Source: Vibrio spartinae (GTDB lineage: Bacteria > Pseudomonadota > Gammaproteobacteria > Enterobacterales > Vibrionaceae). From it: a stretch of DNA of 64,000 nt. A model generated the notes under the pieces. The model was not told the DNA's origin and did no database searches. It saw nothing but the letters and a program-made list of their open reading frames with translations. Positions 1 to 64,000 of the stretch are shown here, in pieces. The stretch lies in NCBI RefSeq assembly GCF_024347135.1, contig NZ_AP024907.1:921001-985000 (forward strand), written 5' to 3'. Position 1 is the first letter of the stretch. The number at the start of each line of letters is the position of its first letter. The translations under genes were made by a program, and so were the position numbers.

Positions 1-913
1 CCCCGGTATAGACACCGAGAATGACTAAATATTCCATCCATTCGATATGCTCTGATGTGGAGTTATAGGCTATTTGTAGCACTGGTCCTCCTGAATTTCC
101 GGCCTGACCAGTTGAGCCATTGCTGCCGGGATATGTATTCCCAATCAAAAGCAGTAAAGGTTTTCCAGTATTGTCATAACACTCGTTTTCTTTCAGTTGA
201 GGTTGATAAGCACTTTCTTCTGTGACTTGTAGCTCTCTGAATTTTGATTCAGGTTTTTGCACATCATTACGCTCTCTGAATGCCCAATGTTTTATCGGTA
301 TCTGAGAACCTTTATTTATTAGAATATCCTGGATGTCATTATTGAGACTTGAGAGTTTGTATTCATCTTTCATAGCTTTTGCCATAAATTTTCCCAATGC
401 AAGTGCGGTTGCAATATGAGGACAGTTATCCGTAACGACTTGGCAGGTAATCAGAGCGATATCATGGCTGATGTTATGGGGAGTTCGAATCGATTGAATA
501 TCTTGCAGGGATAAAATCACATTCTGCCAGTTTGGCTTGAGTCTTGTGGTAATCCCCTGTTCACGAATCGGATGACAGCTTTTCAGATAAATGCGTTTAT
601 TTGTGAGAGTTAGGTCAGATAAAGACTTTCCTGCCGTCTTTAATGTATCCCAGTTCTGTTTTCCTTGCTCAGTATCATAAGAGCCAGTGATAACATGGAG
701 TGCTGTTAAAATATCTATCTCGTACTTTGCATCAACTCCTGGATTCCCACGAAATCCGACAATTAAACCGACGCCGTTCATTTCGAATGTGACCCTGACA
801 AGACTATGTTCGATCACATTTGATTCCGGATGTGCATTGATCACCTGATCTTGCCATGGCTGAGCTTTTAAATTATTGAGTGATAGTTGGCGAATCGCGT
901 CATCTGTTAGCAT
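1..913 (-). CDS. Trypsin-like (S1) serine protease, 3' end cut by window edge
   Basis: The frame starts at ATG 913 after an AGGAA ribosome site and stays open to base 1, giving 304 residues without a stop. A chymotrypsin-fold catalytic triad is readable: His73 in LTALHVI, Asp151 in HDIALI and Ser274 in GQAGNSGGPVL. No signal peptide is visible at the N-terminus, so a cytoplasmic or unusually exported enzyme is possible. The 65-residue stretch between Asp and the GNSGGP motif is longer than a minimal trypsin core. I infer a peptidase. The substrate is unknown and no neighbour helps, because the downstream part lies outside the window. Confidence 0.75.
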   Translation of the reverse strand, partial: MLTDDAIRQLSLNNLKAQPWQDQVINAHPESNVIEHSLVRVTFEMNGVGLIVGFRGNPGVDAKYEIDILTALHVITGSYDTEQGKQNWDTLKTAGKSLSDLTLTNKRIYLKSCHPIREQGITTRLKPNWQNVILSLQDIQSIRTPHNISHDIALITCQVVTDNCPHIATALALGKFMAKAMKDEYKLSSLNNDIQDILINKGSQIPIKHWAFRERNDVQKPESKFRELQVTEESAYQPQLKENECYDNTGKPLLLLIGNTYPGSNGSTGQAGNSGGPVLQIAYNSTSEHIEWMEYLVILGVYTG

Positions 914-1114
914 GGTTTATTTCCTGGTGGAGTGATTATTCTGGAAATGATATGCCATGGATAAATATTTTCTTGTTGGTATTTATGCGTTTTTCAGGCG
1001 ATATGATGAATGCTCATCAGGTGATAGTTTGTTGTAGATCTACTCGTTGTGGCTTCAAGGCTGGAATTGAGGACTGTGAGTAAAACGGATGATCGTTTTT
1101 ATACAAGGTACCAT

Positions 1115-1141
1115 AAAAAACCTGCTCAAATGATGAGCAGG
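1115..1141 (-). terminator. Rho-independent terminator for the DJ-1/PfpI gene
   Basis: CCTGCTCA and TGAGCAGG form a perfect 8-bp stem around AATGA. On the minus strand the stem is followed by six T. It lies 66 bases after the stop of the upstream minus-strand gene. Confidence 0.8.
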
Positions 1142-1206
1142 CCGAAAAAGTATCGTTTGAATGATAGACAGTGGATTGTTTGAGCTTTATCAGCTCAGAT
1201 AAATGA

Positions 1207-1884
1207 TTAAGCGAGTTTCTTCAACAGTGCCTGAGCGACTGCTTCAGAGCTGGCCGGGTTTTGCCCGGTGATCAACAGACCATCTTCAACCACATAAGGT
1301 GCCCAGTCTGCGCCTTTTTCATACAGGCCGCCGAGTGCCTGAAACTCATCTTCGATCAGAAATGGAACCACGTCTGTCAGTTGCACGGCTGCTTCTTCGT
1401 TGTTGGTAAAACCAGTCACTTTGCGCCCTTGAATCAGAGGGGTTCCGTCGGCTGCTTTGACATGACGCAGTACGCCCGGTGCGTGACAGACAAAGCTGAC
1501 AGGTTTGTTCGCACGTTCAAAGCTTTCGATGAGCTGGATCGAATCTTGTGAATTGGTCAGATCCCACAGTGGTCCGTGCCCGCCTGGGTAGAAGACTGCA
1601 TCAAAATCTTCGTGTTTGATGCCTGCCAGCTTGACCGTATTGGCAAGGGCTGCCTGTGCGGCCGGGTCTGCTTTAAAGCGATGCGTCTGCTCGGTTTGAA
1701 AATCAGCCAGATCACTTTTCGGATCGAGCGGTGGCTGTCCACCGTCTGGTGAGGCCAGAACCACTTCAGCACCGGCATCGATAAAGCTGTAGTAGGGTGC
1801 GGCAAACTCTTCGAGCCAAAAGCCTGTTTTTTCACCGGTGTTGCCGAGTTCACTATGTGAGGTCAGAACCATTAAAATTTTCAT
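1207..1884 (-). CDS. DJ-1/PfpI family protein (type 1 glutamine amidotransferase-like, Hsp31/glyoxalase-like)
   Basis: About 225 residues of the DJ-1/PfpI superfamily. The nucleophile elbow FVCHAPGV carries the candidate catalytic Cys (about residue 133 from this start), preceded by the FYPGGHGPLWDL turn typical of the Hsp31/YDR533C-like group. Members act as glutathione-independent glyoxalases, deglycases or holding chaperones; which applies here cannot be read. I chose ATG 1884 because GGAAGAG sits at the right distance and the mature-like MKILMVLTS begins there; an ATG six codons upstream is the alternative. It lies 58 bases after an aldehyde dehydrogenase on the same strand, suggesting a shared role in aldehyde or electrophile stress. 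Confidence 0.85.
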   Translation of the reverse strand: MKILMVLTSHSELGNTGEKTGFWLEEFAAPYYSFIDAGAEVVLASPDGGQPPLDPKSDLADFQTEQTHRFKADPAAQAALANTVKLAGIKHEDFDAVFYPGGHGPLWDLTNSQDSIQLIESFERANKPVSFVCHAPGVLRHVKAADGTPLIQGRKVTGFTNNEEAAVQLTDVVPFLIEDEFQALGGLYEKGADWAPYVVEDGLLITGQNPASSEAVAQALLKKLA

Positions 1885-1942
1885 TATTCTCTTCCTTTTC
1901 AAGTCATTGTTGTTCGTGTTTGTGAATTCAATCTGAATGCGT

Positions 1943-3409
1943 TTACTGCGCTAAAAAATCTTCCAACTGTGCCAGTTTATCGGCGTAAGGTGCTCTCAGA
2001 CGCAGATTAGACGTGCCTTCCTGATTTTGGATAACAATCGGTTTGGCATGGCTGAAGCGGCGGAAACCGTGAATACCATGATACGCGCCCATTCCGGATG
2101 CGCCAACCCCGCCAAAAGGCAGATCTTCAATGGTCACGTGCGTCATGACATCATTGATGACCAATCCGCCTGAGGTGGTTTGACTGGCAAATTGTGCCTG
2201 CTGCGTCTGACTCTCGCCAAAATAGTAAGCGGCCAACGGGCGAGGATGCTGATTGACATAGTCAATGGCATCTTCTGGCTCGTGATAGGTTTTTACCGGC
2301 AGGAGCGGGCCGAAAATTTCTTCTTGCATAATCGCCATATCATCCGTTACATCAAGCACCAGATGTGGGGCAATTTTGCGGCTGGATGCATCGAAATCAA
2401 CTTCATCATCCGGGGAGAGGCTGATCACACGGGCACCTTTTTGTTGCGCATCTTCCAGTAAGTGAACCAAACGTTGATAGTGTCGATCACTGATGATCGC
2501 AGTGTAATCCGTATTCGTTTGTAGTGTCGGAAAACTCTGACGAATAAACTGCTGCGCAGCGTCAATCAGTTGTTCCTCTGCGCCTTGAGGGAGCAGGATG
2601 TAATCCGGGGACAGACAGATTTGGCCTGCGTTAAAGGTTTTAATGGTCAGGGTTCTTGCCACCGCGGTAGACACATCGGCATCCGGCGCGATGACAACCG
2701 GAGATTTACCACCGAGTTCGAGCGTGACGGGCACCAGATTTTCTGACGCAGCGCGCATAACGAGTTTGCCGACCGCGGTACTGCCGGTAAACAGCAGGTG
2801 ATCGAACGGCAGTGAACTGAATTGTTGGGCGATTTGGCTATCGCCTAGCACCACGACAAATTCCATCGGGTCAAAGTAACGTCCAACCAGCTCGGCAACC
2901 AGTTCTGATGTTCTCGGTGTCAGTTCTGACGGTTTGAGCATCACGGTGTTGCCCGCAGAGAAAATACCAGCCAGTGGGCCAAATGAAAGATTCAGCGGAA
3001 AGTTCCATGGACTGATGACACCGACGACGCCCAGTGGCTGAGGCTGAATCCGGGCTTGCAGACCTGCTTGTTCAGTGTCGATGGTTTCGGCGGCCATCCA
3101 TTGGGCAACATGTTCGGCAGCGTGCTGGAGCGCTCGTATTGAGGTCGTAATATCGGCGACCATTGACTGATAAGTGCTGCGGTGTCCGAAGTCTTCACTC
3201 ATGGCTTGTGACAGCGCGACGCGATTTTCTTTCAGTAAACGAATTGCACGCAGCAGGCGGTCCTGACGTAATTCAGCATCTGCGGGACCCGATTTCAGGT
3301 GAGCCCGTTTCATACTGCTGAGAATCGCATTCATCTCATTGAACGATGATGCATCGGAAGAATCGAGGTTCGCTGCGATGCTCTGAGCGGATGATGTTTG
3401 AACGGACAT
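1943..3409 (-). CDS. Coniferyl-aldehyde-dehydrogenase-type NAD(P)-dependent aldehyde dehydrogenase
   Basis: A 488-residue ALDH-superfamily enzyme oxidising an aldehyde to its acid with NAD(P). The general base Glu231 is in TLELGGK and the catalytic Cys265 in GQICLSPDY. The glycine loop FTGSTAVGK and the C-terminal PFGGVGASGMGAYHG are typical of class 3/coniferyl aldehyde dehydrogenases, which are shorter than betaine-type ALDHs and often carry a hydrophobic tail. It is divergent from a LysR-type regulator across a 233-base spacer and is followed by a DJ-1/PfpI gene. Substrate is not predictable; a detoxification role for aromatic or long-chain aldehydes is inferred from family and neighbours. 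Confidence 0.88.
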   Translation of the reverse strand: MSVQTSSAQSIAANLDSSDASSFNEMNAILSSMKRAHLKSGPADAELRQDRLLRAIRLLKENRVALSQAMSEDFGHRSTYQSMVADITTSIRALQHAAEHVAQWMAAETIDTEQAGLQARIQPQPLGVVGVISPWNFPLNLSFGPLAGIFSAGNTVMLKPSELTPRTSELVAELVGRYFDPMEFVVVLGDSQIAQQFSSLPFDHLLFTGSTAVGKLVMRAASENLVPVTLELGGKSPVVIAPDADVSTAVARTLTIKTFNAGQICLSPDYILLPQGAEEQLIDAAQQFIRQSFPTLQTNTDYTAIISDRHYQRLVHLLEDAQQKGARVISLSPDDEVDFDASSRKIAPHLVLDVTDDMAIMQEEIFGPLLPVKTYHEPEDAIDYVNQHPRPLAAYYFGESQTQQAQFASQTTSGGLVINDVMTHVTIEDLPFGGVGASGMGAYHGIHGFRRFSHAKPIVIQNQEGTSNLRLRAPYADKLAQLEDFLAQ

Positions 3410-3642
3410 ATAGACTCCTTAATAAAGCTGACAATGTATGTCGAAGACAGTGATTGATCACTTGGCTTTCAAAACTCAGCGTTTTTGACAATGTAACTGT
3501 TTCATTCAACGCAAATGAGTGATTCGACTGCGGTGCTTCAAGATGGGGAAATCATATATGAGAGTAGCGTAATCATGCTAACAAGGTTATTTTAGAGGGG
3601 GTATAAATATATTTATGACCTCTTTGAGGTGCGGGAGTTACC

Positions 3643-4539
3643 ATGTCACTTGCTCGTTTAAGAACCTTTGTGGAAGTTTATCGTCAGCGTTCGATCAGTG
3701 CTGCGGCAAGAAATCTCAATTTGACGCAACCGGCGGTATCGCAGCATATTGCCGGGCTTGAAGTGGCTGTCGGGAGAAAACTATTTACCCGTGAAGCCTC
3801 AGGTGTGGCACCGACGACAGCGGCCGATGAACTGGCGATGGATATCGGAGATAAGTTGGATGCCGTTGAATCGGCGCTGGCGCAGGCGAGGTCGCGTTCG
3901 ATCAATATGGAAGGCGTACTGCAAATGATTGGTCATGCCGATTTTATGGCTGAAGTCATTGCACCACGGCTCTTACCGTTGTTGCAGTCAGGCATTCGTA
4001 TCCGGATGCATGCCGGTGATGGGGATTTAGTTCATCATATGTTGGTGGAAGGGCACTGTGATTTGGGGTTTACCGCCCATCCGGTGACGGATAAACGTCT
4101 GCGCAGCGAAACGGTAATGGAAGCGCCGGTGATGGCGGTTGCCGCACCGGAAGTGGCAGCCAGAATTGCTCAGGCAGAGGATTTAACGCAGGCTTTGCTG
4201 AGTGAGTCGATGCTGACTTATAACCTTGAATTGTCGGTCATTGATCGCTGGCTGAAGAAAAATCACCTCCATTTGGGCAGCCATCCGCCGGCATTGGTCA
4301 GTCAGGATTTACGGTCTTTACGCCGTTTACTGATTGAAGGATTCGGTTGGACTGTGATGCCGGACTATTTGTGTCATGAGCACATTCAGCGCGGCGAGTT
4401 GCAACAGATCAAAGCCCCGGTAGCAGACACGCGGCTGGAGTACTATATGGCATGGGCGCCCAGTGCGTTGCGTCAGCCACGAATCGCCCATGCCCGACAA
4501 ACGCTTTTATGGGAGCTGAATCCACAGTATTCAAAGTAA
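3643..4539 (+). CDS. LysR family transcriptional regulator
   Basis: A 298-residue LysR-type protein. The N-terminal winged helix-turn-helix is clear (ARLRTFVEVYRQRSISAAA, then LTQPAVSQHIAGLE), followed by a periplasmic-binding-protein-like effector domain from about residue 90. Start follows GGGAG with 5-base spacing. It is divergent from the aldehyde dehydrogenase gene, the classical arrangement in which a LysR protein controls its neighbour from the shared spacer at 3410-3642. The effector is unknown; an aldehyde or its acid is a reasonable guess. Confidence 0.9.
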   Translation: MSLARLRTFVEVYRQRSISAAARNLNLTQPAVSQHIAGLEVAVGRKLFTREASGVAPTTAADELAMDIGDKLDAVESALAQARSRSINMEGVLQMIGHADFMAEVIAPRLLPLLQSGIRIRMHAGDGDLVHHMLVEGHCDLGFTAHPVTDKRLRSETVMEAPVMAVAAPEVAARIAQAEDLTQALLSESMLTYNLELSVIDRWLKKNHLHLGSHPPALVSQDLRSLRRLLIEGFGWTVMPDYLCHEHIQRGELQQIKAPVADTRLEYYMAWAPSALRQPRIAHARQTLLWELNPQYSK

Positions 4540-4804
4540 AACGACCGGACGACCAGAGACATACGGATTCAAAGGACAGACCACCAAGCCGATCACAAAG
4601 GATGCTCGGGCGAAGCATATTCTTTAGGCGGATGCAAATGAAGTGAAAACACATACGTCATATACTTTCTGAGTGAGACATGGGAGACTGAACACAGCTT
4701 AACGCTGAGGTAAAATAACGATGATAAACCGTTCATCTCAACACAGAATGAATGTGGTTGTGATGAACATTGAGCCCGGATCTCGAAGAACATCGGTAAG
4801 AGTG

Positions 4805-5233
4805 ATGACAGAACAGCAGCAAACAAAAAAAGCATCAGGGATGCATTTATGGGTTTATAAACTCATTGCGATCGTCAGTCTGATTTTGGCGATTATCGGT
4901 GCTGTTTTACCGGGGCTGCCCACAACCGAATTTGTTATTTTATGTGCATGGGCATCAGCGAAAGGCTCCCCCACGATTCATCATTTTTTAATGTCGAAAC
5001 CCTTTTTCCGCAACATGATTGAAAACTGGCAAAACGGTAAAGTCATTTCCAGAAAGAATAAGATTTTGTCAGCGGTATCGATGTCGGTCTGTTTACTGAT
5101 TTTACTGTTGCACAAGGTTGCTTTTGTCTGGGTCGCGGTATCGACTATCGGTATGTTGATCGGCAGTTACTACATCTGGAGACGTCCGGAAAAGCTGCCG
5201 GACTCTCCGGCGCTGAGGAAGGACGAGATCTGA
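4805..5233 (+). CDS. DUF454 (YbaN-like) inner-membrane protein
   Basis: The DUF454 signature is plain: hydrophobic segment, then LPGLPTTEFVILCAWASAKGSP, HHFLMSKPFF and a basic loop, then two more membrane helices ending in YIWRRPEK. Function of the family is not established. Start is uncertain: ATG 4805 (MTEQQQTKK) puts the first helix near residue 20 as in homologues, but an ATG at 4721 has a GAGG ribosome site and would add 28 residues of unconserved sequence. It stands alone after the LysR gene, and the sequence beyond it is decayed. Confidence 0.8.
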   Translation: MTEQQQTKKASGMHLWVYKLIAIVSLILAIIGAVLPGLPTTEFVILCAWASAKGSPTIHHFLMSKPFFRNMIENWQNGKVISRKNKILSAVSMSVCLLILLLHKVAFVWVAVSTIGMLIGSYYIWRRPEKLPDSPALRKDEI

Positions 5234-5262
5234 CCCCACAATATTGGCAGCGCTGACCAAGG

Positions 5263-5546
5263 ATGTTACATCGATTAGTTGAGCTTTTAACTGCTTTCCA
5301 TTTGTGGTTTATGGGCTGCGGTCTTACTTGGTTATTATTATCTGTTGCCGCTTTCGCTGCCATTTTTCTTCTGTACGTTGATGATGACAATTCTCGCTGT
5401 GATGATTTGGCTCAAAATTATGGACAGATTGATATCGTGGAACGAAAATTCAGCCAAGCGATGTAAGAGTTGGTCTCGGTGAAGCTTTGCTTGAACGTTA
5501 TCCGCATGAACTGTCCGGTGGACAACGACTGATTCCGGATGGTTAA
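5263..5546 (+). pseudogene. Decayed transporter remnants, including an ABC ATPase signature fragment
   Basis: Bases 5469-5546 read VGLGEALLERYPHELSGGQR-like sequence: the ABC signature LSGGQ with the flanking RYPHE typical of oligopeptide/nickel-type ATPases. It stops 4 codons later and has no Walker A upstream. Just before it (5263-5466) a 67-codon frame encodes two hydrophobic stretches with no good ribosome site; a +1 frameshift would extend the hydrophobic reading. I interpret the block as debris of an ABC transporter operon. The short LSGGQ fragment is the firm part; linking the hydrophobic stretch to it is a guess. Confidence 0.5.
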
Positions 5547-6204
5547 TTGGCCGAAAAGACTCGTTGTTCCTGTCATGAAATTGCAAATACCTCGATGATG
5601 ATTATAGCGGTGACAGATTTAAAACCTGAGTATTATGTTTCGTTGTGGGGGCTGTGGTGGTGCGGCTGTACAAAATATTCTGATGGGGGATAAATTTAAG
5701 CCGATATTGGGAATGCTGCCGAGAGTCCAGGAGCTTGGTGTTATATCTGTCGGTACTCCGAAAGAATGTTCTGTCTGACCGATAGAATGAATCCCCCAAA
5801 TCAATACTGTTTTGAGTGGCAGGGTTTGGAAGGGAAACCGATACCATAATTTTAGGAAATAGACATCATCGTGAAGTGTTTCAGGATCTGAGAAGATAAA
5901 ATAAATCCCTATCCCCCCTAATACCAGTCAGTTTATCGATGGAATTCAACTCATCAGAATATGTGAACGTATCATCTAAAGATATAAAAATAACTGTCAA
6001 CCGAGTATGAAAATATTCTGAACTGAATCATAGTCTTCCCTGTACTTTATTTATTATAAGCTGCCTCTGAATTATGAAAATCACATTTCTAATTTATATA
6101 GTTGATTAAGCTCTATTGTTAAAGTAAGATTAATTCAATCAGTTGCTGTGCAACAATGTTTATTTGTGTTGATTTTTATGTTTTGAAAATTTCTTACATC
6201 CCTA
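5547..6204. other. AT-rich intergenic stretch without a convincing gene
   Basis: No supported gene. One 47-codon frame at 5635-5778 (+) begins MFRCGGCGGAAVQ and is unusually Cys/Gly-rich at its start, but no ribosome site precedes it and I cannot assign it. Composition shifts here from normal to strongly AT-rich, marking the left boundary of the acquired region. The promoter of the following operon probably lies near 6120-6200, but I could not fix -35/-10 boxes. Confidence 0.4.
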
Positions 6205-6240
6205 GGATTTTGGAGCCTGTAATCCATGGGCGGTAGCATG
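6205..6240 (+). promoter_or_regulatory. JUMPstart/ops element (RfaH recruitment site)
   Basis: Bases 6229-6240 read GGCGGTAGCATG, matching the ops core GGCGGTAG with the GC..GC bases that form the non-template hairpin recognised by RfaH. The preceding sequence (TTTGGAGCCTGTAATCCAT) resembles the 5' half of the enterobacterial JUMPstart element. Orientation is the same as the 15 genes that follow. In E. coli this element recruits RfaH to pausing RNA polymerase and suppresses polarity in long LPS, capsule and haemolysin operons. Position about 365 bases before the first gene fits a long leader. Confidence 0.8.
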
Positions 6241-6520
6241 TTTTTTGGTGTATTACCCTATCAATAGAGATATTTTGATACAAAATACATTTCTCATTTC
6301 AGACGACTCGATGCTTCATGAATTATGATAGATAACTCATCACCACAAGTATAACTGCTTTTATTCCAGTCGATGGAATCAAGTTTATCAGAGTATTTTC
6401 TAAAAGAATTTTATAGAGAAAAATATCAGTAAAATTCTTGTGTTCCTAAATGAAAATAAATTTATAGTTCCTTCTCCAGAAATGGAAGAAGTATTATTAA
6501 TTTGACATAGATAAAATTTA

Positions 6521-6549
6521 AACAACTAAAAATATAGAGTTGTTTTTAT
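6521..6549 (+). terminator. Terminator-like hairpin in the operon leader
   Basis: AACAACT (6521-6527) pairs with AGTTGTT (6538-6544), followed by TTTATT. It lies between the ops element and the first gene, 56 bases before the start codon, where an antitermination complex recruited at ops would have to read through. Weak stem, so function is inferred. Confidence 0.4.
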
Positions 6550-6604
6550 TTGCCAATTGCATATTGATAACATATTGATACCAAATTAATGAGGAGGATT
6601 AAAT

Positions 6605-7459
6605 ATGAAAATGAACATAATAAATAAAGAAAAAATTCGCTATATTTTTAGTCGTATAAAAAGGAAAGGTGTTCTAAATACAGTTAGTGGTATAAATAGA
6701 AAATATATTAAATCAAAATCTATAGAGTATTTTTTATCTAAACGAATAAGTAATAATCTGGATATTCCTTATTTCCCTAAAATTTTACAAATAGAAACCA
6801 GAAGTGGTTGTAACTATTCCTGCTCATTTTGTCCCACAAATAAAGTCAAAATGAAACAAGGAAAAATGAAACAAGAATTATTTGATAAAATTATAGCACA
6901 GTTGAAACACTTTGATGGTTATATCAGTTTGTTTTTTAGAAATGAACCATTGATGGATAAGAGAATTATAGATTGGGCTCAAAAAATAAAAAATGAGACA
7001 AAGGCGAAAATAATTATTCAGACAAATGGTTCTCTATTAAATGAAGCAATGGCTCAGGAAATTAGTCAATATGCAGAACTAATTGTGAATGATTACACCG
7101 ATGATAAAGTTATTATTAATGAAATAGGTAAATGGGAGAATACTATTTCAGATAATTTAATATTTATAACACGAAATGACTATGAAAATCTGACAAATCG
7201 CGCTGGAAATATTGGCGGAAAAGAAAAAGTTTTTCTAAAAAACTCATGTGTTAAGCCATTTACTGAATTTACCATAACATTCAGTGGCACTGTCGTTTTG
7301 TGTTGTCAAGACTGGACAGAAGAAGCAATTATAGGAGATCTTAATCATCAAAGTATACTTGAGATATGGAATTCAAATAATTTAAATGAAATCAGAGAGC
7401 AATTAAAGAAAGGAAATAGAATTGGAATATGTGAATATTGTGATTTTGTTGGGGTATAG
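6605..7459 (+). CDS. Radical SAM/SPASM domain protein
   Basis: A 284-residue radical SAM enzyme. The 4Fe-4S motif is Cys69-x3-Cys73-x2-Cys76 in GCNYSCSFC, followed by the RNEPLMD loop and QTNGSLL strand of the barrel. The C-terminal third has the SPASM cysteine pattern (NSCVKPF, VLCCQDW, GDLN..SILEIW, GICEYCDF) that binds auxiliary clusters. SPASM enzymes modify peptides or oxidise amino-sugars (BtrN, NeoN). No precursor peptide is evident nearby, so a sugar or lipid substrate is as likely. ATG follows AGGAGG at 7 bases, the strongest ribosome site in the operon. First gene of the AT-rich cluster. Confidence 0.85.
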   Translation: MKMNIINKEKIRYIFSRIKRKGVLNTVSGINRKYIKSKSIEYFLSKRISNNLDIPYFPKILQIETRSGCNYSCSFCPTNKVKMKQGKMKQELFDKIIAQLKHFDGYISLFFRNEPLMDKRIIDWAQKIKNETKAKIIIQTNGSLLNEAMAQEISQYAELIVNDYTDDKVIINEIGKWENTISDNLIFITRNDYENLTNRAGNIGGKEKVFLKNSCVKPFTEFTITFSGTVVLCCQDWTEEAIIGDLNHQSILEIWNSNNLNEIREQLKKGNRIGICEYCDFVGV

Positions 7460-8599
7460 ATGATGAAAATATTTGATATAATACAAAGTCAGATATCCAA
7501 ATGTTATACAAGAGGTAATGACTGGAATATTTCTAATAGTAAAGATACATATTTTTACTTCAATAATGAAAATTATTACGAAGTTGAGTTGGATGAGTAC
7601 ATTCAATTGTCTTATATAAAAGATGTAGATAGTGTCATATTATTGCCGACACTATGGGAACGATGTGATAAATATGAAATATTGGAAGCAATTCAACGAG
7701 GGATTGAACAATGTCTAAAATTTAATTCTATATTAATGGTCAGTATTCAATCTGGAAGTAATTATAGATTAGACATTATTGATAGTGTTCAAAAACTATT
7801 AAGTGAAAACAAAATTTACAATAAATTAATATTATTTCTTACTGATGTCAGGAGTAAAGCATATTCAATTAATCAAACTGTACTTTTAGCAAGAAAAATA
7901 AATTGCTCAGCAGTTGGATGGATGGATGATGATGTAATTCTATCTGATGATGCATTTCTACATCTATATGAGGATCTTTGTCATAGAAATTTTATAGGAA
8001 GCTCTGGTGCATTGAAATTCCCAACGCCTAAAAAATATCCAACGTCAAAATTTTTAAATTTTGCTAAGAATAAAATGTCTACAAAGAAAACAAAATATCC
8101 GCATGGCTGCTGTATGATGGTTGGCCTCTCATCAATAAAAAATTTGATTCCTGCTAGATATATCTGTGATGATGGGTTTTTCTTTTTTGAATTATTGGAT
8201 ATGAGATTAGACAATCCCCAAAATAATATGAAGATAGTGGAACAATCTACATGCCAACATTATGTTGGGGGAAATATAAAAGATACATATTTTCGTATAC
8301 GTAGATCAATTATTAGTACTCTTATCTATTGTGCTGATTATTCATCAGATAAGTCTTTATATTATTTGAAGGAAATTCAGTTTAAGGGACTATTTCCTAA
8401 TATGCTCATCAAGAGTTCTGTTAAAGATAAGATTATAAAAAGTATACTTAAATTTATATTTTTAATATGGCACATAATTATATTAATTGAACTGTTTTTC
8501 AGAAGAGTTTCGGGAAATCCATTAAGAGAGATCGCATGGTCTGCATACTCGTGGGAAAAAACAGAAAGTTTGAAAAAAAAGAGTTCTTTATTTGATTGA
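7460..8599 (+). CDS. GT-A-type glycosyltransferase (GT2-like)
   Basis: A 379-residue protein whose ATG directly abuts the stop of the radical SAM gene, implying translational coupling. The middle contains a nucleotide-sugar binding strand ending in GWMDDDVIL, the D-x-D type metal site of GT-A enzymes, then an acceptor region (PHGCCMMVGL, CDDGFFFFELLD) resembling the ED/DD catalytic segment of GT2 proteins. The C-terminus has one hydrophobic helix (about residues 320-350), suggesting membrane attachment. The first 100 residues are not recognisable. Donor and acceptor are unknown. Confidence 0.65.
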   Translation: MMKIFDIIQSQISKCYTRGNDWNISNSKDTYFYFNNENYYEVELDEYIQLSYIKDVDSVILLPTLWERCDKYEILEAIQRGIEQCLKFNSILMVSIQSGSNYRLDIIDSVQKLLSENKIYNKLILFLTDVRSKAYSINQTVLLARKINCSAVGWMDDDVILSDDAFLHLYEDLCHRNFIGSSGALKFPTPKKYPTSKFLNFAKNKMSTKKTKYPHGCCMMVGLSSIKNLIPARYICDDGFFFFELLDMRLDNPQNNMKIVEQSTCQHYVGGNIKDTYFRIRRSIISTLIYCADYSSDKSLYYLKEIQFKGLFPNMLIKSSVKDKIIKSILKFIFLIWHIIILIELFFRRVSGNPLREIAWSAYSWEKTESLKKKSSLFD

Positions 8600-8654
8600 T
8601 AAATAATTTTATTAAACCAGTTCACTAAATTAACAACGTAAAAAAGAGTTTGCT

Positions 8655-9398
8655 ATGGATGTTTACAAACATATGTCTTCATGTAGGAAGTCAATAATTC
8701 CTATTATAGATCCATTTAAGTTTGATAATAGAATAAATATAGATAGACTACTGACTTTTCAGAAATATGCTCCTTTCTGTATAGTCGCTAGTACGGATTG
8801 TGAAAACTTTGAAATGAAAGTATCTCCCTTTATTGCTGCCGTATCAAAGATAAAAACTATCCCTATTATAACGCATTTCCCTCCTCAGAAACCAAAAGGC
8901 TTTCCCTCATCACCTCATGCAGATGCATTTTTGGCTACATCAGTAATAAATTCTAATATGGAATACTATAGTTCTTTATCATTAGAGAGAGAGTCGATCA
9001 AGCAGAGTGTTCAAAACTATGGTGACAACGGCTTCATTAGCTCTGCTGCTTTAGTTTTAGGCGATGATGAAAAATCTCAAAAGTTTGTACAATCAAAGAC
9101 TGTAGAGCACTCTAAAGAAAGCATTTCCAGAACACTAGAGGGTATAGATTTTGATCCATTAAATGTTTTTTACTTATACTCAAGAAATAGTGTTATTTCT
9201 AATGAAATATGTAGTTTTGTTAAATCGATTGTTGGTGATAGAACTCTATTATTTGTTAGCGGAGGGATATCAAATACTGAGCAAGCAAACAGCCTACTAT
9301 ATTCTGGTGCTGATTTTATTTCAATTGGAACTGCATTTGAAGACGTAAATTGGAATAATAATGCAATGAATATATTAAATAAAGAAAGAGTTTATTAA
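8655..9398 (+). CDS. PcrB/GGGP-synthase-like prenyltransferase (TIM barrel)
   Basis: 247 residues aligning along their length with bacterial PcrB and archaeal geranylgeranylglyceryl phosphate synthases: IDPFKFD near the N-terminus, ADAFLATSVINS in the middle, FYLYSRNS, then LFVSGGISNTEQA and GADFISIGTAFED at the phosphate-binding end. The family joins a prenyl diphosphate to a glycerol phosphate (or 3-phosphoglycerate in MoeO5 of moenomycin) by an ether bond. The conserved YLEYSG stretch is changed, with the acidic residue apparently missing, so specificity may differ. The next gene encodes IPP isomerase, which strongly supports an isoprenoid substrate. Vibrios do not normally need such an enzyme. 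Confidence 0.75.
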   Translation: MDVYKHMSSCRKSIIPIIDPFKFDNRINIDRLLTFQKYAPFCIVASTDCENFEMKVSPFIAAVSKIKTIPIITHFPPQKPKGFPSSPHADAFLATSVINSNMEYYSSLSLERESIKQSVQNYGDNGFISSAALVLGDDEKSQKFVQSKTVEHSKESISRTLEGIDFDPLNVFYLYSRNSVISNEICSFVKSIVGDRTLLFVSGGISNTEQANSLLYSGADFISIGTAFEDVNWNNNAMNILNKERVY

Positions 9399-9412
9399 AG
9401 GGGAACTATAAT

Positions 9413-9967
9413 ATGGATGATGTAATTTTAGTCGACGAGAATGATAATATAATTAGAAATATCAATAAATTAGATGCTCATTTAAGTGGTGATTATCTCC
9501 ATCGTGCCTTTTCCTGTTTTATTATTAATTCAAATAATGAGGTGTATATCCAGAAGAGAGCACAGAATAAACTACTTTGGCCAGGATATTGGTCTAACTC
9601 ATATTGTAGTCACCCAAGACCAAATGAAGACATTTCTCATGCTGTGTTAAGACGAGCGGAAGAAGAGCTTGGTATTGTAACTAATGAAGAGCCAATTTTT
9701 TTATATAAATTCCAGTATAAAGAAAAATATGAAGATATAGGGTATGAGCATGAATTATGCCATGTATTCATTGTTTTTACGGACACATTACCAAGAGAAA
9801 ATCCTGAAGAAGTATCTGCTGGATTATTTATTAAAATTGAATGTATTCAAGAATATATAAATAATAATAAATATTTGTGTACACCTTGGTTCAGAAAAGA
9901 ATGGGAAGAAATATTACAGAATCACTCTGATAAATTATTTCAACCTTCATGTGAATGTTCTAGTTAA
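9413..9967 (+). CDS. idi: Isopentenyl-diphosphate delta-isomerase, type 1
   Basis: A 184-residue Nudix-fold IPP isomerase interconverting IPP and DMAPP. Motifs are intact: HRAFSCFII, the RAQNKLLWPGYW segment, the catalytic-Cys motif SYCSHP, the Nudix-like RRAEEELGI and the metal-site glutamates in YEHELCHVF. Length matches the family. It begins 14 bases after the prenyltransferase gene with an AAGGGGA ribosome site. MEP-pathway bacteria make both IPP and DMAPP, so a dedicated copy inside this cluster suggests extra demand for prenyl primer by the neighbouring prenyltransferase. Confidence 0.93.
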   Translation: MDDVILVDENDNIIRNINKLDAHLSGDYLHRAFSCFIINSNNEVYIQKRAQNKLLWPGYWSNSYCSHPRPNEDISHAVLRRAEEELGIVTNEEPIFLYKFQYKEKYEDIGYEHELCHVFIVFTDTLPRENPEEVSAGLFIKIECIQEYINNNKYLCTPWFRKEWEEILQNHSDKLFQPSCECSS

Positions 9968-10069
9968 AGCATACGATGATTTCACATAATACGATATGTC
10001 ATCTATTTTGATGTTTTTCATAAAGGTACATCATTGTTTTAATGATGTGATCAATCAGGTTTTGAAATA

Positions 10070-11449
10070 ATGAATACTATTTGGAATGAAAAAAATAAAA
10101 TTTTCAATGATCTTAATCAATTACATGGAGTTTGTGTTTATATTGATGAAGAATATTTGTCAACATTTTGTACAAACTTTGGCGGAATGTATTCAACACC
10201 ACCACTTGCTGTCATTTGTGTAAAACGTTTAGATTCAATCACTGATATTATTCACTATTGTAATATAAATGAGATACCAATAAATATACGCGGTGTCGGA
10301 CATTCTTTTGGTACACAATCACTTTCTAAGGGGATTGTATTAGTAGTATCAGTTGAAAAACCAGTATTTGAACAAGTTGATGAACGTAAATTTAAAGTAT
10401 CAGCTTTTGAAACATGGCTGTCTATTGAATACTTTTTGAGAAAAAAAGGTTTATCATTTCCTATCTTGACTAGGCATCCTGATACGACTGTTGGAGGAAC
10501 ACTTACTGTTGGTGGATATGGAGAAGATTCATATTTATACGGGAGTCAAGCTTCATGCATTCAATCGTATACACTCTTAACCCCTGATGGGAAAAAGCAT
10601 CACTGTTCAGAAAATTCAAACTCCGAGCTTTATAACTTTGGACTCGTATCATTAGGAATACTTGGTATTATCGAAGATGTTACTTTTGAAGCTATACCAT
10701 TGAGATTGAAAAATATACTTTATGTGATAGAGTTTGATGGAATTCTCCACCTGCTAATTTTTTTGATACTTATATCAGAATATTCCAATCTGAATATAGA
10801 AGCAATGACATGTCAATTATATCAAGGGCGATACTATGTCAATATGATTCTTAGCAATGATTCTGAACAGATAAATATCATTAATAAAGTTTTAGAATAC
10901 GAAGTGGTAGGATGCATTTGCTATAAATATCATTTGGTAAGTGATTATAGAGGAAGAACATTTGGGACCTACAGAGATGACCTCTGGAATAGAGATAATG
11001 TCAATCTTTGGGGAGACTATTGTGTTGATCAAAATAATGTTATATCTTTTGCCGATTTTCTATTGAATAAAGTAATTAACAATGATGTTTTCATCAAGAA
11101 CAAAGGTCGGCTTCTTATAATTTTAAAGAAAAGCCCGGATTTAAGTAAATTTTTTCCTTTCGAACCTATATCAAAAGATATGAGTGGGATTGTTTTTGGG
11201 TTTGGCGTTTATTTTACGATTCCAAAGAATGTAACTAAAGAATACGAAAAAATTAAACAACTACATAGAGAAATATTAGAAATGTGTATTCTAAATGGAG
11301 GTCGTCCTTATCTTGCTGGATGGCATGAAATGAGTTATGAAGATAAATTAAAAACATATGGGTTAGATTATATAAAAATATTGGATCTCAAAAATAAATT
11401 AGACCCTAAAGGAATTGTAAATAATTATGACTTTTTTACAGAACATTAG
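10070..11449 (+). CDS. FAD-linked (PCMH-type) oxidoreductase
   Basis: A 459-residue flavoprotein of the VAO/berberine-bridge/aldonolactone oxidase superfamily. The FAD domain is clear: RGVGHSFGTQSL (His candidate for covalent flavin attachment), TVGGTLTVGGYGEDSYLYG, and LGILGIIEDVTFE. The C-terminus ends in LDPKGIVNNYDFF as in cytokinin- and sugar-alcohol-type oxidases. Members oxidise sugars, sugar alcohols, lactones or alkaloids. Here a sugar or polyol in the assembled molecule is a sensible substrate, but that is inference. A 102-base spacer before it contains an 8-bp inverted repeat (ACATCATT/AATGATGT at 10028-10048), possibly an RNA hairpin. Confidence 0.8.
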   Translation: MNTIWNEKNKIFNDLNQLHGVCVYIDEEYLSTFCTNFGGMYSTPPLAVICVKRLDSITDIIHYCNINEIPINIRGVGHSFGTQSLSKGIVLVVSVEKPVFEQVDERKFKVSAFETWLSIEYFLRKKGLSFPILTRHPDTTVGGTLTVGGYGEDSYLYGSQASCIQSYTLLTPDGKKHHCSENSNSELYNFGLVSLGILGIIEDVTFEAIPLRLKNILYVIEFDGILHLLIFLILISEYSNLNIEAMTCQLYQGRYYVNMILSNDSEQINIINKVLEYEVVGCICYKYHLVSDYRGRTFGTYRDDLWNRDNVNLWGDYCVDQNNVISFADFLLNKVINNDVFIKNKGRLLIILKKSPDLSKFFPFEPISKDMSGIVFGFGVYFTIPKNVTKEYEKIKQLHREILEMCILNGGRPYLAGWHEMSYEDKLKTYGLDYIKILDLKNKLDPKGIVNNYDFFTEH

Positions 11450-11556
11450 TTACATCGTATGTATTCGGTTGGATAGATAGTTAAAATTATTTGAATATAT
11501 ATTAAATCTAATCACATGAATATATTTGTTTGATGTAATTGTTTGAGGTTATATCA

Positions 11557-12693
11557 ATGATTTACTGTGGAGAAATTAATTTAATGAAGAATATATTGAT
11601 CATTTGCATGAAAACATGGGGGCGAATGGGAAATTATGAAGCAGCAAAGAAGATTAAATTTGAGCTAGCCAGCAAGGGAATTTTTTCTACAGAACTAGTC
11701 TGTTTTGATGAGTTAGTACCTACATTCAGAGAATTTGGATTAAAGATGCAAGAGATTGCTGCAAGTTACCATGAACCTCATATAAAAATGAAGCTGTATG
11801 ATGAACTGATAGATAGCATAGATTTGTGGATTAGTGATGATAACAATGAGAGGATAGTGAATGAATTATTATTTTGTATTATTAAAAAGGATATGCCATC
11901 ATTAATTATTTCAACGAAAGGTATTATTTCTAGAGTTATTTATGTGTTAAAAGAAAAATTCAATTTTAATTACAAAACTGTGAATTTTATAACTAACCCA
12001 GGTCTATTAGATATTAGAATACATCGACACTTCAGTAGTGACTTAACAATTAGAACTACAGATTATTACCCGAATCATGATATAATTAAAAAATTTAATA
12101 AACTGAAAACAGTTCCATTATTCAAGGAAATTCCAAATTATCAAATAAAAAAGCAGGGTGTACCATCTATTTTGATTCTCTGCAATGGGTGTGAAGAAGG
12201 CTACTTCGATGTATTAAAAACTTCGTTAGAACACCCATCGAGACCTAAGGTAATCATGGTTATTATTTCAAATGAAAAATTTCTTGATAAATGTATAGAA
12301 TTAAATAAAAGACATGAAAATAGAGCTCATATTTATAATGCACTAGCTAATAAGGATTATCTAAAGATAGCACTAGAGGCTTCAACAAACAATCGTTCAT
12401 TCTTATACTCTAAATCAGGCCCGAACACAGTTCTGGAATCAATTAGATTCAATTTACCTGTTTTAGTACATTTCTCCGGTTTACCAATGGAAAGATGGGT
12501 AGTTGAGTTAATAAATAAAAGAAAATTTGGCTATTGTTTTGACAGTCAATCTCATGGCGCTGAGTTCATCAAACGGTGGTTGGATAATCCTGAGATCATA
12601 ACTAAATTTAAATATAATATAGAATCAAGTAAAGTTAATGATATGGATATAACGCTGAAAGATTTACCTGATATAATTTATGATGTTATATAA
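11557..12693 (+). CDS. GT-B glycosyltransferase resembling GT28 (MGDG synthase/MurG-like)
   Basis: About 378 residues with a GT-B layout: an N-terminal Rossmann start (NILIICMKTWGRMGNYEAA) and a C-terminal donor site, SKSGPNTVLESIRFNLPVLV, closely matching the GPGT..EA motif of MGDG synthases and MurG. Such enzymes add a hexose to a membrane lipid acceptor, which fits a lipid-linked product of the PcrB-like enzyme. ATG 11557 follows GAGG at 8 bases and is preferred; ATG 11584 would start right at the Rossmann strand. Confidence 0.7.
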   Translation: MIYCGEINLMKNILIICMKTWGRMGNYEAAKKIKFELASKGIFSTELVCFDELVPTFREFGLKMQEIAASYHEPHIKMKLYDELIDSIDLWISDDNNERIVNELLFCIIKKDMPSLIISTKGIISRVIYVLKEKFNFNYKTVNFITNPGLLDIRIHRHFSSDLTIRTTDYYPNHDIIKKFNKLKTVPLFKEIPNYQIKKQGVPSILILCNGCEEGYFDVLKTSLEHPSRPKVIMVIISNEKFLDKCIELNKRHENRAHIYNALANKDYLKIALEASTNNRSFLYSKSGPNTVLESIRFNLPVLVHFSGLPMERWVVELINKRKFGYCFDSQSHGAEFIKRWLDNPEIITKFKYNIESSKVNDMDITLKDLPDIIYDVI

Positions 12694-12714
12694 TGAATGT
12701 TAAGGAAGTGTTTA

Positions 12715-13329
12715 ATGTTAAAAATGAAAAAATTTCCTATGATAACTGTATTTATAATATGTGTGACGATTTTTTATTCTACATTCGTTTCATATTCATT
12801 AACGAACAGCTTTATCGGTAAAGTAAGCATTGTAGATCTAGAGCAGTATGGAGGGTTAACTCCCAACAGATTATATGATCTTGAGTATTGGCGATTTCTG
12901 GTTTCTCAGCTTATACATGTTAAGCAGATGCATATGCTCTACAATGTATTATCATTTTTTATACTAGGTCTTGTACTAGAAAAGCATGTTGGTTCTAAAT
13001 TTTTATTCATTTTATGGTTTACATCTGGTGCTTTGGGAACACTTTATAGCACTAATTTTGTTAGTTATCCTTGGAATATTGGTACGGGAGCATCACAGGC
13101 TATTTTAGGTGTATCTTCCTTTGCATTATTGTTAGTTTGTATAAAAGAAAATACTTCTATAATATTAAAATTATCTGTCTTTTTTTCTATGATACCGGCT
13201 ATTGCTTTAGATCTAATTTATGCTCACTATCCTAAGCCAGGACATATCCTTTCTATTTGTATCGGTCTTATAATGAGTCTGGTATTCTATAGAAAAAATA
13301 GATCTTATTTTGATAATGTTAAGATTTGA
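12715..13329 (+). CDS. Rhomboid-family intramembrane serine protease
   Basis: About 204 residues and six predicted membrane helices. The rhomboid core is present: WRFLVSQLIHVKQMHMLYN (the HxxxxN-like loop helix), GASQAILG containing the catalytic Ser of the GxSx(A/G) motif, and a His in the last helix (PKPGHILS). Start at 12715 follows AGGAAG at 6 bases. Rhomboids cleave single-pass membrane proteins. A rhomboid inside a glycosyltransferase/exporter operon is unusual; it could process an accessory protein such as the HlyD-like adaptor, but nothing in the sequence shows this. Confidence 0.82.
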   Translation: MLKMKKFPMITVFIICVTIFYSTFVSYSLTNSFIGKVSIVDLEQYGGLTPNRLYDLEYWRFLVSQLIHVKQMHMLYNVLSFFILGLVLEKHVGSKFLFILWFTSGALGTLYSTNFVSYPWNIGTGASQAILGVSSFALLLVCIKENTSIILKLSVFFSMIPAIALDLIYAHYPKPGHILSICIGLIMSLVFYRKNRSYFDNVKI

Positions 13330-13415
13330 AAGTAATAGTTATCTAAAAATGAGTATAATAATGTGATTGTTCTTGATTGATACACTTGTGATAAAAATTA
13401 GAGAAAGGACTTTTT

Positions 13416-14627
13416 GTGCGTAATATAATTTTTTTTCTTGAGGAATATCCAGTCTTAACACAAACTTTCGTTCATCAACAGATTGTTAGTTTGAAAAAAG
13501 AAGGGTTTAACATAAAAGTTGTATCCATTTGCAAATCTAACACTGATGATTATACTATTCCTTATGTTTGTCTGGAAGATATAAATAACATTCACTCTAT
13601 ATATGCAATATTTAAATTTATTTATTTCTCTATAATATCGGGTCATTTTTTTTCTCGAATTAATTTGTTTAAAAAAAATTGTTACCGTAAACGCTTGTTC
13701 TTTAAATTTTTATCTAACCCACCACTGATAAAACCGACTGATATAGTTATAAGTCATTTTGGTATGGCTAGTATTATGGCCGCACAATTGAAAAAGTATG
13801 GATATATAAAGAATACTTTATATAGTGTATTACATGCATATGAAATTACAAAAGAAAAAAGCCTTGATGATTTGGGAGATCACTACGGAATTCTATTTGA
13901 GCAAGCAAATAGAATTTTTTCAGTTTGTGAACATATGCGTAATCGGATTATCGATTTGGGATGCAATTCTACTCGTGTAGAGGTACTACATCTGGGAGTC
14001 GATATTGATGCACTCTCGTGTTTAGATGTAAATGTGTCTAATCAAGAAAAAATGAAAATTATTTTTGTTGGTCGTTTAACAGAAAAAAAAGGATTACCTG
14101 ATTTATTACTATCTCTAGCACGGCTAAATGGTGAGGTGTCATTTACTTTAGATATTATAGGTGGTGGTGAATTAAGTGAGTACTGTCATGATTTAATATT
14201 AAAGCTTCATTTAAATGAGCATGTAAAAATGCATGGTTTTCAACCTCATCACATAGTTTTAGATTTTATGAAAAATGCAGATGTTTTAATCCTTCCGTCC
14301 AAAACATCTGATGCTGGTGATATGGAAGGTATACCGGTGGTATTAATGGAAGCGATGGCTATGAAAAAAATAGTACTCTCTACCTATCATAGTGGAATTA
14401 CTGAATTGATTGAAAATAATGTCAATGGGATTCTTGTCAATGAAGGAGATGTTATCGATTTATCAAAAAAAATATTATATATAAGTAAGTTGAGCAAAGA
14501 TAAGAAAGATATTATTGGAATGAACGCCAATCAAAAAATAATGAATGAATTCAATATTAAATTTCAGGCTAAATGTTTAGCTAACATTATACTTAATGAT
14601 GACGTTTATGAAGGGGTAAATAAATGA
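13416..14627 (+). CDS. GT4 family glycosyltransferase
   Basis: 403 residues of a GT-B, GT4-type enzyme. N-terminus NIIFFLEEYPVLTQTFVHQQ resembles WcaL/AmsK-type exopolysaccharide transferases; the donor half has FVGRLTEKKGLPDLL and EGIPVVLMEAMAM, the E-x7-E motif of retaining GT4 enzymes. Start is GTG with AAAGGA upstream. Its last four bases overlap the next gene (ATGA), so the two are coupled. Specific linkage is unknown. Confidence 0.87.
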   Translation: MRNIIFFLEEYPVLTQTFVHQQIVSLKKEGFNIKVVSICKSNTDDYTIPYVCLEDINNIHSIYAIFKFIYFSIISGHFFSRINLFKKNCYRKRLFFKFLSNPPLIKPTDIVISHFGMASIMAAQLKKYGYIKNTLYSVLHAYEITKEKSLDDLGDHYGILFEQANRIFSVCEHMRNRIIDLGCNSTRVEVLHLGVDIDALSCLDVNVSNQEKMKIIFVGRLTEKKGLPDLLLSLARLNGEVSFTLDIIGGGELSEYCHDLILKLHLNEHVKMHGFQPHHIVLDFMKNADVLILPSKTSDAGDMEGIPVVLMEAMAMKKIVLSTYHSGITELIENNVNGILVNEGDVIDLSKKILYISKLSKDKKDIIGMNANQKIMNEFNIKFQAKCLANIILNDDVYEGVNK

Positions 14628-15328
14628 AATGTGACATTGTTTTTATATCTTATGATGAACCATGTGCTGAATCTAATTGGATGCATTTGAAAAAAAGATT
14701 TCCTGACACCAAAAGAGTTCACGGTGTTAATGGTATTTTAAAATCGCATAAAGTTGCTTCTGAGACTGTAACCACAGAGTGGTTTTTTGTTGTTGATGGA
14801 GATAATAAAGTTAGAGATGATTTTAATTTTGATCTACCAGTAGAACCGTTATGTTCAACTGCGACTTATGTATGGAGAAGTGTTAACTCCGTTAATGGTT
14901 TATGTTATGGGAATGGCGGTGTAAAATTATTTAATAAAAAACTGTTCCAGGGAGTTAAACACTTTTCTGGAGATATGACTATCTCCCTTAGTCCTGATTA
15001 TCGTATAGTCAATGTTGTTGCTTCAGATACAGTCATTAACACAAGTAATTTTCATTCTTGGAGAGCTGCTTTTCGAGAATGTATAAAGCTTAGTATACCA
15101 AGGAAAAATCTTAAAGATGATATTATCCGTAAAGAAAGATTAACAGCATGGAGTTTGATTGATACTCATATAGATTTTGGCGATTGGATATCAATAGGAG
15201 CGATAGATGCGGCTCATTTCTATCAAGAGAATATCGATAATATAGATTTCATGTTATCGATGATTAATGATTTTAAATGGTTAAGAGATACCTTTAATTT
15301 AAAATATGTTCATAAAAATAATATATAA
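14624..15328 (+). CDS. GT-A-like protein of uncertain family
   Basis: 234 residues, overlapping the GT4 gene by 4 bases. It begins CDIVFISYDEPCAESNW, has RVHGVNGILKSHKVA, then WFFVVDGDNKV, a D-x-D metal site in a GT-A context, and YGNGGVKLFNKK. Comparable short proteins with the VDxDN and GxGGVKLF motifs occur in phages and secondary loci as putative glycosyltransferases. I call it glycosyltransferase-like and cannot give a substrate. Confidence 0.55.
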   Translation: MKCDIVFISYDEPCAESNWMHLKKRFPDTKRVHGVNGILKSHKVASETVTTEWFFVVDGDNKVRDDFNFDLPVEPLCSTATYVWRSVNSVNGLCYGNGGVKLFNKKLFQGVKHFSGDMTISLSPDYRIVNVVASDTVINTSNFHSWRAAFRECIKLSIPRKNLKDDIIRKERLTAWSLIDTHIDFGDWISIGAIDAAHFYQENIDNIDFMLSMINDFKWLRDTFNLKYVHKNNI

Positions 15329-15365
15329 TAATTCTACTATAGTTAAACGTATCAGGAGGTGATGG

Positions 15366-16259
15366 ATGTTACATAAAGTAGCCATTCTTATTCCCACGTA
15401 TAAACGTAGTTCATCATTATTGCGTTTATTAAAATCCATTGAAAAATTAGAATCATCAAATTCTTATACTGTAATTGTGGCTGATAATGATTTTTATCAA
15501 CAAGAATCTTTTAATATGATCAATAAAATAAAAAGTGATTTTAATTTTCATGTTGATATAATTGTTGTTGAAAATAAAAATATCTCCTTAGTCAGAAATA
15601 TGTTGTTAACTTTAGCCTTCGAAAAATATCACTGTGATGCAGTTGCTATGATTGATGACGATGAGGTTGTTAGTTCCAGATGGTTAGATACACTAATTAA
15701 ATGCCAAATACAAACCGATGCTGATGTAATACAAGGTAATACTCAACCCATTTTCTTAGATAAAAAAAGGAAATGGATGGAAAAAGTCTCATTTTATTAC
15801 AGAGACTTATTATTATCAAATACAGAAGAAATAAATGTCAGTACTTGTAATGTTTTTATTGTACGTCGGGTATATGAATCGATGAAAGATCAGCTATTTG
15901 ACTTAAGTTTTGGTCTTATTGGTGGAGAGGATACAGATTTTTTCCATCGAGCTAAAAGAATGGGGATTAGTTACTTCTATTGTAGTGATGCATTGGCCTA
16001 TGAATTCTACGATAAAAAACGTGCAAATATTATTTGGGTATTGAAAAGAAGTTTTAGAGTAGGGAGAACAAACTATAGAATATTTAGTAATAATAATCCA
16101 GCTAAGCTATGGAGTACTATTTTCATTCTTCCATTTACTATTGTGAGGCTTGGTATTTTCTTTTGGTATCCCAAACTGTACATACATTACCTAATTAAAA
16201 TGTTTCGCCAGATCGGAATTATATTTGAAGGCGTTCGTTATAGTTTAAATCATAGATGA
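15366..16259 (+). CDS. GT2 family glycosyltransferase
   Basis: A 297-residue GT2 enzyme: VAILIPTYKRSSSLLRLLKS at the N-terminus, the metal-site MIDDDEVVSSRW, and a GGEDTDFFHRA segment equivalent to the ED catalytic motif. The C-terminal 70 residues contain two hydrophobic stretches and basic residues, suggesting membrane association. A very strong ribosome site (AGGAGG) precedes it. Donor and acceptor unknown. Confidence 0.88.
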   Translation: MLHKVAILIPTYKRSSSLLRLLKSIEKLESSNSYTVIVADNDFYQQESFNMINKIKSDFNFHVDIIVVENKNISLVRNMLLTLAFEKYHCDAVAMIDDDEVVSSRWLDTLIKCQIQTDADVIQGNTQPIFLDKKRKWMEKVSFYYRDLLLSNTEEINVSTCNVFIVRRVYESMKDQLFDLSFGLIGGEDTDFFHRAKRMGISYFYCSDALAYEFYDKKRANIIWVLKRSFRVGRTNYRIFSNNNPAKLWSTIFILPFTIVRLGIFFWYPKLYIHYLIKMFRQIGIIFEGVRYSLNHR

Positions 16260-16280
16260 TTATTTAAATGAGTAGTTAAT

Positions 16281-17090
16281 ATGAGTAGGATTTCTGTACT
16301 AATTCCCCATTATAATCAACCTATACTTATTATCGGTGCTATTGAGTCTATAATGAGAACCTGCTTGAGTGATGTACAGGTTTTAGTTGCTGATGATCAT
16401 TCATCAGAAGATAACTATATACAGCTTCGGTATGCTTTAGAATATTTAATAAGGAAGAATGGTCTAAACATAAGGTTGTTTAGGAGTGATAAAAATGTTG
16501 GAACTTATCGATTGAAGAATGATATAATTAATAAAATAGATACTGAATTTATAAGTTTTCATGATGCAGATGACTATTCTGTACCAATGAGGTTAGATTA
16601 TCTGTATACTCTTATGAGTAAAAATAATTCCATTGATATAATGGGCTCTTCATATATGGACTTCTATCAAAATCTTCATACAGCCAACACATTTCGCATT
16701 AAGAAGTTTTATAGAATTCCTTTTATAGCACATCAACTTGGTAAGAAGTACCTAAGTTTTCAGCCTTCTCAATTAATTAGATTTAGTATATTCCGCATTC
16801 TCGGTGGATTTGATGGTACAACCAGAATTGCTGCTGATGATGATTTTTTACTTAGAGCTATTCATTGTGTGAAAGTCAGAAATATTAACCGTCCCCTCTA
16901 TATCAAGGTAGAAAGGGAAAGTTCTTTGACTACATCGTCTGCTACTGGATTTCAATCAGAAGTTAGATTGAATTATATAGAAAAATTAGACCAATTACGA
17001 AATACAATAAAAATTAATTTGCCATTATCAGAGTATATGAACAAACCCAACGATGTTCCATTTAATCTGAACGAAATAGATTTAACATGA
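16281..17090 (+). CDS. GT2 family glycosyltransferase
   Basis: A 269-residue GT2 enzyme: ISVLIPHYNQPILIIGAIES, VLVADDHSSEDN, the FHDADDYSVPMR metal site and ADDDFLLRAIH near the catalytic base. It has no obvious membrane helices and is likely peripheral. It starts 22 bases after the previous GT2 gene and continues the run of transferases, implying that the product carries several sugars. Confidence 0.87.
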   Translation: MSRISVLIPHYNQPILIIGAIESIMRTCLSDVQVLVADDHSSEDNYIQLRYALEYLIRKNGLNIRLFRSDKNVGTYRLKNDIINKIDTEFISFHDADDYSVPMRLDYLYTLMSKNNSIDIMGSSYMDFYQNLHTANTFRIKKFYRIPFIAHQLGKKYLSFQPSQLIRFSIFRILGGFDGTTRIAADDDFLLRAIHCVKVRNINRPLYIKVERESSLTTSSATGFQSEVRLNYIEKLDQLRNTIKINLPLSEYMNKPNDVPFNLNEIDLT

Positions 17091-17173
17091 CTGAAGTATT
17101 TTGACATGAAAATAAAGAGGTATTCAGTTGAAGATTTTTATATTTTTGTAACGGATACTTTAAGTGAGATAAT

Positions 17174-17920
17174 ATGATTAATATTAAAGAATGCTTGAAT
17201 GATGTTGTAGAAAAATTGAAGGAAGAAGAAAAAACATTATCTATTCTTGGATATGGTTCATATTTTATGGGTAACTATAAAAGTGGCAGCAGTGACATTG
17301 ATTTGCTTATCATACATGAACGTGAGATTGACTTATTTAGAAAGAAGATCTTTTATCATAATGTAGAGTTTGAACTTCGATATATGGCAGAAAATTCTCT
17401 AGTAAAGCTTTTATCTCATAAGCATGGGCCTACAATAAAGCATATGCTGGATTCAGAGATTATTTTTGATAGTAAAGGTAGAGCAAGAAATTTAAAAAAT
17501 AAAGCCTATTCTATAGTTGATTCACCTATTGTAGATACATTCTCTATAGAAAGTCGAAGGAAAAGTGCACTGCTCATTGAAAATCTATATCGGAAAGTAT
17601 ATCAAGTGAAAGATGATCTTGGATTTTTCGAGTTTGCATGTTCTAAATTTTTGCTCAATATTGCAGATTCTTATATTAGAGTTCATCGTCATTGGGGGCT
17701 GCAAGGTTTCCGCCAAATAATTTTCCAGCTCAAAGATATTGATGAAAATTTTGCTGATCATTTCTCACGAGCAATGAGCCCTAATCATATAGATATAAGA
17801 CTTGATAATATCGATTATCTTTATAGAGAAGTTATTATGCTTCTCGGTGGTGAAACAAACGCTGACGAAAATTTTGTGAGTCACGGGATTATGAATATAT
17901 TAAATATAGTTGAAAACTAA
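17174..17920 (+). CDS. Nucleotidyltransferase-fold protein
   Basis: 248 residues. The N-terminus carries the polymerase-beta-type nucleotidyltransferase motif GYGSYFMGNYKSGSSDIDLL, with Gly28-Ser29 and metal-binding Asp41/Asp43; FELRYM may supply the third carboxylate. The remainder is helical and HEPN/KNTase-like without recognisable motifs. Relatives adenylylate antibiotics, proteins or RNA. Within a biosynthetic operon it could tailor or inactivate the product (self-resistance), or serve a toxin-antitoxin-like role. Only the fold is secure. Confidence 0.7.
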   Translation: MINIKECLNDVVEKLKEEEKTLSILGYGSYFMGNYKSGSSDIDLLIIHEREIDLFRKKIFYHNVEFELRYMAENSLVKLLSHKHGPTIKHMLDSEIIFDSKGRARNLKNKAYSIVDSPIVDTFSIESRRKSALLIENLYRKVYQVKDDLGFFEFACSKFLLNIADSYIRVHRHWGLQGFRQIIFQLKDIDENFADHFSRAMSPNHIDIRLDNIDYLYREVIMLLGGETNADENFVSHGIMNILNIVEN

Positions 17921-18033
17921 AAATTATATTCATTTGAAATATAGTATGTTTTGATTGTATTTCCTAATTGGGTAATAATCTAACTTGTTATTTCATTTTT
18001 TGAAACTTATATTAATATTATTCAGGAATTAGT

Positions 18034-19698
18034 ATGAAGATAGATGTAGGATTGAAAGGCAACTTTGCATCAGGTTATATAAAGTCCTTGTTGTTATACT
18101 CTCTACTATTAAGTATCATTAGTTCATTTTCTGCATTTTTCATGCAATATCTGATCGATGCAGTTATACCATCTGGTGACTTGCGGTTTTTATTTATATT
18201 TATGGTATCTTATTTGTTATATGAATCGTTTAATATAATATTAAATTATTTGACTGCTCGATTTAGAGCATCTCTAGAAAAGTATTTAGATTATTACTAT
18301 CTGGATAAATATTTACTAACTCTGATTGCTACGAATCTGTCTATATTAAATAATTATAATAAAGGTGGATTGATTCAACGAATTTATGATGCTCAGAATA
18401 TTAAAAATTATCATTTAACGCTCTTAATCGATATTGTTGTTAAAGTTATTACAATCCTAATATTATCACTCATAGTTTTATTTATTAGTCCTCTAGTTGT
18501 CATCTTTTTAATTTTGGGAATGATGATGCTGGTGACTGTCTACTTTTTGTCCGCTAAGAAAATGGTCCTTTTAGAAGAACAACGATTTAAAATAAAATCA
18601 AATTTTCTTTCAATTATGGATGATATCATTGGAGGAAGAGAAACAATACGAGGCAATAATTATAGAAACAAAATTCTGAATAGATGTATTGATAAGATGA
18701 GTGATTTCTTAAATAGAGAGAAAAATGTTGCTTTGCTTGTCGCTGGTGTGAAAAGTAAAACTCTGACCATAAATACAATCATTGGTATTGTTATTCGATG
18801 CGTTATGGTTATTAGTATTATTCAATATAGCAGTTTCTCTCTCGGTGTAATGCTGACATTAATTACTTTTACAGAAATATCTTTAAAGCATACGATGCAG
18901 ATTTTGGTTTCCTTTATGGAGTTGAAAAGATCAAGTATTACTCTTGAACGATATAAAGAATTTATGAGTAATAATGTTGTCGATGAGAATTTATTAGGAA
19001 ATGAACTGGATGATAATATAACGGTTATAGATAAAATTACAGTGAAGAATCTCCAGATTGGTACGAATGGAAATGTCATTTGTAAAATTCCAGATATTAC
19101 ATTCAAAACTAATCATATATATAAAATAATAGGACCGAATGGTATTGGAAAAACGACTTTGTGTAAAACCTTGATTGGTTTAATTCCTCCTGTGAATGGT
19201 GTTGTTAGTTTTTATATCTCTGATAAAAATATTAACCCTGATATTCATATCAATCAGTGCTCAGCATATTTTCCACAAGATATACTCTTTACAACGAGTA
19301 TTGTTGAAAATATCACATTAGGAAGAGAGATCGGTAGGGATAAAATTGAAATTATGCTTAAAAATCTAAACCTGTGGCAGTCAATAGATTGTCTTCCTGA
19401 GAAGCTGGATACAATGATTAGTGATAAGGTCAATCCTTTTTCTGAAGGGCAAAGGCAGATATTACTGTTCTTGAGGGGATATTTATCAGATAAGTCGGTG
19501 TTAATATTTGATGAAATATTTAGAGGTATCGATAATAAAATTGCCAAAACAGTGAGTAAATTGATTTCAGAAAAAAGAGACTGTATCATATTTTATGTTG
19601 CTCATGACTTTACTATTGATTGTGAAAATCATGAGGTACTAGAGTTAAAAAATGAGAATAGCAATGATATTATCAAGCTAGAGGCTTTCAATGAGTAA
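18034..19698 (+). CDS. ABC-type exporter, fused membrane and ATPase domains
   Basis: A 554-residue half-transporter of the type I exporter class. About six membrane helices occupy residues 15-290; the ATPase has Walker A GPNGIGKT (367-374), signature FSEGQ (469-473, a variant of LSGGQ), Walker B LIFDE (Asp493-Glu494) and H-loop His524. There is no N-terminal C39 peptidase, so it does not cleave a double-glycine leader. Its stop overlaps the start of the HlyD-like gene, an arrangement of ABC/adaptor pairs in secretion systems. Substrate is inferred to be the product of this operon. Confidence 0.9.
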   Translation: MKIDVGLKGNFASGYIKSLLLYSLLLSIISSFSAFFMQYLIDAVIPSGDLRFLFIFMVSYLLYESFNIILNYLTARFRASLEKYLDYYYLDKYLLTLIATNLSILNNYNKGGLIQRIYDAQNIKNYHLTLLIDIVVKVITILILSLIVLFISPLVVIFLILGMMMLVTVYFLSAKKMVLLEEQRFKIKSNFLSIMDDIIGGRETIRGNNYRNKILNRCIDKMSDFLNREKNVALLVAGVKSKTLTINTIIGIVIRCVMVISIIQYSSFSLGVMLTLITFTEISLKHTMQILVSFMELKRSSITLERYKEFMSNNVVDENLLGNELDDNITVIDKITVKNLQIGTNGNVICKIPDITFKTNHIYKIIGPNGIGKTTLCKTLIGLIPPVNGVVSFYISDKNINPDIHINQCSAYFPQDILFTTSIVENITLGREIGRDKIEIMLKNLNLWQSIDCLPEKLDTMISDKVNPFSEGQRQILLFLRGYLSDKSVLIFDEIFRGIDNKIAKTVSKLISEKRDCIIFYVAHDFTIDCENHEVLELKNENSNDIIKLEAFNE

Positions 19699-20905
19699 GT
19701 TAAACTCTAATAGTGACGTTAAGTCAGAGTTGCATAAAGAGTATAAACTGATTATAAATATAACAATTGTTTTGTTGATAATATGCTTTGTTTTATCTTT
19801 TTTTGTGACAATTAAGAGAAGAGTTGTTTTAGAGGATGCTTTTATTAAGACAGCACCTGAGCCCGTGTTATTTTATGCGGAAAAAGATATAGATATTAAA
19901 AGTTATAAAGTTCGTGATGGTGATGTGGTTAGAAATGGGGATTCTATTTATAATGCAATTAATCCAGATTTAGAAGAGGCTGAATCTCTTTTATTACAAC
20001 AAATAAAACGGGATAAAACAAAAATAAATGCATTAAATGAATATATTAGTAATATCTATGAAAAAATGAATATTGAAAAGAATTATGAGGAGTTTAGGTT
20101 TAATAAAAATAAGATTGAATTGAAAAACATTGACTCTATTTTGAAAGAGCATAGAGATGACTATGATTTTTTTAGTAAAGGATATAAAGAGCAGATGAAC
20201 TTTGTAGACAATGTTTCAAATCAAAGTAATAATTATTTGTCTATAAAGGATATTATTAAGTATAAAATAGAACTATTCGCTTCACGTAGTGATTTGATTG
20301 ACCTTCAATCTGATATATTAAATTTAGAGAAAAGAAAATTTCTCTTAGATGATGAGCAGAATCGATATACTATTGGGGCAACTAAATATAAAGAGTTAGA
20401 TATAGAGATTAATCAGATAAAAGGTGATCTAGCGGTTCTTATCTCAGAATTAAATGTAAAAAAAACACGAATGGATAATATAAGAAGTAGTAAGTTGAGA
20501 ATAGAAGGTGTTGCAAAGTCTGGCGGTAAGATTGAATTTAATAATATCAATGGAATCAGGCCGAAGCAGGTAAAAAAGGGGGAGTTAATTTTTACGATAT
20601 ATCCTGAAGGGAATCATTTTATAGCAAAAGGCGTTGTTAGTGAAAAGTATATTAGAAAAATAAAAATTGGACAAAACGTAGAGTTGAAAATGGATGCCTA
20701 TGATTATCTCAAGTATGGCGCAATAAAAGGAAAGGTTGAAGCTGTATTTGGTGTAAAAAATGGTAGGTCTGAAATTGTAATAAATATTATTGATAAGAGA
20801 GATTTTGATTTGGAGTTCGGTAATTCTATCAAGGCATTTATAATCTTGAATGAAGTTAATTTGTATGAATATTTATATGAAATACTGTTTCCATACATTG
20901 CTTAA
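19691..20905 (+). CDS. HlyD-family membrane-fusion (periplasmic adaptor) protein
   Basis: 404 residues: short cytoplasmic N-terminus, one membrane helix (about 20-42), a beta strand pair (VRDGDVVRNGDSIY, the lipoyl half), a long coiled-coil hairpin (about 95-270), the second lipoyl half and a C-terminal beta-barrel (GQNVELKMDAYDYLKYG). This is the layout of HlyD-type adaptors that bridge an inner-membrane ABC exporter to an outer-membrane channel. It overlaps the ABC gene by 8 bases. No TolC-like gene is in the window; the chromosomal TolC would serve. Confidence 0.87.
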   Translation: MSKLNSNSDVKSELHKEYKLIINITIVLLIICFVLSFFVTIKRRVVLEDAFIKTAPEPVLFYAEKDIDIKSYKVRDGDVVRNGDSIYNAINPDLEEAESLLLQQIKRDKTKINALNEYISNIYEKMNIEKNYEEFRFNKNKIELKNIDSILKEHRDDYDFFSKGYKEQMNFVDNVSNQSNNYLSIKDIIKYKIELFASRSDLIDLQSDILNLEKRKFLLDDEQNRYTIGATKYKELDIEINQIKGDLAVLISELNVKKTRMDNIRSSKLRIEGVAKSGGKIEFNNINGIRPKQVKKGELIFTIYPEGNHFIAKGVVSEKYIRKIKIGQNVELKMDAYDYLKYGAIKGKVEAVFGVKNGRSEIVINIIDKRDFDLEFGNSIKAFIILNEVNLYEYLYEILFPYIA

Positions 20906-20978
20906 AAGTCTTGATTTTATATGTCATTATTAAGGTGTTTCGTTGAAAAAGTTTTTCTAAAAGTGTTTTGGTATCAGT

Positions 20979-21839
20979 ATGAAAAAGTTATTTATGAGGC
21001 ATGCGGTGAGTTCATTAAATTGCATGAAATATTATTTATCTTCAAGAAAGTTTTTCTTATTTATTCGAAATAGAATAATTTTTCTCTATCATGCAATGGA
21101 TCCAGATTATAATAAGTTGAAAGATATTTTTGATAGCGGAGAACTAGTCGTTATTCCTGCGGGATTTCGATGCTATACAAAAATGAGAATATTTAAGGAA
21201 TTAGGTTTAAAACAAGCAAGTCTTCCCTTTGATAGCGGTTTCTTCTCCTCTTATGCTGTTGCCGAAGTTTTAAAAAGTAGAAAAGTTTTTCTTAATTATC
21301 CTGAAGAGTATGATGAGACTCACTGTGTATGTATTAAAGATGGTAACTATCAAGATGAAAAATTTGGAAGAGGTATTAAGTTTCAGACTTCAAGTTATAC
21401 AGAGATCAACGAATTAGTAAAAGATCGAAATCAGGATGATATTGAATGTTATTTAGATACTACTTATGGGTTTTATACTCTCGATAAAAAACATAAATTT
21501 GTTTTGGCACACTATAACTGGCATCCATTCGCAAGTCAGGATAAAAGTCAGGGGATCTATGATATATCACTCAATCTTAAGTCAATTAATCGTACTATAA
21601 ATAATAGGATAGAAAGAATGTTTGATATGTGTAACAAAGCAAGGTATGTGGTGTTTACTATCGATAAGTTACAGAATTGTCATCATATGACCATTGATAA
21701 TGAAGTATTTGATTTGAATGATTTAGAACCAATCATTAATGCAGCACAGGATTCTTTTGGAAGTAAGTGTTTTGTTGTGCATTTTTCTGAAATCAACTCA
21801 CCATCTAAATTATTGAAGTTAATTCATAATCAGACGTGA
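20979..21839 (+). CDS. DUF1796-type putative papain-like cysteine peptidase
   Basis: 286 residues. VVIPAGFRCYTKMRIFKELG followed by LPFDSGF matches the DUF1796 pattern (a Cys after a short strand, then PFDW/PFDS), with Cys65 the candidate nucleophile and FVLAHYNWHPF offering a His. Members occur in glycan and secondary-metabolite loci, with no proven activity that I can name. The first 40 residues are basic with a weakly hydrophobic stretch. Last intact gene of the AT-rich operon. Confidence 0.6.
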   Translation: MKKLFMRHAVSSLNCMKYYLSSRKFFLFIRNRIIFLYHAMDPDYNKLKDIFDSGELVVIPAGFRCYTKMRIFKELGLKQASLPFDSGFFSSYAVAEVLKSRKVFLNYPEEYDETHCVCIKDGNYQDEKFGRGIKFQTSSYTEINELVKDRNQDDIECYLDTTYGFYTLDKKHKFVLAHYNWHPFASQDKSQGIYDISLNLKSINRTINNRIERMFDMCNKARYVVFTIDKLQNCHHMTIDNEVFDLNDLEPIINAAQDSFGSKCFVVHFSEINSPSKLLKLIHNQT

Positions 21840-21874
21840 TTTTTTGTTGTTTGATTTGCTGATATTAACTTTAA

Positions 21875-22117
21875 GTTTACCGTTTTGAAGTCAGAGTAGA
21901 CTCTCCTGCTGGCTATGGTAAGAAACAATTCCACGGACCAGTATATACTTACTATTATGATCTTCATCGATTATATATTGACGTTGATTATGGGGGGAAG
22001 TTGTTTAACGTCCCTCAAATGCGCATAGAAGACAGAGGAAGTTCTCGTGGTGATTCAGACTACACAACAAAACGTGGTTACATTACATTTTATGATATTG
22101 ATACCATGAGACGTTAA
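21875..22117 (+). pseudogene. C-terminal remnant of an unrecognised protein
   Basis: An 80-codon frame bounded by TAA at 21872 and TAA at 22115 has no start codon at its beginning but reads like real protein (VRVDSPAGYGKKQFHGP, YYYDLHRLYIDVDYGGKLF, KRGYITFYDIDTMRR). G+C is higher than in the operon before it and similar to what follows. I interpret it as the surviving 3' end of a chromosomal gene cut by insertion of the AT-rich region, with its own terminator still in place. The family is not recognised. Confidence 0.6.
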
Positions 22118-22147
22118 CACTCAATTATGATTGAGTTGATTAACACG

Positions 22148-22184
22148 ACCTGTTTCTGGGGTTACGCCCGGAAACAGGTTTTTT
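22148..22184 (+). terminator. Rho-independent terminator
   Basis: ACCTGTTTC pairs with GAAACAGGT (9-bp stem, loop TGGGGTTACGCCCG with extra pairing), followed by six T. It ends the remnant gene and probably the AT-rich operon. A weaker inverted repeat CTCAAT/ATTGAG lies just upstream at 22120-22135. Confidence 0.85.
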
Positions 22185-22330
22185 ATATTATGCATCATGA
22201 TAAACCGTTGGGGGGAGATGATGCGTGATAGCTCAATCCCCGTTGCTCGAATCCGATGCCGATGGTCTAAACATATTCTGCACGATCGGCGGCGACTGGT
22301 ATCAAATATCACCTAACCAACGTCATCACA

Positions 22331-22933
22331 TCAGAAAAATTTAATCGCTCCGCGCTTACCTGCCCCATCATGCTCTATGGGGTCAGACTTGTCCGAAGGC
22401 GTTTTATTTGTCGCTTTGTCGGCAAGACTGTTATTTTTGGCGGGATTCTTCTCCTGCTCAGGCTGATAATGTTTCCCAATCGTCAGCGCATTATTGCTCT
22501 TTCCTTGTTTTGACTGCGGTGACTTTTTGTTCGCTGGCGTCTTTTTCGCGGTGGGGTTTTTGCCTTTACGCTGCGAAGAATTCTCTGACGCTGTTGTTTG
22601 CGATGCCTTTTTATGAGATTGACCGGGCTTGTCTTGAACGGGGGCAGCCTGAGCGGGTTCACCCACAGGGACATCACAAATGACGAGATAGTACTCACCG
22701 TTAAATTCGACCAGATCACCATCATACATTTTACGGCGTTTACGCAGTTCGAGTTCACCATTCACCACAACATATCCCTCAGCAATGGCATATTTAGCTT
22801 CACCGCCGCCGCTGACAACATCCGCTATCTTAAGGACTTTATATAGTTCGATAGGCTGACTGTTGACTTCAATGCCAATCGCTTCGATTTCAATTTCTGC
22901 CGCTTCATCAGCGTGGTTTTCATTATTTTGCAT
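22331..22933 (-). CDS. S4-domain RNA-binding protein (YbcJ-like) with long basic tail
   Basis: Residues about 25-95 form a YbcJ-type S4 domain: IELYKVLKIADVVSGGGEAK, YVVVNGELELRKRRK and GDLVEFNGEYYLV. YbcJ in E. coli is about 70 residues; this protein adds an acidic 20-residue N-terminus and about 100 residues of Lys/Ser/Gln/Pro-rich low-complexity tail, a form found in vibrios. A role in ribosome or structured-RNA binding is inferred from the fold. It stands alone between the operon end and a chemoreceptor gene. Confidence 0.82.
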   Translation of the reverse strand: MQNNENHADEAAEIEIEAIGIEVNSQPIELYKVLKIADVVSGGGEAKYAIAEGYVVVNGELELRKRRKMYDGDLVEFNGEYYLVICDVPVGEPAQAAPVQDKPGQSHKKASQTTASENSSQRKGKNPTAKKTPANKKSPQSKQGKSNNALTIGKHYQPEQEKNPAKNNSLADKATNKTPSDKSDPIEHDGAGKRGAIKFF

Positions 22934-23142
22934 CGATAAATTCTGAGTGATGATTGAGGGGGAGAGTGTATCGGTTTGCCACCGAAAGTGACAATGCTAT
23001 TTATCAAAAGGTGTGTCTGTTGATTCAGAATCACCGTGGTTTTGGGGCGCAATGAGGGTGAAGACGAGCGCCGCGACATACAGGCGCGACAACCATCTGA
23101 TCGGACTGATTGTTCATCACCGGTTTGGGGCGCAGAATACGT

Positions 23143-24690
23143 CTATGACCGACTGAACTGCTGTACCAGCCGCTGTAAACTTTCCAGACTTGTCACAAGG
23201 GTATTGGTCCGTTCAACCGATGATGACGAAAGTAATTTTGTTGACTGAATGGCATCATTCATCCGTATCACATGTTCGTTGATCCCTTGAGTGACCTGCA
23301 CTTGTTCGGTAATGGCTTGTGCCGTGTACGCACTTTGCTCGCTGATAGAAACCAAGTCATTCACAATCGCCTCGAATGACGCCTTACTTTGTCGTGATTT
23401 GGAGACGCTTTGCTCTGAAGCTTGGACGCCTTCTTCCATCAACTGTCCCGTTTTATGGACGGTTGCTTGTAGTTCTTCAATTTTCGAGCGAATATCTCCG
23501 ACAAACGTACTTGTTTTGGCAGATAAGGCGCGTACTTCATCTGCCACCACGGCGAAGCCACGTCCGTGCTCACCGGCTCTTGCTGCTTCAATTGCGGCAT
23601 TAAGAGCCAATAAGTTGGTTTGTTCGGCGATACCTTGAATCATTTCCAGAATTGTTTCGATGCCATCAACGTCATGATAAAGTTGTTCCAGCGCGGTTTT
23701 CGAATGGGTTAAATGTTCACTCAGGAGATGAACGGTGTGGACGGCTTCTTCAATGGTCTGGGTGCCTTCCTGAGCTTTGTTTTGTGCATCGTTGGCAAAT
23801 TCAGAGCTTTGTTTGGCCTGTTTAGAGACTTCATCAATAGAGGCCAACATTTCTTCAGCAGATACAGCCATCGCACTGGTTGCTGTTTCTTGTCCGCTCA
23901 GTTCCCGATCCATCAACCGGCGATTATCAGCTTCTTCATTGGCTGCTTGGAGGAGAGTGCCGGATGTTTCTTTGGCCCGCGCAGTCGCGGCCCTTAACTC
24001 TGCACGTTTCATCAGCAGTGCCAACTCTATGCGAGAGAGATCATCACAATAGCCTGTATACGGTTGTTCCATGAGGGGATTGTTGTAATGGTCTTGCGCC
24101 AATTCATTCAACGTTGTCATGCGCTGTTTCAGTCGATATGAACACCCGAGCTGGAGCAGGATCGATGGGATCATGACACCGAGCATGAGTGGTGCAGACA
24201 AGGGGGTAGAAGCAAAAGCGATCAGGGTGAGCAACTGGAGCAGCATGAGCCCGAATGAGACATTCATCCATTGGATGCGTCTGATTGCGACAGCGCCTTT
24301 TTTCAAACGACGATAAAGTGATATCGCCCGTGAAACCTGTGCATCTGTCGGTTGTGTTCTGACGGATTGGTACTCGTAGATCTTGCCATCTTTGCCCATG
24401 ATCGGGGTGACAAAAGCCGAGACCCAATAATAATGACCGGAATTTTTACATTGATTCTTGACCAGTCCCATCCAACTTTTGCCGGATTGAATATAGTCCC
24501 ACAACTGGCCAAAAGCGGCCTTCGGCATGTCATGATGGCGAATGACATTATGGGGTTTATCGAGGAGTTCTGTTTGTTGATAACCGGCAACCCGGCAAAA
24601 ATCTTCATTGCAGTAGGTGATATGACTGTCGGGGGATGTGGTTGATATGAGACTGTCATTCTCGGAAAAACTGACTCTTTTGTCTGTCAT
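23143..24690 (-). CDS. PAS-domain methyl-accepting chemotaxis protein (Aer-like)
   Basis: 515 residues. N-terminal PAS domain (about 10-115) with the Aer-type [20 protein letters not shown] segment that binds FAD in redox sensors; a hydrophobic hairpin of two membrane segments (about 145-190); then an MCP signalling domain with the hairpin tip [19 protein letters not shown] and [13 protein letters not shown]. No periplasmic domain exists, so it senses an intracellular cue, most likely redox or oxygen. Output goes to CheA/CheW, which are not in the window. Confidence 0.92.
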
Positions 24691-24929
24691 CGTAATCTCT
24701 TTACTATCGAACTATCGGTGATGATTGATGCGGCTGTTCTGAATATAAGCACAGTAACTGGGATGTATCGGAGGTTATAATTCTATCAAATAAACATGAC
24801 AGAACGTTGATATGAGTCATCAAGTGAATGGCTATTGATGCCGTGCTGTTTATGCTGTGCTGGACTGCACAGTTACATGATCTTGGATTGATAGCGTTTC
24901 AAATTACATGCTATGTTGACGGCCAAAAT

Positions 24930-24961
24930 GGATTGCGAATGCACAAGCATGCAAAACCTGA
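24930..24961 (+). promoter_or_regulatory. RAT (ribonucleic antiterminator) for a BglG/LicT-family protein
   Basis: GGATTGCGAATGCACAAGCA followed by TGCAAAACCTGA has the conserved ends and internal symmetry of bgl/lic RAT hairpins (GGATTG ... GCAAAACCTGA). Its 3' end is also the left arm of the terminator that follows, the mutually exclusive arrangement seen in E. coli bgl and Bacillus licS. Confidence 0.88.
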
Positions 24962-25013
24962 ATATTTCAAAGCATTTGCGACGCGTGTTGCTTTGAAATA
25001 TTCAGGTTTTTTT
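24954..25013 (+). terminator. Leader terminator controlled by the RAT
   Basis: A perfect 21-bp stem (24954-24974 with 24989-25009; left arm starts AAACCTGAATATTTC) around a 14-base loop, followed by a T run to 25013. It lies directly before the antiterminator gene, so transcription of bglG and bglF depends on BglG stabilising the overlapping RAT. Confidence 0.92.
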
Positions 25014-25039
25014 ATATGAAAAAACGAGTTTGGATAAAC

Positions 25040-25888
25040 ATGCAGGTTGAAAAAATACTCAATAATAATGTCATTATCTCTATTGATGAGCATGGACACG
25101 AAGTCGTGGTTATGGGCAAAGGCATCGGCTTTCAAATGAAGCAAGGGATGTCGATTGATCAACAGCGGATTGAAAAAGTATTTACACTGGCTAAAACTGA
25201 CGATAAATCACTCGACGCGCGTTACCACGAACTTCTGGAAAAAATACCGTTGGAACTGCTTTCTGTGACGGAATCGATTGTGCGCTTAGCTGAGCAGGAT
25301 TTGCCGGGACAGTTGCATCCGAGTGTCTATATTTCTTTAGCCGATCACCTGTTTTTTGCCATAGAGCGAATGGTGAAAGGCCAACCGGCCAGAAACCCGA
25401 TGTTGTGGGAAATCCGCCAGCTCTATCCGCAGGAATATAATGTCGGCTTGCAAGCATTAGGTTTGTTGAAGACATCTTCAGGGATTCAGTTTGATGAAGA
25501 TGAAGCGGGCTTTATCACGTTGCATTTAGTGAATGCGCAGCTCAATGAAGATATGAATCATACCGTCAATGTGACCAATTTGATTCGTGATATTGTGCAA
25601 ATAATTCAGTACCAGATGGCAATCAGCTTGGATGAGAAAAGTACCGATTTTCAACGATTAGTGACGCATCTGAAATTTTTTGCGCATCGATTAATTCATC
25701 AGAAGACCATCGAATCCGGTGACGATTCACTGTTTATCTCCATCAAAGAGCAGTATCCACAATCGTTTGGTTGTACAGAGAAAATCGGTCAGTACGTCGA
25801 GAAAAAATATCAACATGTGATGACGTCAGAAGAGATGATGTTTCTGACTGTACATATAGAGCGGGTCAGACGGGCCACTCATTCATGA
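25040..25888 (+). CDS. bglG: BglG/LicT-family transcription antiterminator
   Basis: 282 residues: N-terminal RNA-binding CAT domain (VEKILNNNVIISIDEHGHEV, VMGKGIGFQMKQG) and two PRD domains (about 70-170 and 175-280) with conserved histidines such as PSVYISLADHLFFAIER and FLTVHIERV for PTS phosphorylation. When its sugar is present the dephosphorylated form binds RAT and lets transcription pass the terminator just upstream. ATG 25040 fits the family N-terminus; an ATG at 25016 lies beside the terminator and would add eight residues. bglF follows. Confidence 0.93.
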   Translation: MQVEKILNNNVIISIDEHGHEVVVMGKGIGFQMKQGMSIDQQRIEKVFTLAKTDDKSLDARYHELLEKIPLELLSVTESIVRLAEQDLPGQLHPSVYISLADHLFFAIERMVKGQPARNPMLWEIRQLYPQEYNVGLQALGLLKTSSGIQFDEDEAGFITLHLVNAQLNEDMNHTVNVTNLIRDIVQIIQYQMAISLDEKSTDFQRLVTHLKFFAHRLIHQKTIESGDDSLFISIKEQYPQSFGCTEKIGQYVEKKYQHVMTSEEMMFLTVHIERVRRATHS

Positions 25889-25951
25889 TAGCTGAGAACA
25901 TATGATAGCTGAGAACTCATGATGCTGAGAAAACATGATTACTGAGAAAAG
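25885..25951 (+). repeat. Four tandem 16-17 bp repeats between bglG and bglF
   Basis: Units at 25885, 25902, 25919 and 25935 share ATGAT-(A)GCTGAGAA and begin over the bglG stop codon; each contains ATG overlapping TGA (ATGA). The array fills almost the whole spacer and ends five bases before the bglF start. It appears to be slippage duplication of the gene end. Confidence 0.8.
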
Positions 25952-25956
25952 ATGAC

Positions 25957-27972
25957 ATGAATCATTATCAGGAACTGGCGAGCCGGATTCTTATCGGTGT
26001 CGGTGGTGCGAATAATATTAAAAGTGTTGTTCACTGTACGACACGCCTGCGTTTTGTGTTGAAAAATGAAGAGAAAGTCGCCGGTGAAAAACTGCTTGAA
26101 CAGCCGGATATTGTCGCGGTGATGAAAAGCCTCGGCCAGTATCATATTGTGGTCGGTGGACATGTCGCTCAAATCTATAATGCGCTCCAAGTGTTGTTAG
26201 GTGGGGACGTCGAAGAGCAGCCCGTTCACGGGCTTATGAACCAATTCATTGATATCATTACCAGTATTTTTACGCCCTTACTGGGGTTATTAGCCGGTGC
26301 CGGTATCCTGACCAGCATGTTGGCGCTATTTTCAACGATGGGGTGGCTTACGACCGATAGTGGCATTTATCGGTTGCTGAACCTGGCATCATCATCAACT
26401 TTTATCTTTCTGCCCGTTTTTCTGGGCTATACCGCAGCGAAAAAGTTTAAGGGACGCCCGTTTGTGGGCATGGCAATCGGTGCCGCCATGGTTCACCCCG
26501 ATATTATCCACACCGCTGGTTTATTCTTTTCACACGGTGTTGAGAGTCGCCAGACACTTGATACATTTTTAGGCTTACCCATTTATTATATTGATTATTC
26601 GTCGAGTGTCCTGCCGGTGATACTTGCCACTTGGATGAATGCGAAACTAGAGCATTTTTTCGATAAATTCATGAAGTTCTCTTTTTCAGATTTACTGATC
26701 CCTGCGCTGTGTCTTGCTGTGGCCGTCCCGATGACGTTTATTGTTATCGGGCCGATTTCATCTTGGATCGCCTTTAAAATATCATGGCTGATTATTTCAC
26801 TGTATCAGGTTGGTCCGGGGATTGCCGGATTACTGATGGGGGGGCTCTGGCAAGTTCTCGTGGTGTTTGGGATTCATTGGGGGGTCGTTCCCGCAATGAT
26901 GAATAACCTGTCTGTCTATGGCTATGATGTGTTGGTGCCTTTGTTGATGCCGGCTGTTTTCGGTCAGGCCGGGGCTTGTCTCGGGCTGTTTTTACGTGAA
27001 AAAGACCGTAAGCGTAAAGGACTATTGGGGTCGGCCTCTGTCACGGCATTTTTGGGGATTACGGAGCCGGCGGTGTATGGGTTTACATTACCCAATAAAC
27101 GGCCTTTTCTGTTTGGGTGTCTGGGGGGCGCTTTAGGCGGACTGTTGGTTGGTCTTTATCAAACCAAAGTCTATTCCATGGGCGTCATGAGTCTGTTTAC
27201 GCTGGCACAGATTATTCCTGAGCATGGGATTGATGCCACGGTTTATGCCGCCTTGGCCGCCAACCTTATTGCCGCATTATTTGCCGGATACATGAGTTAT
27301 TATTTTGCGGGCCAGTGGGTTCAGAAAGCGTCTGATGTCCGGCAAAGCCCTGATATCGAGACAGATGTTCTTAAAGCAGATGAGGCCGCGCCCGATCATG
27401 CGCCAGAAAGAGAGCGCCCACCCATGCCGCTCTCTAAGCCGATTGCGATGACACCGCCAATGCAGCAACAGCAGATGGCCACGGATGTATCGGTTCAATG
27501 TGTACTCAGTGAAACGATTTTTTCTCCTTTATCCGGCGCGGTTCTTCCGCTTGAAGCGTCGGCCGATTCGATTTTTTCGATGGGGATTTTAGGGGCAGGG
27601 ATTGTGATTATTCCTGACAGCGGCACCGTATATGCGCCGGTTGATGGGGAAGTCGTCTCCAATTTTAATCACAGTCATGCGATTGGTCTCAAAACGCAGC
27701 AGGGAGTGGAAGTGTTTATTCATATCGGCATTGATACGGTCAAGCTGGAAGGGATGCATTTTTCCGCGGCTTTGCCAAAAGGAATGCAGGTGAAACGCGG
27801 ACAACCGCTCATCTCTTTTGACCATGCGGCGATATCCGGTATGGGCTATGACTTAGAGACGGTGGTGCTTATCAAAAATACAGCAGAGTTTGATGAAGTG
27901 ATATGCCATGTTCAGAGGGGGGAGCCGATTGAACATGGCGCGACATTACTGACCGTCCGGGCCTTGGTTTAA
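25957..27972 (+). CDS. bglF: PTS beta-glucoside transporter, EIIBCA
   Basis: 671 residues with all three domains. EIIB at the N-terminus with phospho-Cys27 in HCTTRLRF; a roughly 10-helix EIIC (about 105-460) with GITEPAVYGFTLP; a Pro/Glu-rich linker (about 465-510); then EIIA with the phospho-His in VFIHIGIDTVKLEG. It imports and phosphorylates an aryl- or oligo-beta-glucoside. It also presumably phosphorylates and inactivates BglG without substrate. No phospho-beta-glucosidase gene follows, which is odd for a bgl operon; the next gene is convergent. The exact sugar could equally be trehalose- or sucrose-like. Confidence 0.9.
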   Translation: MNHYQELASRILIGVGGANNIKSVVHCTTRLRFVLKNEEKVAGEKLLEQPDIVAVMKSLGQYHIVVGGHVAQIYNALQVLLGGDVEEQPVHGLMNQFIDIITSIFTPLLGLLAGAGILTSMLALFSTMGWLTTDSGIYRLLNLASSSTFIFLPVFLGYTAAKKFKGRPFVGMAIGAAMVHPDIIHTAGLFFSHGVESRQTLDTFLGLPIYYIDYSSSVLPVILATWMNAKLEHFFDKFMKFSFSDLLIPALCLAVAVPMTFIVIGPISSWIAFKISWLIISLYQVGPGIAGLLMGGLWQVLVVFGIHWGVVPAMMNNLSVYGYDVLVPLLMPAVFGQAGACLGLFLREKDRKRKGLLGSASVTAFLGITEPAVYGFTLPNKRPFLFGCLGGALGGLLVGLYQTKVYSMGVMSLFTLAQIIPEHGIDATVYAALAANLIAALFAGYMSYYFAGQWVQKASDVRQSPDIETDVLKADEAAPDHAPERERPPMPLSKPIAMTPPMQQQQMATDVSVQCVLSETIFSPLSGAVLPLEASADSIFSMGILGAGIVIIPDSGTVYAPVDGEVVSNFNHSHAIGLKTQQGVEVFIHIGIDTVKLEGMHFSAALPKGMQVKRGQPLISFDHAAISGMGYDLETVVLIKNTAEFDEVICHVQRGEPIEHGATLLTVRALV

Positions 27973-28012
27973 ATGGCGTTTGCTTTGAGCGCAAATCGTT
28001 TCGCGAGAGTGA

Positions 28013-29032
28013 TTAGCTTATTTTGATTACCCCCTTGAGCAGTGCCTTGTTATTGATCACATCGGCTTCGTAGCGATTGCCAATCGTGTTGAAATCAAAG
28101 GTGTGGGTCAGCATGATATTGGCCTTGAGTACCCCTTCTTCCATCAGGCGCTGTACTTTGCAAAAGTCTTCCGGCGTCGCATTGCGGCTTCCCATCAGTG
28201 TGGTTTCTTTTTTATGAAAATCTGGGTCGTTGATTTCCAGATTGCCTTTAAACAGACCGACAAAGACGATTTTACCACCGTGACGAATGTGGTTGACGGC
28301 ACTATTCATGGCTCGAGGGTTACCGGTGGCATCAATCACGGTCTGAGCCAGTGATCCGCCAAATGCCGCTGACAGTTGTTCGTGGAAGTCATCATCGAGC
28401 GGATTCAGTGTCGGTAGCTTCAGCTCCCGTTGCACATGCGCGATCCGCTCCGGTTGGGTGTCTGCCATAATCACATTGGCCCCATCAGCAGCTGCGATTG
28501 CCGCAGCACCAATCCCAATCGGACCGGCACCAACCACCAAAACGGCCTCATTGGGTTTAATATCAGCACGCCGCACGGCATGAGCACTGATTGCCATCGG
28601 CTCGATCAATGCTGCGGTTTGATCATCCACGTTGTTGACCTTCAGCAGGTTGCCTTCCGGTACGGTTAAGTATTCGCTGAATCCGCCATCCCGATGGACA
28701 CCGATCACCGAGATATTTTCACAGCAGTTGGTTTTACCACTCAGACAAGAAGGACAGGCATGACAGGCAACATAGGGGATCAATGCGACTTTATCGCCTA
28801 TGGCAAAGTCGGTCGTGACACCCTGCCCGAGTTCATGCACGGTGCCACAGAGCTCATGGCCGAGGATTCTGGGATAAGAGAAGAATGGCTGATTGCCGGT
28901 GTAGGCGTGGATATCGGTACCACAAATACCGACGGATGAGACTTTCACCAGAATCTCTTTGTCTTTGGCTTGCGGAATCGCTTGTTCGACATAATGCAAA
29001 TCAAACGGTTTATCGCAGATTAATGTTTTCAT
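28013..29032 (-). CDS. Zinc-dependent sugar-acid dehydrogenase, LgoD-like (L-galactonate to D-tagaturonate)
   Basis: 339 residues of the medium-chain dehydrogenase family. Catalytic zinc ligands Cys37 (GICGTD) and His59-Glu60 (ILGHELCG); structural-zinc cysteines in CHACPSCLSGKTNCC; NAD site VLVVGAGPIGIGAAA. It resembles E. coli LgoD (YjjN)/RspB more than threonine dehydrogenase. The same locus has tagaturonate reductase, altronate dehydratase and a GntR regulator, so oxidation of L-galactonate (or a related hexonate) to tagaturonate is the best inference. Upstream it carries the 21-bp motif also found before uxaA. Confidence 0.75.
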   Translation of the reverse strand: MKTLICDKPFDLHYVEQAIPQAKDKEILVKVSSVGICGTDIHAYTGNQPFFSYPRILGHELCGTVHELGQGVTTDFAIGDKVALIPYVACHACPSCLSGKTNCCENISVIGVHRDGGFSEYLTVPEGNLLKVNNVDDQTAALIEPMAISAHAVRRADIKPNEAVLVVGAGPIGIGAAAIAAADGANVIMADTQPERIAHVQRELKLPTLNPLDDDFHEQLSAAFGGSLAQTVIDATGNPRAMNSAVNHIRHGGKIVFVGLFKGNLEINDPDFHKKETTLMGSRNATPEDFCKVQRLMEEGVLKANIMLTHTFDFNTIGNRYEADVINNKALLKGVIKIS

Positions 29033-29073
29033 AGGTATCTCTCATGATGGACGCATAAAAACATTGTATTTAG

Positions 29074-29094
29074 GTTGTTTTTTATTTGATTAAA
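29074..29094. promoter_or_regulatory. Shared 21-bp motif, copy 1 (candidate operator)
   Basis: GTTGTTTTTTATTTGATT plus AAA is identical to 34760-34780. This copy lies in the divergent spacer between the LgoD-like and gntR genes. Exact conservation of 21 bases in two control regions of one pathway suggests a regulator site, probably for the adjacent GntR protein. Confidence 0.55.
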
Positions 29095-29166
29095 TTCTCA
29101 AAAATGCTCAGGTCCAGTCAATCTTTTCTGTTTTTTAATGGTATTTTATAGGGATGGAGGGCATCA

Positions 29167-30072
29167 ATGGCTAGAAATAAAAAACTTCGCGAGATCATTG
29201 CGAACCAGTTACTCGATGCAGTTCGTCTCGAACATATTGAGTCACCGTTACCATCTCAGGCTTCACTGGCTGACTTGTTCAGTGTCAGTCGTACCACGAT
29301 TCGGCATATCATGAATGACCTTCGGGACAAGGGGATATTGAGTGAGACCGAAAACGGGTGGGTGATTGCGCGTCTACCATCAGAAGACGATGAATACGCC
29401 ACAACGATGTCGGAGAAGGATCTGCAAAGTAAAGTCTTTGAAGTCTTTTTCAACGATGAGATTAAGAACAAACGGATGCTTCCGGGGCAAGAGTTTACCG
29501 AGCTTGAGTTGTCGAAACGCTCCAAGTGCTCAACCTCGGTTGTCCGTGAGCATTTAATCCGGTTTTCCCGGTTTAATTTTATCGAAAATATCAACAGGGG
29601 TCGGTGGCGGATGATTCGTTTTGATGTTCATTATGCCGCGAGCCTGATTGAGTTACGGGAAATGCTGGAGTGCCATGCTTTGAATCGCTTCATGAACTTA
29701 CCGCGCAGTGATGAACGCTGGCTCAAAGCACAATATCTCCTGTATGAGCACCGGGAACTACGGGAGGCGATGGTGAGTGAATATCAGGCATTTTCTGAGC
29801 TCGACCATAAGTTTCATTCGCTGTTACTCTCTGCCTCAAACAATCCTTTTATGGATCAGTTCTATGACATCATTTCGGTGATCTTCCATTACCACTATCA
29901 GTGGGACAATACGGATTTGCGTAAACGCAATATGGTTGCGATTGAGGAACATATGGCGATCCTGAGCAAAATGATCAGCGGTGATGATCTCGGGGCGATG
30001 GGAGAACTGCGACGCCATCTTCAGACCGCGAAACGCACCATGGAAAACAGTCTGATCACCAATTCGATCTAA
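29167..30072 (+). CDS. GntR-family (FadR/FCD subfamily) transcriptional regulator
   Basis: 301 residues: winged HTH (PSQASLADLFSVSRTTIRHI) and a C-terminal all-helical FCD ligand domain (ELREMLECHALNRF, ELDHKFHSLLLSAS, EEHMAIL with metal-binding His/Asp positions). An extra stretch between about 75 and 130 resembles a second wHTH-like segment (ELSKRSKCSTSVVREHLIR), so the N-terminal half may carry two DNA-binding folds. GGAGGG precedes the start. Placement between the LgoD-like and TRAP/uxa genes suggests it represses the hexonate pathway. Confidence 0.88.
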   Translation: MARNKKLREIIANQLLDAVRLEHIESPLPSQASLADLFSVSRTTIRHIMNDLRDKGILSETENGWVIARLPSEDDEYATTMSEKDLQSKVFEVFFNDEIKNKRMLPGQEFTELELSKRSKCSTSVVREHLIRFSRFNFIENINRGRWRMIRFDVHYAASLIELREMLECHALNRFMNLPRSDERWLKAQYLLYEHRELREAMVSEYQAFSELDHKFHSLLLSASNNPFMDQFYDIISVIFHYHYQWDNTDLRKRNMVAIEEHMAILSKMISGDDLGAMGELRRHLQTAKRTMENSLITNSI

Positions 30073-30120
30073 ACAACCGACACGCTCTAAACAACTGATA
30101 TGCTCTAAACAACGGATGAG
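30069..30120 (+). repeat. Three tandem 18-bp repeats starting at the gntR stop codon
   Basis: CTAAACAACCGACACGCT is repeated with small changes at 30087 and 30105. The first unit includes the TAA stop of the gntR gene. The pattern is analogous to the array at the end of bglG. Confidence 0.75.
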
Positions 30121-30125
30121 CGATA

Positions 30126-30155
30126 ACATACGGGGCCATTGCAGGGCCCGTATGT
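30126..30155. terminator. Hairpin between convergent gntR and dctM genes
   Basis: ACATACGGG (30126-30134) and CCCGTATGT (30147-30155) form a 9-bp stem in the convergent spacer. No long T run on either side, so a bidirectional terminator is probable but not certain. Confidence 0.55.
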
Positions 30156-30187
30156 TTATGATTGAGATAGCGCAGGGACGTATAGTC

Positions 30188-31474
30188 TTATCCGAAGACG
30201 AGATTCGGCAGGCCGATAGAGATCACCGGAATATAAGTCAGCATCAGCAGTGCGACAATCAATAAAATCCAGAATGGCATGATCTCTTTGACGAAATCTT
30301 CAATCGGCACTTTGGTGATTGAGCAAGTGGTGAACATCACCGTACCGAGTGGTGGGGTGATGGTCCCTATCGCACCGTTGAAAATAAAGACGATGCCGAA
30401 ATGGACCGGATCAATGCCGTAAGACTGGGCAACCGGTGCCAGCAAGGGTGCCAGAACGATCATCACTGCATTTCCTTCCAAAAACATCCCGATAATTAAC
30501 AGGAACAGGTTCACCAACAATAAGAACGTCAGCGGGCTTTCAACGGTGTTGGTCAGCCAGAACGCGAGTTGTTGAGGGACGCGCTCCCATGTGAGGAATT
30601 TGGAAAAACCGACAGCCATACAGATGATCAGCAGGACATTCGCCGAGGCCAGTACCGATTCTTTTGTCGCATCCCACAGCGTTTGCGTGTTCATATTTTT
30701 ATAGACGAACATGCCGAGAACGAGCGCATAAACGACCGCTGCCGCACCTGCTTCAGTCGGGGTAAAGATACCGAACCGAATCCCGCCAATAATGATCACC
30801 GGCAGCAGTAATGCGAGAAATGCATCCTTTGCCGAGACGCCAATTTCACGGGCAGACGCACGCTTGTCACGAATCGGTGCGTAATTGCGTTTTTTGGAGA
30901 TAAAAGAGACTAAGAACATCATCATCAGGCAGAGCAGAATTCCCGGAACCACACCCGCAAGGAATAGTTTACCGATCGAGACATTGTTGACATAGCCATA
31001 AATGATCAGGGCGATACCCGGAGGAATGATCGGTGTGATCAGCGATGATGCCGCGGTGACCGCAGATGAAAATGAAGCGCTATAACCGCGTTTGACCATT
31101 TGCGGAACCAGCAGTTTAGAACTCATGGCAGCATCTGCGATATTCGAACCGGACAGGCCGCCCATTAACGTACTGAGAATGACATTGACTTGTGCCAAGC
31201 CCCCACTCATGTGTCCGGTCAGCACTTCAGAGAATTTCAGCAGACGTTTGCTGATCCCCGAATGATTCATAAACACACCGGCCATAATAAAAAACGGAAT
31301 CGCAAGCAGTGTGATGGAATCCAGACCACCGGCAAGCCGTTGAATCAGGATCATCATCGGCAGGTGATTATTGAGCAGAAAATAAGTCAGCGTCGCGATG
31401 AAGATACAAAATGCAACCGGAATACCTAGCACAAATAAAAACAGCAGTGCAGAAATTGGTAAAATAACGGACAT
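30188..31474 (-). CDS. TRAP transporter large permease (DctM)
   Basis: 428 residues, about 12 hydrophobic segments, with the DctM-family landmarks GIPVAFCIFIATL near the N-terminus, NIADAAMSSKLLVPQM, SSLITPIIPPGIALIIYG and FIFNGAIGTITPPLGTVMF. This subunit carries sodium-driven transport of a carboxylate handed over by the binding protein. It is the last gene of the dctP-Q-M set and lies 3 bases after dctQ. With uxaB upstream the cargo is likely a hexonate/hexuronate such as L-galactonate. Confidence 0.92.
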   Translation of the reverse strand: MSVILPISALLFLFVLGIPVAFCIFIATLTYFLLNNHLPMMILIQRLAGGLDSITLLAIPFFIMAGVFMNHSGISKRLLKFSEVLTGHMSGGLAQVNVILSTLMGGLSGSNIADAAMSSKLLVPQMVKRGYSASFSSAVTAASSLITPIIPPGIALIIYGYVNNVSIGKLFLAGVVPGILLCLMMMFLVSFISKKRNYAPIRDKRASAREIGVSAKDAFLALLLPVIIIGGIRFGIFTPTEAGAAAVVYALVLGMFVYKNMNTQTLWDATKESVLASANVLLIICMAVGFSKFLTWERVPQQLAFWLTNTVESPLTFLLLVNLFLLIIGMFLEGNAVMIVLAPLLAPVAQSYGIDPVHFGIVFIFNGAIGTITPPLGTVMFTTCSITKVPIEDFVKEIMPFWILLIVALLMLTYIPVISIGLPNLVFG

Positions 31475-31476
31475 GG

Positions 31477-32007
31477 TTAGTCTTCCTTACGACGCGATGT
31501 GAAAAAGGTATATAAGTGTTTCAATTGGTGATACAGCATAAACATGCCACTGAACGGAATGGCAGCATAGATATAGATGTATGGGATTTGGAGTGAAGGC
31601 GTAAACCGGACTTGTGAAAATGGCAGTAATTTCCATCCCAAATTGATGATGAAAGCCAACGCAAAAATAACAACTAAAGGACGAATAAAGTGATCGAGAA
31701 TGTGCGCTGCCGCGGGGGGCAATTTATGCGAGAGAAAATCGATTCGTACCACTTCATCTGTGCGCATTAAGGCACTTGCCCCCATAAACGTCGTCCAGGT
31801 AAACAATGCAAGACAGACTTCTTCAACCCATGAGCTTGGCGAATTCAAGACATAACGTGTAATGACACCGTAGCTCATCAGTAACACAATGAGCGTGAGC
31901 GACGTTGTGGCAATCACGGTATCGAGCTGACTGATACGATCTAAAACGGCGATGAGTCTGTTTTTCGAGGTTGGAATGGCCGAATTTTGCAACATTTGAG
32001 TTTCCAT
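31477..32007 (-). CDS. TRAP transporter small permease (DctQ)
   Basis: 176 residues with four membrane helices and the DctQ pattern WVEEVCLALFTWTTFMGASA, then RTDEVVRIDFL. ATG 32007 follows GGAG at 6 bases. It partners DctM in the inner membrane. Order P-Q-M on the minus strand is the usual one. Confidence 0.9.
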   Translation of the reverse strand: METQMLQNSAIPTSKNRLIAVLDRISQLDTVIATTSLTLIVLLMSYGVITRYVLNSPSSWVEEVCLALFTWTTFMGASALMRTDEVVRIDFLSHKLPPAAAHILDHFIRPLVVIFALAFIINLGWKLLPFSQVRFTPSLQIPYIYIYAAIPFSGMFMLYHQLKHLYTFFTSRRKED

Positions 32008-32058
32008 GATGTGCTCCAAAAAGCTGAACAGGGGGCTCAGACTTGAGCCCCGGCATAA

Positions 32059-33051
32059 TTACAGCTGAGATAGCTTTTCTTGAATGTCTTTATATAAATT
32101 CGGAGACCACTCAGGGAAGTCATTCTGAACTGCCTGACGTGCGGCTTTTTCGAAAGCAGGGATATCCACTTCGTTGACTTTGACACCTTTTGCTTTCAAC
32201 TGATCGATGGCTTGTTTTTCACTTTCAGCAATCAGTTTTGCCCCATATTTGACCATGTCCTGACTGGTACTGACGATGATGTCTTGTTGCGTTTGAGACA
32301 GGCTGTTCCAGAAGTTGGTCCCCGCCACAAATGGTGACATGTGTTTGGTGTGCGCGGTTAAACTGAGGTTTTTCGCCACTTCATAGAATTTACCGCCATA
32401 AAGAACGACAGCAGGGTTTTCGACGCCATCAATCACCCCTTGGGAGAGGGCCGGATAAACATCAGACAAAGACATTGGCGTCGGGATGCCCCCCATCGCT
32501 TTGACGGTCGCGACAAATAAACGCGAGTGTTGAACGCGGACTTTCACGCCTTTGAGATCAGCCGGGGTATGCACCGGTTTTTTCGACAGCAGATGACGTG
32601 TGCCGTAGACCACATCAGGAACGACGATCTTCAGACCTTTGCCTTCGAGCTGTTGACTGAGCCCTTTGAACCAATCCGTGTGGAGCAGCTTTGATTTTTT
32701 CTCAAATGACTGAGACAGGTAAGGTGCATTGATGACCCCAAAATCAGGGATGGTATCCATCAGATAGCCATAAGAGCTAATCGTGATAATGTTCGCCCCT
32801 AGTTTCGCCTGTTCCATGACTTCAGTTTCACCGCCGAGCTGGCTGGAAGGGAAGAGACGAAATACGATGTCACCATGCGATTGTTCTTTCACTTCATCTG
32901 CCCAGTAGTGCATCGCTTGATCAATCGGTTCACCGGGCTGGTTACCATAAGCAATCATGATTTCAGTGGCGGCATTGGCACTGAAACTTACGGCGAGTGT
33001 CAGACCGATGGCCGAAGTGAGCTTTTTGAGATTATGTTGTAGGGTTCTCAT
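32059..33051 (-). CDS. TRAP transporter solute-binding protein (DctP)
   Basis: 330 residues. A Sec signal peptide is clear (basic start, LTSAIGLTLAVSFSANA, predicted cleavage after SANA). Mature part has the DctP features RLFPSSQLGGETEVMEQ, LKGVKVRVQHSRLFVATVKA (the Arg that salts the carboxylate) and YPALSQGVIDGVENP. It captures an organic acid in the periplasm; sugar-acid binding is inferred from uxaB and the LgoD-like gene in the same block. Confidence 0.93.
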   Translation of the reverse strand: MRTLQHNLKKLTSAIGLTLAVSFSANAATEIMIAYGNQPGEPIDQAMHYWADEVKEQSHGDIVFRLFPSSQLGGETEVMEQAKLGANIITISSYGYLMDTIPDFGVINAPYLSQSFEKKSKLLHTDWFKGLSQQLEGKGLKIVVPDVVYGTRHLLSKKPVHTPADLKGVKVRVQHSRLFVATVKAMGGIPTPMSLSDVYPALSQGVIDGVENPAVVLYGGKFYEVAKNLSLTAHTKHMSPFVAGTNFWNSLSQTQQDIIVSTSQDMVKYGAKLIAESEKQAIDQLKAKGVKVNEVDIPAFEKAARQAVQNDFPEWSPNLYKDIQEKLSQL

Positions 33052-33089
33052 GGGTTGATTCCTTTATACGTTCTGTTGCGGTGAAAGAC

Positions 33090-34523
33090 TTAAAGTGTCT
33101 TCAGTGCTTCTTTCATTCCAATTGATTGAATCGTATCGACATATTGCGAGACGAGTTTTTCTAAATTCGGCAGTTGGGTTAAATCCACATCCCAGTGTTG
33201 TTGCAGGCGAAGAAAATCACCGACCGACTGAGCATGGCTACCTGTGGTCGCACGCCACTGATTAAAATGGGCTAATAAATGTTCATCATCATTCAGGGGG
33301 ATATCTTCCCCGTTCCGCTGACCCAGATAGAAACAGTAGAGGGCCGCAAGGCTGAAGCTGAGATATTTCGGTGCGGTTCCTTGGTTTTGCGCATACGTGA
33401 TGAGCTGTGGCAGAAGCCGGGTTTTAAATTTCGTTAATGAATTGAGCGCGATCGAAATCAAATAATGTTTGATATAAGGATTTCTAAAGCGATCCAACAC
33501 ACTCTCTTTAAATGCCTGCAACTCATCTTCAGCCATCGATAGCGATGGGATCACTTCGTCATTGAGTAATCCATTGAGAAATCCAGCAACCTCCTCGTCT
33601 TGCATGGCTTGCCCGACGGTATCCAGTCCCGACAAATAAGCGACAGGCACCATCGCGGTGTGGGCACCATTCAAAATGCCGACTTTGCGCTCTTTGTAAG
33701 GCTTAATGTTGTCAACAATCTTGATATTGAGTGGACACTGTTCCAACTTGAGTTTGTCGTTGAGCCATTGTGGTCCTTGAATCACAAACAAGTTGTAGTA
33801 TTCGGCTGCCACAAGAAACTTATCTTGATATCCAAGGGTGGTTTTGAGAGTTTCAATCTCATCTCTGGGATAACCGGTAACAATTCTGTCAACAAGAGTC
33901 GAGCAGAATGTATTGGCGGTCAAGATCCAATCGGTGAAACCGCCTTCAAGCTCCCAAAGCCGGGCATATTTGAGCACCATCTCTTTGAGCTTCTCACCAT
34001 TGTGATCAATCAGCTCACAGGGGAGTAAGATCAGCCCTTTGTCCGGATGACCATCAAAGTGTTGATAGCGACGGAACAAAAACTGCGTTAATTTCGCCGG
34101 AAAGGTCTTGGGCGGATGGGCGTTGAAGGTATCCTGTGCATCGTATGCAATGCCGGCTTCGGTAGTGTTTGACACGACCCACGCTAATGCCGGGTTTTCA
34201 GCAATACGCAGCACTTGATCATATTCACCGTAAGCCAGCACTTCGCGGTTCACAGACGTGACAATCCGCGGCTGAGAAACTGGTTGTCCTGCTTCGTTAA
34301 TCCCCCGAATCAGTGCCGTATAAACCCCACCTTGGGTATCCAGTTTTGGATGACCGGCATCAATGGGTCTGACGACGGTAACCCCGGCATTGAAGTCAGT
34401 CTGTTCATTGAGAAGATCGATTTGCCAATCGACAAATGCGCGTAAGAAATTACCTTCACCAAACTGAATGATTTTTTCAGGCCGATGGGGTTGGGTTGAG
34501 AGGTCTCTGCTCAGTAGCGTCAT
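33090..34523 (-). CDS. uxaB: Tagaturonate reductase (altronate oxidoreductase)
   Basis: 477 residues of the mannitol dehydrogenase family in its UxaB form: IIQFGEGNFLRAFVDWQID at the NAD site, FCSTLVDRIVTGYPRDE, KPYKERKVGILNGAHT and a helical C-terminal domain. It reduces D-tagaturonate to D-altronate with NADH. Length agrees with E. coli UxaB (483). It is first in a minus-strand run followed by the TRAP genes and is divergent from uxaA, whose enzyme takes the next step. Confidence 0.92.
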   Translation of the reverse strand: MTLLSRDLSTQPHRPEKIIQFGEGNFLRAFVDWQIDLLNEQTDFNAGVTVVRPIDAGHPKLDTQGGVYTALIRGINEAGQPVSQPRIVTSVNREVLAYGEYDQVLRIAENPALAWVVSNTTEAGIAYDAQDTFNAHPPKTFPAKLTQFLFRRYQHFDGHPDKGLILLPCELIDHNGEKLKEMVLKYARLWELEGGFTDWILTANTFCSTLVDRIVTGYPRDEIETLKTTLGYQDKFLVAAEYYNLFVIQGPQWLNDKLKLEQCPLNIKIVDNIKPYKERKVGILNGAHTAMVPVAYLSGLDTVGQAMQDEEVAGFLNGLLNDEVIPSLSMAEDELQAFKESVLDRFRNPYIKHYLISIALNSLTKFKTRLLPQLITYAQNQGTAPKYLSFSLAALYCFYLGQRNGEDIPLNDDEHLLAHFNQWRATTGSHAQSVGDFLRLQQHWDVDLTQLPNLEKLVSQYVDTIQSIGMKEALKTL

Positions 34524-34837
34524 GTCATATCCCTAAAATTATACGTAACTCTGTGTGTCGGACAGGCGTTATCGGATGAGTTAGGGAGAGTCTAAGGTCA
34601 GGTAAAAAAATTGTAACAACAAAAAACCTTCAAACGTGTAAGTGATCATTTTTGTCTGTTTTTTATGTGTTTTTTATTCCGATTTTCATCATGGTTTAGC
34701 CATTTTAAATGGGCTGAATATGGAAATTGTGATTTTAAGGGGGCGTTTTTCTGAGATGAGTTGTTTTTTATTTGATTAAAATACAGGTCGCAGAGTACAC
34801 TCTATGAGTCGGACGGGATCACTTAACAGGGATACCC
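34524..34837. promoter_or_regulatory. Divergent uxaB/uxaA control region
   Basis: A 314-base AT-rich spacer that must hold both promoters. The only clear element is the 21-bp motif at 34760-34780. CRP sites were not recognisable. Confidence 0.5.
34760..34780. promoter_or_regulatory. Shared 21-bp motif, copy 2 (candidate operator)
   Basis: Identical to 29074-29094 (GTTGTTTTTTATTTGATT then AAA). It lies 57 bases before the uxaA start, a position suited to repression by the GntR protein. Confidence 0.55.
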
Positions 34838-36328
34838 ATGAAAAATTTCATTAAAATCAATCCAAGCGACAATGTCGTCGTTTGCCTCGACGCAATTCAG
34901 GCCCATCAGCAACTTGATGTGGATGGCGTTATCATCACCGTGGCACAAGATGTCGACCGCGGCAGTAAAGTCGCTATTTGTCCGATTCCGTGCGGTGAAA
35001 ATATTATCAAATATGGGAGTCCGATTGGTGGTGCGACGGCTGATATTGACGCCGGGCACTGGGTACACACCCACAATATGAAGACCAATCTGTCGGATAC
35101 GGATACTTACCAATATCATCCCCAATTTGCCCAAGTGCCGGTTCTGAGTACACAAGAGCGAACCTTTCAAGGCTATGAGCGCGCCAATGGCGACGTGGCG
35201 ATTCGTAACGAAATCTGGGTGATTCCGACGGTCGGCTGTGTCAATGGGATTGCAAGACAAGCGGTTGAGCGGTTCAAACAAAACCATCCTCAGTTGCAAT
35301 GTGACGGCATCCATCTGTTCGCGCATAACTATGGCTGCTCACAGCTCGGTGAGGATCATGAAAATACCCGCAGAATCCTCGCTAATATGGTCAAACATCC
35401 GAATGCCGGCGGTGTGCTGGTGATTGGCTTGGGGTGTGAGAACAATCAAATCGCGCCGTTTCAAGCGCTGGTGGGTGAGGTCGATGCGGATCGGGTGCGT
35501 TATATGGTGGCACAGAACGAGCGGGATGAAGTGGCAGCCGCAGTCGAGCAGCTCACACACATTTATCAGACCGTGCAATGCGATGCGCGTAAAGAGATGA
35601 GCATCGGCCGGTTACGTGTCGGGTTGGAATGCGGCGGGTCTGACGGTCTGTCGGGGATCACGGCCAACCCGATGCTCGGGGCGTTTTCTGACTATATGAT
35701 TCAGTTCGGTGGCACATCTGTTTTAACCGAAGTGCCGGAGATGTTTGGTGCCGAGCATCTTCTTTTCGAACGTTGCATTGATGAGTCAACCTTTGAGAAA
35801 GCGGTGCAGATGATTAACGGGTTTAAACAGTATTTTATGACCCACAATCAGCCGATTTACGAAAACCCGTCACCGGGGAATAAAAAAGGGGGCATTTCTT
35901 CGCTTGAAGATAAATCCATGGGGTGTACGCAAAAAGCGGGCAATAGCCCGGTCATCGATGTGCTGGCCTATGGGGAAACGCTGTCCTTACCCGGTTTAAA
36001 TCTGTTGAGTGCGCCGGGCAATGATGCGGTGGCAACGTCGGCTCTGGCCGCGAGCGGGTGTCATATGGTGCTGTTCACTACCGGACGTGGCACCCCTTAT
36101 GGCGGATTTGTCCCGACCATGAAAATTGCCACCAACTCAGAGCTGGCGGATAGAAAACCGCACTGGATTGATTTTAATGCCGGTCCATTGGTTGAAGGGA
36201 CGACGATGCCTGAGCTCCTCGATCAGTTTATTGAACGTGTGGTCGCCATTGCCAGCGGTGAGCCGGTCAATAATGAAAAGAATGGTTTTCGCGAACTCGC
36301 CATCTTTAAATCGGGAGTGACGCTTTAG
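34838..36328 (+). CDS. uxaA: Altronate dehydratase
   Basis: 496 residues with the SAF domain at the N-terminus (about 1-90, HWVHTHNMKTNL) and the catalytic UxaA C-terminal part (HNYGCSQLGEDHENT, ECGGSDGLSGITANP, TEVPEMFGAEHLL, SPGNKKGGISSLEDKSMGC). It dehydrates D-altronate to 2-keto-3-deoxygluconate. With UxaB and the LgoD-like enzyme this makes a complete path from L-galactonate to KDG; KDG kinase and aldolase are not in the window. Confidence 0.94.
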   Translation: MKNFIKINPSDNVVVCLDAIQAHQQLDVDGVIITVAQDVDRGSKVAICPIPCGENIIKYGSPIGGATADIDAGHWVHTHNMKTNLSDTDTYQYHPQFAQVPVLSTQERTFQGYERANGDVAIRNEIWVIPTVGCVNGIARQAVERFKQNHPQLQCDGIHLFAHNYGCSQLGEDHENTRRILANMVKHPNAGGVLVIGLGCENNQIAPFQALVGEVDADRVRYMVAQNERDEVAAAVEQLTHIYQTVQCDARKEMSIGRLRVGLECGGSDGLSGITANPMLGAFSDYMIQFGGTSVLTEVPEMFGAEHLLFERCIDESTFEKAVQMINGFKQYFMTHNQPIYENPSPGNKKGGISSLEDKSMGCTQKAGNSPVIDVLAYGETLSLPGLNLLSAPGNDAVATSALAASGCHMVLFTTGRGTPYGGFVPTMKIATNSELADRKPHWIDFNAGPLVEGTTMPELLDQFIERVVAIASGEPVNNEKNGFRELAIFKSGVTL

Positions 36329-36361
36329 TCACGCGGTTGACGCTCTTCATCAATCAGCACC

Positions 36362-36394
36362 GCGCCCGGAGATGTGAATGCATCCGCCGGGCGC
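36362..36394 (+). terminator. Hairpin downstream of uxaA
   Basis: GCGCCCGG and CCGGGCGC form a perfect 8-bp GC stem around 17 bases in the convergent spacer with the next gene. No T run follows, so terminator function is tentative. Confidence 0.45.
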
Positions 36395-36438
36395 AATATT
36401 GAGTCCCCCTGACAGACAGACAAGGGCAGCCAAACCCA

Positions 36439-37347
36439 TCAATGGATGATGGGTTTAGGGCGAGGCTTTAGCCGTGTCTTCAATTTAACAAACATCACGA
36501 TATTACCGGACAGAATCAGCACTAACCCCACCATGGCGGTTCCCGTCCAGATATAACCTTCAAATAGCGTCGATATTGATAACGCAACCAACGGGAATAA
36601 GATCGTCGCATAAGCCGCAGCCCCGGTCCCGATTCGTCCCACCAGAGCAAAGTAAGCGCCAAAACCAATCACGCTACCAAAGACGGCCAGATAAAATAAT
36701 GCCCCGATATAGCTGACAGTGGTTTCAAGGGTGAAATGCGTACGAGTGACAAGCATGATGAATAACATGGTGAGCGCGCCATAGAGCATCGCATACGCAT
36801 TGGTTGATAACACATCGAGCCCTCTTTTTTGATGGCGGGCACTGATAATATTACCGATCGAAAAGCCGTAGGTACCCAGTAAGCACAAGCCGATACCGAT
36901 CAGGGTTGCTGTTTCAAAATTATTGGCTAATAAATTCTCCCAGAAGAGACAAACGATACCTAAAATACCGATCAAACTGGCAAAGGCGAGTCGATAGGTA
37001 ATCCGCTGCCCCAGAAATATCACGCCATTGATCGCGTTAAACACAACTGACATTGAAAATAAAACAGATTCTAAGCCACTGTTGATATAGTGATTGGCGG
37101 AATAAAAACATAAGAAGTTTAAGCAAAAGACACAGACACCTTGTAGCAGACAAAAGAGATGATCGCGTCGCTTGATGGATTGTAGTTTGCCTGAAAACTT
37201 CAAGATACCAATGAGCAGACATGCAGCAATCGCAAAGCGGTAGAAAACAGAAACCATGGCTGGCACGTCGCCTGTTTGTAGCGCAATCGCAAACCAAGTT
37301 GTCCCCCAGATGAGGACTGTCATGAGATACAGTGAACCGTTGATCAT
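36439..37347 (-). CDS. EamA-family (DMT superfamily) permease
   Basis: 302 residues, ten hydrophobic helices in two EamA repeats. The family motif LIWGTTWFAIALQTGDVPA is at the N-terminus and the second repeat shows YLAVFGSVIGFGAYFALVG. Such carriers export amino acids, nucleosides or other metabolites. It is divergent from an AraC-type regulator across 190 bases, suggesting regulated efflux. Substrate unknown. Confidence 0.87.
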   Translation of the reverse strand: MINGSLYLMTVLIWGTTWFAIALQTGDVPAMVSVFYRFAIAACLLIGILKFSGKLQSIKRRDHLFCLLQGVCVFCLNFLCFYSANHYINSGLESVLFSMSVVFNAINGVIFLGQRITYRLAFASLIGILGIVCLFWENLLANNFETATLIGIGLCLLGTYGFSIGNIISARHQKRGLDVLSTNAYAMLYGALTMLFIMLVTRTHFTLETTVSYIGALFYLAVFGSVIGFGAYFALVGRIGTGAAAYATILFPLVALSISTLFEGYIWTGTAMVGLVLILSGNIVMFVKLKTRLKPRPKPIIH

Positions 37348-37537
37348 ATTATTTTATTCAGCTTAATTGGGGTGAGATGATTTTAACAGGGTTGTTAGCA
37401 TTGGGATTACAGCCGCTTGCTGACGATTTACATATTCTTGCGGATTTCTGAAGAAGGTCGCGCCGGGATGGGTTTACTTGCCATCATGATCACCCATACA
37501 CTAGGGTTTAAGGATAATATACCGGAGAAGATGAGCC

Positions 37538-38419
37538 ATGTCTAAGCCGTACCGGATGATGGAATGTTTGCAGCAGTATCAGGCGGAGCAGTTAGATACC
37601 ACGATCCTGGAGAACGGGACTGGGGTGGCGTCTTGGTATAACCAACATGCGCTTGTTGATGTCGATTCCCCGGATCACCATACATTGAGTTTATATACCA
37701 AAGATGGTTACCAGTCCTTCCTGAAAACCCCGCATGGCTGGCGTAACGGCGGCAAACCCGATCGGATGTGTTTAATGCCTAAAGATTATTCCTCTATCTG
37801 GGATATTCGTGGGTCAATATCGTTTGTTCATTTCTATTTTACGGACCAGCATTTAAAACATATTGCCGAATCCGTATGGAACAAGAGCCCATACGGGTTA
37901 AGTATTGATGAACGTATCTTTGCTGATGATCCGCACATCACCACATTGTACCGAGAATTTTTATTAAGTCTGAGCTGGCATGACTCGGCTGACCGCTTAG
38001 CGCTGAGTTCAGCGACAACCTTATTATTAACGCACTTAGTGCGTCACTACACCAATTTTAAATGGCATCCGGTACAAGTCACCGGTGGGCTTGCGCCTTT
38101 CCAGCTCGCCAGAGTCAAGGACTATATTGAAGCGAACCTCAGTGCCAACATGCAACTCTCTGATTTGGCGGCAGTCGCAAATTTAAGTGAATATCATTTT
38201 GCACGGATGTTTAAACAATCTGCCGGACTGACACCCCATCAATATGTGATGCAACAGCGATTACGGTTGGCGAAAACACTGCTGCAGAAAACCGATCTAT
38301 CTTTAGTCACCATCGCTTTACAGTGTGGTTTCAGTTCATCGGGGCACTTTTCCAATCGGTTTAAACTGGCCAGCGGCTGTACCCCAAGCCGATACCGACA
38401 AAGCAGTATGACCCCGTAA
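37538..38419 (+). CDS. AraC-family transcriptional regulator
   Basis: 293 residues. The C-terminal 100 residues form a double HTH (LSDLAAVANLSEYHFARMFK, QSAGLTPHQYVMQQRLRLAK, VTIALQCGFSSSGHFSNRFK). The N-terminal 170 residues form a cupin-like sensor domain, with GWRNGG and MCLMPKD. A GGAG-containing ribosome site precedes it. Its likely target is the divergent EamA permease gene. Confidence 0.9.
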   Translation: MSKPYRMMECLQQYQAEQLDTTILENGTGVASWYNQHALVDVDSPDHHTLSLYTKDGYQSFLKTPHGWRNGGKPDRMCLMPKDYSSIWDIRGSISFVHFYFTDQHLKHIAESVWNKSPYGLSIDERIFADDPHITTLYREFLLSLSWHDSADRLALSSATTLLLTHLVRHYTNFKWHPVQVTGGLAPFQLARVKDYIEANLSANMQLSDLAAVANLSEYHFARMFKQSAGLTPHQYVMQQRLRLAKTLLQKTDLSLVTIALQCGFSSSGHFSNRFKLASGCTPSRYRQSSMTP

Positions 38420-38500
38420 CCCGATTAAACCGTTCATTGCTCAGTGAATCTGTCTCATGTGAATGCCCCACTGTGGCAGGGCGTTTGACGAGGGGACATT

Positions 38501-39079
38501 TTAATAGTTGATGGTCTTTTTGACCGGTGACTTCTTGACCTGTGACAAGGTTGCCATCAGGGCGGAGATCTCAGGCAATAGCTTGGCGTGGCTCGGCGTG
38601 TCATCCTGATCCAGCCAAATTAGCTCCCCAATGTTCATCGGTTGCGCTTTTTGGGCTAACCGCTCAAGCTCGGGCAGATATTCAGCCCCCGGATGGCCTT
38701 TGCGGCGGTAGGGCAAGCGCTGCTTGTAACGCTCAACGACGGTCTCCGGTGACACTTGGTTCCACACTTCTATCACATGGTGAATATCGGATTGCTCGAC
38801 ATACTGGAGCAGCTCGTCTTTGGAGCGGAAACCAAACCAGGCATCGACCACATAAACACATTCGTCCGGGGCCTGAGCTATCGTATTCCAAATCACTTGA
38901 TAAGCGGCCTGACCGAGTTGGCGGTTGAGTTTACGGTCCACATCGTGATGCAGCCCCATAAATGGCTCTTTGATCGTATCGATCGACAGATAGGGACATG
39001 TGAAATAGTCGGCAATTTTGGTGGCCGTCGTGCTTTTGCCTGAAGCTGGGATTCCATTAACAAGAATGACAGTTTTCAT
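38501..39079 (-). CDS. P-loop kinase-like AAA protein at the end of a PTS operon
   Basis: 192 residues. Walker A is VNGIPASGKSTTATK at residues 6-20, followed by LSIDTIKEPFMG and VYVVDAWFGF, the arrangement of small zeta-toxin/gluconate-kinase-like P-loop kinases. Its start overlaps the EIIA gene by 4 bases, so it belongs to the PTS operon. It may phosphorylate a sugar or act on a regulatory partner. No member I can name precisely. Confidence 0.7.
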   Translation of the reverse strand: MKTVILVNGIPASGKSTTATKIADYFTCPYLSIDTIKEPFMGLHHDVDRKLNRQLGQAAYQVIWNTIAQAPDECVYVVDAWFGFRSKDELLQYVEQSDIHHVIEVWNQVSPETVVERYKQRLPYRRKGHPGAEYLPELERLAQKAQPMNIGELIWLDQDDTPSHAKLLPEISALMATLSQVKKSPVKKTINY

Positions 39080-39513
39080 AGTAAATTCAGCACCTCTTCT
39101 TTCGTGGTCGCATGTTTCAATTGCTCTCGTATCTTTTCATCACTGAGCCGCTCAAAAATCGGTCGTAGTCCCTGTTCAATATGACTGTGACCATCTAAAG
39201 CACAGAGCATGATAATGAGATCAACTTCAGGGCTTGATTGAATGGTAATCGGATGTTTGAGTGTTACTAAACTAAAACCGAGCCGGTTCACACCATCCTC
39301 GGGGCGTGCATGGGGTAATGCGAAACGTTCATCTTCGAAAACGTAATAAGGGCCGGTTTCTTCAGTCGTTGTCTTAATCGCATTTAAATAAGAGAGATTA
39401 ATAAATTGATGCTCTAATAGTGGGCGAGCGGCAATATCGAGTGCATCTTGCCAGTCTTTCGCCTCCACTTGTAATTGGATCGCATCGGCTTCAACTAAAA
39501 GCTCTTTCAGCAT
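39076..39513 (-). CDS. PTS EIIA, ascorbate/fructose-mannitol type (UlaC-like)
   Basis: 145 residues. Phosphorylation site His68 in FALPHARPEDG, with the GFSLVTLKHPI strand and LIIMLCALDGHSHI typical of SgaA/UlaC-type EIIA. It passes phosphate from HPr to the EIIB encoded upstream at 42159-42449. Part of the run pfk-EIIB-EIIC-aldolase-orf-EIIA-kinase. Confidence 0.88.
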   Translation of the reverse strand: MLKELLVEADAIQLQVEAKDWQDALDIAARPLLEHQFINLSYLNAIKTTTEETGPYYVFEDERFALPHARPEDGVNRLGFSLVTLKHPITIQSSPEVDLIIMLCALDGHSHIEQGLRPIFERLSDEKIREQLKHATTKEEVLNLL

Positions 39514-39525
39514 AATGTGTCCTTC

Positions 39526-39801
39526 TCAGAAATTTTTCCGCGCAGTATTTCTCAGCTCATTCATTTTGTTAAACAGATCGTTAACGCTATCTTTGTATGA
39601 CGGAACTTGCGAATAAACCGAGGCCGCTTGGGTGTATTTCACCAACAGGGTTTGCCGGAGTGCGATATCGTCCGGTTCTGCGGCGTAGCGCTCTTCCAGT
39701 TGCAGAATTTCTTGATGAAGCGCGGCGGCCTGACTTTCGGTGACCTGATGATCTGCATGATTGTCTGCATGACTGGCGAATAACTTTTTCAAAAATTGCA
39801 T
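39526..39801 (-). CDS. Small hypothetical protein in the PTS operon
   Basis: 91 residues, not recognised. Predicted mostly helical (ALHQEILQLEERYAAE, then DSVNDLFNKMNELRNTARK), soluble, with a His/Asp/Ala patch near the N-terminus. Ends 12 bases before the EIIA start and begins 53 bases after the aldolase stop, so it is likely cotranscribed. No function proposed. Confidence 0.7.
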   Translation of the reverse strand: MQFLKKLFASHADNHADHQVTESQAAALHQEILQLEERYAAEPDDIALRQTLLVKYTQAASVYSQVPSYKDSVNDLFNKMNELRNTARKNF

Positions 39802-39854
39802 ACGAGCCCCCTCAATTGCCCCGCCGCAGCGGGGCTGTAAGCCATATAATCCAT

Positions 39855-40697
39855 TTAAGAGAATAAGCGCATTTTCTCAGCAATAACCTCTCTGACGGCT
39901 TTGCGCGCCGGAATAAAGAACTTGCGTACCGAGTCATCGACTTTGCCACTCGAAAACGTATCTTGACAGTGTTTGACCCACTGAACATTCATTTCGGTGC
40001 CGACATTGACTTTATCCATGCCGTGACGGATGACATAATGCATATCTTCATCACTGACCCCGGTGCCACCGTGGAGAACCAGTGATTTGTCTACAGCTTG
40101 ATGGATCTCTGCCAACAATGCGTGCTGAATATTGGTTTTAGCCGTGTAGGAACCATGCACCGTCCCGATACTGACCGCCAGCATATCCACATCAGCCTGA
40201 CTGACAAACGTCGTTGCCTCTGACACCGACGTAAAGGCGATGTCATTTTCTGCGACGGCTTTACCATCTTCCGCACCACCAATGGCGCCTAATTCGGCCT
40301 CGACAGTGATATTGAACTGACGGGCGTAATCAATGACGATATTGGTATTGGCAATATTTTCGTTGAGCGGCAAATGAGAGCCATCGTACATCACACTGCT
40401 AAAACCACTATCGATGGATTTTTTGATGTCATCGATATTGGAGCAGTGATCCAGATGTAAACAGGTCGGCACATCGTGCGTTTTTGCTAAGGCTTTGATG
40501 GAAGCAACCAATAACTCACGACCTAAATATTCCGCAGTCCCTGTTGAAATTTGGAGCATCAATGGTGAGTTCGTATCGAGCGCTGCTTCGAAATAAGCGG
40601 GAAGCATTTCAATACAGTGCACGTTAAATGAACCCACCGCATGAAAACCACGCTGTTGTGCAATGGGCAAGATTTCTTTGAAATTAAGCAGTTTCAT
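39855..40697 (-). CDS. Class II fructose/tagatose-bisphosphate aldolase
   Basis: 280 residues, GatY/KbaY/FbaA superfamily. Zn ligands and base appear in CLHLDHCSN (Asp-His-Cys), VEAELGAIGG, GTVHGSY and VLHGGTGVSD; VNVGTEMN binds phosphate. It cleaves a ketohexose 1,6-bisphosphate to DHAP plus glyceraldehyde 3-phosphate. Its start overlaps the EIIC gene by 14 bases. With the phosphofructokinase in the same operon it completes catabolism of a PTS-imported sugar after conversion to a ketose 6-phosphate. Confidence 0.9.
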   Translation of the reverse strand: MKLLNFKEILPIAQQRGFHAVGSFNVHCIEMLPAYFEAALDTNSPLMLQISTGTAEYLGRELLVASIKALAKTHDVPTCLHLDHCSNIDDIKKSIDSGFSSVMYDGSHLPLNENIANTNIVIDYARQFNITVEAELGAIGGAEDGKAVAENDIAFTSVSEATTFVSQADVDMLAVSIGTVHGSYTAKTNIQHALLAEIHQAVDKSLVLHGGTGVSDEDMHYVIRHGMDKVNVGTEMNVQWVKHCQDTFSSGKVDDSVRKFFIPARKAVREVIAEKMRLFS

Positions 40698-42057
40698 TGG
40701 TGATATCCTTGTTATCTTCAGAGCGAGAAAGAGATTTGTTCACGAAATAGGTAATGGCGATGACAAACACGATGAACGTCACCACAAATCCCCAGTTACC
40801 GTTGAAGGCATTGCCTAACAGCAGACCAGATGAGATGACATCGGAGTCACTGAAGGTCACACCGACAAATCCATAGGTTTCCAGAAGCGGGATGAGGATT
40901 GCGGGCAAGAAGGTGATGAACAAACCGTGGACCACGCCACCGATGATTGCGCCACGTCTGCCGCCAATTGCGTTACCGAAAATGCCAGCCGTACCACCGG
41001 CAAAGAAGTTGGTTAATAATCCCGGCAGGATCATGGCGAGCCCGAATACCGGGAACAGTAGCATCCCAATCACAGTCCCTACCGTGGTGGACAGGAAGCC
41101 CAAAATGACGGCATTGGGTGCATAAGGAAACAGCACCGGACAATCTAACGCAGGCTTCGCATTGGGGACCAAACGCATCGCGATGCCTTGGAATGCCGGG
41201 ACTAATTCTTGCAGTAATAAGCGCACCCCTGAGTAAAGAACAAACACGCCAGCCACAAAGACCATCGCCTGCATGAACGCATACATCAGGTAGTTCATCC
41301 CATTCGAGTATTTCGCAATGTATTCAGGGCCGGCAGCGATTGCCGGAATGAGATACATCGGGATCATCACCACGGCCATCGACAGATAGGTGTCATTCAA
41401 AAAAGAGAATGCTTTCGGCAGTTGGATGTCTTCGGTTGATTTGGAGTTTTTGCCGACCACTTTCGCGACCGCGGCTTGAACCATATAACCAATGGTACAG
41501 AAATGCCCCAGTGCGATACTGTCATTGCCTGTGATACGCCGCACCACGGGTTGCGCGATAGCGGGCATCGCGACAGCCATAATGCCACCAAAGATCCCAC
41601 CGGTCAGAATCAGGGGGAGTCCGGTTAGTCCGGCTTTATAGCCAATGACTGCGCCAATGGTACTCATCCATAGCAGCGCCTGACCGGTGAGAAATATATA
41701 TTTCCATGGCGTGAATCGGGCGATCAATATATTGGTAGCGAATATCACGATGAGCGTTAAAGCGACTTCACTGCCTAACTGTTTGTTAGCAACACCGGCA
41801 ATGGCAGCCACATCAGTAATATAGCCCGTCATCCCGAAGCCCGAGGTGAATATTTGGTTTAAAAAGGTGAGGGTTTCGACAATAATATTAATACCAGCCA
41901 TCATGACTAAAAAGCCAAGCATGGTTTTAAATGTACCTTCAAAAATTTTACCGTAGGTTTTTTTCTGTAATATCAAACCGATCATTGCAATAAATGCAAT
42001 CAGTATTGATGCCTGACCTAATAAGTCTTTTACAATAAATTCGAAAAAGGCGCTCAT
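40684..42057 (-). CDS. PTS EIIC, ascorbate family (UlaA/SgaT-like)
   Basis: 457 residues with about 11-12 hydrophobic segments and UlaA-family landmarks: FKTMLGFLVMMAGINIIVETL, GYKAGLTGLPLILTGG, GHFCTIGYMVQAAVAK and GGRRGAIIGGVVHGLF. UlaA-type permeases form vectorial phosphotransfer systems with separate EIIA and EIIB. Although the fold is that of the L-ascorbate system, the surrounding pfk and aldolase genes argue for a hexose or hexulose cargo rather than ascorbate. Confidence 0.9.
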   Translation of the reverse strand: MSAFFEFIVKDLLGQASILIAFIAMIGLILQKKTYGKIFEGTFKTMLGFLVMMAGINIIVETLTFLNQIFTSGFGMTGYITDVAAIAGVANKQLGSEVALTLIVIFATNILIARFTPWKYIFLTGQALLWMSTIGAVIGYKAGLTGLPLILTGGIFGGIMAVAMPAIAQPVVRRITGNDSIALGHFCTIGYMVQAAVAKVVGKNSKSTEDIQLPKAFSFLNDTYLSMAVVMIPMYLIPAIAAGPEYIAKYSNGMNYLMYAFMQAMVFVAGVFVLYSGVRLLLQELVPAFQGIAMRLVPNAKPALDCPVLFPYAPNAVILGFLSTTVGTVIGMLLFPVFGLAMILPGLLTNFFAGGTAGIFGNAIGGRRGAIIGGVVHGLFITFLPAILIPLLETYGFVGVTFSDSDVISSGLLLGNAFNGNWGFVVTFIVFVIAITYFVNKSLSRSEDNKDITNETA

Positions 42058-42158
42058 AATATGTGCTCCATTTTTAATCAGTAGGGTACCATAGCTTAAT
42101 TTTTAATTAAGCTATGTTTGGGGGTTATATAAATAAAATAAATAGAGAAATATTATTA

Positions 42159-42449
42159 TTAATGATTAAAGAATTTATTTAATTTCTCTTCCATTTCATT
42201 ACTGTCTGTAAATTTTTGGATAGTAATTATCTTTTCTGCATCCTCAGGAGATGCGCTTGATTTTATTGCGTCGGCGAATGAAGTTGAGGTAATAATTGCA
42301 TCAGGTTTTAATGCTAAAACTTCTGATACAGTGGTATGATTTAAATTAAAATCAACACCGATTTTTTCCAATATCGGTTTGGCTGTCATTTCTAATGCAA
42401 AACTAGAGCCCAAACCACAACCGCACACGCACCATATATTATAAGTCAT
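42159..42449 (-). CDS. PTS EIIB, ascorbate type (UlaB-like)
   Basis: 96 residues. The phospho-cysteine loop CVCGCGLGSSFAL near the N-terminus (Cys9 by alignment with UlaB, flanked unusually by Cys7 and Cys11) and a Rossmann-like small domain. It receives phosphate from the EIIA at 39076-39513 and gives it to the sugar in EIIC. It lies 101 bases before the EIIC start. Confidence 0.88.
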   Translation of the reverse strand: MTYNIWCVCGCGLGSSFALEMTAKPILEKIGVDFNLNHTTVSEVLALKPDAIITSTSFADAIKSSASPEDAEKIITIQKFTDSNEMEEKLNKFFNH

Positions 42450-42498
42450 GAGTTAATCCTTCTTCATGTTCTACCTTTCATCACGTCATATTATGTTT

Positions 42499-43479
42499 TC
42501 ATATAATGTCTAATTGTTTTGCTAGTTTAAAATAGTGGCCTTCCTTATCAATTGTCCGGTTTTGCATTGTGTTGAGGTCCACCGGTATTGGTTTATTGCT
42601 GGCGTTGATGACAATGACTTTGTTCGCCATGCCACTTTTTATACAACGTACGACTTCGCTGGCAGCAATCGTACCTTGATAAATTTCTTCCGTTGTCGGG
42701 TCTCCATTTCTTAAACCGAAACCTAATGTTGTTTTTCTGATTCGGATCCCAATTAAAGGTTCTAGTTGTTCTGCAACGGTATCAATCGAACCCTGAAATC
42801 CCGGCGTATATTCATGGGTATAACTTTCGGCACATAAAATAATTACGCTATTTTGAATCGCTAATTTATCTTTGATTCGGCTGGCTAATTCTTCAGTCGG
42901 AATCATATATTCAGGAATCAGTGCAAAATCAGCATTCGATTTTATTGCTGACTGGAGTGTTAATTCTCCACAATATGCCCCGAGCACTTCAACCATAAAT
43001 ACCCGATTCGGCAGCGCCCGACCGGTATTTCTTAATTTTGTGACTTCATGTAATACTTCTTCACAGGCAGTTGAAAATCCAATTGTATATTCAGAGCCTT
43101 CCAAATCATTATCTACCGTCATGCCGACGCCAAAACAGTTCACGCCATATTGACTGAGCTTATGGAGAAACTTCATCGATCCGTCACCGCCAGCCAAAAT
43201 AAGCACCGATATTTTTTCTTTCTTCAAACGACTTGCAATCAAGTCATACTCTTTGGGGTTTAAATATCGTTCTGAACGACCCGATGAAATAATCGGCATT
43301 GAAGAAATTGAGTAATCAATCAAATCGCGATAGCTGATATCGATCTTGCTACCATTCAGCAACCCCTGTATACCGCCATTAAAAATAGTGATATCCGCAC
43401 CGGACAGTCTAGCCACCTGAAATATAAAGTTATTGATACCGGCGCCATCTCCGCCACTAATCACGATACCAATTTTCAT
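42499..43479 (-). CDS. 6-phosphofructokinase-family kinase
   Basis: 326 residues of the PFK-A fold: VISGGDGAGINNF at the ATP site, LAGGDGSMKFLHKL, and GMTVDNDLEGSEYTIGFSTA, the catalytic TxDND-like segment. Compared with glycolytic PfkA it has diverged effector and substrate residues (MVEVLGAYCGELTL, ILCAESYT). As first gene of a PTS/aldolase operon it probably phosphorylates the imported ketose 6-phosphate (fructose, tagatose or similar) at C1. Regulated probably by CRP through the site 130 bases upstream. Confidence 0.87.
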   Translation of the reverse strand: MKIGIVISGGDGAGINNFIFQVARLSGADITIFNGGIQGLLNGSKIDISYRDLIDYSISSMPIISSGRSERYLNPKEYDLIASRLKKEKISVLILAGGDGSMKFLHKLSQYGVNCFGVGMTVDNDLEGSEYTIGFSTACEEVLHEVTKLRNTGRALPNRVFMVEVLGAYCGELTLQSAIKSNADFALIPEYMIPTEELASRIKDKLAIQNSVIILCAESYTHEYTPGFQGSIDTVAEQLEPLIGIRIRKTTLGFGLRNGDPTTEEIYQGTIAASEVVRCIKSGMANKVIVINASNKPIPVDLNTMQNRTIDKEGHYFKLAKQLDII

Positions 43480-43608
43480 AGGTTTCTCCTTATTTTGTTA
43501 TGCTTTGATTATTAAACACTCAATAAGGCTGTGTTGTGATCTAGATCGATAAAAATTAGATCAAAAAACAATCTATGCATAAAAGAGATCTCAATCACAA
43601 CCATTTAT

Positions 43609-43624
43609 TGTGATTTTAGTCACA
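43609..43624. promoter_or_regulatory. CRP (cAMP receptor protein) binding site
   Basis: TGTGATTTTAGTCACA is the exact consensus TGTGA-N6-TCACA. It lies about 130 bases upstream of the pfk start and would place the PTS operon under catabolite control. Confidence 0.85.
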
Positions 43625-43748
43625 TAAATAGTTTAGTTGTGAATTTTTTGTTAACAATGGAGTGACAGGATAGAGGAGTGGATGACGGAGTGCCTTGAAA
43701 GTCGATAAAGACACGTTTCTCTAGAGTAAGCATTAAACAGAGTGATGT

Positions 43749-43820
43749 ATGCCTTGGTTTTATATCTCGATTGCACTTTATTTGTTCATGATTGGTTGGT
43801 CGCTATATGTTGGGGCATAA
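43749..43820 (+). CDS. Possible 23-residue membrane microprotein
   Basis: ATG 43749 to TAA 43820 encodes MPWFYISIALYLFMIGWS plus five residues, a single hydrophobic helix with Trp at both ends, as in known small bacterial membrane proteins. No convincing ribosome site is visible, so it may be chance or a remnant. Confidence 0.3.
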   Translation: MPWFYISIALYLFMIGWSLYVGA

Positions 43821-44010
43821 TACCTGATGTTTGAGGTAATCCGTCCGATAGTAAGTACTGCGAACCTGATTATCGTCTACGTGATCCAGCACAGTTTTAA
43901 ACAGTAAGTATCAAAAAATAGTATAATAACTTTAATTATGAACCTTAATGAAAAGTAAATGCTTGGTTAGGGAAATATACTGAACCCCAATGTTAAGAAA
44001 AAGGAACACA

Positions 44011-44547
44011 ATGATGAAAGTAATCACCGGGACTGTATTGACTCTAAGCTTGTTTGCGTTTGGTTCAGCTCAAGCATTTGATATAACAAGTCAGGACATT
44101 CAAGAAGGCCATCCGATGGCGAAGACCTTTGAATATAATCAGTGGGGTTGTAACGGGGGAAATCAATCTCCTCACCTGAGTTGGAAAGATGCACCCGCTG
44201 GCACGAAGAGTTTTGCAATAACAGCCTATGATCCGGATGCACCTACCGGTAGCGGCTTTTGGCACTGGATCGCATTCAACATTCCAGCGTCGGTGAAAGA
44301 ACTACCACGCGGAGTCAACATTAAAGCGTTGGGGGGAAATGAAGTTCGAATCGATTACGGCACCGTTGGCTTCGGTGGTGCTTGCCCTCCCAAAGGGGAC
44401 GGTATGCACCGTTACCAATTTACCATTTGGGCATTGCCAACAACAAAAATGGAACTGGATGAAAACACGCAAGCGGCTGTGGTCGGTTTTACGTTGAATC
44501 GTATGGCGTTGGGCAAGGCAACGTTAACGGCGACTTATACACGTTAA
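44011..44547 (+). CDS. YbhB/YbcL-type PEBP-family protein, periplasmic
   Basis: 178 residues. Signal peptide MMKVITGTVLTLSLFAFGSA with cleavage after AQA; then the phosphatidylethanolamine-binding-like fold with SPHLSWKDAPAGTKSF, AYDPDAPTGSGFWHWIAFNIP and HRYQFTIWAL. Bacterial members are called Raf-kinase-inhibitor-like proteins; ligand unknown. AGGA before ATG 44011 fixes the start. An AraC regulator follows 19 bases later, probably in the same transcript. Confidence 0.88.
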   Translation: MMKVITGTVLTLSLFAFGSAQAFDITSQDIQEGHPMAKTFEYNQWGCNGGNQSPHLSWKDAPAGTKSFAITAYDPDAPTGSGFWHWIAFNIPASVKELPRGVNIKALGGNEVRIDYGTVGFGGACPPKGDGMHRYQFTIWALPTTKMELDENTQAAVVGFTLNRMALGKATLTATYTR

Positions 44548-44566
44548 TATAGATAAAAAAGGGGAC

Positions 44567-45349
44567 ATGATGAATCATCAATATAAAGTCACTCTATTTC
44601 GAGCAGAGCAACCCCAAAAGCTTAGAAATGTAAAGCTTCATTCCCCGAGTATTATTCAAATTATTACTGGCAGTAAGCGCCTGCATTGGCGGGATTCAGC
44701 TCTAGACGTTTCCCACTCTGAGTTATTGTTGTGTGAAGCTTCTGCATCATTGAGTTTCGAGAATCTACCACAAGGGCGCTTTCTTTCTAGAATGTTCAGC
44801 TTCTATTGCTTACCGAGTGATGCGATGATTGAACTGAGCAAGAGTCATGCTCAAAGAAACCCAATACCCATCGTGGCGTCTAATCACGCGTTACAAGACA
44901 CCCTTAATGCACTGTTCTTGTTCGACCAACATAACATGAGTAAAGAGACTCAATTTTATTGGGTCAATGGGCTTTATCAGCAGTTGGCCGAGCGTGGTGC
45001 GTTACATTGTCTATTTACGAGTGTGAATACCACTTTTAGCCAAAGATTGAGTCGTTATTTAGCGGATGCTCCGAGTGAGGAGCATTCATTAGATGCGGTA
45101 GCACAGCATTTTGCTATCAGCCGTTCAACCATGATTAGAAAACTGAAACAAGAAGGAACCCAGTATAGACAAGTCTTGGTCGATGTGCGGTTAAATCATG
45201 CACTTCACTTAATGCAAGATGGTCAAAATAACGTCGCAATGTTAGCTCAGTTGTGTGGCTATCAATCTGAAGGGCGTTTTAGTCAACGTTTCAAAGGAAA
45301 ATTCGGTCTGACGCCAAGTGACTATATTAAAACGGTAGTTGTTCAATGA
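44567..45349 (+). CDS. AraC-family transcriptional regulator
   Basis: 260 residues. C-terminal double HTH: LDAVAQHFAISRSTMIRKLK and VAMLAQLCGYQSEGRFSQRF, ending FGLTPSDYIK. N-terminal sensor half is poorly conserved (ASLSFENLPQGRFLSRMF). It follows the PEBP gene closely, and may regulate it or a distant target. Confidence 0.88.
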   Translation: MMNHQYKVTLFRAEQPQKLRNVKLHSPSIIQIITGSKRLHWRDSALDVSHSELLLCEASASLSFENLPQGRFLSRMFSFYCLPSDAMIELSKSHAQRNPIPIVASNHALQDTLNALFLFDQHNMSKETQFYWVNGLYQQLAERGALHCLFTSVNTTFSQRLSRYLADAPSEEHSLDAVAQHFAISRSTMIRKLKQEGTQYRQVLVDVRLNHALHLMQDGQNNVAMLAQLCGYQSEGRFSQRFKGKFGLTPSDYIKTVVVQ

Positions 45350-45438
45350 GATTTTTAGCTCAAATGAATAACAATGCGCCATTCAAGAACGACGGAAGAA
45401 GCCTTAAATTGTACTCATTCAGATCTGATCGCTAGCTA

Positions 45439-46317
45439 CTAGGGTGCGATCCTCCCCCGACAAACCCGCTCGGTTATCTCCCGCAATTTATCCACTTCAC
45501 TTTGTAAATACGTCAGCTCTTCGGCGGTGATTTCATAATGCTCGGAATAACGGGCATCGATGTAGGCGCGTTTGAGGCGCTGGAAGCTGCGGCGGTGGAA
45601 CTTGTTTTCCATCGGGAATAGTTCGGCAAAGGCCGGATCTTGCTGGGCACACATCGAGCGCAGGCTTTCAATATTGTGCGTTTTAGGCAGATAGTTAGTA
45701 CACACTAATAGGGTGCAGGCGAACAGGCGTTCGGTTGCTTGGTGGAGCATGAATGCAGAAAGATTGATGTCATCATCTTCAAGGCTCAATTGATAATGTT
45801 TGTAGTAGTTTCCTGCACTTTTAAACCAATGGTTGAAATGTGTTTCGGCAATCACTCGAAATTCTGCTTCGCTTAAATTCCCCGGTGTGGGTAGCTCTCG
45901 CTTATCGGCGCTGAACAGTTCAATGCCTTGTTCACGAATATCAGCAAAAAAGTAATGACCTTGCTGGAGTTGCTGATGGACTTCATTGAGCGTGTGGACG
46001 ATCAAACCGAGTGGGGCAGAGGTAACCCGACGCGCGATCTGCTCTTCGGCGCTGTGCCACACCGCGTACTCTTCGACCAATGATGAGCGGTTGACGATCA
46101 CCAGAATATCGTAGTCGCTGATATAACCGTTGGGCCGGTCGCTAACCCAAGTCCCTTTGGCATAGCTGCCGAACAGGATAATTTTAAGAATCCGAAACTC
46201 AGCCTTGCTACCATTTTTGTTGCGCAGAAAATCATCCAGCGTATCGCGTAATACGGTGGTGATGGTGTGAAGTTCTTGTTGCTTCCGCTCCGGGAGGTGG
46301 TCGAGTGCTGTTTTCAT
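45439..46317 (-). CDS. Fused nucleotidyltransferase (MNT) - HEPN domain protein
   Basis: 292 residues. The N-terminal half has the minimal nucleotidyltransferase motif FGSYAKGTWVSDRPNGYIS-DYDIL (GS, then the D-x-D pair). The C-terminal half is HEPN: NLSAFMLHQATERLFACTL and KRAYIDARYSEHY, where Arg and His give the R-x4-6-H nuclease-type motif. Separate MNT and HEPN genes make toxin-antitoxin pairs in which MNT AMPylates HEPN; here both are in one chain, a form common in vibrios and enterobacteria. It opens the accessory region. Activity uncertain. Confidence 0.85.
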   Translation of the reverse strand: MKTALDHLPERKQQELHTITTVLRDTLDDFLRNKNGSKAEFRILKIILFGSYAKGTWVSDRPNGYISDYDILVIVNRSSLVEEYAVWHSAEEQIARRVTSAPLGLIVHTLNEVHQQLQQGHYFFADIREQGIELFSADKRELPTPGNLSEAEFRVIAETHFNHWFKSAGNYYKHYQLSLEDDDINLSAFMLHQATERLFACTLLVCTNYLPKTHNIESLRSMCAQQDPAFAELFPMENKFHRRSFQRLKRAYIDARYSEHYEITAEELTYLQSEVDKLREITERVCRGRIAP

Positions 46318-46330
46318 CGCGGTTATCCTA

Positions 46331-46803
46331 CTATGAGCCGTGGGTAAAACAAACCGTTACCGCGTCGGGCGGGGGTGTTTTTGCTGATGAGTTTTTGCTG
46401 ATGATTTGCGGTTTTGTCATGGTAATGCCCGGCTGTGATTTGATGTTGGCATCATGAGCGATGATGTTGGCAGTGGCGATATACGCAGGGTCACTTTGCG
46501 ACACAATTCGGGAAAAATCATACTTTTCTAATGCTTGTGAGGGATATATTGCGCTGATATTTTGCACAACTACATCACGTAAGACCACGGGAATAAAAAG
46601 CATACCCACACCATAGCCAGTGCAGCCACATCATGATGTCAATTTTGTAACCTCTTTTGAACGAACGATGAACAACCAAGGGATAAATGAAACTATAAAT
46701 AACTAAGAATCCACCGACACTCATTCCTGATATTAAGGGGTCTCCCCTGTGTTCACCATAAAGATCCAAAGAGAATTGATGAGTGAATGCACAATTTCAG
46801 CTT
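46331..46803 (-). pseudogene. Decayed, frameshifted membrane-protein gene
   Basis: A start-less frame from about 46803 reads GEHRGDPLISGMSVGGFLVIYSFIYPLVVHR... with two hydrophobic stretches and then terminates; the next frame continues from 46609 (IPVVLRDVVVQNISAIYPSQ, FSRIVSQSDPAYIATANIIAHDANIKS) to 46331. One frameshift joins them into a plausible inner-membrane protein with a periplasmic tail. The 5' end is missing. Family not recognised. Confidence 0.5.
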
Positions 46804-47004
46804 TTGAGTCATCACTGTTGGCTTCGTCGTTATGGTCAGAGAAGCGCTCTAGTTATGCGAATGCGAGTCAACTTGAGCCATGCTTTCTTCAGGAAGATAG
46901 GTACAGGCATGAAAGTACAGATGAACATCACAGGAGGGGGTGATTAAAACTAGCAAAATTATGCAATCTTAATTAATCTGATCTCATAATTGTTAGATTT
47001 TGAG

Positions 47005-48384
47005 ATGAAATTTATGTCAGGTAAGTATTTATCACCACCAGAGTGTCCGTTTCATACAATTAGTGACGTTTTGTTTGAGATTGGTAAGCAGGGGCTTAAT
47101 CCTAACGACTATAAGGATTACATCACGCCATTTTCTGATGATTACTATTCATTTAATGAATTTCGACGTAGGGTCAAGTCTGGCTTAGAAGTCAAATATT
47201 GTTGGTGGCTAACCCGTCTGTCCAGAGATAGCACCTTAATCGATCTAACACCCTTAGAAGATAAACCATTGCCTCCAGACTTGCCTGCGCAAGTGATTCA
47301 AGCGCTATTAAATTCCCAAGACTATACACAATATTGCCGATTCAACAATTTGCATGAGTTTGGCCGCGTGTTATCGCAGATTGATCGGTATACCACGCAT
47401 AGTGCCATGCTGGGCATCCTAGAACAAATTGGTGAGCGAGCGCATTTTGAGCATTTAGCGAATAATCTAGTGGATGATGAGGCGATATCGAGCAGTCAAT
47501 TAGAAGGCGCTGCCACAACGACAATCCTTGCGAAAGAAATGATTAGAAAAAAAAGGAAGCCTCGTACTGACGATGAACGGATGATTTTTGGAAACTTTGA
47601 CCTAATGCAAAATGTCTGGGAGCTTAAGGATGAGCCGTTTAGCATTGCGTTGATCAGAAACTTACACAGCGCAGGAACGAAAACGTTAGATCAAGAAAAA
47701 TATACATCAGGCTTATTTAGAACGACGGATGATGTTGCGGTTGTTGATGCTGAAGGGGAGGTTGTTCATCAACCCCCCAAACACGATGACATTGAGAGAT
47801 TACTCACTCGGGTCGTGAATTGGTTAAACTCCAATGGCAGTGGCGTTCATCCTGTTATTCAAGCTATCACACTTCACTTTGTCATCGGTTATGTCCACCC
47901 ATTTCGAGATGGTAACGGGAGAGTTGCTAGGGCTTTGTTCTATTGGTATATGTTTAAATCTGGTTATACAGGTTTTCGTTATATTGCGATATCAGCATTA
48001 CTTAAAAAAGCCCCAATTCAATATGGTGTGAGCTACCTAGATACGGAGCACGATAACTTAGATCTAACGTACTTTATTCAATACCAGTTAAAAGTGATCG
48101 GTCGTGCTATTGATGAGTTTATTTCCGTTTATGAACGAGCGGCACAACGAATGCAGGAATTAGAAGAGCGATATTCTGGCTTAGAAGATATCGAGAGAAA
48201 GATCATTGGATTTGTCTCTGGTGAGCCTCGTTACCGTAAACAGCCAACGGTAACAGCGAGGGAAGTCGAGAATTTACTTGGTATTAGCTATAACAGCGCG
48301 AAGCAAAAACTTGATGATATGGCCACAGCAAGAATACTAAAATCGGAGAAAATTGGTAAATCCACAGAATATTTCTTAGCGTGA
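47005..48384 (+). CDS. Fic-domain protein (putative protein AMPylase) with C-terminal wHTH
   Basis: About 459 residues. Fic core motif HPFRDGNGRVAR (about residue 298) with the catalytic His and nucleotide-binding GNGR intact; an inhibitory-helix motif SSSQLEGA about 130 residues upstream matches (S/T)xxxE(G/N), so the protein is probably self-inhibited (class II). The last 70 residues form a winged HTH (TAREVENLLGISYNSAKQKL). This Fic/wHTH layout is widespread and thought to AMPylate DNA gyrase or self. ATG 47005 or 47014 could be the start; neither has a strong ribosome site. IS debris follows immediately. Confidence 0.88.
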   Translation: MKFMSGKYLSPPECPFHTISDVLFEIGKQGLNPNDYKDYITPFSDDYYSFNEFRRRVKSGLEVKYCWWLTRLSRDSTLIDLTPLEDKPLPPDLPAQVIQALLNSQDYTQYCRFNNLHEFGRVLSQIDRYTTHSAMLGILEQIGERAHFEHLANNLVDDEAISSSQLEGAATTTILAKEMIRKKRKPRTDDERMIFGNFDLMQNVWELKDEPFSIALIRNLHSAGTKTLDQEKYTSGLFRTTDDVAVVDAEGEVVHQPPKHDDIERLLTRVVNWLNSNGSGVHPVIQAITLHFVIGYVHPFRDGNGRVARALFYWYMFKSGYTGFRYIAISALLKKAPIQYGVSYLDTEHDNLDLTYFIQYQLKVIGRAIDEFISVYERAAQRMQELEERYSGLEDIERKIIGFVSGEPRYRKQPTVTAREVENLLGISYNSAKQKLDDMATARILKSEKIGKSTEYFLA

Positions 48385-48404
48385 GAATTGAAATTAGAAC
48401 AAGG

Positions 48405-48459
48405 CATCGTGTTCGTTAGTTGTAAGCCTTCTCGCTTCATTAAGCGACGAACTTTGAAG
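48405..48459 (-). pseudogene. Fragment of a second IS3-type transposase
   Basis: On the minus strand reads FKVRRLMKREGLQLTNTMP, the HTH_21 region at the start of IS3-family OrfB. It is unlike the OrfB of the intact element nearby and is truncated on both sides. Confidence 0.6.
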
Positions 48460-48462
48460 CGA

Positions 48463-48585
48463 CCAGAGCAGATATTTTTGATTATATCGAACGGTTCCAT
48501 AATCCAAGAATGCGACATAGACTGGCGAATCAAAACAGCAAGTTTACGTCTTTACTAAACCGTCCGTGAAAACGGGGCAGAACCC
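48463..48585 (+). mobile_element. Right-end remnant of the same IS3-family element as 54349-55570
   Basis: 123 bases match the orfB 3' end and terminal repeat of the full copy with only a few changes, but on the opposite strand. It encodes the last 35 or so residues of the transposase ([19 protein letters not shown]...) and ends in the repeat ACGGGGCAGAACCC. The rest of the element is gone. Confidence 0.85.
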
Positions 48586-48838
48586 GAACACTGCCAAAGT
48601 CTATAAGTACGGGTGATCCTTCTGTTGTCTGGATTTACCTTCAAATAGGAGGCAAATCACACCGTAAAAACATTATTTCGACAGTAAACCTCATGTATAA
48701 TTTCGAGTGATATCAGAGAATTTATCTTAAATTTATTACCTTTAGTAATATGAACCAGAGGTATGTCGAAAATATTAATTACGTCAATATGTTAATGATC
48801 TCGGTGCCCACTGGATGCTTGCAAGTTGGAAGGTCTAT
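48586..48838. other. Intergenic stretch before the Tle-like gene
   Basis: No firm gene. A 30-codon frame (48750-48842) ends in an ATGA overlap with the next start, but lacks a ribosome site; translational coupling is possible though unproven. Confidence 0.35.
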
Positions 48839-50125
48839 ATGAAACTACATATTTTTTACAACGGTACAGACTCTAATTATGAAAGCGATTTTAGAGAGCA
48901 AGGACGTTTCATCCATGGGGAAATCGTTTCACGGTTTGGGAAGTATGCCAAAGACGTACCTAGGCAAAGTGACAATGTATTACGTATAAATGGTGTCGGT
49001 GGTAGTAAAGGCGGAAACGCCATATCAAGTGGAGCAGGTACAGCTTTTGGCGTGCAAATGAGAAGTGATGTACAAGATATTGTTACATTTGTCATGAATA
49101 CAAGAACAACAATGAAAGCGGCGATTCAACAAGGGCACAGTCACGATACTGAGCTCGTTGTAACGATGATGGGATGGAGTCGAGGTGGTATTGGTTGTAT
49201 TTATGCGGCTAACATGGTGTCAAAAGTTTGGTGTGAACTTGATAAATTCGATAGTGCTCCTATCGTTCTCAAGATAAAAATCGTAGCAATGGATCCGGTA
49301 TCAGGGGGCGGTACCAATGTACGAGCGCTGGATATGGGGTGGTTGGATCTTGCTGTTATGTCAACCGTTACGTGGATATCAAGTTATACACATCAGTTTG
49401 GCGAAACGGTTGTCAACAATTTGAAAAAGCTCAACAATCAATTTGTTAATTGGTGGGAACTTCCTGAGTATGTCACTGAATACCATGGCTTTTATGCGCA
49501 TGACGAACGCTCTGCTGGTTTTGCCACCACAATGCCGACGATGACCGGGTTAGTTGATAACCGAAGTTTTCACCTTTACGGTGTACCTGGTACGCATTCA
49601 ACTTTGGTCGGTAATCTATACCCTTACGGTGGAGGGAAGGCCGCGACAAATGGCGCTCCATCTCAAGTAGGACTACACATTTACCGCTCAGTGGTTAGAA
49701 AGGTCGCTCAGCTGATGGATGCTTGGCATGTTGAGTTTCACGCAGATTATGTACGGTGGCTACAATCACTCAATATTCATGAAGATCTAACGATTGCAGG
49801 TGTGCCAGTGATCACTCTCGAAGAGCTCGCGCATTACAAATCTGAAGCGCAACTTGTTTCTATCGTACCTAGTTTTTTTAATCCTTTAAATCAAAAGGAT
49901 GTCGGACCGCTCACCGATGGACGAGGAGTTTATATCGGTGGGAACAAACAAGATCGGAAGTGGAAACCAGCAAGCACTATTTCACAATTTATGAATGAAC
50001 AAAATACCAAGTCATCCGTAGACAGCATGTGGCAGTGGATTGTTGGCAGCGAAACAAAGCTAGAAAAGCTCGGTGGTAATGTACAAGCGCATGATTATAA
50101 TTTTGCTGATTCTGATTGGACATGA
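48839..50125 (+). CDS. Alpha/beta hydrolase resembling DUF2235/Tle1-type phospholipase effectors
   Basis: 428 residues. The N-terminus KLHIFYNGTDSN parallels the GTwN start of DUF2235. The nucleophile elbow is MMGWSRGGIGC (GxSxG), an acid is suggested by VAMDPVSGG and a catalytic His by YGVPGTHSTLVG, in the order Ser-Asp-His. The C-terminal 120 residues are not recognised. GGAAGG precedes ATG 48839. Such enzymes are often type VI secretion phospholipase effectors, but no VgrG, PAAR or obvious immunity lipoprotein is adjacent, so secretion is speculative. Confidence 0.65.
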   Translation: MKLHIFYNGTDSNYESDFREQGRFIHGEIVSRFGKYAKDVPRQSDNVLRINGVGGSKGGNAISSGAGTAFGVQMRSDVQDIVTFVMNTRTTMKAAIQQGHSHDTELVVTMMGWSRGGIGCIYAANMVSKVWCELDKFDSAPIVLKIKIVAMDPVSGGGTNVRALDMGWLDLAVMSTVTWISSYTHQFGETVVNNLKKLNNQFVNWWELPEYVTEYHGFYAHDERSAGFATTMPTMTGLVDNRSFHLYGVPGTHSTLVGNLYPYGGGKAATNGAPSQVGLHIYRSVVRKVAQLMDAWHVEFHADYVRWLQSLNIHEDLTIAGVPVITLEELAHYKSEAQLVSIVPSFFNPLNQKDVGPLTDGRGVYIGGNKQDRKWKPASTISQFMNEQNTKSSVDSMWQWIVGSETKLEKLGGNVQAHDYNFADSDWT

Positions 50126-50525
50126 GCCTTATTGTTGCGACTTCTGATAAGCCATCGAAATTATTGTATTTTTTCAGTTTGCTGAATATCTGCGTAACAG
50201 TTGCACAATGGTTACTGCATCTCTTCTTCAGATTTTTTAGGCTTTGCTGAGGGCTAAATCCAGAATGATTCTGCATTTAGCTCTAAGCATATTTAGAGCC
50301 TTTTCAGATATGCGTGTCTGTCCACTGACCCTTTAGCGGTTCAGTCTGCATCGGGATGGCAGATATTGCCCAACTCACCCATTAAAAAATATCATGCCAA
50401 TTTTGATTTTCCCTATCACTCTATTTTTATAACACAAACTACGAAAATGATTATAATACGTCATATAATTCATTGGCTTTGGATCATGGATACGAAGTTG
50501 AAAGTCATAGGGAGCATAAATAAAA
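50126..50525. other. 400-base intergenic region
   Basis: Apart from a terminator-like hairpin at 50280-50305 I see no gene or element here. The expected position for an immunity gene of the preceding hydrolase is empty. Confidence 0.5.
50280..50305 (+). terminator. Terminator-like hairpin
   Basis: GCTCTAA and TTAGAGC pair around a short loop, followed by CTTTTC. Placed after the hydrolase gene on the plus strand. Short T run, moderate strength. Confidence 0.5.
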
Positions 50526-51269
50526 ATGGATAAAATAGTTCAAATATCAGATATACACTTTTGTATGAAAGATAAAAGTCACAGTTCTAGGGATAATTTA
50601 TCTTTAGTGTTAAACAAAATTAATGGTTTATATCATGAATATATTTTAGTGCTTTCTGGCGACCTGGTGATGAAAGCGGATAGTGCTCATTATATGGCGC
50701 TTTATCAATATATCAGGGCGTTTACTCGCAATGAAATATACGCTATTCCCGGTAATCATGACGACATAGCCTTAATGAAGAAGTTAGCTATACAAGAAGA
50801 GTTTTTTAAAATTCAGGATCTTCTAGAGATAGGCATTAATGATATTGTTTTCTTAGATTCTAGTGAAAAAGGAGAACATCTCGGCGGAGGAAAGATAGAT
50901 CTTGCTTATTTTGAAGCGATAAAGTCTAAGCTTAGAGAAAATTCGAATAAGATCATCTTTATTCATCATCCCCCTTTTAAAATTGGAGCGGAGTGGTTTA
51001 AGAAGATATGTCTTGATAATGGTGATTTATTGATGAAATCGCTATCGGAAATAAATAATTTAAAATATCTTGCTTATGGGCATTGTCATAACTACTTTAT
51101 CGAAGAAAGAGAAAATACGGTATTCCTATCATGTCCGTCGTCATGGGTTCAGTTTGATCATACTGAGCATCATGAAACAAAGTATGATCAACAAAAAGAG
51201 ATTGGATTTAACGTTTTTCATCTGTCCGATGATATCTCTCATGAGACAGTAACAATATCTGTTTGTTGA
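50526..51269 (+). CDS. Calcineurin-like metallophosphoesterase (CpdA-like)
   Basis: 247 residues with all family motifs: Asp9-x-His11 in QISDIHF, LSGDLVM, IPGNHDD, FIHHPPFK and YGHCHNY. This set belongs to the CpdA/class III cyclic-nucleotide phosphodiesterase branch, which hydrolyses cAMP or other phosphodiesters with two metal ions. It is AT-rich compared with the metabolic genes and stands alone next to the ssrA-end duplication. It could be an accessory enzyme rather than the chromosomal CpdA. Confidence 0.82.
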   Translation: MDKIVQISDIHFCMKDKSHSSRDNLSLVLNKINGLYHEYILVLSGDLVMKADSAHYMALYQYIRAFTRNEIYAIPGNHDDIALMKKLAIQEEFFKIQDLLEIGINDIVFLDSSEKGEHLGGGKIDLAYFEAIKSKLRENSNKIIFIHHPPFKIGAEWFKKICLDNGDLLMKSLSEINNLKYLAYGHCHNYFIEERENTVFLSCPSSWVQFDHTEHHETKYDQQKEIGFNVFHLSDDISHETVTISVC

Positions 51270-51349
51270 GTTATCGGTTGTGTGCCACCTTGTCCATGAG
51301 AACACATCAGGAATGTTGAAACCATTAAGTACATGTTTATTTAGATAAG

Positions 51350-51403
51350 AAAAAGATGCCCGAGGATGTCTCTTTTATGATTTGGTGGAGCTGGCGGGAG
51401 TTG
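51350..51403 (-). repeat. Duplicated 3' end of ssrA (distal attachment site of an island)
   Basis: The last 27 bases (51377-51403) are identical to 55691-55717, the tmRNA acceptor/T-arm end and 6 bases beyond; the remaining 27 resemble the ssrA terminator at 55663-55690 with a few changes. Such direct repeats of a tmRNA 3' end arise when an element integrates at ssrA by site-specific recombination. Confidence 0.85.
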
Positions 51404-51755
51404 GGTATATGTATCATCCCATACCAGCAAGGCTCTTGGAGTATTAACTCTAATTTTGTGTTACTTAGCATGTTACATAAAAATCCTACTTAAAAGGGAA
51501 CTGAACAGCCGTCCTTTATGTATTCTGGTTCGATTTTAAAGGCTTTATATTTCAAAATATTCTAAGTGATTCATGTTAGAGGAGCTTTTATAGGTGATTG
51601 ATAAAAGCAGCACATGGCATTATCAAAAATTAAGCTAATGTAACCAAAACTACTCACATTACCTATTTCTAGTTGTTAGTGTAACAAAGGTTACTCATAA
51701 CTTTCTTTCTTGAATAGTGATATCAAAACGTTGAGTTTTACTTCTACTTTAACGT
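51404..51755. other. Intergenic stretch between attachment site and hip-type genes
   Basis: No gene supported and no integrase. Contains two copies of a GTAAC ... TACTCAYA repeat (51640-51658 and 51681-51699). Confidence 0.5.
51640..51700. repeat. Two GTAAC-N-TACTCAYA repeats downstream of the XRE gene
   Basis: GTAACCAAAACTACTCACA and GTAACAAAGGTTACTCATA lie 40 bases apart. The same composite recurs upstream of hipA (53668-53685). Candidate binding sites for the XRE partner. Confidence 0.5.
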
Positions 51756-52259
51756 TTACTCGTCATGACAGTTAAGTGCGGAATTTAGTAGGTTAGTCGA
51801 TATTGGTACTAGCCCTACTTTTAGTCCAAATGGCTTGAATACTTTATCGAGAATATCAGTTTTGAAAGTACCTCGATCATTCTCAATCTCAGATATAGTT
51901 TTTCTGGAAACCCCAACCATTTTGGCAAAGGTATCTTGTTTGACACCTAACACGTTTATCCTAAGCTCCTTGAGAGCGAATCCTTGTGTTAGTTCATTCA
52001 TAAGCAACGATCTAATAACTCTATTTATCTTATGTTTTCTTTCGGATACTGATATTGGTTGTACGTTTTTAGGCGTACGCTTTGCCACTTTTTCAATCTG
52101 ATCAATCGAGGTTTGAGCATGCTCTTTTTGTATTGTAATTGCTGCACTTAAGTGTTCTTTATTCAAACGAAGTCGGGAGATTGCATCATGTACAGATTCT
52201 GCCGAAGTGTTTAGAGAAAGCCGATCTAATCGGTTTAAACTGTCGGTGTTAGAACTCAT
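51756..52259 (-). CDS. XRE-family HTH protein, partner of the HipA-like kinase
   Basis: 167 residues. The C-terminal third is an XRE/Cro HTH (KQDTFAKMVGVSRKTISEIE, GTFKTDILDKVFKPFGL). The N-terminal 90 residues are helical and Lys/Arg-rich, longer than in classical HipB. Its ATG overlaps the hipA stop (ATGA), so the two are coupled with toxin first, the reverse of E. coli hipBA. It is expected to bind HipA and repress the operon. Confidence 0.82.
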   Translation of the reverse strand: MSSNTDSLNRLDRLSLNTSAESVHDAISRLRLNKEHLSAAITIQKEHAQTSIDQIEKVAKRTPKNVQPISVSERKHKINRVIRSLLMNELTQGFALKELRINVLGVKQDTFAKMVGVSRKTISEIENDRGTFKTDILDKVFKPFGLKVGLVPISTNLLNSALNCHDE

Positions 52260-53605
52260 ATCAGCCCCCATTTACCAAGTTTTGTCGCAATGAAATCCAT
52301 ACCTATACCAGGCATATCCAAAATCTGCTTTGGTGTTCCTCTTTCTTCTAACCTTTCTTTTAAAGTAAGACAGTTTTGTGCAAGCGCTTTAAGTTCTTTT
52401 AATAGAGTCTCTTTGGGAACTAAATCTGACAGTGAAGTTGCGATACCGTAAAAATCATACTCACCTCCTACCTCTAAAGGTGATTTCCACTTGGTAGCTC
52501 TAGGTATCCCTTCAGGGTCTGCTTTCATTGGAGCAAAATCATAGACTGGAGCAAGTTTGATAAAACCTTCTTTTTTGATGAAAGAAGTGTTTCTTCCATG
52601 GTTATCGCTGTTGCCAAATATGATATTGAGCAAGTCCCTTTTTACCCATTCAATAACAAATTCTTGGATGTTAAACTGATAGCCTTGTTCAGTAACCATA
52701 TGACTATTCATGATTTTATCAATCAGTTGTCTAATAGTATCTTCATGATCAAGAAGACTACCTGGTCCTTTATTTAAAATTGAGTAAACCGACTCCATGG
52801 CATAGCGCTGCATGTTTTGCTTGTCATCTAAATAGATATCAAACCTTGGTAACCAGAGAGAGGGGTAATTTTCACCTTCTTCTAATCGCATCGATTCTAT
52901 TGGAATAGTATCGACTCCCATGCTTGTTAACTCATGATAATAATAATATTCAGCTCGTAAAATATTGCTGTCAGTTTTCCCTCTAGAGCCTCGCGGATAT
53001 TTTACTAGATAATGTAAATCTTGATTAGTAACGTCATCTTGATAGCTGTCAATCCAGATCCGCCCCTCGTTGGAGTAACGCAGTAGTAGTTTTGGAGCTT
53101 CTCCTCCAGCACCTGTGGCACCTCCAGCAGCAGCTCCCCTTTCTTGCGCGTAATCTAAGAAGTCACTAGCTCTATCGATTACATCATGAAGGGCGAAGGA
53201 CAGTGAATCTGATTTTTTAGTCCGCTTTGGTAATGATTCCTTTATTCTCAAATTACCAACTGGAGAGATAGTTCCATACTTTAAAAGGATGAAATCTTGC
53301 TGGTCAATAGCTAGATCTCCAATATCAAGTTGCTTGACCCAGTAACGTCTGCTCGCTCCACTCGGCATTATGTCATCGAGAAACCTCAGCCACCCCGAGC
53401 GCCCTTTATCGTCAAAGTAGAAATTAACAGGGTGATTAAGTGAAACGGCATGGTTGTCATCTTTCTCGAAGTTTTCTACAGCATATTCGTTTAGGTAATG
53501 AACTTCTGTGATTATGAAGTTGCCTTCATTACTCTTAGGGAAGGTAACGTGAGCTATATCAATCCATTGCTCCAGTATGTAAGCTTGTATAGTGAGTGAT
53601 TCCAT
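52256..53605 (-). CDS. HipA-family serine/threonine kinase toxin
   Basis: 449 residues of the HipA fold. An N-terminal subdomain with SGWLRFLDDIMPSG (about 70-85) precedes the kinase lobe; a flexible Gly/Ala loop AAAGGATGAGGEAPK marks the P-loop-like segment; catalytic Asp334-Asn335-His336 in FGNSDNHGRN and the metal-site Asp in PVYDFAPMK are intact. In E. coli HipA phosphorylates glutamyl-tRNA synthetase; other branches hit other synthetases. The target here is unknown. Start ATG 53605 has a weak GGAG-like site. Confidence 0.88.
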   Translation of the reverse strand: MESLTIQAYILEQWIDIAHVTFPKSNEGNFIITEVHYLNEYAVENFEKDDNHAVSLNHPVNFYFDDKGRSGWLRFLDDIMPSGASRRYWVKQLDIGDLAIDQQDFILLKYGTISPVGNLRIKESLPKRTKKSDSLSFALHDVIDRASDFLDYAQERGAAAGGATGAGGEAPKLLLRYSNEGRIWIDSYQDDVTNQDLHYLVKYPRGSRGKTDSNILRAEYYYYHELTSMGVDTIPIESMRLEEGENYPSLWLPRFDIYLDDKQNMQRYAMESVYSILNKGPGSLLDHEDTIRQLIDKIMNSHMVTEQGYQFNIQEFVIEWVKRDLLNIIFGNSDNHGRNTSFIKKEGFIKLAPVYDFAPMKADPEGIPRATKWKSPLEVGGEYDFYGIATSLSDLVPKETLLKELKALAQNCLTLKERLEERGTPKQILDMPGIGMDFIATKLGKWGLI

Positions 53606-53636
53606 AACTATCTCCAGATATTTATGCGTACTATTT

Positions 53637-53685
53637 TACTCATAAAGGTGCTAAATTTCAAACTGTGTAACTGTAACTACTCACA
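53637..53685. repeat. TACTCAYA repeats upstream of hipA
   Basis: TACTCATA at 53637-53644 and TACTCACA at 53678-53685, the latter preceded by GTAACTGTAAC. They match the repeats at 51640-51700 beyond the other end of the operon and lie in the hipA promoter zone. Confidence 0.5.
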
Positions 53686-53920
53686 AACCTAAGTTTTAGA
53701 TGTTCTTGTAACCTAAAGTAATCATTATTATTCTAGCTATTTGGAAAGGTGATGATTTGAATAGGTTTTGAAGATTTTCGAACTGATTTTGGTATAAAGC
53801 ATCACACTATTTTCCCACTCTAAAGTGCGGCACTAAAGCTTTATGTTCCTATAAGATTGATTGTTTTATGTGGAGACTTAGTTTGTTGAACTAGCTCATA
53901 GAGTACAGGTTTAGTGAGTA
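53686..53920. other. Spacer where hipA would normally follow hipB
   Basis: AT-rich, no gene or hipA remnant that I can recognise. Confidence 0.45.
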
Positions 53921-54169
53921 TCACCAATCTTCTTCATCGATAATGTTTTTATATTTATCAAAGTCTTTCGTTTCAACATAAAGCGTTAGATCTAGAGCTT
54001 GAATGATTTCAAACATAGTAGAGAGCGTGGCTTTATCTGGTCTATTTTCAAAGTTAGAAATGGTAGCTTGCTTTATGCCGACTTTCTTTGCCACTTCGGA
54101 CTGAGTCCATTTATTTTTTTGTCGTATTAGCAGTAAACTATTAGCGAGTTGCTGTGGACTATAAATCAC
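53921..54169 (-). CDS. hipB: HipB-type antitoxin/repressor without adjacent cognate hipA
   Basis: 82 residues matching E. coli HipB nearly end to end: IYSPQQLANSLLLIRQKNKW, TQSEVAKKVGIKQATISNFE, then ALDLTLYVETK and the C-terminal Trp (EEDW) used in Lon recognition in E. coli. The helix that reads DNA (IKQATISNFEN) is preserved, and two HipB-like operators lie just upstream. The next gene on the strand is a HipA of a different branch that already has its own XRE partner, 315 bases away. Confidence 0.88.
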   Translation of the reverse strand: MIYSPQQLANSLLLIRQKNKWTQSEVAKKVGIKQATISNFENRPDKATLSTMFEIIQALDLTLYVETKDFDKYKNIIDEEDW

Positions 54170-54227
54170 AATTCGTCATTCCTTACGGTTATTGATGCTT
54201 ACTTTTCACAAGGGATTCAAGCAACAC

Positions 54228-54273
54228 TATCCCTACTAGGGTATATTATTAACATTATACCTTTGTTGGGATA
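54228..54273. promoter_or_regulatory. Pair of HipB operators
   Basis: TATCC-CTACTAGG-GTATA (54228-54245) and TATAC-CTTTGTTG-GGATA (54256-54273) match the E. coli HipB operator TATCC-N8-GGATA with one mismatched half each; their centres are 28 bases apart. A third half-site (ACTAGGGAATA) lies at 54290-54300. They sit 59-104 bases before hipB. Confidence 0.75.
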
Positions 54274-54364
54274 AAACCAAGAGTCGCTCTACTAGGGAAT
54301 AAAGTAGAACAATCAAAGCCCTTGGCTTTGACTTATCTATATACAGGAGGGTTCTACCCCGTTT

Positions 54365-55189
54365 TCACGGACGGTTTAGTAAAGACGTAAACTTGCTGTC
54401 TTGATTCGCCAGTCTACGTCGCATTCTTGGATTATGGAACCGTTCGATATAATCAAAAATATCTGCTCTGGCTTCATTTCTTGTCCGGTATTGTCGATAA
54501 TTGATTCGTTCCCGTTTCATCACACCGAAGAACCCTTCACAAGCCGCGTTATCTGCACAATGGCCTACAGCACTCATGCTGCTGGTTAGGTTCTTTTGCT
54601 TGAGAAAGCGCTGATAGTCTCCGCTGGTAAATTGTGTGCCACGATCTGAATGTAAGATAACATGATGTCTTTCCTGTCGCTGCCAAACCGCCATTTCGAC
54701 GGCTCGAATCACCATATAACGGTCTTGTCGATGATGCATCGACCAGCCAACGATGAGCTTGTTAAACAGGTCAAGCACCACACACAGATAAAGCTTCCCT
54801 TCAAGTGTCCCAATTTCTGTAATGTCTGTGACCCATTTGGTTTCCGGCTCCAAAGCATTAAAGTCCCGCTCAAGATGATTCTTTAAACCGTCAGGACGTG
54901 CGGACTGTCGCTTTGCCCCTCGACCTTTTTTACGCGGCCAGCCATAAAGTCCATTCGCTGACATCAGTCTGGCGACACGATTTAAGCTCGCTTTCAACCC
55001 TTCGGCTTGCAGATCTTCGTGCATACGTGGTGCGCCGATAATACCACCGCTATCATCATGGATCTCGCGCATTCGTTTTAATAACGTTGCGTTAGCAAGA
55101 GCACGCGCACTTGGCTGCCGTTCCACCCAAGCGTAATAACCACTAGGAGAGACGCGCAAACAACGGCACATGAGGCGAATAGAAAACAC
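54365..55189 (-). CDS. IS3-family transposase OrfB (DDE integrase domain)
   Basis: 274 residues from GTG 55189, with HTH_21 ([18 protein letters not shown]) and a DDE catalytic core: Asp in WVTDITEI, Asp in HSDRGTQF and Glu in [10 protein letters not shown]. The reading frame extends upstream to overlap orfA, and a C.AAA.G slippery site near 55225 would produce the OrfAB fusion by -1 frameshifting. All three catalytic residues are present, so the element may be active. Confidence 0.92.
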
Positions 55190-55218
55190 ATCGCGGCAAC
55201 GCGATATCGCAAGATACC

Positions 55219-55506
55219 TTACGGTAACTCTTTGGCGAAGAACGTTGCCGCTTCTCGCAAAAAATCACGTTCCTTTTTCACTTTCGCTAATTCGCGTTTT
55301 AGCCTCGCCATTTCTTCATCACGAGGAGAGCCACTGCCTTGAAATGCTTTATCTTGTGACTGCTCCGCCTCTCGTTTCCAACGGTTTAATAAGTTAGGAT
55401 TGATGCCGATATCTAATGCTATCTGACGACAACTCACACCCGGTTGCTGAGTCAGCGCAACGGCTTCGCGTTTGAATTCTGCAGAATATTTTCTTCGCTT
55501 GGTCAT
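55219..55506 (-). CDS. IS3-family OrfA (HTH protein)
   Basis: 95 residues: HTH_Tnp_1 domain ([37 protein letters not shown]) and a leucine-zipper-like helix ([20 protein letters not shown]). ATG 55506 follows AAGGAG. It binds the IS ends and is joined to OrfB by frameshifting. Confidence 0.92.
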
Positions 55507-55662
55507 AGACACTCCTTTTAGGCATAGTATGCCTCTTTATAGATGTGTCCGTAAAATATGGGTAGAACCCAAACCAGTGTACCCAAAGATCAAAGAAGTA
55601 GTGAGACGTCCTTGGATGACAATGGGTTCTAAGTTATTGATTTTGCGTTATTTTAGGCACAA

Positions 55663-55717
55663 AAAAAGACGCCCGAGGACGTCTTTCTCTATGATTTGGT
55701 GGAGCTGGCGGGAGTTG
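55663..55717 (-). repeat. ssrA-proximal attachment site
   Basis: The 3' end of the tmRNA gene plus terminator; 55691-55717 is repeated exactly at 51377-51403. Together they bound a 4.3-kb island. Confidence 0.85.
55666..55686 (-). terminator. ssrA terminator
   Basis: AGACG and CGTCT pair around CCCGAGGA, and the minus strand continues with seven T. It lies 11 bases past the tmRNA CCA end. Confidence 0.8.
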
Positions 55718-56062
55718 AACCCGCGTCCGAAAATCATTCATCTTTGGTACTACATGCTTAGTCGATCTTTAATTTCACTACCACCTGCGAACCGACACGC
55801 GAATGAATAGCTAACCTGAATTATGTCTTACGCTTCATCCCTCAGGTGGGGGAATCCACGCCAGCTTGTTTTGGTTTGACCATCTGAACTCCCCGTCCTA
55901 CAAGCAGAGGCTAAGGCAGATGGGCTCTCAGCAGGTTATTAAGCTGCTAGTGCGTAGTTTTCGTCGTTTGCGACTATTTTTTTGCGGTTTGTTAACGAGG
56001 CCTACCGCACCTCGGCATGCACCTCAGACTGCAAAATTCCCGTCGAATCCTGAATCAGCCCC
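55697..56062 (-). ncRNA. ssrA: tmRNA
   Basis: The minus strand begins GGGGCTGATTCAGGATTCGA and ends in CAACTCCCGCCAGCTCCACC-A, the tRNA-like acceptor half with encoded CCA; length 366. The tag frame at 55939-55971 reads ANDENYALAA then TAA, identical to E. coli. It rescues stalled ribosomes together with SmpB, encoded just upstream. The 3' end is the island attachment site. Confidence 0.97.
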
Positions 56063-56077
56063 GGAGGTAGAGTGTGC

Positions 56078-56105
56078 ATACTACCAGAATTGTTCCTACT
56101 GTCTA
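56078..56105 (-). promoter_or_regulatory. Sigma-70-type promoter of ssrA
   Basis: On the minus strand TAGACA and TAGTAT are 16 bases apart and end 15 bases before the mature tmRNA 5' end. Boxes are near consensus. Confidence 0.55.
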
Positions 56106-56130
56106 GTGCTGCACAATCATATGGTTAAGT

Positions 56131-56610
56131 TTAACGCAGTGCGCTCTTCATCACGCGGTCTTTTTGGCGTTGCCAGTCGCGATCTTTGGCCGTATCACGC
56201 TTGTCGTGCATCTTCTTACCCTTGGCAACCCCGATTTTTATTTTGACCCATGAGCGAGACCAATACAGCGATAGCGAGATTAAGGTCATCCCTTCACGAT
56301 TGATTCGGCCGAATAAATTATCGAGTTCGCGACGAGAGAGCAGAAGTTTGCGCACCCGAGTCGGGTTGGAAATTACATGTGTTGAAGCTTGTTGCAGTGG
56401 AATAATGCTCATGCCGGAGATAAAAGCTTCTCCGTTACGCATGAACACATAACTTTCTGCAATATTTGCTTTGCCCTGGCGAAGTGACTTCACTTCCCAG
56501 CCCTGAAGCTCCAGACCAGCTTCTATCTCATCTTCAATGAAATATTCGTGGCGAGCTTTTTTGTTCAGAGCAATCGTGTTGCTCCCTGCTTTTGATTTTT
56601 TCTTTGCCAT
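56131..56610 (-). CDS. smpB: SsrA-binding protein
   Basis: 159 residues, the normal SmpB length. Family features [34 protein letters not shown] and the basic tail [20 protein letters not shown] are all present. It binds the tRNA-like domain of tmRNA and places its tail in the empty mRNA channel. ATG 56610 matches the family start MAKKKSK; a longer upstream frame is not conserved. Next to ssrA, as usual. Confidence 0.97.
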
Positions 56611-56830
56611 AGTGGAGCGTATTATACGGATTGCGTGTGGCTTGGGAAATCCTTTTATTGGCGTTGGTGCAAAATATACACAATTGTCTGATAAATCTGC
56701 GATTGTTGTCATTGCAAGGTGATGGATTGACCGATTGAAGCCGATTGGAGGCGAGATGTTGACCTTGAGCTCACTTGTGTATCACAGTAAAATTACAGCG
56801 CTTAGGTGTAAAGAGAAAGAAGGAGCATCA

Positions 56831-57262
56831 ATGAAGCAGGTGAGTCGTTCTGCACTGGTATCGTTTAGCGCTGAACAGATGTTTAATTTAGTCAATGACG
56901 TGATGCGTTATCCTGAGTTCTTGCCGGGTTGTTCCGGTGCGAGAGTGATTGAGTCAAATGCTGACAAGATGGTCGCTTCTGTTGATGTCTCCAAAGCGGG
57001 GATCAGCAAAACATTTACTACGTCGAATCAGTTAAAAACGGGCGAAGCTATTTTGATGGATTTGGTGGACGGCCCTTTTAAAATGCTGCGTGGTGGATGG
57101 TATTTTACACCGCTCGATGAATGGGCTTGTAAAGTTGAACTGAAGCTTGAATTTGAGTTTTCCAGCAAGATGATTGAGCTGGCATTCGGCAAAATATTCA
57201 ATGATCTGACCAGTAATATGGTGAATGCTTTCACCAAACGGGCAAAGCAGGTGTATGTATGA
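56831..57262 (+). CDS. ratA: RatA-type START/polyketide-cyclase-like protein (ubiquinone-binding family)
   Basis: 143 residues, SRPBCC fold: [41 protein letters not shown], and a C-terminal helix [21 protein letters not shown]. coli RatA blocks 70S assembly when overproduced; COQ10-like members bind ubiquinone. AGGAG precedes ATG 56831. Divergent from smpB and overlapping rnfH by 4 bases, as in most gammaproteobacteria. Confidence 0.92.
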
Positions 57263-57606
57263 CGGATGAAGAGAATACGATTCATGTGGAAGTAGTGTAT
57301 GCACTGCCGCATGAGCAGCGTGTGTTGTCGCTGGTTGTGTCGCCAGCGATGACGGTAGAAGAGATTATCCGCCAATCTGGTGTGTTAAATATGTATCCGG
57401 AGATTGATCTGGCCAAGAATAAAGTGGGAATTTTCAGCCGTCCGGTGAAATTGGATGCGACAGTCCGGGATCGGGATCGGATCGAGATTTACCGGCCGTT
57501 GCTGGCTGATCCGAAAGAAATTCGCAGGAAGCGGGCAGAACAGGCCAAAGCTGCGGGCACTGCTGACCCGGTAACCGGCGGTAAACCCAATCCACTGAAA
57601 AAATAG
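57259..57606 (+). CDS. rnfH: RnfH family (UPF0125) ubiquitin-like protein
   Basis: 115 residues, beta-grasp fold with [33 protein letters not shown] and [20 protein letters not shown], the family signature. Conventionally coupled with ratA (ATGA overlap). Function not established. Confidence 0.93.
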
Positions 57607-57622
57607 TCGTCATTCCGATAGT

Positions 57623-57650
57623 AAAAAAGCTCGCAATGCGAGCTTTTTTT
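57623..57650. terminator. Bidirectional terminator between rnfH and bamE
   Basis: AAAAAAGCTCGC-AAT-GCGAGCTTTTTTT is a symmetrical stem with A and T runs on both sides, serving the convergent genes. Confidence 0.92.
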
Positions 57651-57675
57651 ACAACCGTTGGTTTGACTCGTTGAC

Positions 57676-58038
57676 TTACTGGACGCTTTCAAAGAATTGA
57701 TCACTGTTATGAAAGTCACCAGCCATATGAATCAGTGAGCCTCTCTTGTCAAATTTGACAATCAGGTTCTTCTGAACCGGATCTTCATGACCAGAAACAT
57801 GATGGTAAATGTAGTACCAAGTATCGGGATAACCATTTTCAACAAGCATCGGAGAACCAAGGACATAACGGACTTGTTGTTTGGTCATACCGAATTTCAG
57901 TTGATCAACCTCTTGTTGATCAACGTAGTTGCCTTGGTTGATATCAATCCGGTAAACCAACATATCGGTAACCGATGAACATCCACTGAGGACAAGTATT
58001 GCTAATGACGCGGTGATGAGAGACTTCTTCAATTGCAT
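57676..58038 (-). CDS. bamE: Outer-membrane assembly lipoprotein BamE (SmpA/OmlA)
   Basis: 120 residues. Lipoprotein signal with lipobox LSGC (Cys20), then [35 protein letters not shown], and WYYIYHH. BamE supports the BAM complex that folds outer-membrane beta-barrels. Length and position beside recN and rnfH are as in other vibrios. Confidence 0.95.
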
Positions 58039-58575
58039 AGTTTGTTTACTACATTGTCATTTAGAGTGAAAGCTTGGCTGATAATAAACAAGCTTGGTGA
58101 AGAAGTAAAAGGGTTCCCCACCATCTTATCCCACACTCAGACTACAAATTTTAGATTTTGTTGCATCGGATTGGTTTTTTTTCAATATTCGTCATCAATT
58201 ATAGAGCCTGATAGTCATATGAGATGTTTTTTTGGACGGCTTTATTGGGTTGGACAGGGAATTTGGGTTGGACAGATCGATTTGACGGTATGCTTCAGGT
58301 GAGCAGAAGCGCCCGCTCAACGATGGTGGCGATGCTTGAGAGGCTGACAGTGCTTCTCACGACCTGAAGTCTGACTGAGGAAGTCAAGTGATGAATCATA
58401 CCGCTTTATATTCAAGCTATTACACGGATGGTAAGAAATTACCAATCATTGATGTTTATATATTCATAAATAAAATATAATTAGTCTGGTGTTTAATATT
58501 CTTATTTATACTCTGTTTATGGGCGATAAATTGACAAATCGAATTTATTTATCTTGGTGAATCATAGTGAATGAA
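58039..58575. other. Intergenic region upstream of bamE
   Basis: 537 bases with no supported gene. It contains an 11-bp direct repeat GGGTTGGACAG near 58249 and 58265. The bamE promoter must lie near its left end. Confidence 0.5.
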
Positions 58576-59334
58576 TTAATTTGATAAGAAACCATCAAAT
58601 AGGTGGCATGTTTCTATAAGTTGCTGACTTAATTTATTGTTCTTTTTAAAGTATAGCACCCCATGAGCAAGCGGGTTGAATTTGCGTAAAAGCTGATGGA
58701 TTCCAATCAAGCTTTGCCAATATTCATCGGAAACCTGCTGTTTCCAATACCATAATGCTTTTCGTTTTTGTTCGACAGTGATTTGTTTGATACGGCATAA
58801 GTCCATGAGTAAGAGATAAATATCTCTTGCTTTGAGTTTTGGACTCGCATGCATAATTGATTCTTCAAAGTCAATCAGGCTAAGCTGATTATGCTGATCG
58901 ATTAATATGTCGCGCAGTGCAGGGCGACCGTGAGCAATATCCGCATTATGTAATTTGATGAATAAATTGAACAGTTGCATCAATATATCATCAGTAATAC
59001 GTTCGGCTTCAACTTGAGAGAGTGGCTGGCCTTTGTCGGGCGTGACAAAGAAACGTTTCCCTTCCAGTGCGATTTTAGGGACTTGAAAGCCAATCGAATT
59101 TAAATAGAGCAATACCGATTTTTCATGTTCAAAACGAGACCATGAATTCATGGTTGCTTTTGACTGGAAGCATGATAATAAATTGAATTGACCAGCAACT
59201 GACGAGAGTTTGCAGATAAAATTAGATTTATCCTCACCGCCAATTTTTAGCCAGTAAGTTCTCTGTTGTTCCGTGATTTTAATAACACCATTAATATTGC
59301 TATCAATGTGTTTTATGCATTGTTCTCTTAACAT
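58576..59334 (-). CDS. Kinase-like protein (APH/RIO/Kdo-kinase fold)
   Basis: 252 residues. The C-lobe reads IAHGRPALRDILIDQHNQL then LSLIDFEES, the HG-x-(A/L)RN-like catalytic loop and DFG-equivalent of LPS-kinase/RIO-like proteins; the Asp usual in the catalytic loop is not obvious (RP replaces DL), so activity is doubtful. WSRFEHEKSVLLYLNS matches the alphaC-type helix. It follows recN on the same strand and may act on LPS or be a relic. AT-rich relative to neighbours. Confidence 0.65.
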   Translation of the reverse strand: MLREQCIKHIDSNINGVIKITEQQRTYWLKIGGEDKSNFICKLSSVAGQFNLLSCFQSKATMNSWSRFEHEKSVLLYLNSIGFQVPKIALEGKRFFVTPDKGQPLSQVEAERITDDILMQLFNLFIKLHNADIAHGRPALRDILIDQHNQLSLIDFEESIMHASPKLKARDIYLLLMDLCRIKQITVEQKRKALWYWKQQVSDEYWQSLIGIHQLLRKFNPLAHGVLYFKKNNKLSQQLIETCHLFDGFLSN

Positions 59335-59441
59335 AACATGAATGTATTATTTGTGTGATATGTTGAATGGGCAATAATGAATTGCGGCACATTCTATCCG
59401 TTTTTTGTTAAGTTAAGATCAAATACAGAAAAAATCAAAAG

Positions 59442-59484
59442 AAATATCGGGCCGAATATGATTTGATTAAAAGACCCGATATTT
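59442..59484 (-). terminator. Probable recN terminator
   Basis: AAATATCGGG and CCCGATATTT form a 10-bp stem with a 23-base loop; the minus strand continues with CTTTTGATTTTTT. It lies 56 bases after the recN stop. Confidence 0.55.
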
Positions 59485-59539
59485 ATTATGAGGGGGATAT
59501 TCAGGCGGTGGATAATAAAATAAATTAATTTGAAAACGG

Positions 59540-61207
59540 TTATGCAGCCACGAGCAATAACTCTTTTGCATTTGCTAAAGTCGTTTCAGTAATTTGACTA
59601 CCGCCAAGCAATCTTGCTAATTCTTCAATCCGTTGCTGATTATCCAGCTTGAGCATCTGTGTTTCTGTTTTTCCGCTTTTCGTTTGTTTGGCAACAAAAA
59701 GTTGTTGATGTCCACAACCGGCAACCTGTGGCAAGTGGGTGACACACAAGACTTGGGTCGATTCGCCCAACTGACGTAGCATCTTCCCGACAACAGCGGC
59801 TGTCGGGCCACTAATGCCGACATCGACTTCATCGAAGATCAAACTTGGGGTTTCAACTTTTTGCGCAGTAATCACCTGAATCGCGAGTGATATTCGCGAT
59901 AGTTCCCCACCTGAGGCGACTTTGGTCATGGGCTGCAACGGTTGGCCCGGGTTAGTCGACACCATAAAGTTCACTGAATCGAATCCGAGTGGAGAGGGGT
60001 GATTGTCATCATAATGAATATCCATCTGGAACTTGGCTTTTTCCATGCTCAGTTCATGCATACTCTGACTGATTAATTTATTGAGCTCTTTGGCGTAACG
60101 CATTCTGGACTGATGCAGTTTTTCAGCGCGTTGAACAAATGATTGATACGCTTGTGCCACCATATGCTCAAGCTGTTCAAGTTTCTCATCGGAATAGTCA
60201 AGGGCGGAAATCTGCTGGCGCAGGCTTTGGTGGTGCTGATAGAGATCTTCCGGCAGTACATTGTGTTTACGGGCCAGAGACATGACTTTGGAATAGCGGT
60301 CTTCAATATGTGCCATTTGTGCCGGATCGACTTCAATCCGATCCAGATAGTCACGGAGTTCACTGTTTGCTTCTTCCAGTTGAATCAGTGCTTCCGCAAG
60401 CATGGCAGGCAACATTGCCATTTTTTCATCCAGCTCGGCTAACTGAGCCAGAACCTGATTGGTTGACTGAAGTAAACCGATGGCATTGACTTCATCGCCT
60501 TCATTCAATAACTGGATTGCATTTTGGCTGAGGGTGAGTAGTTCACCACTATTCGTCAGGCGTTTGTATTCATGTTCCAGTTCGGGGAACTCATCTTCAC
60601 TGAGCGATAATTCATTCAGTTCTTTGATTTGATACTCCAGTAACTGGAGCTGCGCCTGATTTTGTTGGCTGTTTTTACGGATTTGTTCCAATTCATTGTT
60701 GGCCTGACGCCAATTCTGGTAAGCGACCCGTGTCTTTTTCAACAAATCGGCATGACCGGCATATTGGTCCAGCATGGTCAGTTGGTGCTCACTTTTCATC
60801 AGTTGCTGATGGGCGTGCTGACCATGAATATTGATGAGCAATTGCCCAAGTGATTTCAGTTGTGAGATCGGTACCGGATTGCCATTGATAAATGCGCGTG
60901 AACGGCCTTCTTTGGTAATCACCCGGCGGAGAATACATTCGCTGCCGTCTAGCAGTTCATTATCTTCGAGCCAACGGGTGGCGTGCAGATTGTGATCGAG
61001 AAGAAATGCAGCGCAGACTTCGGTTTTTTCTTCACCTTGACGCACCATGCTGGCTTCCGCCCTGCCACCGAGACACAAACTGAGCGCATCAATCGCAATG
61101 GACTTACCTGCACCGGTCTCCCCGGTAATGGTGGTCATTCCTTGAGAAAGTTCTAACTGTAATGATTTTACGATTGCAAAATTATTGACACTTAAATGAG
61201 CCAGCAT
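59540..61207 (-). CDS. recN: DNA repair protein RecN
   Basis: 555 residues, SMC-like ATPase: Walker A GETGAGKS (29-36), a long coiled-coil middle (about 150-370), signature [14 protein letters not shown] and Walker [13 protein letters not shown]. It acts in double-strand-break repair by holding DNA ends. ATG 61207 follows AGGTG. Two LexA boxes sit immediately upstream, so it is SOS-induced as in other gammaproteobacteria. Confidence 0.97.
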
Positions 61208-61233
61208 GTTCACACCTGTATATTTTACCAATA

Positions 61234-61271
61234 CTGTATAAAGAAACAGTATATACTGTATAAAGACACAG
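61234..61271. promoter_or_regulatory. Tandem LexA boxes of recN
   Basis: CTGTATAAAGAAACAG (61234-61249) and CTGTATAAAGACACAG (61256-61271) both fit CTG-N10-CAG, 22 bases apart, just before the recN start. Confidence 0.92.
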
Positions 61272-61380
61272 TAAAGATGTTTGGTGATTTTATTTTCACC
61301 AATGTACCAGGCAAGGCAAAGGGCTGAATCGAGGCATATTCAGCCTTGGCAAATGACAATCAATATGAGCTTTCGGGGTC

Positions 61381-62265
61381 CTAGAACAACTTACTTGACC
61401 AACCCAGTTTGTTTCTCAGGACATGGTAGTAGCTGTAATCTTTTGGGTGAATCAAATGTAATTTATTCGGGCTGCGGTAGATCAGCACTTCATCTCCGGG
61501 AGAAACAGGGAGCGAAATTTGTCCGTCACAGCTGATTTCTTGTGTGCCTCTGTTATTCGGTGAAACCGACAGTTTGATCCGACAATCTCCGTCAACGACC
61601 AAGGGGCGGGATGACAGCGTGTGTGGAAACATTGGTACAAGTGATATGGCATTTAAGCTCGGTGACAGAATCGGGCCGCCCCCCGACAGTGAATAGGCGG
61701 TTGAACCGGTCGGTGTTGAAACAATCAGGCCGTCTGAGCGCTGGGAAAAAGCAAAAACGTCATTAATGTAGACCTCGAACTCAATCATATGGGCGATTTT
61801 CCCCGGATGGAGAACGGCTTCGTTTAAGGCCGCATTATGACTCTTAATCTGCCCGTTGCGGTGAATTTCGGTTTCCAGCAGAAAGCGTTCTTCTTCAATG
61901 TATTCACCTTCGAGAACTTTTTGTAAAGCGGCCTGAAAATCTTCGGGATTTAAGTCGGTAAGAAATCCCAGACTCCCACGGTTGACACCAATCACCCGAA
62001 TCTCAAAACGGGATAATACTCTGGCTGCGCCAAGCATGTTACCGTCACCACCGACAGCAATGGCCAGATCGGCTTTTTTGCCGAGTTCAAGTAAAGGTGA
62101 AAAACATTCGGGCGGCAGATCAGTGAGAATATTGCTCAGTCGATCATCGATAAACACTGAATATCCTTGCTCTGACAACCACTGGTATAATTCACGGTGG
62201 GTTTGTATCGCAGACTGGTCCCGTGGTTTACCAATGATGGCAATCACGCCAAAAGATTTTTTCAT
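61381..62265 (-). CDS. nadK: NAD kinase
   Basis: 294 residues. Substrate motif AVGGDGNML, then [34 protein letters not shown] and RPLVVDGD, all conserved in NadK. It phosphorylates NAD to NADP using ATP. It is divergent from grpE, the usual vibrio arrangement. Confidence 0.97.
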
Positions 62266-62286
62266 AATGTTTCCAATCGAATTAGG

Positions 62287-62312
62287 CTTGAATCAGGAAT
62301 CTTCATCCCCAT
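62287..62312 (+). promoter_or_regulatory. Heat-shock (sigma-32) promoter of grpE
   Basis: CTTGAA (62287-62292) and CCCCAT (62307-62312) are 14 bases apart, the RpoH consensus, 89 bases before the grpE start. Confidence 0.8.
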
Positions 62313-62400
62313 AATAAAGGCAAGTTATGCTTTTATGCGAATGTTTAGTGTGTTGAATGTTGATCATCAATACAAAAGATTATGGAACTCTGGAGATATC

Positions 62401-63012
62401 ATGAGCAACGAAGAGAATAAAGTCAAAGAAGAAGAGCTGCAGCAAGAATCGGTAGCACAAGAAGAGACTGAGGCTGAAGTCGTCGGTAGTGAGGCTGATA
62501 TCGAGTGGAATGAAAGTGATGTACCAGAGGATGAGCAAGACGCGAAAATTGCCCAATTGGAAGCGGCGCTATTGACGAGTGAACGGAAGGTGAAAGAGCA
62601 GCAAGATGCTGTCTTGCGTGCACAGGCTGAAGTTGAGAATATTCGCCGTCGGGGTGAACAGGAAGTCGATAAAGCGCGTAAATTTGCGCTGAATCGTTTT
62701 GCGGAAGAGCTGCTGCCCGTGATTGATAATCTTGAGCGTGCGATTCAAGCGGCAGATGCTGAGAATGAAGTGGTCAAGCCTCTGCTGGAAGGGGTAGAGC
62801 TGACGCACAAAACCTTTATCGATACCATCGAAAAGTTTGGTCTCAAAGAGATTAATCCTGAAGGTCAGGCGTTTAATCCTGATTTACATCAGGCAATGTC
62901 GATTCAGGAAAGCCCTGACCATGAGTCAAACACGGTGATGTTTGTGATGCAAAAAGGTTATGAACTGAATGGTCGTGTGGTTCGCCCTGCGATGGTGATG
63001 GTTGCGAAATAA
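62401..63012 (+). CDS. grpE: Nucleotide exchange factor GrpE
   Basis: 203 residues: acidic disordered N-terminus (about 1-50), long dimerising helix ([20 protein letters not shown]), then [10 protein letters not shown] and the C-terminal beta domain with HQAMSIQE and [14 protein letters not shown]. It releases ADP from DnaK. ATG 62401 has GGAG upstream and matches the family start; the frame is open further upstream but not conserved. Confidence 0.97.
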
Positions 63013-63049
63013 TCTCATCTCAAGCATGAGGTGATTGCCTCACATCAAT

Positions 63050-63078
63050 AAAAAGGTTGGCTTTTGCCAACCTTTTTT
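63050..63078. terminator. Bidirectional terminator after grpE
   Basis: AAAAAGGTTGGC-TTT-TGCCAACCTTTTTT pairs over 9-10 bases with A and T runs, between convergent genes. Confidence 0.92.
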
Positions 63079-63103
63079 ATCACCGATTCACTGCGATGCG
63101 CGC

Positions 63104-64000
63104 TTATTTTTCGTATGGTTCAACCGGGCGTTGGTCATCCCCGTCACGACTTTTCTTCCACTCCCATACCATCAGAGCAGCAATGCACACCATACCGATC
63201 AAACGATAATTATCGGTAAGAAACAGGGTCGCTGCGGCCAGTAGCAGGAACATCAACCGATGGATGCCTGACATTGGCCGGAATAGGTAACCTTCGATAC
63301 CGCCGGCAAATGCAATAATCAGTGCGATACTCCCGAGGACCGATTCAATAAATGCCAGTGGCGTTTCTGTTTGAGTCCAGATTAAACCGGAAAATGCCAT
63401 CATCGCTGGGATCAGGAAAAATCCCTGTGCCAGCTTAAAGGCCTGAACCGCAGAACGCATGGGGGAGGCATTGGCGATACCGGCACCGGCAAAAGCGGCG
63501 AGGGCGATGGGCGGGGTTACATTGGACGTTTGCGACAGCCAAAAGACGATCATGTGTGCGGTGAGTAGCGGTACACCGAGATCCATCAAGGCTGGTACCG
63601 CCATCACGGACAGCACGATATAAGCAGCAGTCACTGGGAGTCCCATCCCCAAGATCACCGCAGCGATTGCAATAAACAATAAGGCAGACCAGAGATGCCC
63701 GCCGGACAGTGAGGTTAGAAACTGGGTAAATTGCAGGCCGATCCCTGTTTGTCCGACGACACCAACCACAATACCGGCGGTTGCACAGGCAATTGATATG
63801 GGGAGCGCGAGAATAGCCCCTTCTTTCATACCTTCGAGCACTAGTCTGATGCTGATTTGGGTATGCTTGCGTGTAATTGCAGCGATGAGTATGGCGGCAC
63901 ATCCGGCAATACCAACCAAAATCGGGGAGTAACTCATAATCAACAAAGTGGTGATCATGACCAATGGCAGGAGGAAATGCCATCCCTGTTTCAAAATTCG
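63104..64000 (-). CDS. TRAP transporter fused permease (4TM/12TM, TAXI-type), N-terminus beyond window
   Basis: Open from the right edge to a stop at 63104, at least 296 residues, almost wholly hydrophobic with about 8-9 helices. AGIVVGVVGQTGIGLQFTQFL, AAVILGMGLPVTAAYIVLSV and LSQTSNVTPPIALAAFAGAG are the DctM-like landmarks of fused TRAP permeases paired with TAXI binding proteins. Cargo is unknown. The N-terminal part lies outside the window. Confidence 0.85.
   Translation of the reverse strand, partial: RILKQGWHFLLPLVMITTLLIMSYSPILVGIAGCAAILIAAITRKHTQISIRLVLEGMKEGAILALPISIACATAGIVVGVVGQTGIGLQFTQFLTSLSGGHLWSALLFIAIAAVILGMGLPVTAAYIVLSVMAVPALMDLGVPLLTAHMIVFWLSQTSNVTPPIALAAFAGAGIANASPMRSAVQAFKLAQGFFLIPAMMAFSGLIWTQTETPLAFIESVLGSIALIIAFAGGIEGYLFRPMSGIHRLMFLLLAAATLFLTDNYRLIGMVCIAALMVWEWKKSRDGDDQRPVEPYEK

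Follow-up and report, generated by a model that had tools for sequence, protein, structure and literature searches.

A 64-kb window of the Vibrio spartinae genome (the whole stretch of DNA that was analysed) carries a gene set which could, with reasonable confidence, be regarded as a horizontally acquired moenomycin-type phosphoglycolipid operon equipped for a Gram-negative cell. Its product would probably be an undescribed moenomycin-like glycolipid. The operon comprises 15 open reading frames (g01–g15), all on the + strand, at 6605–21839. The close or overlapping spacing of these genes and their AT-richness, described in an earlier note on this DNA, were confirmed: the gaps are −8 to 134 bases (the start of g06 being taken as ATG 11584), and the GC content is 29.6% (6605–21839) versus 45.0% in the flanks (1–6000 and 22201–64000). 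Comparison with the moe clusters, which the same note proposed, revealed correspondence of four core genes, to MoeO5, MoeGT1, MoeGT4 and MoeGT3. This kind of operon is already known in print, since a review names presumed moenomycin clusters in Photorhabdus luminescens and P. asymbiotica (PMC6804068) and the Photorhabdus MoeO5 homologue plu3366 was tested (PMC13096315); V. spartinae provides an intact, differently equipped Gram-negative variant.

A MoeO5-like prenyltransferase of the PcrB superfamily is encoded by g03 (8655–9398). MoeO5 is by far its nearest solved relative (E 1.5e-25), the next being PcrB/GGGPS at only E 0.012, and profile comparison with MoeO5 gave 99.7%. Retained in g03 are 33 of the 44 columns conserved at 95% or more among 69 non-gamma rows, YLYSR included. 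These similarities support a MoeO5-type, not a PcrB/GGGPS-type, prenyltransferase. The protein has Gly204, the residue with which the phosphate-contacting Asn230 of MoeO5 is contrasted in PMC13096315. According to the same source, plu3366 did not complement a moeO5 mutant and moenomycin was not restored, so the substrate may differ from that of MoeO5. In a tree of the family (72 rows, after the dropping of one short row from the 73) the three gamma proteins form a separate group on a long branch, which is why a recent transfer from Streptomyces was rejected; long branches meet at this group, and its placement is unsure. In PMC13096315 the Photorhabdus sequences are placed within a clade of Actinoplanes and Actinomyces instead. 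Among plasmids, MoeO5 was met in S. clavuligerus only (3 of 72,556 records).

In moenomycin assembly, MoeGT1 attaches the first sugar, MoeGT4 the second and MoeGT3 a branching one. By sequence, their counterparts are g06 (11584–12693; the frame opens at TTG 11539), g02 (7460–8599) and g11 (16281–17090). Specificity was tested over the whole genomes of 11 moe-bearing Streptomyces. At E 0.001, the sole match of the GT-B-type g06 was one moe-cluster gene, in two pieces, in 11/11 genomes. Exactly two matches per genome were obtained with g02, both within the moe cluster in 11/11 (E 7e-40 to 6e-44 and 1e-24 to 2e-20); it matches GT5 too, more weakly, GT4 being the better fit. The GT2-family g11 matched a moe-cluster gene at E 5e-30 to 6.5e-36 in all 11, the ten other matches reaching 3.5e-7 at best. 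The matched moe genes are those which we take to be GT3 and GT4. Profile comparison gave 99.7% for g06/GT1, 99.9% for g02/GT4 and 99.7% for g11/GT3, and g08, g09 and g10, serving as internal controls, had no moe profile match and tblastn E values of 0.17 or worse. Glycosyltransferase Pfam families are reached by g02 and g06 below threshold only, these two being otherwise identified via their moe counterparts. On the opposite side, g11 bears some likeness to polysaccharide glycosyltransferases in general (52 bits for EpsE versus 107–125 bits for the moe gene). The Streptomyces gene matched by g06 adjoins an Asn_synthase gene, as moeGT1 overlaps moeH5 (PMC8778134), which counts in favour of g06 being the MoeGT1 counterpart.

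The moe cluster of Streptomyces viridosporus/ghanaensis and relatives also includes ABC transport genes; for the other eleven genes of the operon, the moe regions searched yielded no orthologue. Conversely, several moe features have no match among the 15 genes: a MoeK5 orthologue (profile comparison), a separate MoeGT5, and MoeGT2, for which the best probability was 39.9% with g11 and 31.5% with g10 (9/11 GT2 rows). Neither amidotransferase (MoeF5/H5, Asn-synthase-like) nor carbamoyltransferase (MoeM5) domains were found in these genes, tblastn against the moe regions gave no good match for them, and Pfam detected no MoeN5-type second prenyltransferase domain. As stated in PMC13096315, no compound other than moenomycin A is known to inhibit peptidoglycan glycosyltransferases directly in the nanomolar range, and a farnesyl (C15) analogue of moenomycin A is ~90 times weaker (MIC 8.0 versus 0.09 ug/mL). 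A pathway without MoeN5 would give a farnesyl analogue, so this weakness, like the absences just listed, counts against the moenomycin-type reading.

In contrast to the moe cluster, the operon is a single AT-rich unit behind an ops element and includes a BtrN-like radical SAM enzyme, an FAD oxidase, Idi, a rhomboid protein, a nucleotidyltransferase, extra glycosyltransferases and an HlyD adaptor. The radical SAM/SPASM enzyme g01 (6605–7459) has BtrN as its closest, and at E 0.001 its only, solved relative; NCBIfam also links it weakly to peptide maturases. The possibility that g01 is the peptide maturase of a RiPP cluster was considered and rejected: no convincing precursor ORF was found in the gaps examined, and the solved relatives are limited to BtrN. 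Type I isopentenyl-diphosphate isomerase g04 (9413–9967) has a NUDIX domain and exceeds both isomerase cut-offs (NCBIfam, 151.4 bits versus 127). An FAD-linked oxidase of the sugar-lactone/xylitol/DprE1/cytokinin-oxidase type (FAD_binding_4) is encoded by g05 (10070–11449), a rhomboid-family membrane protein (Pfam domain) by g07 (12697–13329), and a nucleotidyltransferase (NTP_transf_2) by g12 (17174–17920). The GT4-family g08 (13416–14627; best NCBIfam match WcaL, under the cut-off) and the GT2-family g10 (15366–16259), which lacks a moe orthologue, resemble exopolysaccharide glycosyltransferases in NCBIfam. The DGD-containing g09 (14624–15328) has no family match and is possibly a GT-A enzyme. 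Predicted structures of g09 and g12 (mean pLDDT 41.0 and 43.6) were too poor for a fold search, and PDB sequence searches with g06, g09, g12 and g15 gave nothing useful; with g12, MHC matches were taken as chance, a putative nucleotidyltransferase coming next at E 0.051. The ABC exporter g13 (18034–19698; membrane and ATPase parts, without a peptidase domain) is of the peptide/protein-exporting, bacteriocin/type-I-secretion type, a point against the moenomycin-type reading, and g14 (19691–20905) is an HlyD-type periplasmic adaptor with an HlyD domain; the T1SS/bacteriocin ABC and HlyD models were matched with scores under the curated cut-offs. The domain labels of the earlier note (radical SAM/SPASM, PcrB, NUDIX/Idi, FAD, rhomboid, glycosyltransferases, ABC, HlyD) thus stand, except DUF1796 for g15 (20979–21839): this is a look-alike by our own judgement, and Pfam gave no such match at E 0.1.

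A JUMPstart/ops element (6214–6240, + strand), likely to be a site of RfaH recruitment, precedes the operon, with an exact core GGCGGTAGCAT at 6229–6239. The bare 11-mer is not enriched: the genome has 10 sites, as does the reversed control, and with at most one mismatch 2 sites were observed in the window versus 1.23 expected. The long form CCA(A/T)GGGCGGTAGC(G/A)T is present at 4 of the 10 genome sites, the operon's own among them, and RfaH is encoded in the genome (196 bits versus a cut-off of 144.5). The RfaH-type control proposed earlier is therefore credible on motif and gene content. The other three long-form sites lie 20–47 bases upstream of polysaccharide-type genes (GDP-mannose-dehydratase-like, Wzi capsule and polysaccharide-type sugar transferase), whereas the core is much further, 365 bases, from the first gene of the operon, whose genes are those of a phosphoglycolipid pathway.

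The long form common to the operon and these three loci favours another explanation, a non-antibiotic surface or membrane glycolipid in which the moe-type core would anchor a surface oligosaccharide, co-regulated through RfaH with capsule and other glycans. The resemblance of g08 and g10 to exopolysaccharide enzymes points the same way. However, the ABC and HlyD pair of the type-I-secretion kind suggests release, the four core enzymes have their counterparts in the synthesis of an antibiotic, and Wzx, Wzy and ligase domains are absent from Pfam scans of the 15 genes (g09 and g15 being without family), so that this explanation seems rather unlikely.

Fourteen of the 15 genes occur in the same order in P. 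asymbiotica and P. bodei, where g15 does not adjoin the clusters, and plu3366 would belong to the same cluster type. Co-conservation of the prenyltransferase, Idi and the glycosyltransferases in other genomes, for which the earlier note had called, was thus found. No ops-like match was present in the 1.5–1.6 kb upstream of four Photorhabdus copies; the V. spartinae copy differs from the Photorhabdus clusters in its long-form ops, the added g15 and the openness of all 15 frames. Since at least one gene is in pieces in every Photorhabdus copy examined (5/5), the product looks dispensable there. The 14 shared genes are under purifying selection (pN/pS 0.15–0.33 versus Photorhabdus, the values for g04, g06 and g07 being computed against copy L029). 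The operon was found in 1 of 296 genomes of the bacterium's family, besides one weak 57-residue match, and in an empty-site test the left-flank DNA was met in no relative, except a 30-base stretch in 1 of 21 genomes. The interruptions and this rarity could indicate a decaying, inactive island, which is very unlikely in view of the open V. spartinae frames, the low pN/pS and the retained ops element.

Least probable is a PcrB/GGGPS-type operon for the archaeal-like prenyl-glycerol ether glycolipid suggested in the earlier note: g03 matches PF01884, the Pfam family of these lipid-ether synthases, above the gathering score, and its relatives are named geranylgeranylglyceryl phosphate synthase in databases, but the similarity is otherwise remote, MoeO5 being much nearer than any solved PcrB/GGGPS, the cut-offs of all seven matched NCBIfam GGGP/PcrB models are missed (best 51.3 bits versus 247; TIGR01768, 48 versus 113.25; TIGR01769, 35.4 versus 161.55), and three moe glycosyltransferases accompany g03. 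The phosphoglycolipid alternative offered in that note is strengthened by the MoeO5-type g03, these glycosyltransferases, the exporter and the Idi co-conserved in Photorhabdus.

In the proposed moenomycin-type pathway, Idi (g04) could supply allylic diphosphate, and g03 would link a prenyl chain, presumably farnesyl-like, via an ether bond to 3-phosphoglycerate. The first, second and branching sugars would be attached by g06, g02 and g11, after which g08, g10 and perhaps g09 could lengthen or decorate the glycan in ways absent from moenomycin. Sugar tailoring could be performed by g01, g05 and g12. The g13–g14 pair, with an assumed host TolC-type channel, would move the product across both membranes, which would shield the periplasmic peptidoglycan polymerases of the producer, while RfaH loaded at ops would sustain transcription across 15 kb. 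The product, its export route, the action of RfaH and the inhibition of peptidoglycan glycosyltransferases are what we infer.

More tentatively, the operon might represent a Gram-negative lineage among the moenomycin-type antibiotics. Its product would then be a glycan built on prenyl-phosphoglycerate that carries an oxidised or keto sugar, perhaps with a nucleotidyl group as well, and would be released directly to the exterior by an RfaH-controlled ABC-HlyD-TolC pump, sparing the periplasmic peptidoglycan polymerases of the producer. The window might then, just as tentatively, hold the one fully open copy of this lineage among those examined. The Photorhabdus versions are noted in the sources cited here without a product, and a fully open Vibrio-like copy makes the question directly testable. 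A distantly related Gram-negative branch that lacks MoeN5 and has another tailoring set would offer new chemistry against a validated target. It would also reveal how Gram-negative cells produce and export a compound of this sort without self-harm.

The proposed phosphoglycolipid operon occupies 6605-21839 of the window (G000:C1:921001-985000). The genome, of 5.19 Mb, is divided between a contig of 4.00 Mb and one of 1.19 Mb; this layout and the tmRNA tag are consistent with Vibrio. It is packed with 15 genes (g01-g15), all on the + strand and spaced by -8 to 134 bases, and its GC content is 29.6% against 45.0% for the remaining window, which confirms the same-strand, tightly spaced, AT-rich arrangement claimed in the earlier note. 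Photorhabdus copies of the cluster have a GC content of 30.5-32.4% (n=3). A short open stretch without a proper start (21880-22118, + strand) lies directly 3' of g15 and may be what is left of a gene's 3' part at the island edge. The assignment of the operon to phosphoglycolipid synthesis is well supported by the MoeO5-type enzyme g03 and three counterparts of moenomycin (moe) glycosyltransferases.

The prenyltransferase g03 passes the Pfam PcrB cut-off (37.7 vs 23.9 bits); seven PcrB/GGGP models of NCBIfam match it, all far under their cut-offs. Among solved structures, MoeO5 (3vk5) is the best match (E 1.5e-25, residues 14-239), followed by heptaprenylglyceryl phosphate synthase (E 0.012). 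The archaeal-type ether lipid, offered previously as another possible product, is not supported, since g03 is far nearer MoeO5 than the PcrB/GGGP type. A profile search with a query including a MoeO5 fragment, in which only the 7991 candidates sharing most words were scored, gave 73 proteins; the top three are gamma-proteobacterial (the window protein, Photorhabdus bodei and Brenneria tiliae), and below them stand proteins from Streptomyces, Micromonospora and Actinoplanes together with many that carry no organism label. Across 69 non-gamma rows, 44 columns reach a conservation of 95% or more; g03 retains 33 of them, including DPFK, STD, HFP and YLYSR. Like the Photorhabdus homologue plu3366 as described in PMC13096315, g03 has the Tyr pair and shows the Gly204/Asn207 difference. 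In the tree, a long branch leads to the gamma MoeO5 proteins, whose grouping is supported; this suggests that they separated long ago from the actinobacterial proteins, with the placement unsure where long branches meet.

Scanning the species-genome collection with query A1 for g03/MoeO5-type loci yielded 15 loci from 47 matching stretches, 4 in Photorhabdus and 11 in Streptomyces. The Streptomyces regions are called moe clusters on two grounds. In S. fumanus the region encodes MoeO5, a MoeK5-like protein of the B12-radical-SAM type, orphan proteins, GT2-type proteins and an ABC component. In addition, an Asn_synthase gene adjoins the GT1 gene, an arrangement also stated for moeGT1/moeH5 in PMC8778134. 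Genes matching g02, g06 and g11 are found in all 11 Streptomyces loci; g13 matches the ABC genes weakly, in 2 of the 11. The labels GT2, GT3, GT4 and GT5 given to the Streptomyces moe genes are presumptive.

Specificity was assessed by genome-wide searches with g06, g02 and g11 in each of the 11 Streptomyces (E 0.001). In every genome, the sole match of g06 is one gene of the moe region, in two pieces, and both matches of g02 fall inside this region. The moe gene is matched by g11 at E 5e-30 to 6.5e-36 in 11/11 genomes, the best of ten other matches being 3.5e-7. Internal controls g08, g09 and g10, which are glycosyltransferases or possibly so, gave no match better than E 0.17 in two moe regions. 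Profile-profile comparison of the operon proteins with eight moe proteins paired g03 with O5 (99.7%), g06 with GT1 (99.7%), g02 with GT4 (99.9%) and also GT5 (99.6%), and g11 with GT3 (99.7%); the ABC ATPase domain of g13 reached 98.5%, and no other pair exceeded 40%. In moenomycin synthesis, GT1 adds the first sugar, GT4 the second and GT3 the branching glucose, while GT5 and GT2 add the outer sugars.

MoeO5, GT1, GT4 and GT3 counterparts are common to both systems; g01, g04, g05, g07, g08, g10, g12, g13 and g14 lie outside this shared core. The radical-SAM/SPASM protein g01 has BtrN as its only solved relatives at E 0.001 (E 4e-22). BtrN is a radical-SAM dehydrogenase of butirosin biosynthesis, and this relationship suggests that g01 oxidises a sugar alcohol. 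The FAD oxidase g05 belongs to the group of sugar-lactone, xylitol, DprE1 and cytokinin types; g04 scores over the cut-off as an IPP isomerase of type I, g07 is a rhomboid and g12 a nucleotidyltransferase. Both g08 and g10 resemble polysaccharide glycosyltransferases. In its membrane and ATPase parts, g13 is like peptide-exporting ABC proteins, without the peptidase part, and g14 is HlyD-like. Unlike the moenomycin cluster, the 15 genes include no MoeK5 orthologue (best profile-profile match 30.2% over 20 columns) and no Asn-synthase domain; carbamoyltransferase and second prenyltransferase domains were likewise not found among them.

Within the family of the host, 2/296 genomes match: the present genome and G229, whose match (57 residues, E 2.5e-4) is regarded as unrelated. 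The class sample gave 1/369 genomes, the present one, and Photorhabdus 4/12. Among 394 genomes drawn from the order of Photorhabdus, only the one at the centre of the sample matches, so the draw did not include the other known carriers. Three of 72,556 plasmid records match, all from S. clavuligerus.

The co-conservation asked for in the earlier note is seen in Photorhabdus: 14 of the 15 genes recur with unchanged order in each of the loci L027 (P. bodei), L028 (P. asymbiotica) and L029, the aligned pieces being 70-88% identical and the L029 sequence stopping within g14. No g15 was found in 0.9 kb (L027) and 1.8 kb (L028) past g14. At least one gene is in pieces in 5/5 Photorhabdus copies, some of these genomes being drafts in which errors are possible: g12 and g13 in L027, g06 in L028 and L003 (P. 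heterorhabditis), and g11 and g13, each with an inserted ORF, in L029. In P. thracensis (L030-L032) only parts of g02, g13 and g14 are left, and g03 has two internal stops; this cluster is far decayed and that of L029 is split by the inserted ORFs, while sister species keep most frames open. The window copy has no broken genes, and the 14 genes that it shares with Photorhabdus have pN/pS values of 0.15-0.33 in this comparison. An ankyrin-repeat protein gene (L027:1661-2248) lies upstream of the P. bodei cluster.

Other features were observed in the window. An HTH protein gene adjoins a HipA-like kinase gene in an AT-rich patch (51756-53605, - strand), and the pair looks like a HipBA-type toxin-antitoxin. 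A transposase gene with an rve domain (54365-55189, - strand) is located ~0.5 kb from the tmRNA gene (55697-56062; tag ANDENYALAA), perhaps an insertion hot spot. A Fic-domain protein is encoded at 46990-48384 (+ strand).

The ops core (6229-6239) precedes the first operon gene by 365 bases. Genome-wide, the bare core is no more frequent than the control (10 sites vs 10); a longer form, CCA(A/T)GGGCGGTAGC(G/A)T, is common to 4 of the 10 sites, including that of the operon. The other three lie at polysaccharide-type loci, only 20-47 bases before GDP-mannose-dehydratase-like, Wzi capsule and sugar transferase genes. RfaH is encoded in the genome (over cut-off). Two ops-core sites (G000:C1:906709 and 909435) are 2.7 kb apart with near-identical surroundings (L036, L037). 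In four Photorhabdus copies, the 1.5-1.6 kb preceding g01 showed no ops-like match, so the host lineage may have gained this control itself.

That moenomycin-type clusters may exist in Gram-negative bacteria has already been published, since Photorhabdus clusters are described in PMC6804068 and PMC13096315. The former (a 2019 review) lists presumed moenomycin gene clusters found by genome mining in S. clavuligerus, Photorhabdus luminescens and P. asymbiotica; the latter calls the plu3366 cluster obscure, only distantly related to moe and of unknown product, and groups Photorhabdus and Vibrio proteins in a network. PMC13096315 was the sole paper found in the literature search naming plu3366, or MoeO5 together with Vibrio or Photorhabdus. 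The portion of the literature covered contained no gene-by-gene glycosyltransferase assignment, and no account there deals with the Vibrio-type operon, the ops element in front of it or its exporter logic.

Judged by sequence, the system has a first enzyme of the MoeO5 type, counterparts of three moe glycosyltransferases, Idi, enzymes for tailoring, an exporter, the ops element and RfaH. The biological activity of the product is the weakest step of the proposal because PMC13096315 gives a much lower potency against S. aureus for a farnesyl analogue than for moenomycin A (MIC 8.0 vs 0.09 ug/mL) and reports that plu3366 does not complement moeO5. The core product would be a prenyl-phosphoglycerate, to which the first sugar, the second sugar and the branch could be added as in moenomycin. 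Additional sugars beyond this moenomycin-like core, oxidation and possibly nucleotidylation would complete it. The ABC-HlyD exporter, with a putative TolC-type channel, would carry the product past the periplasm.
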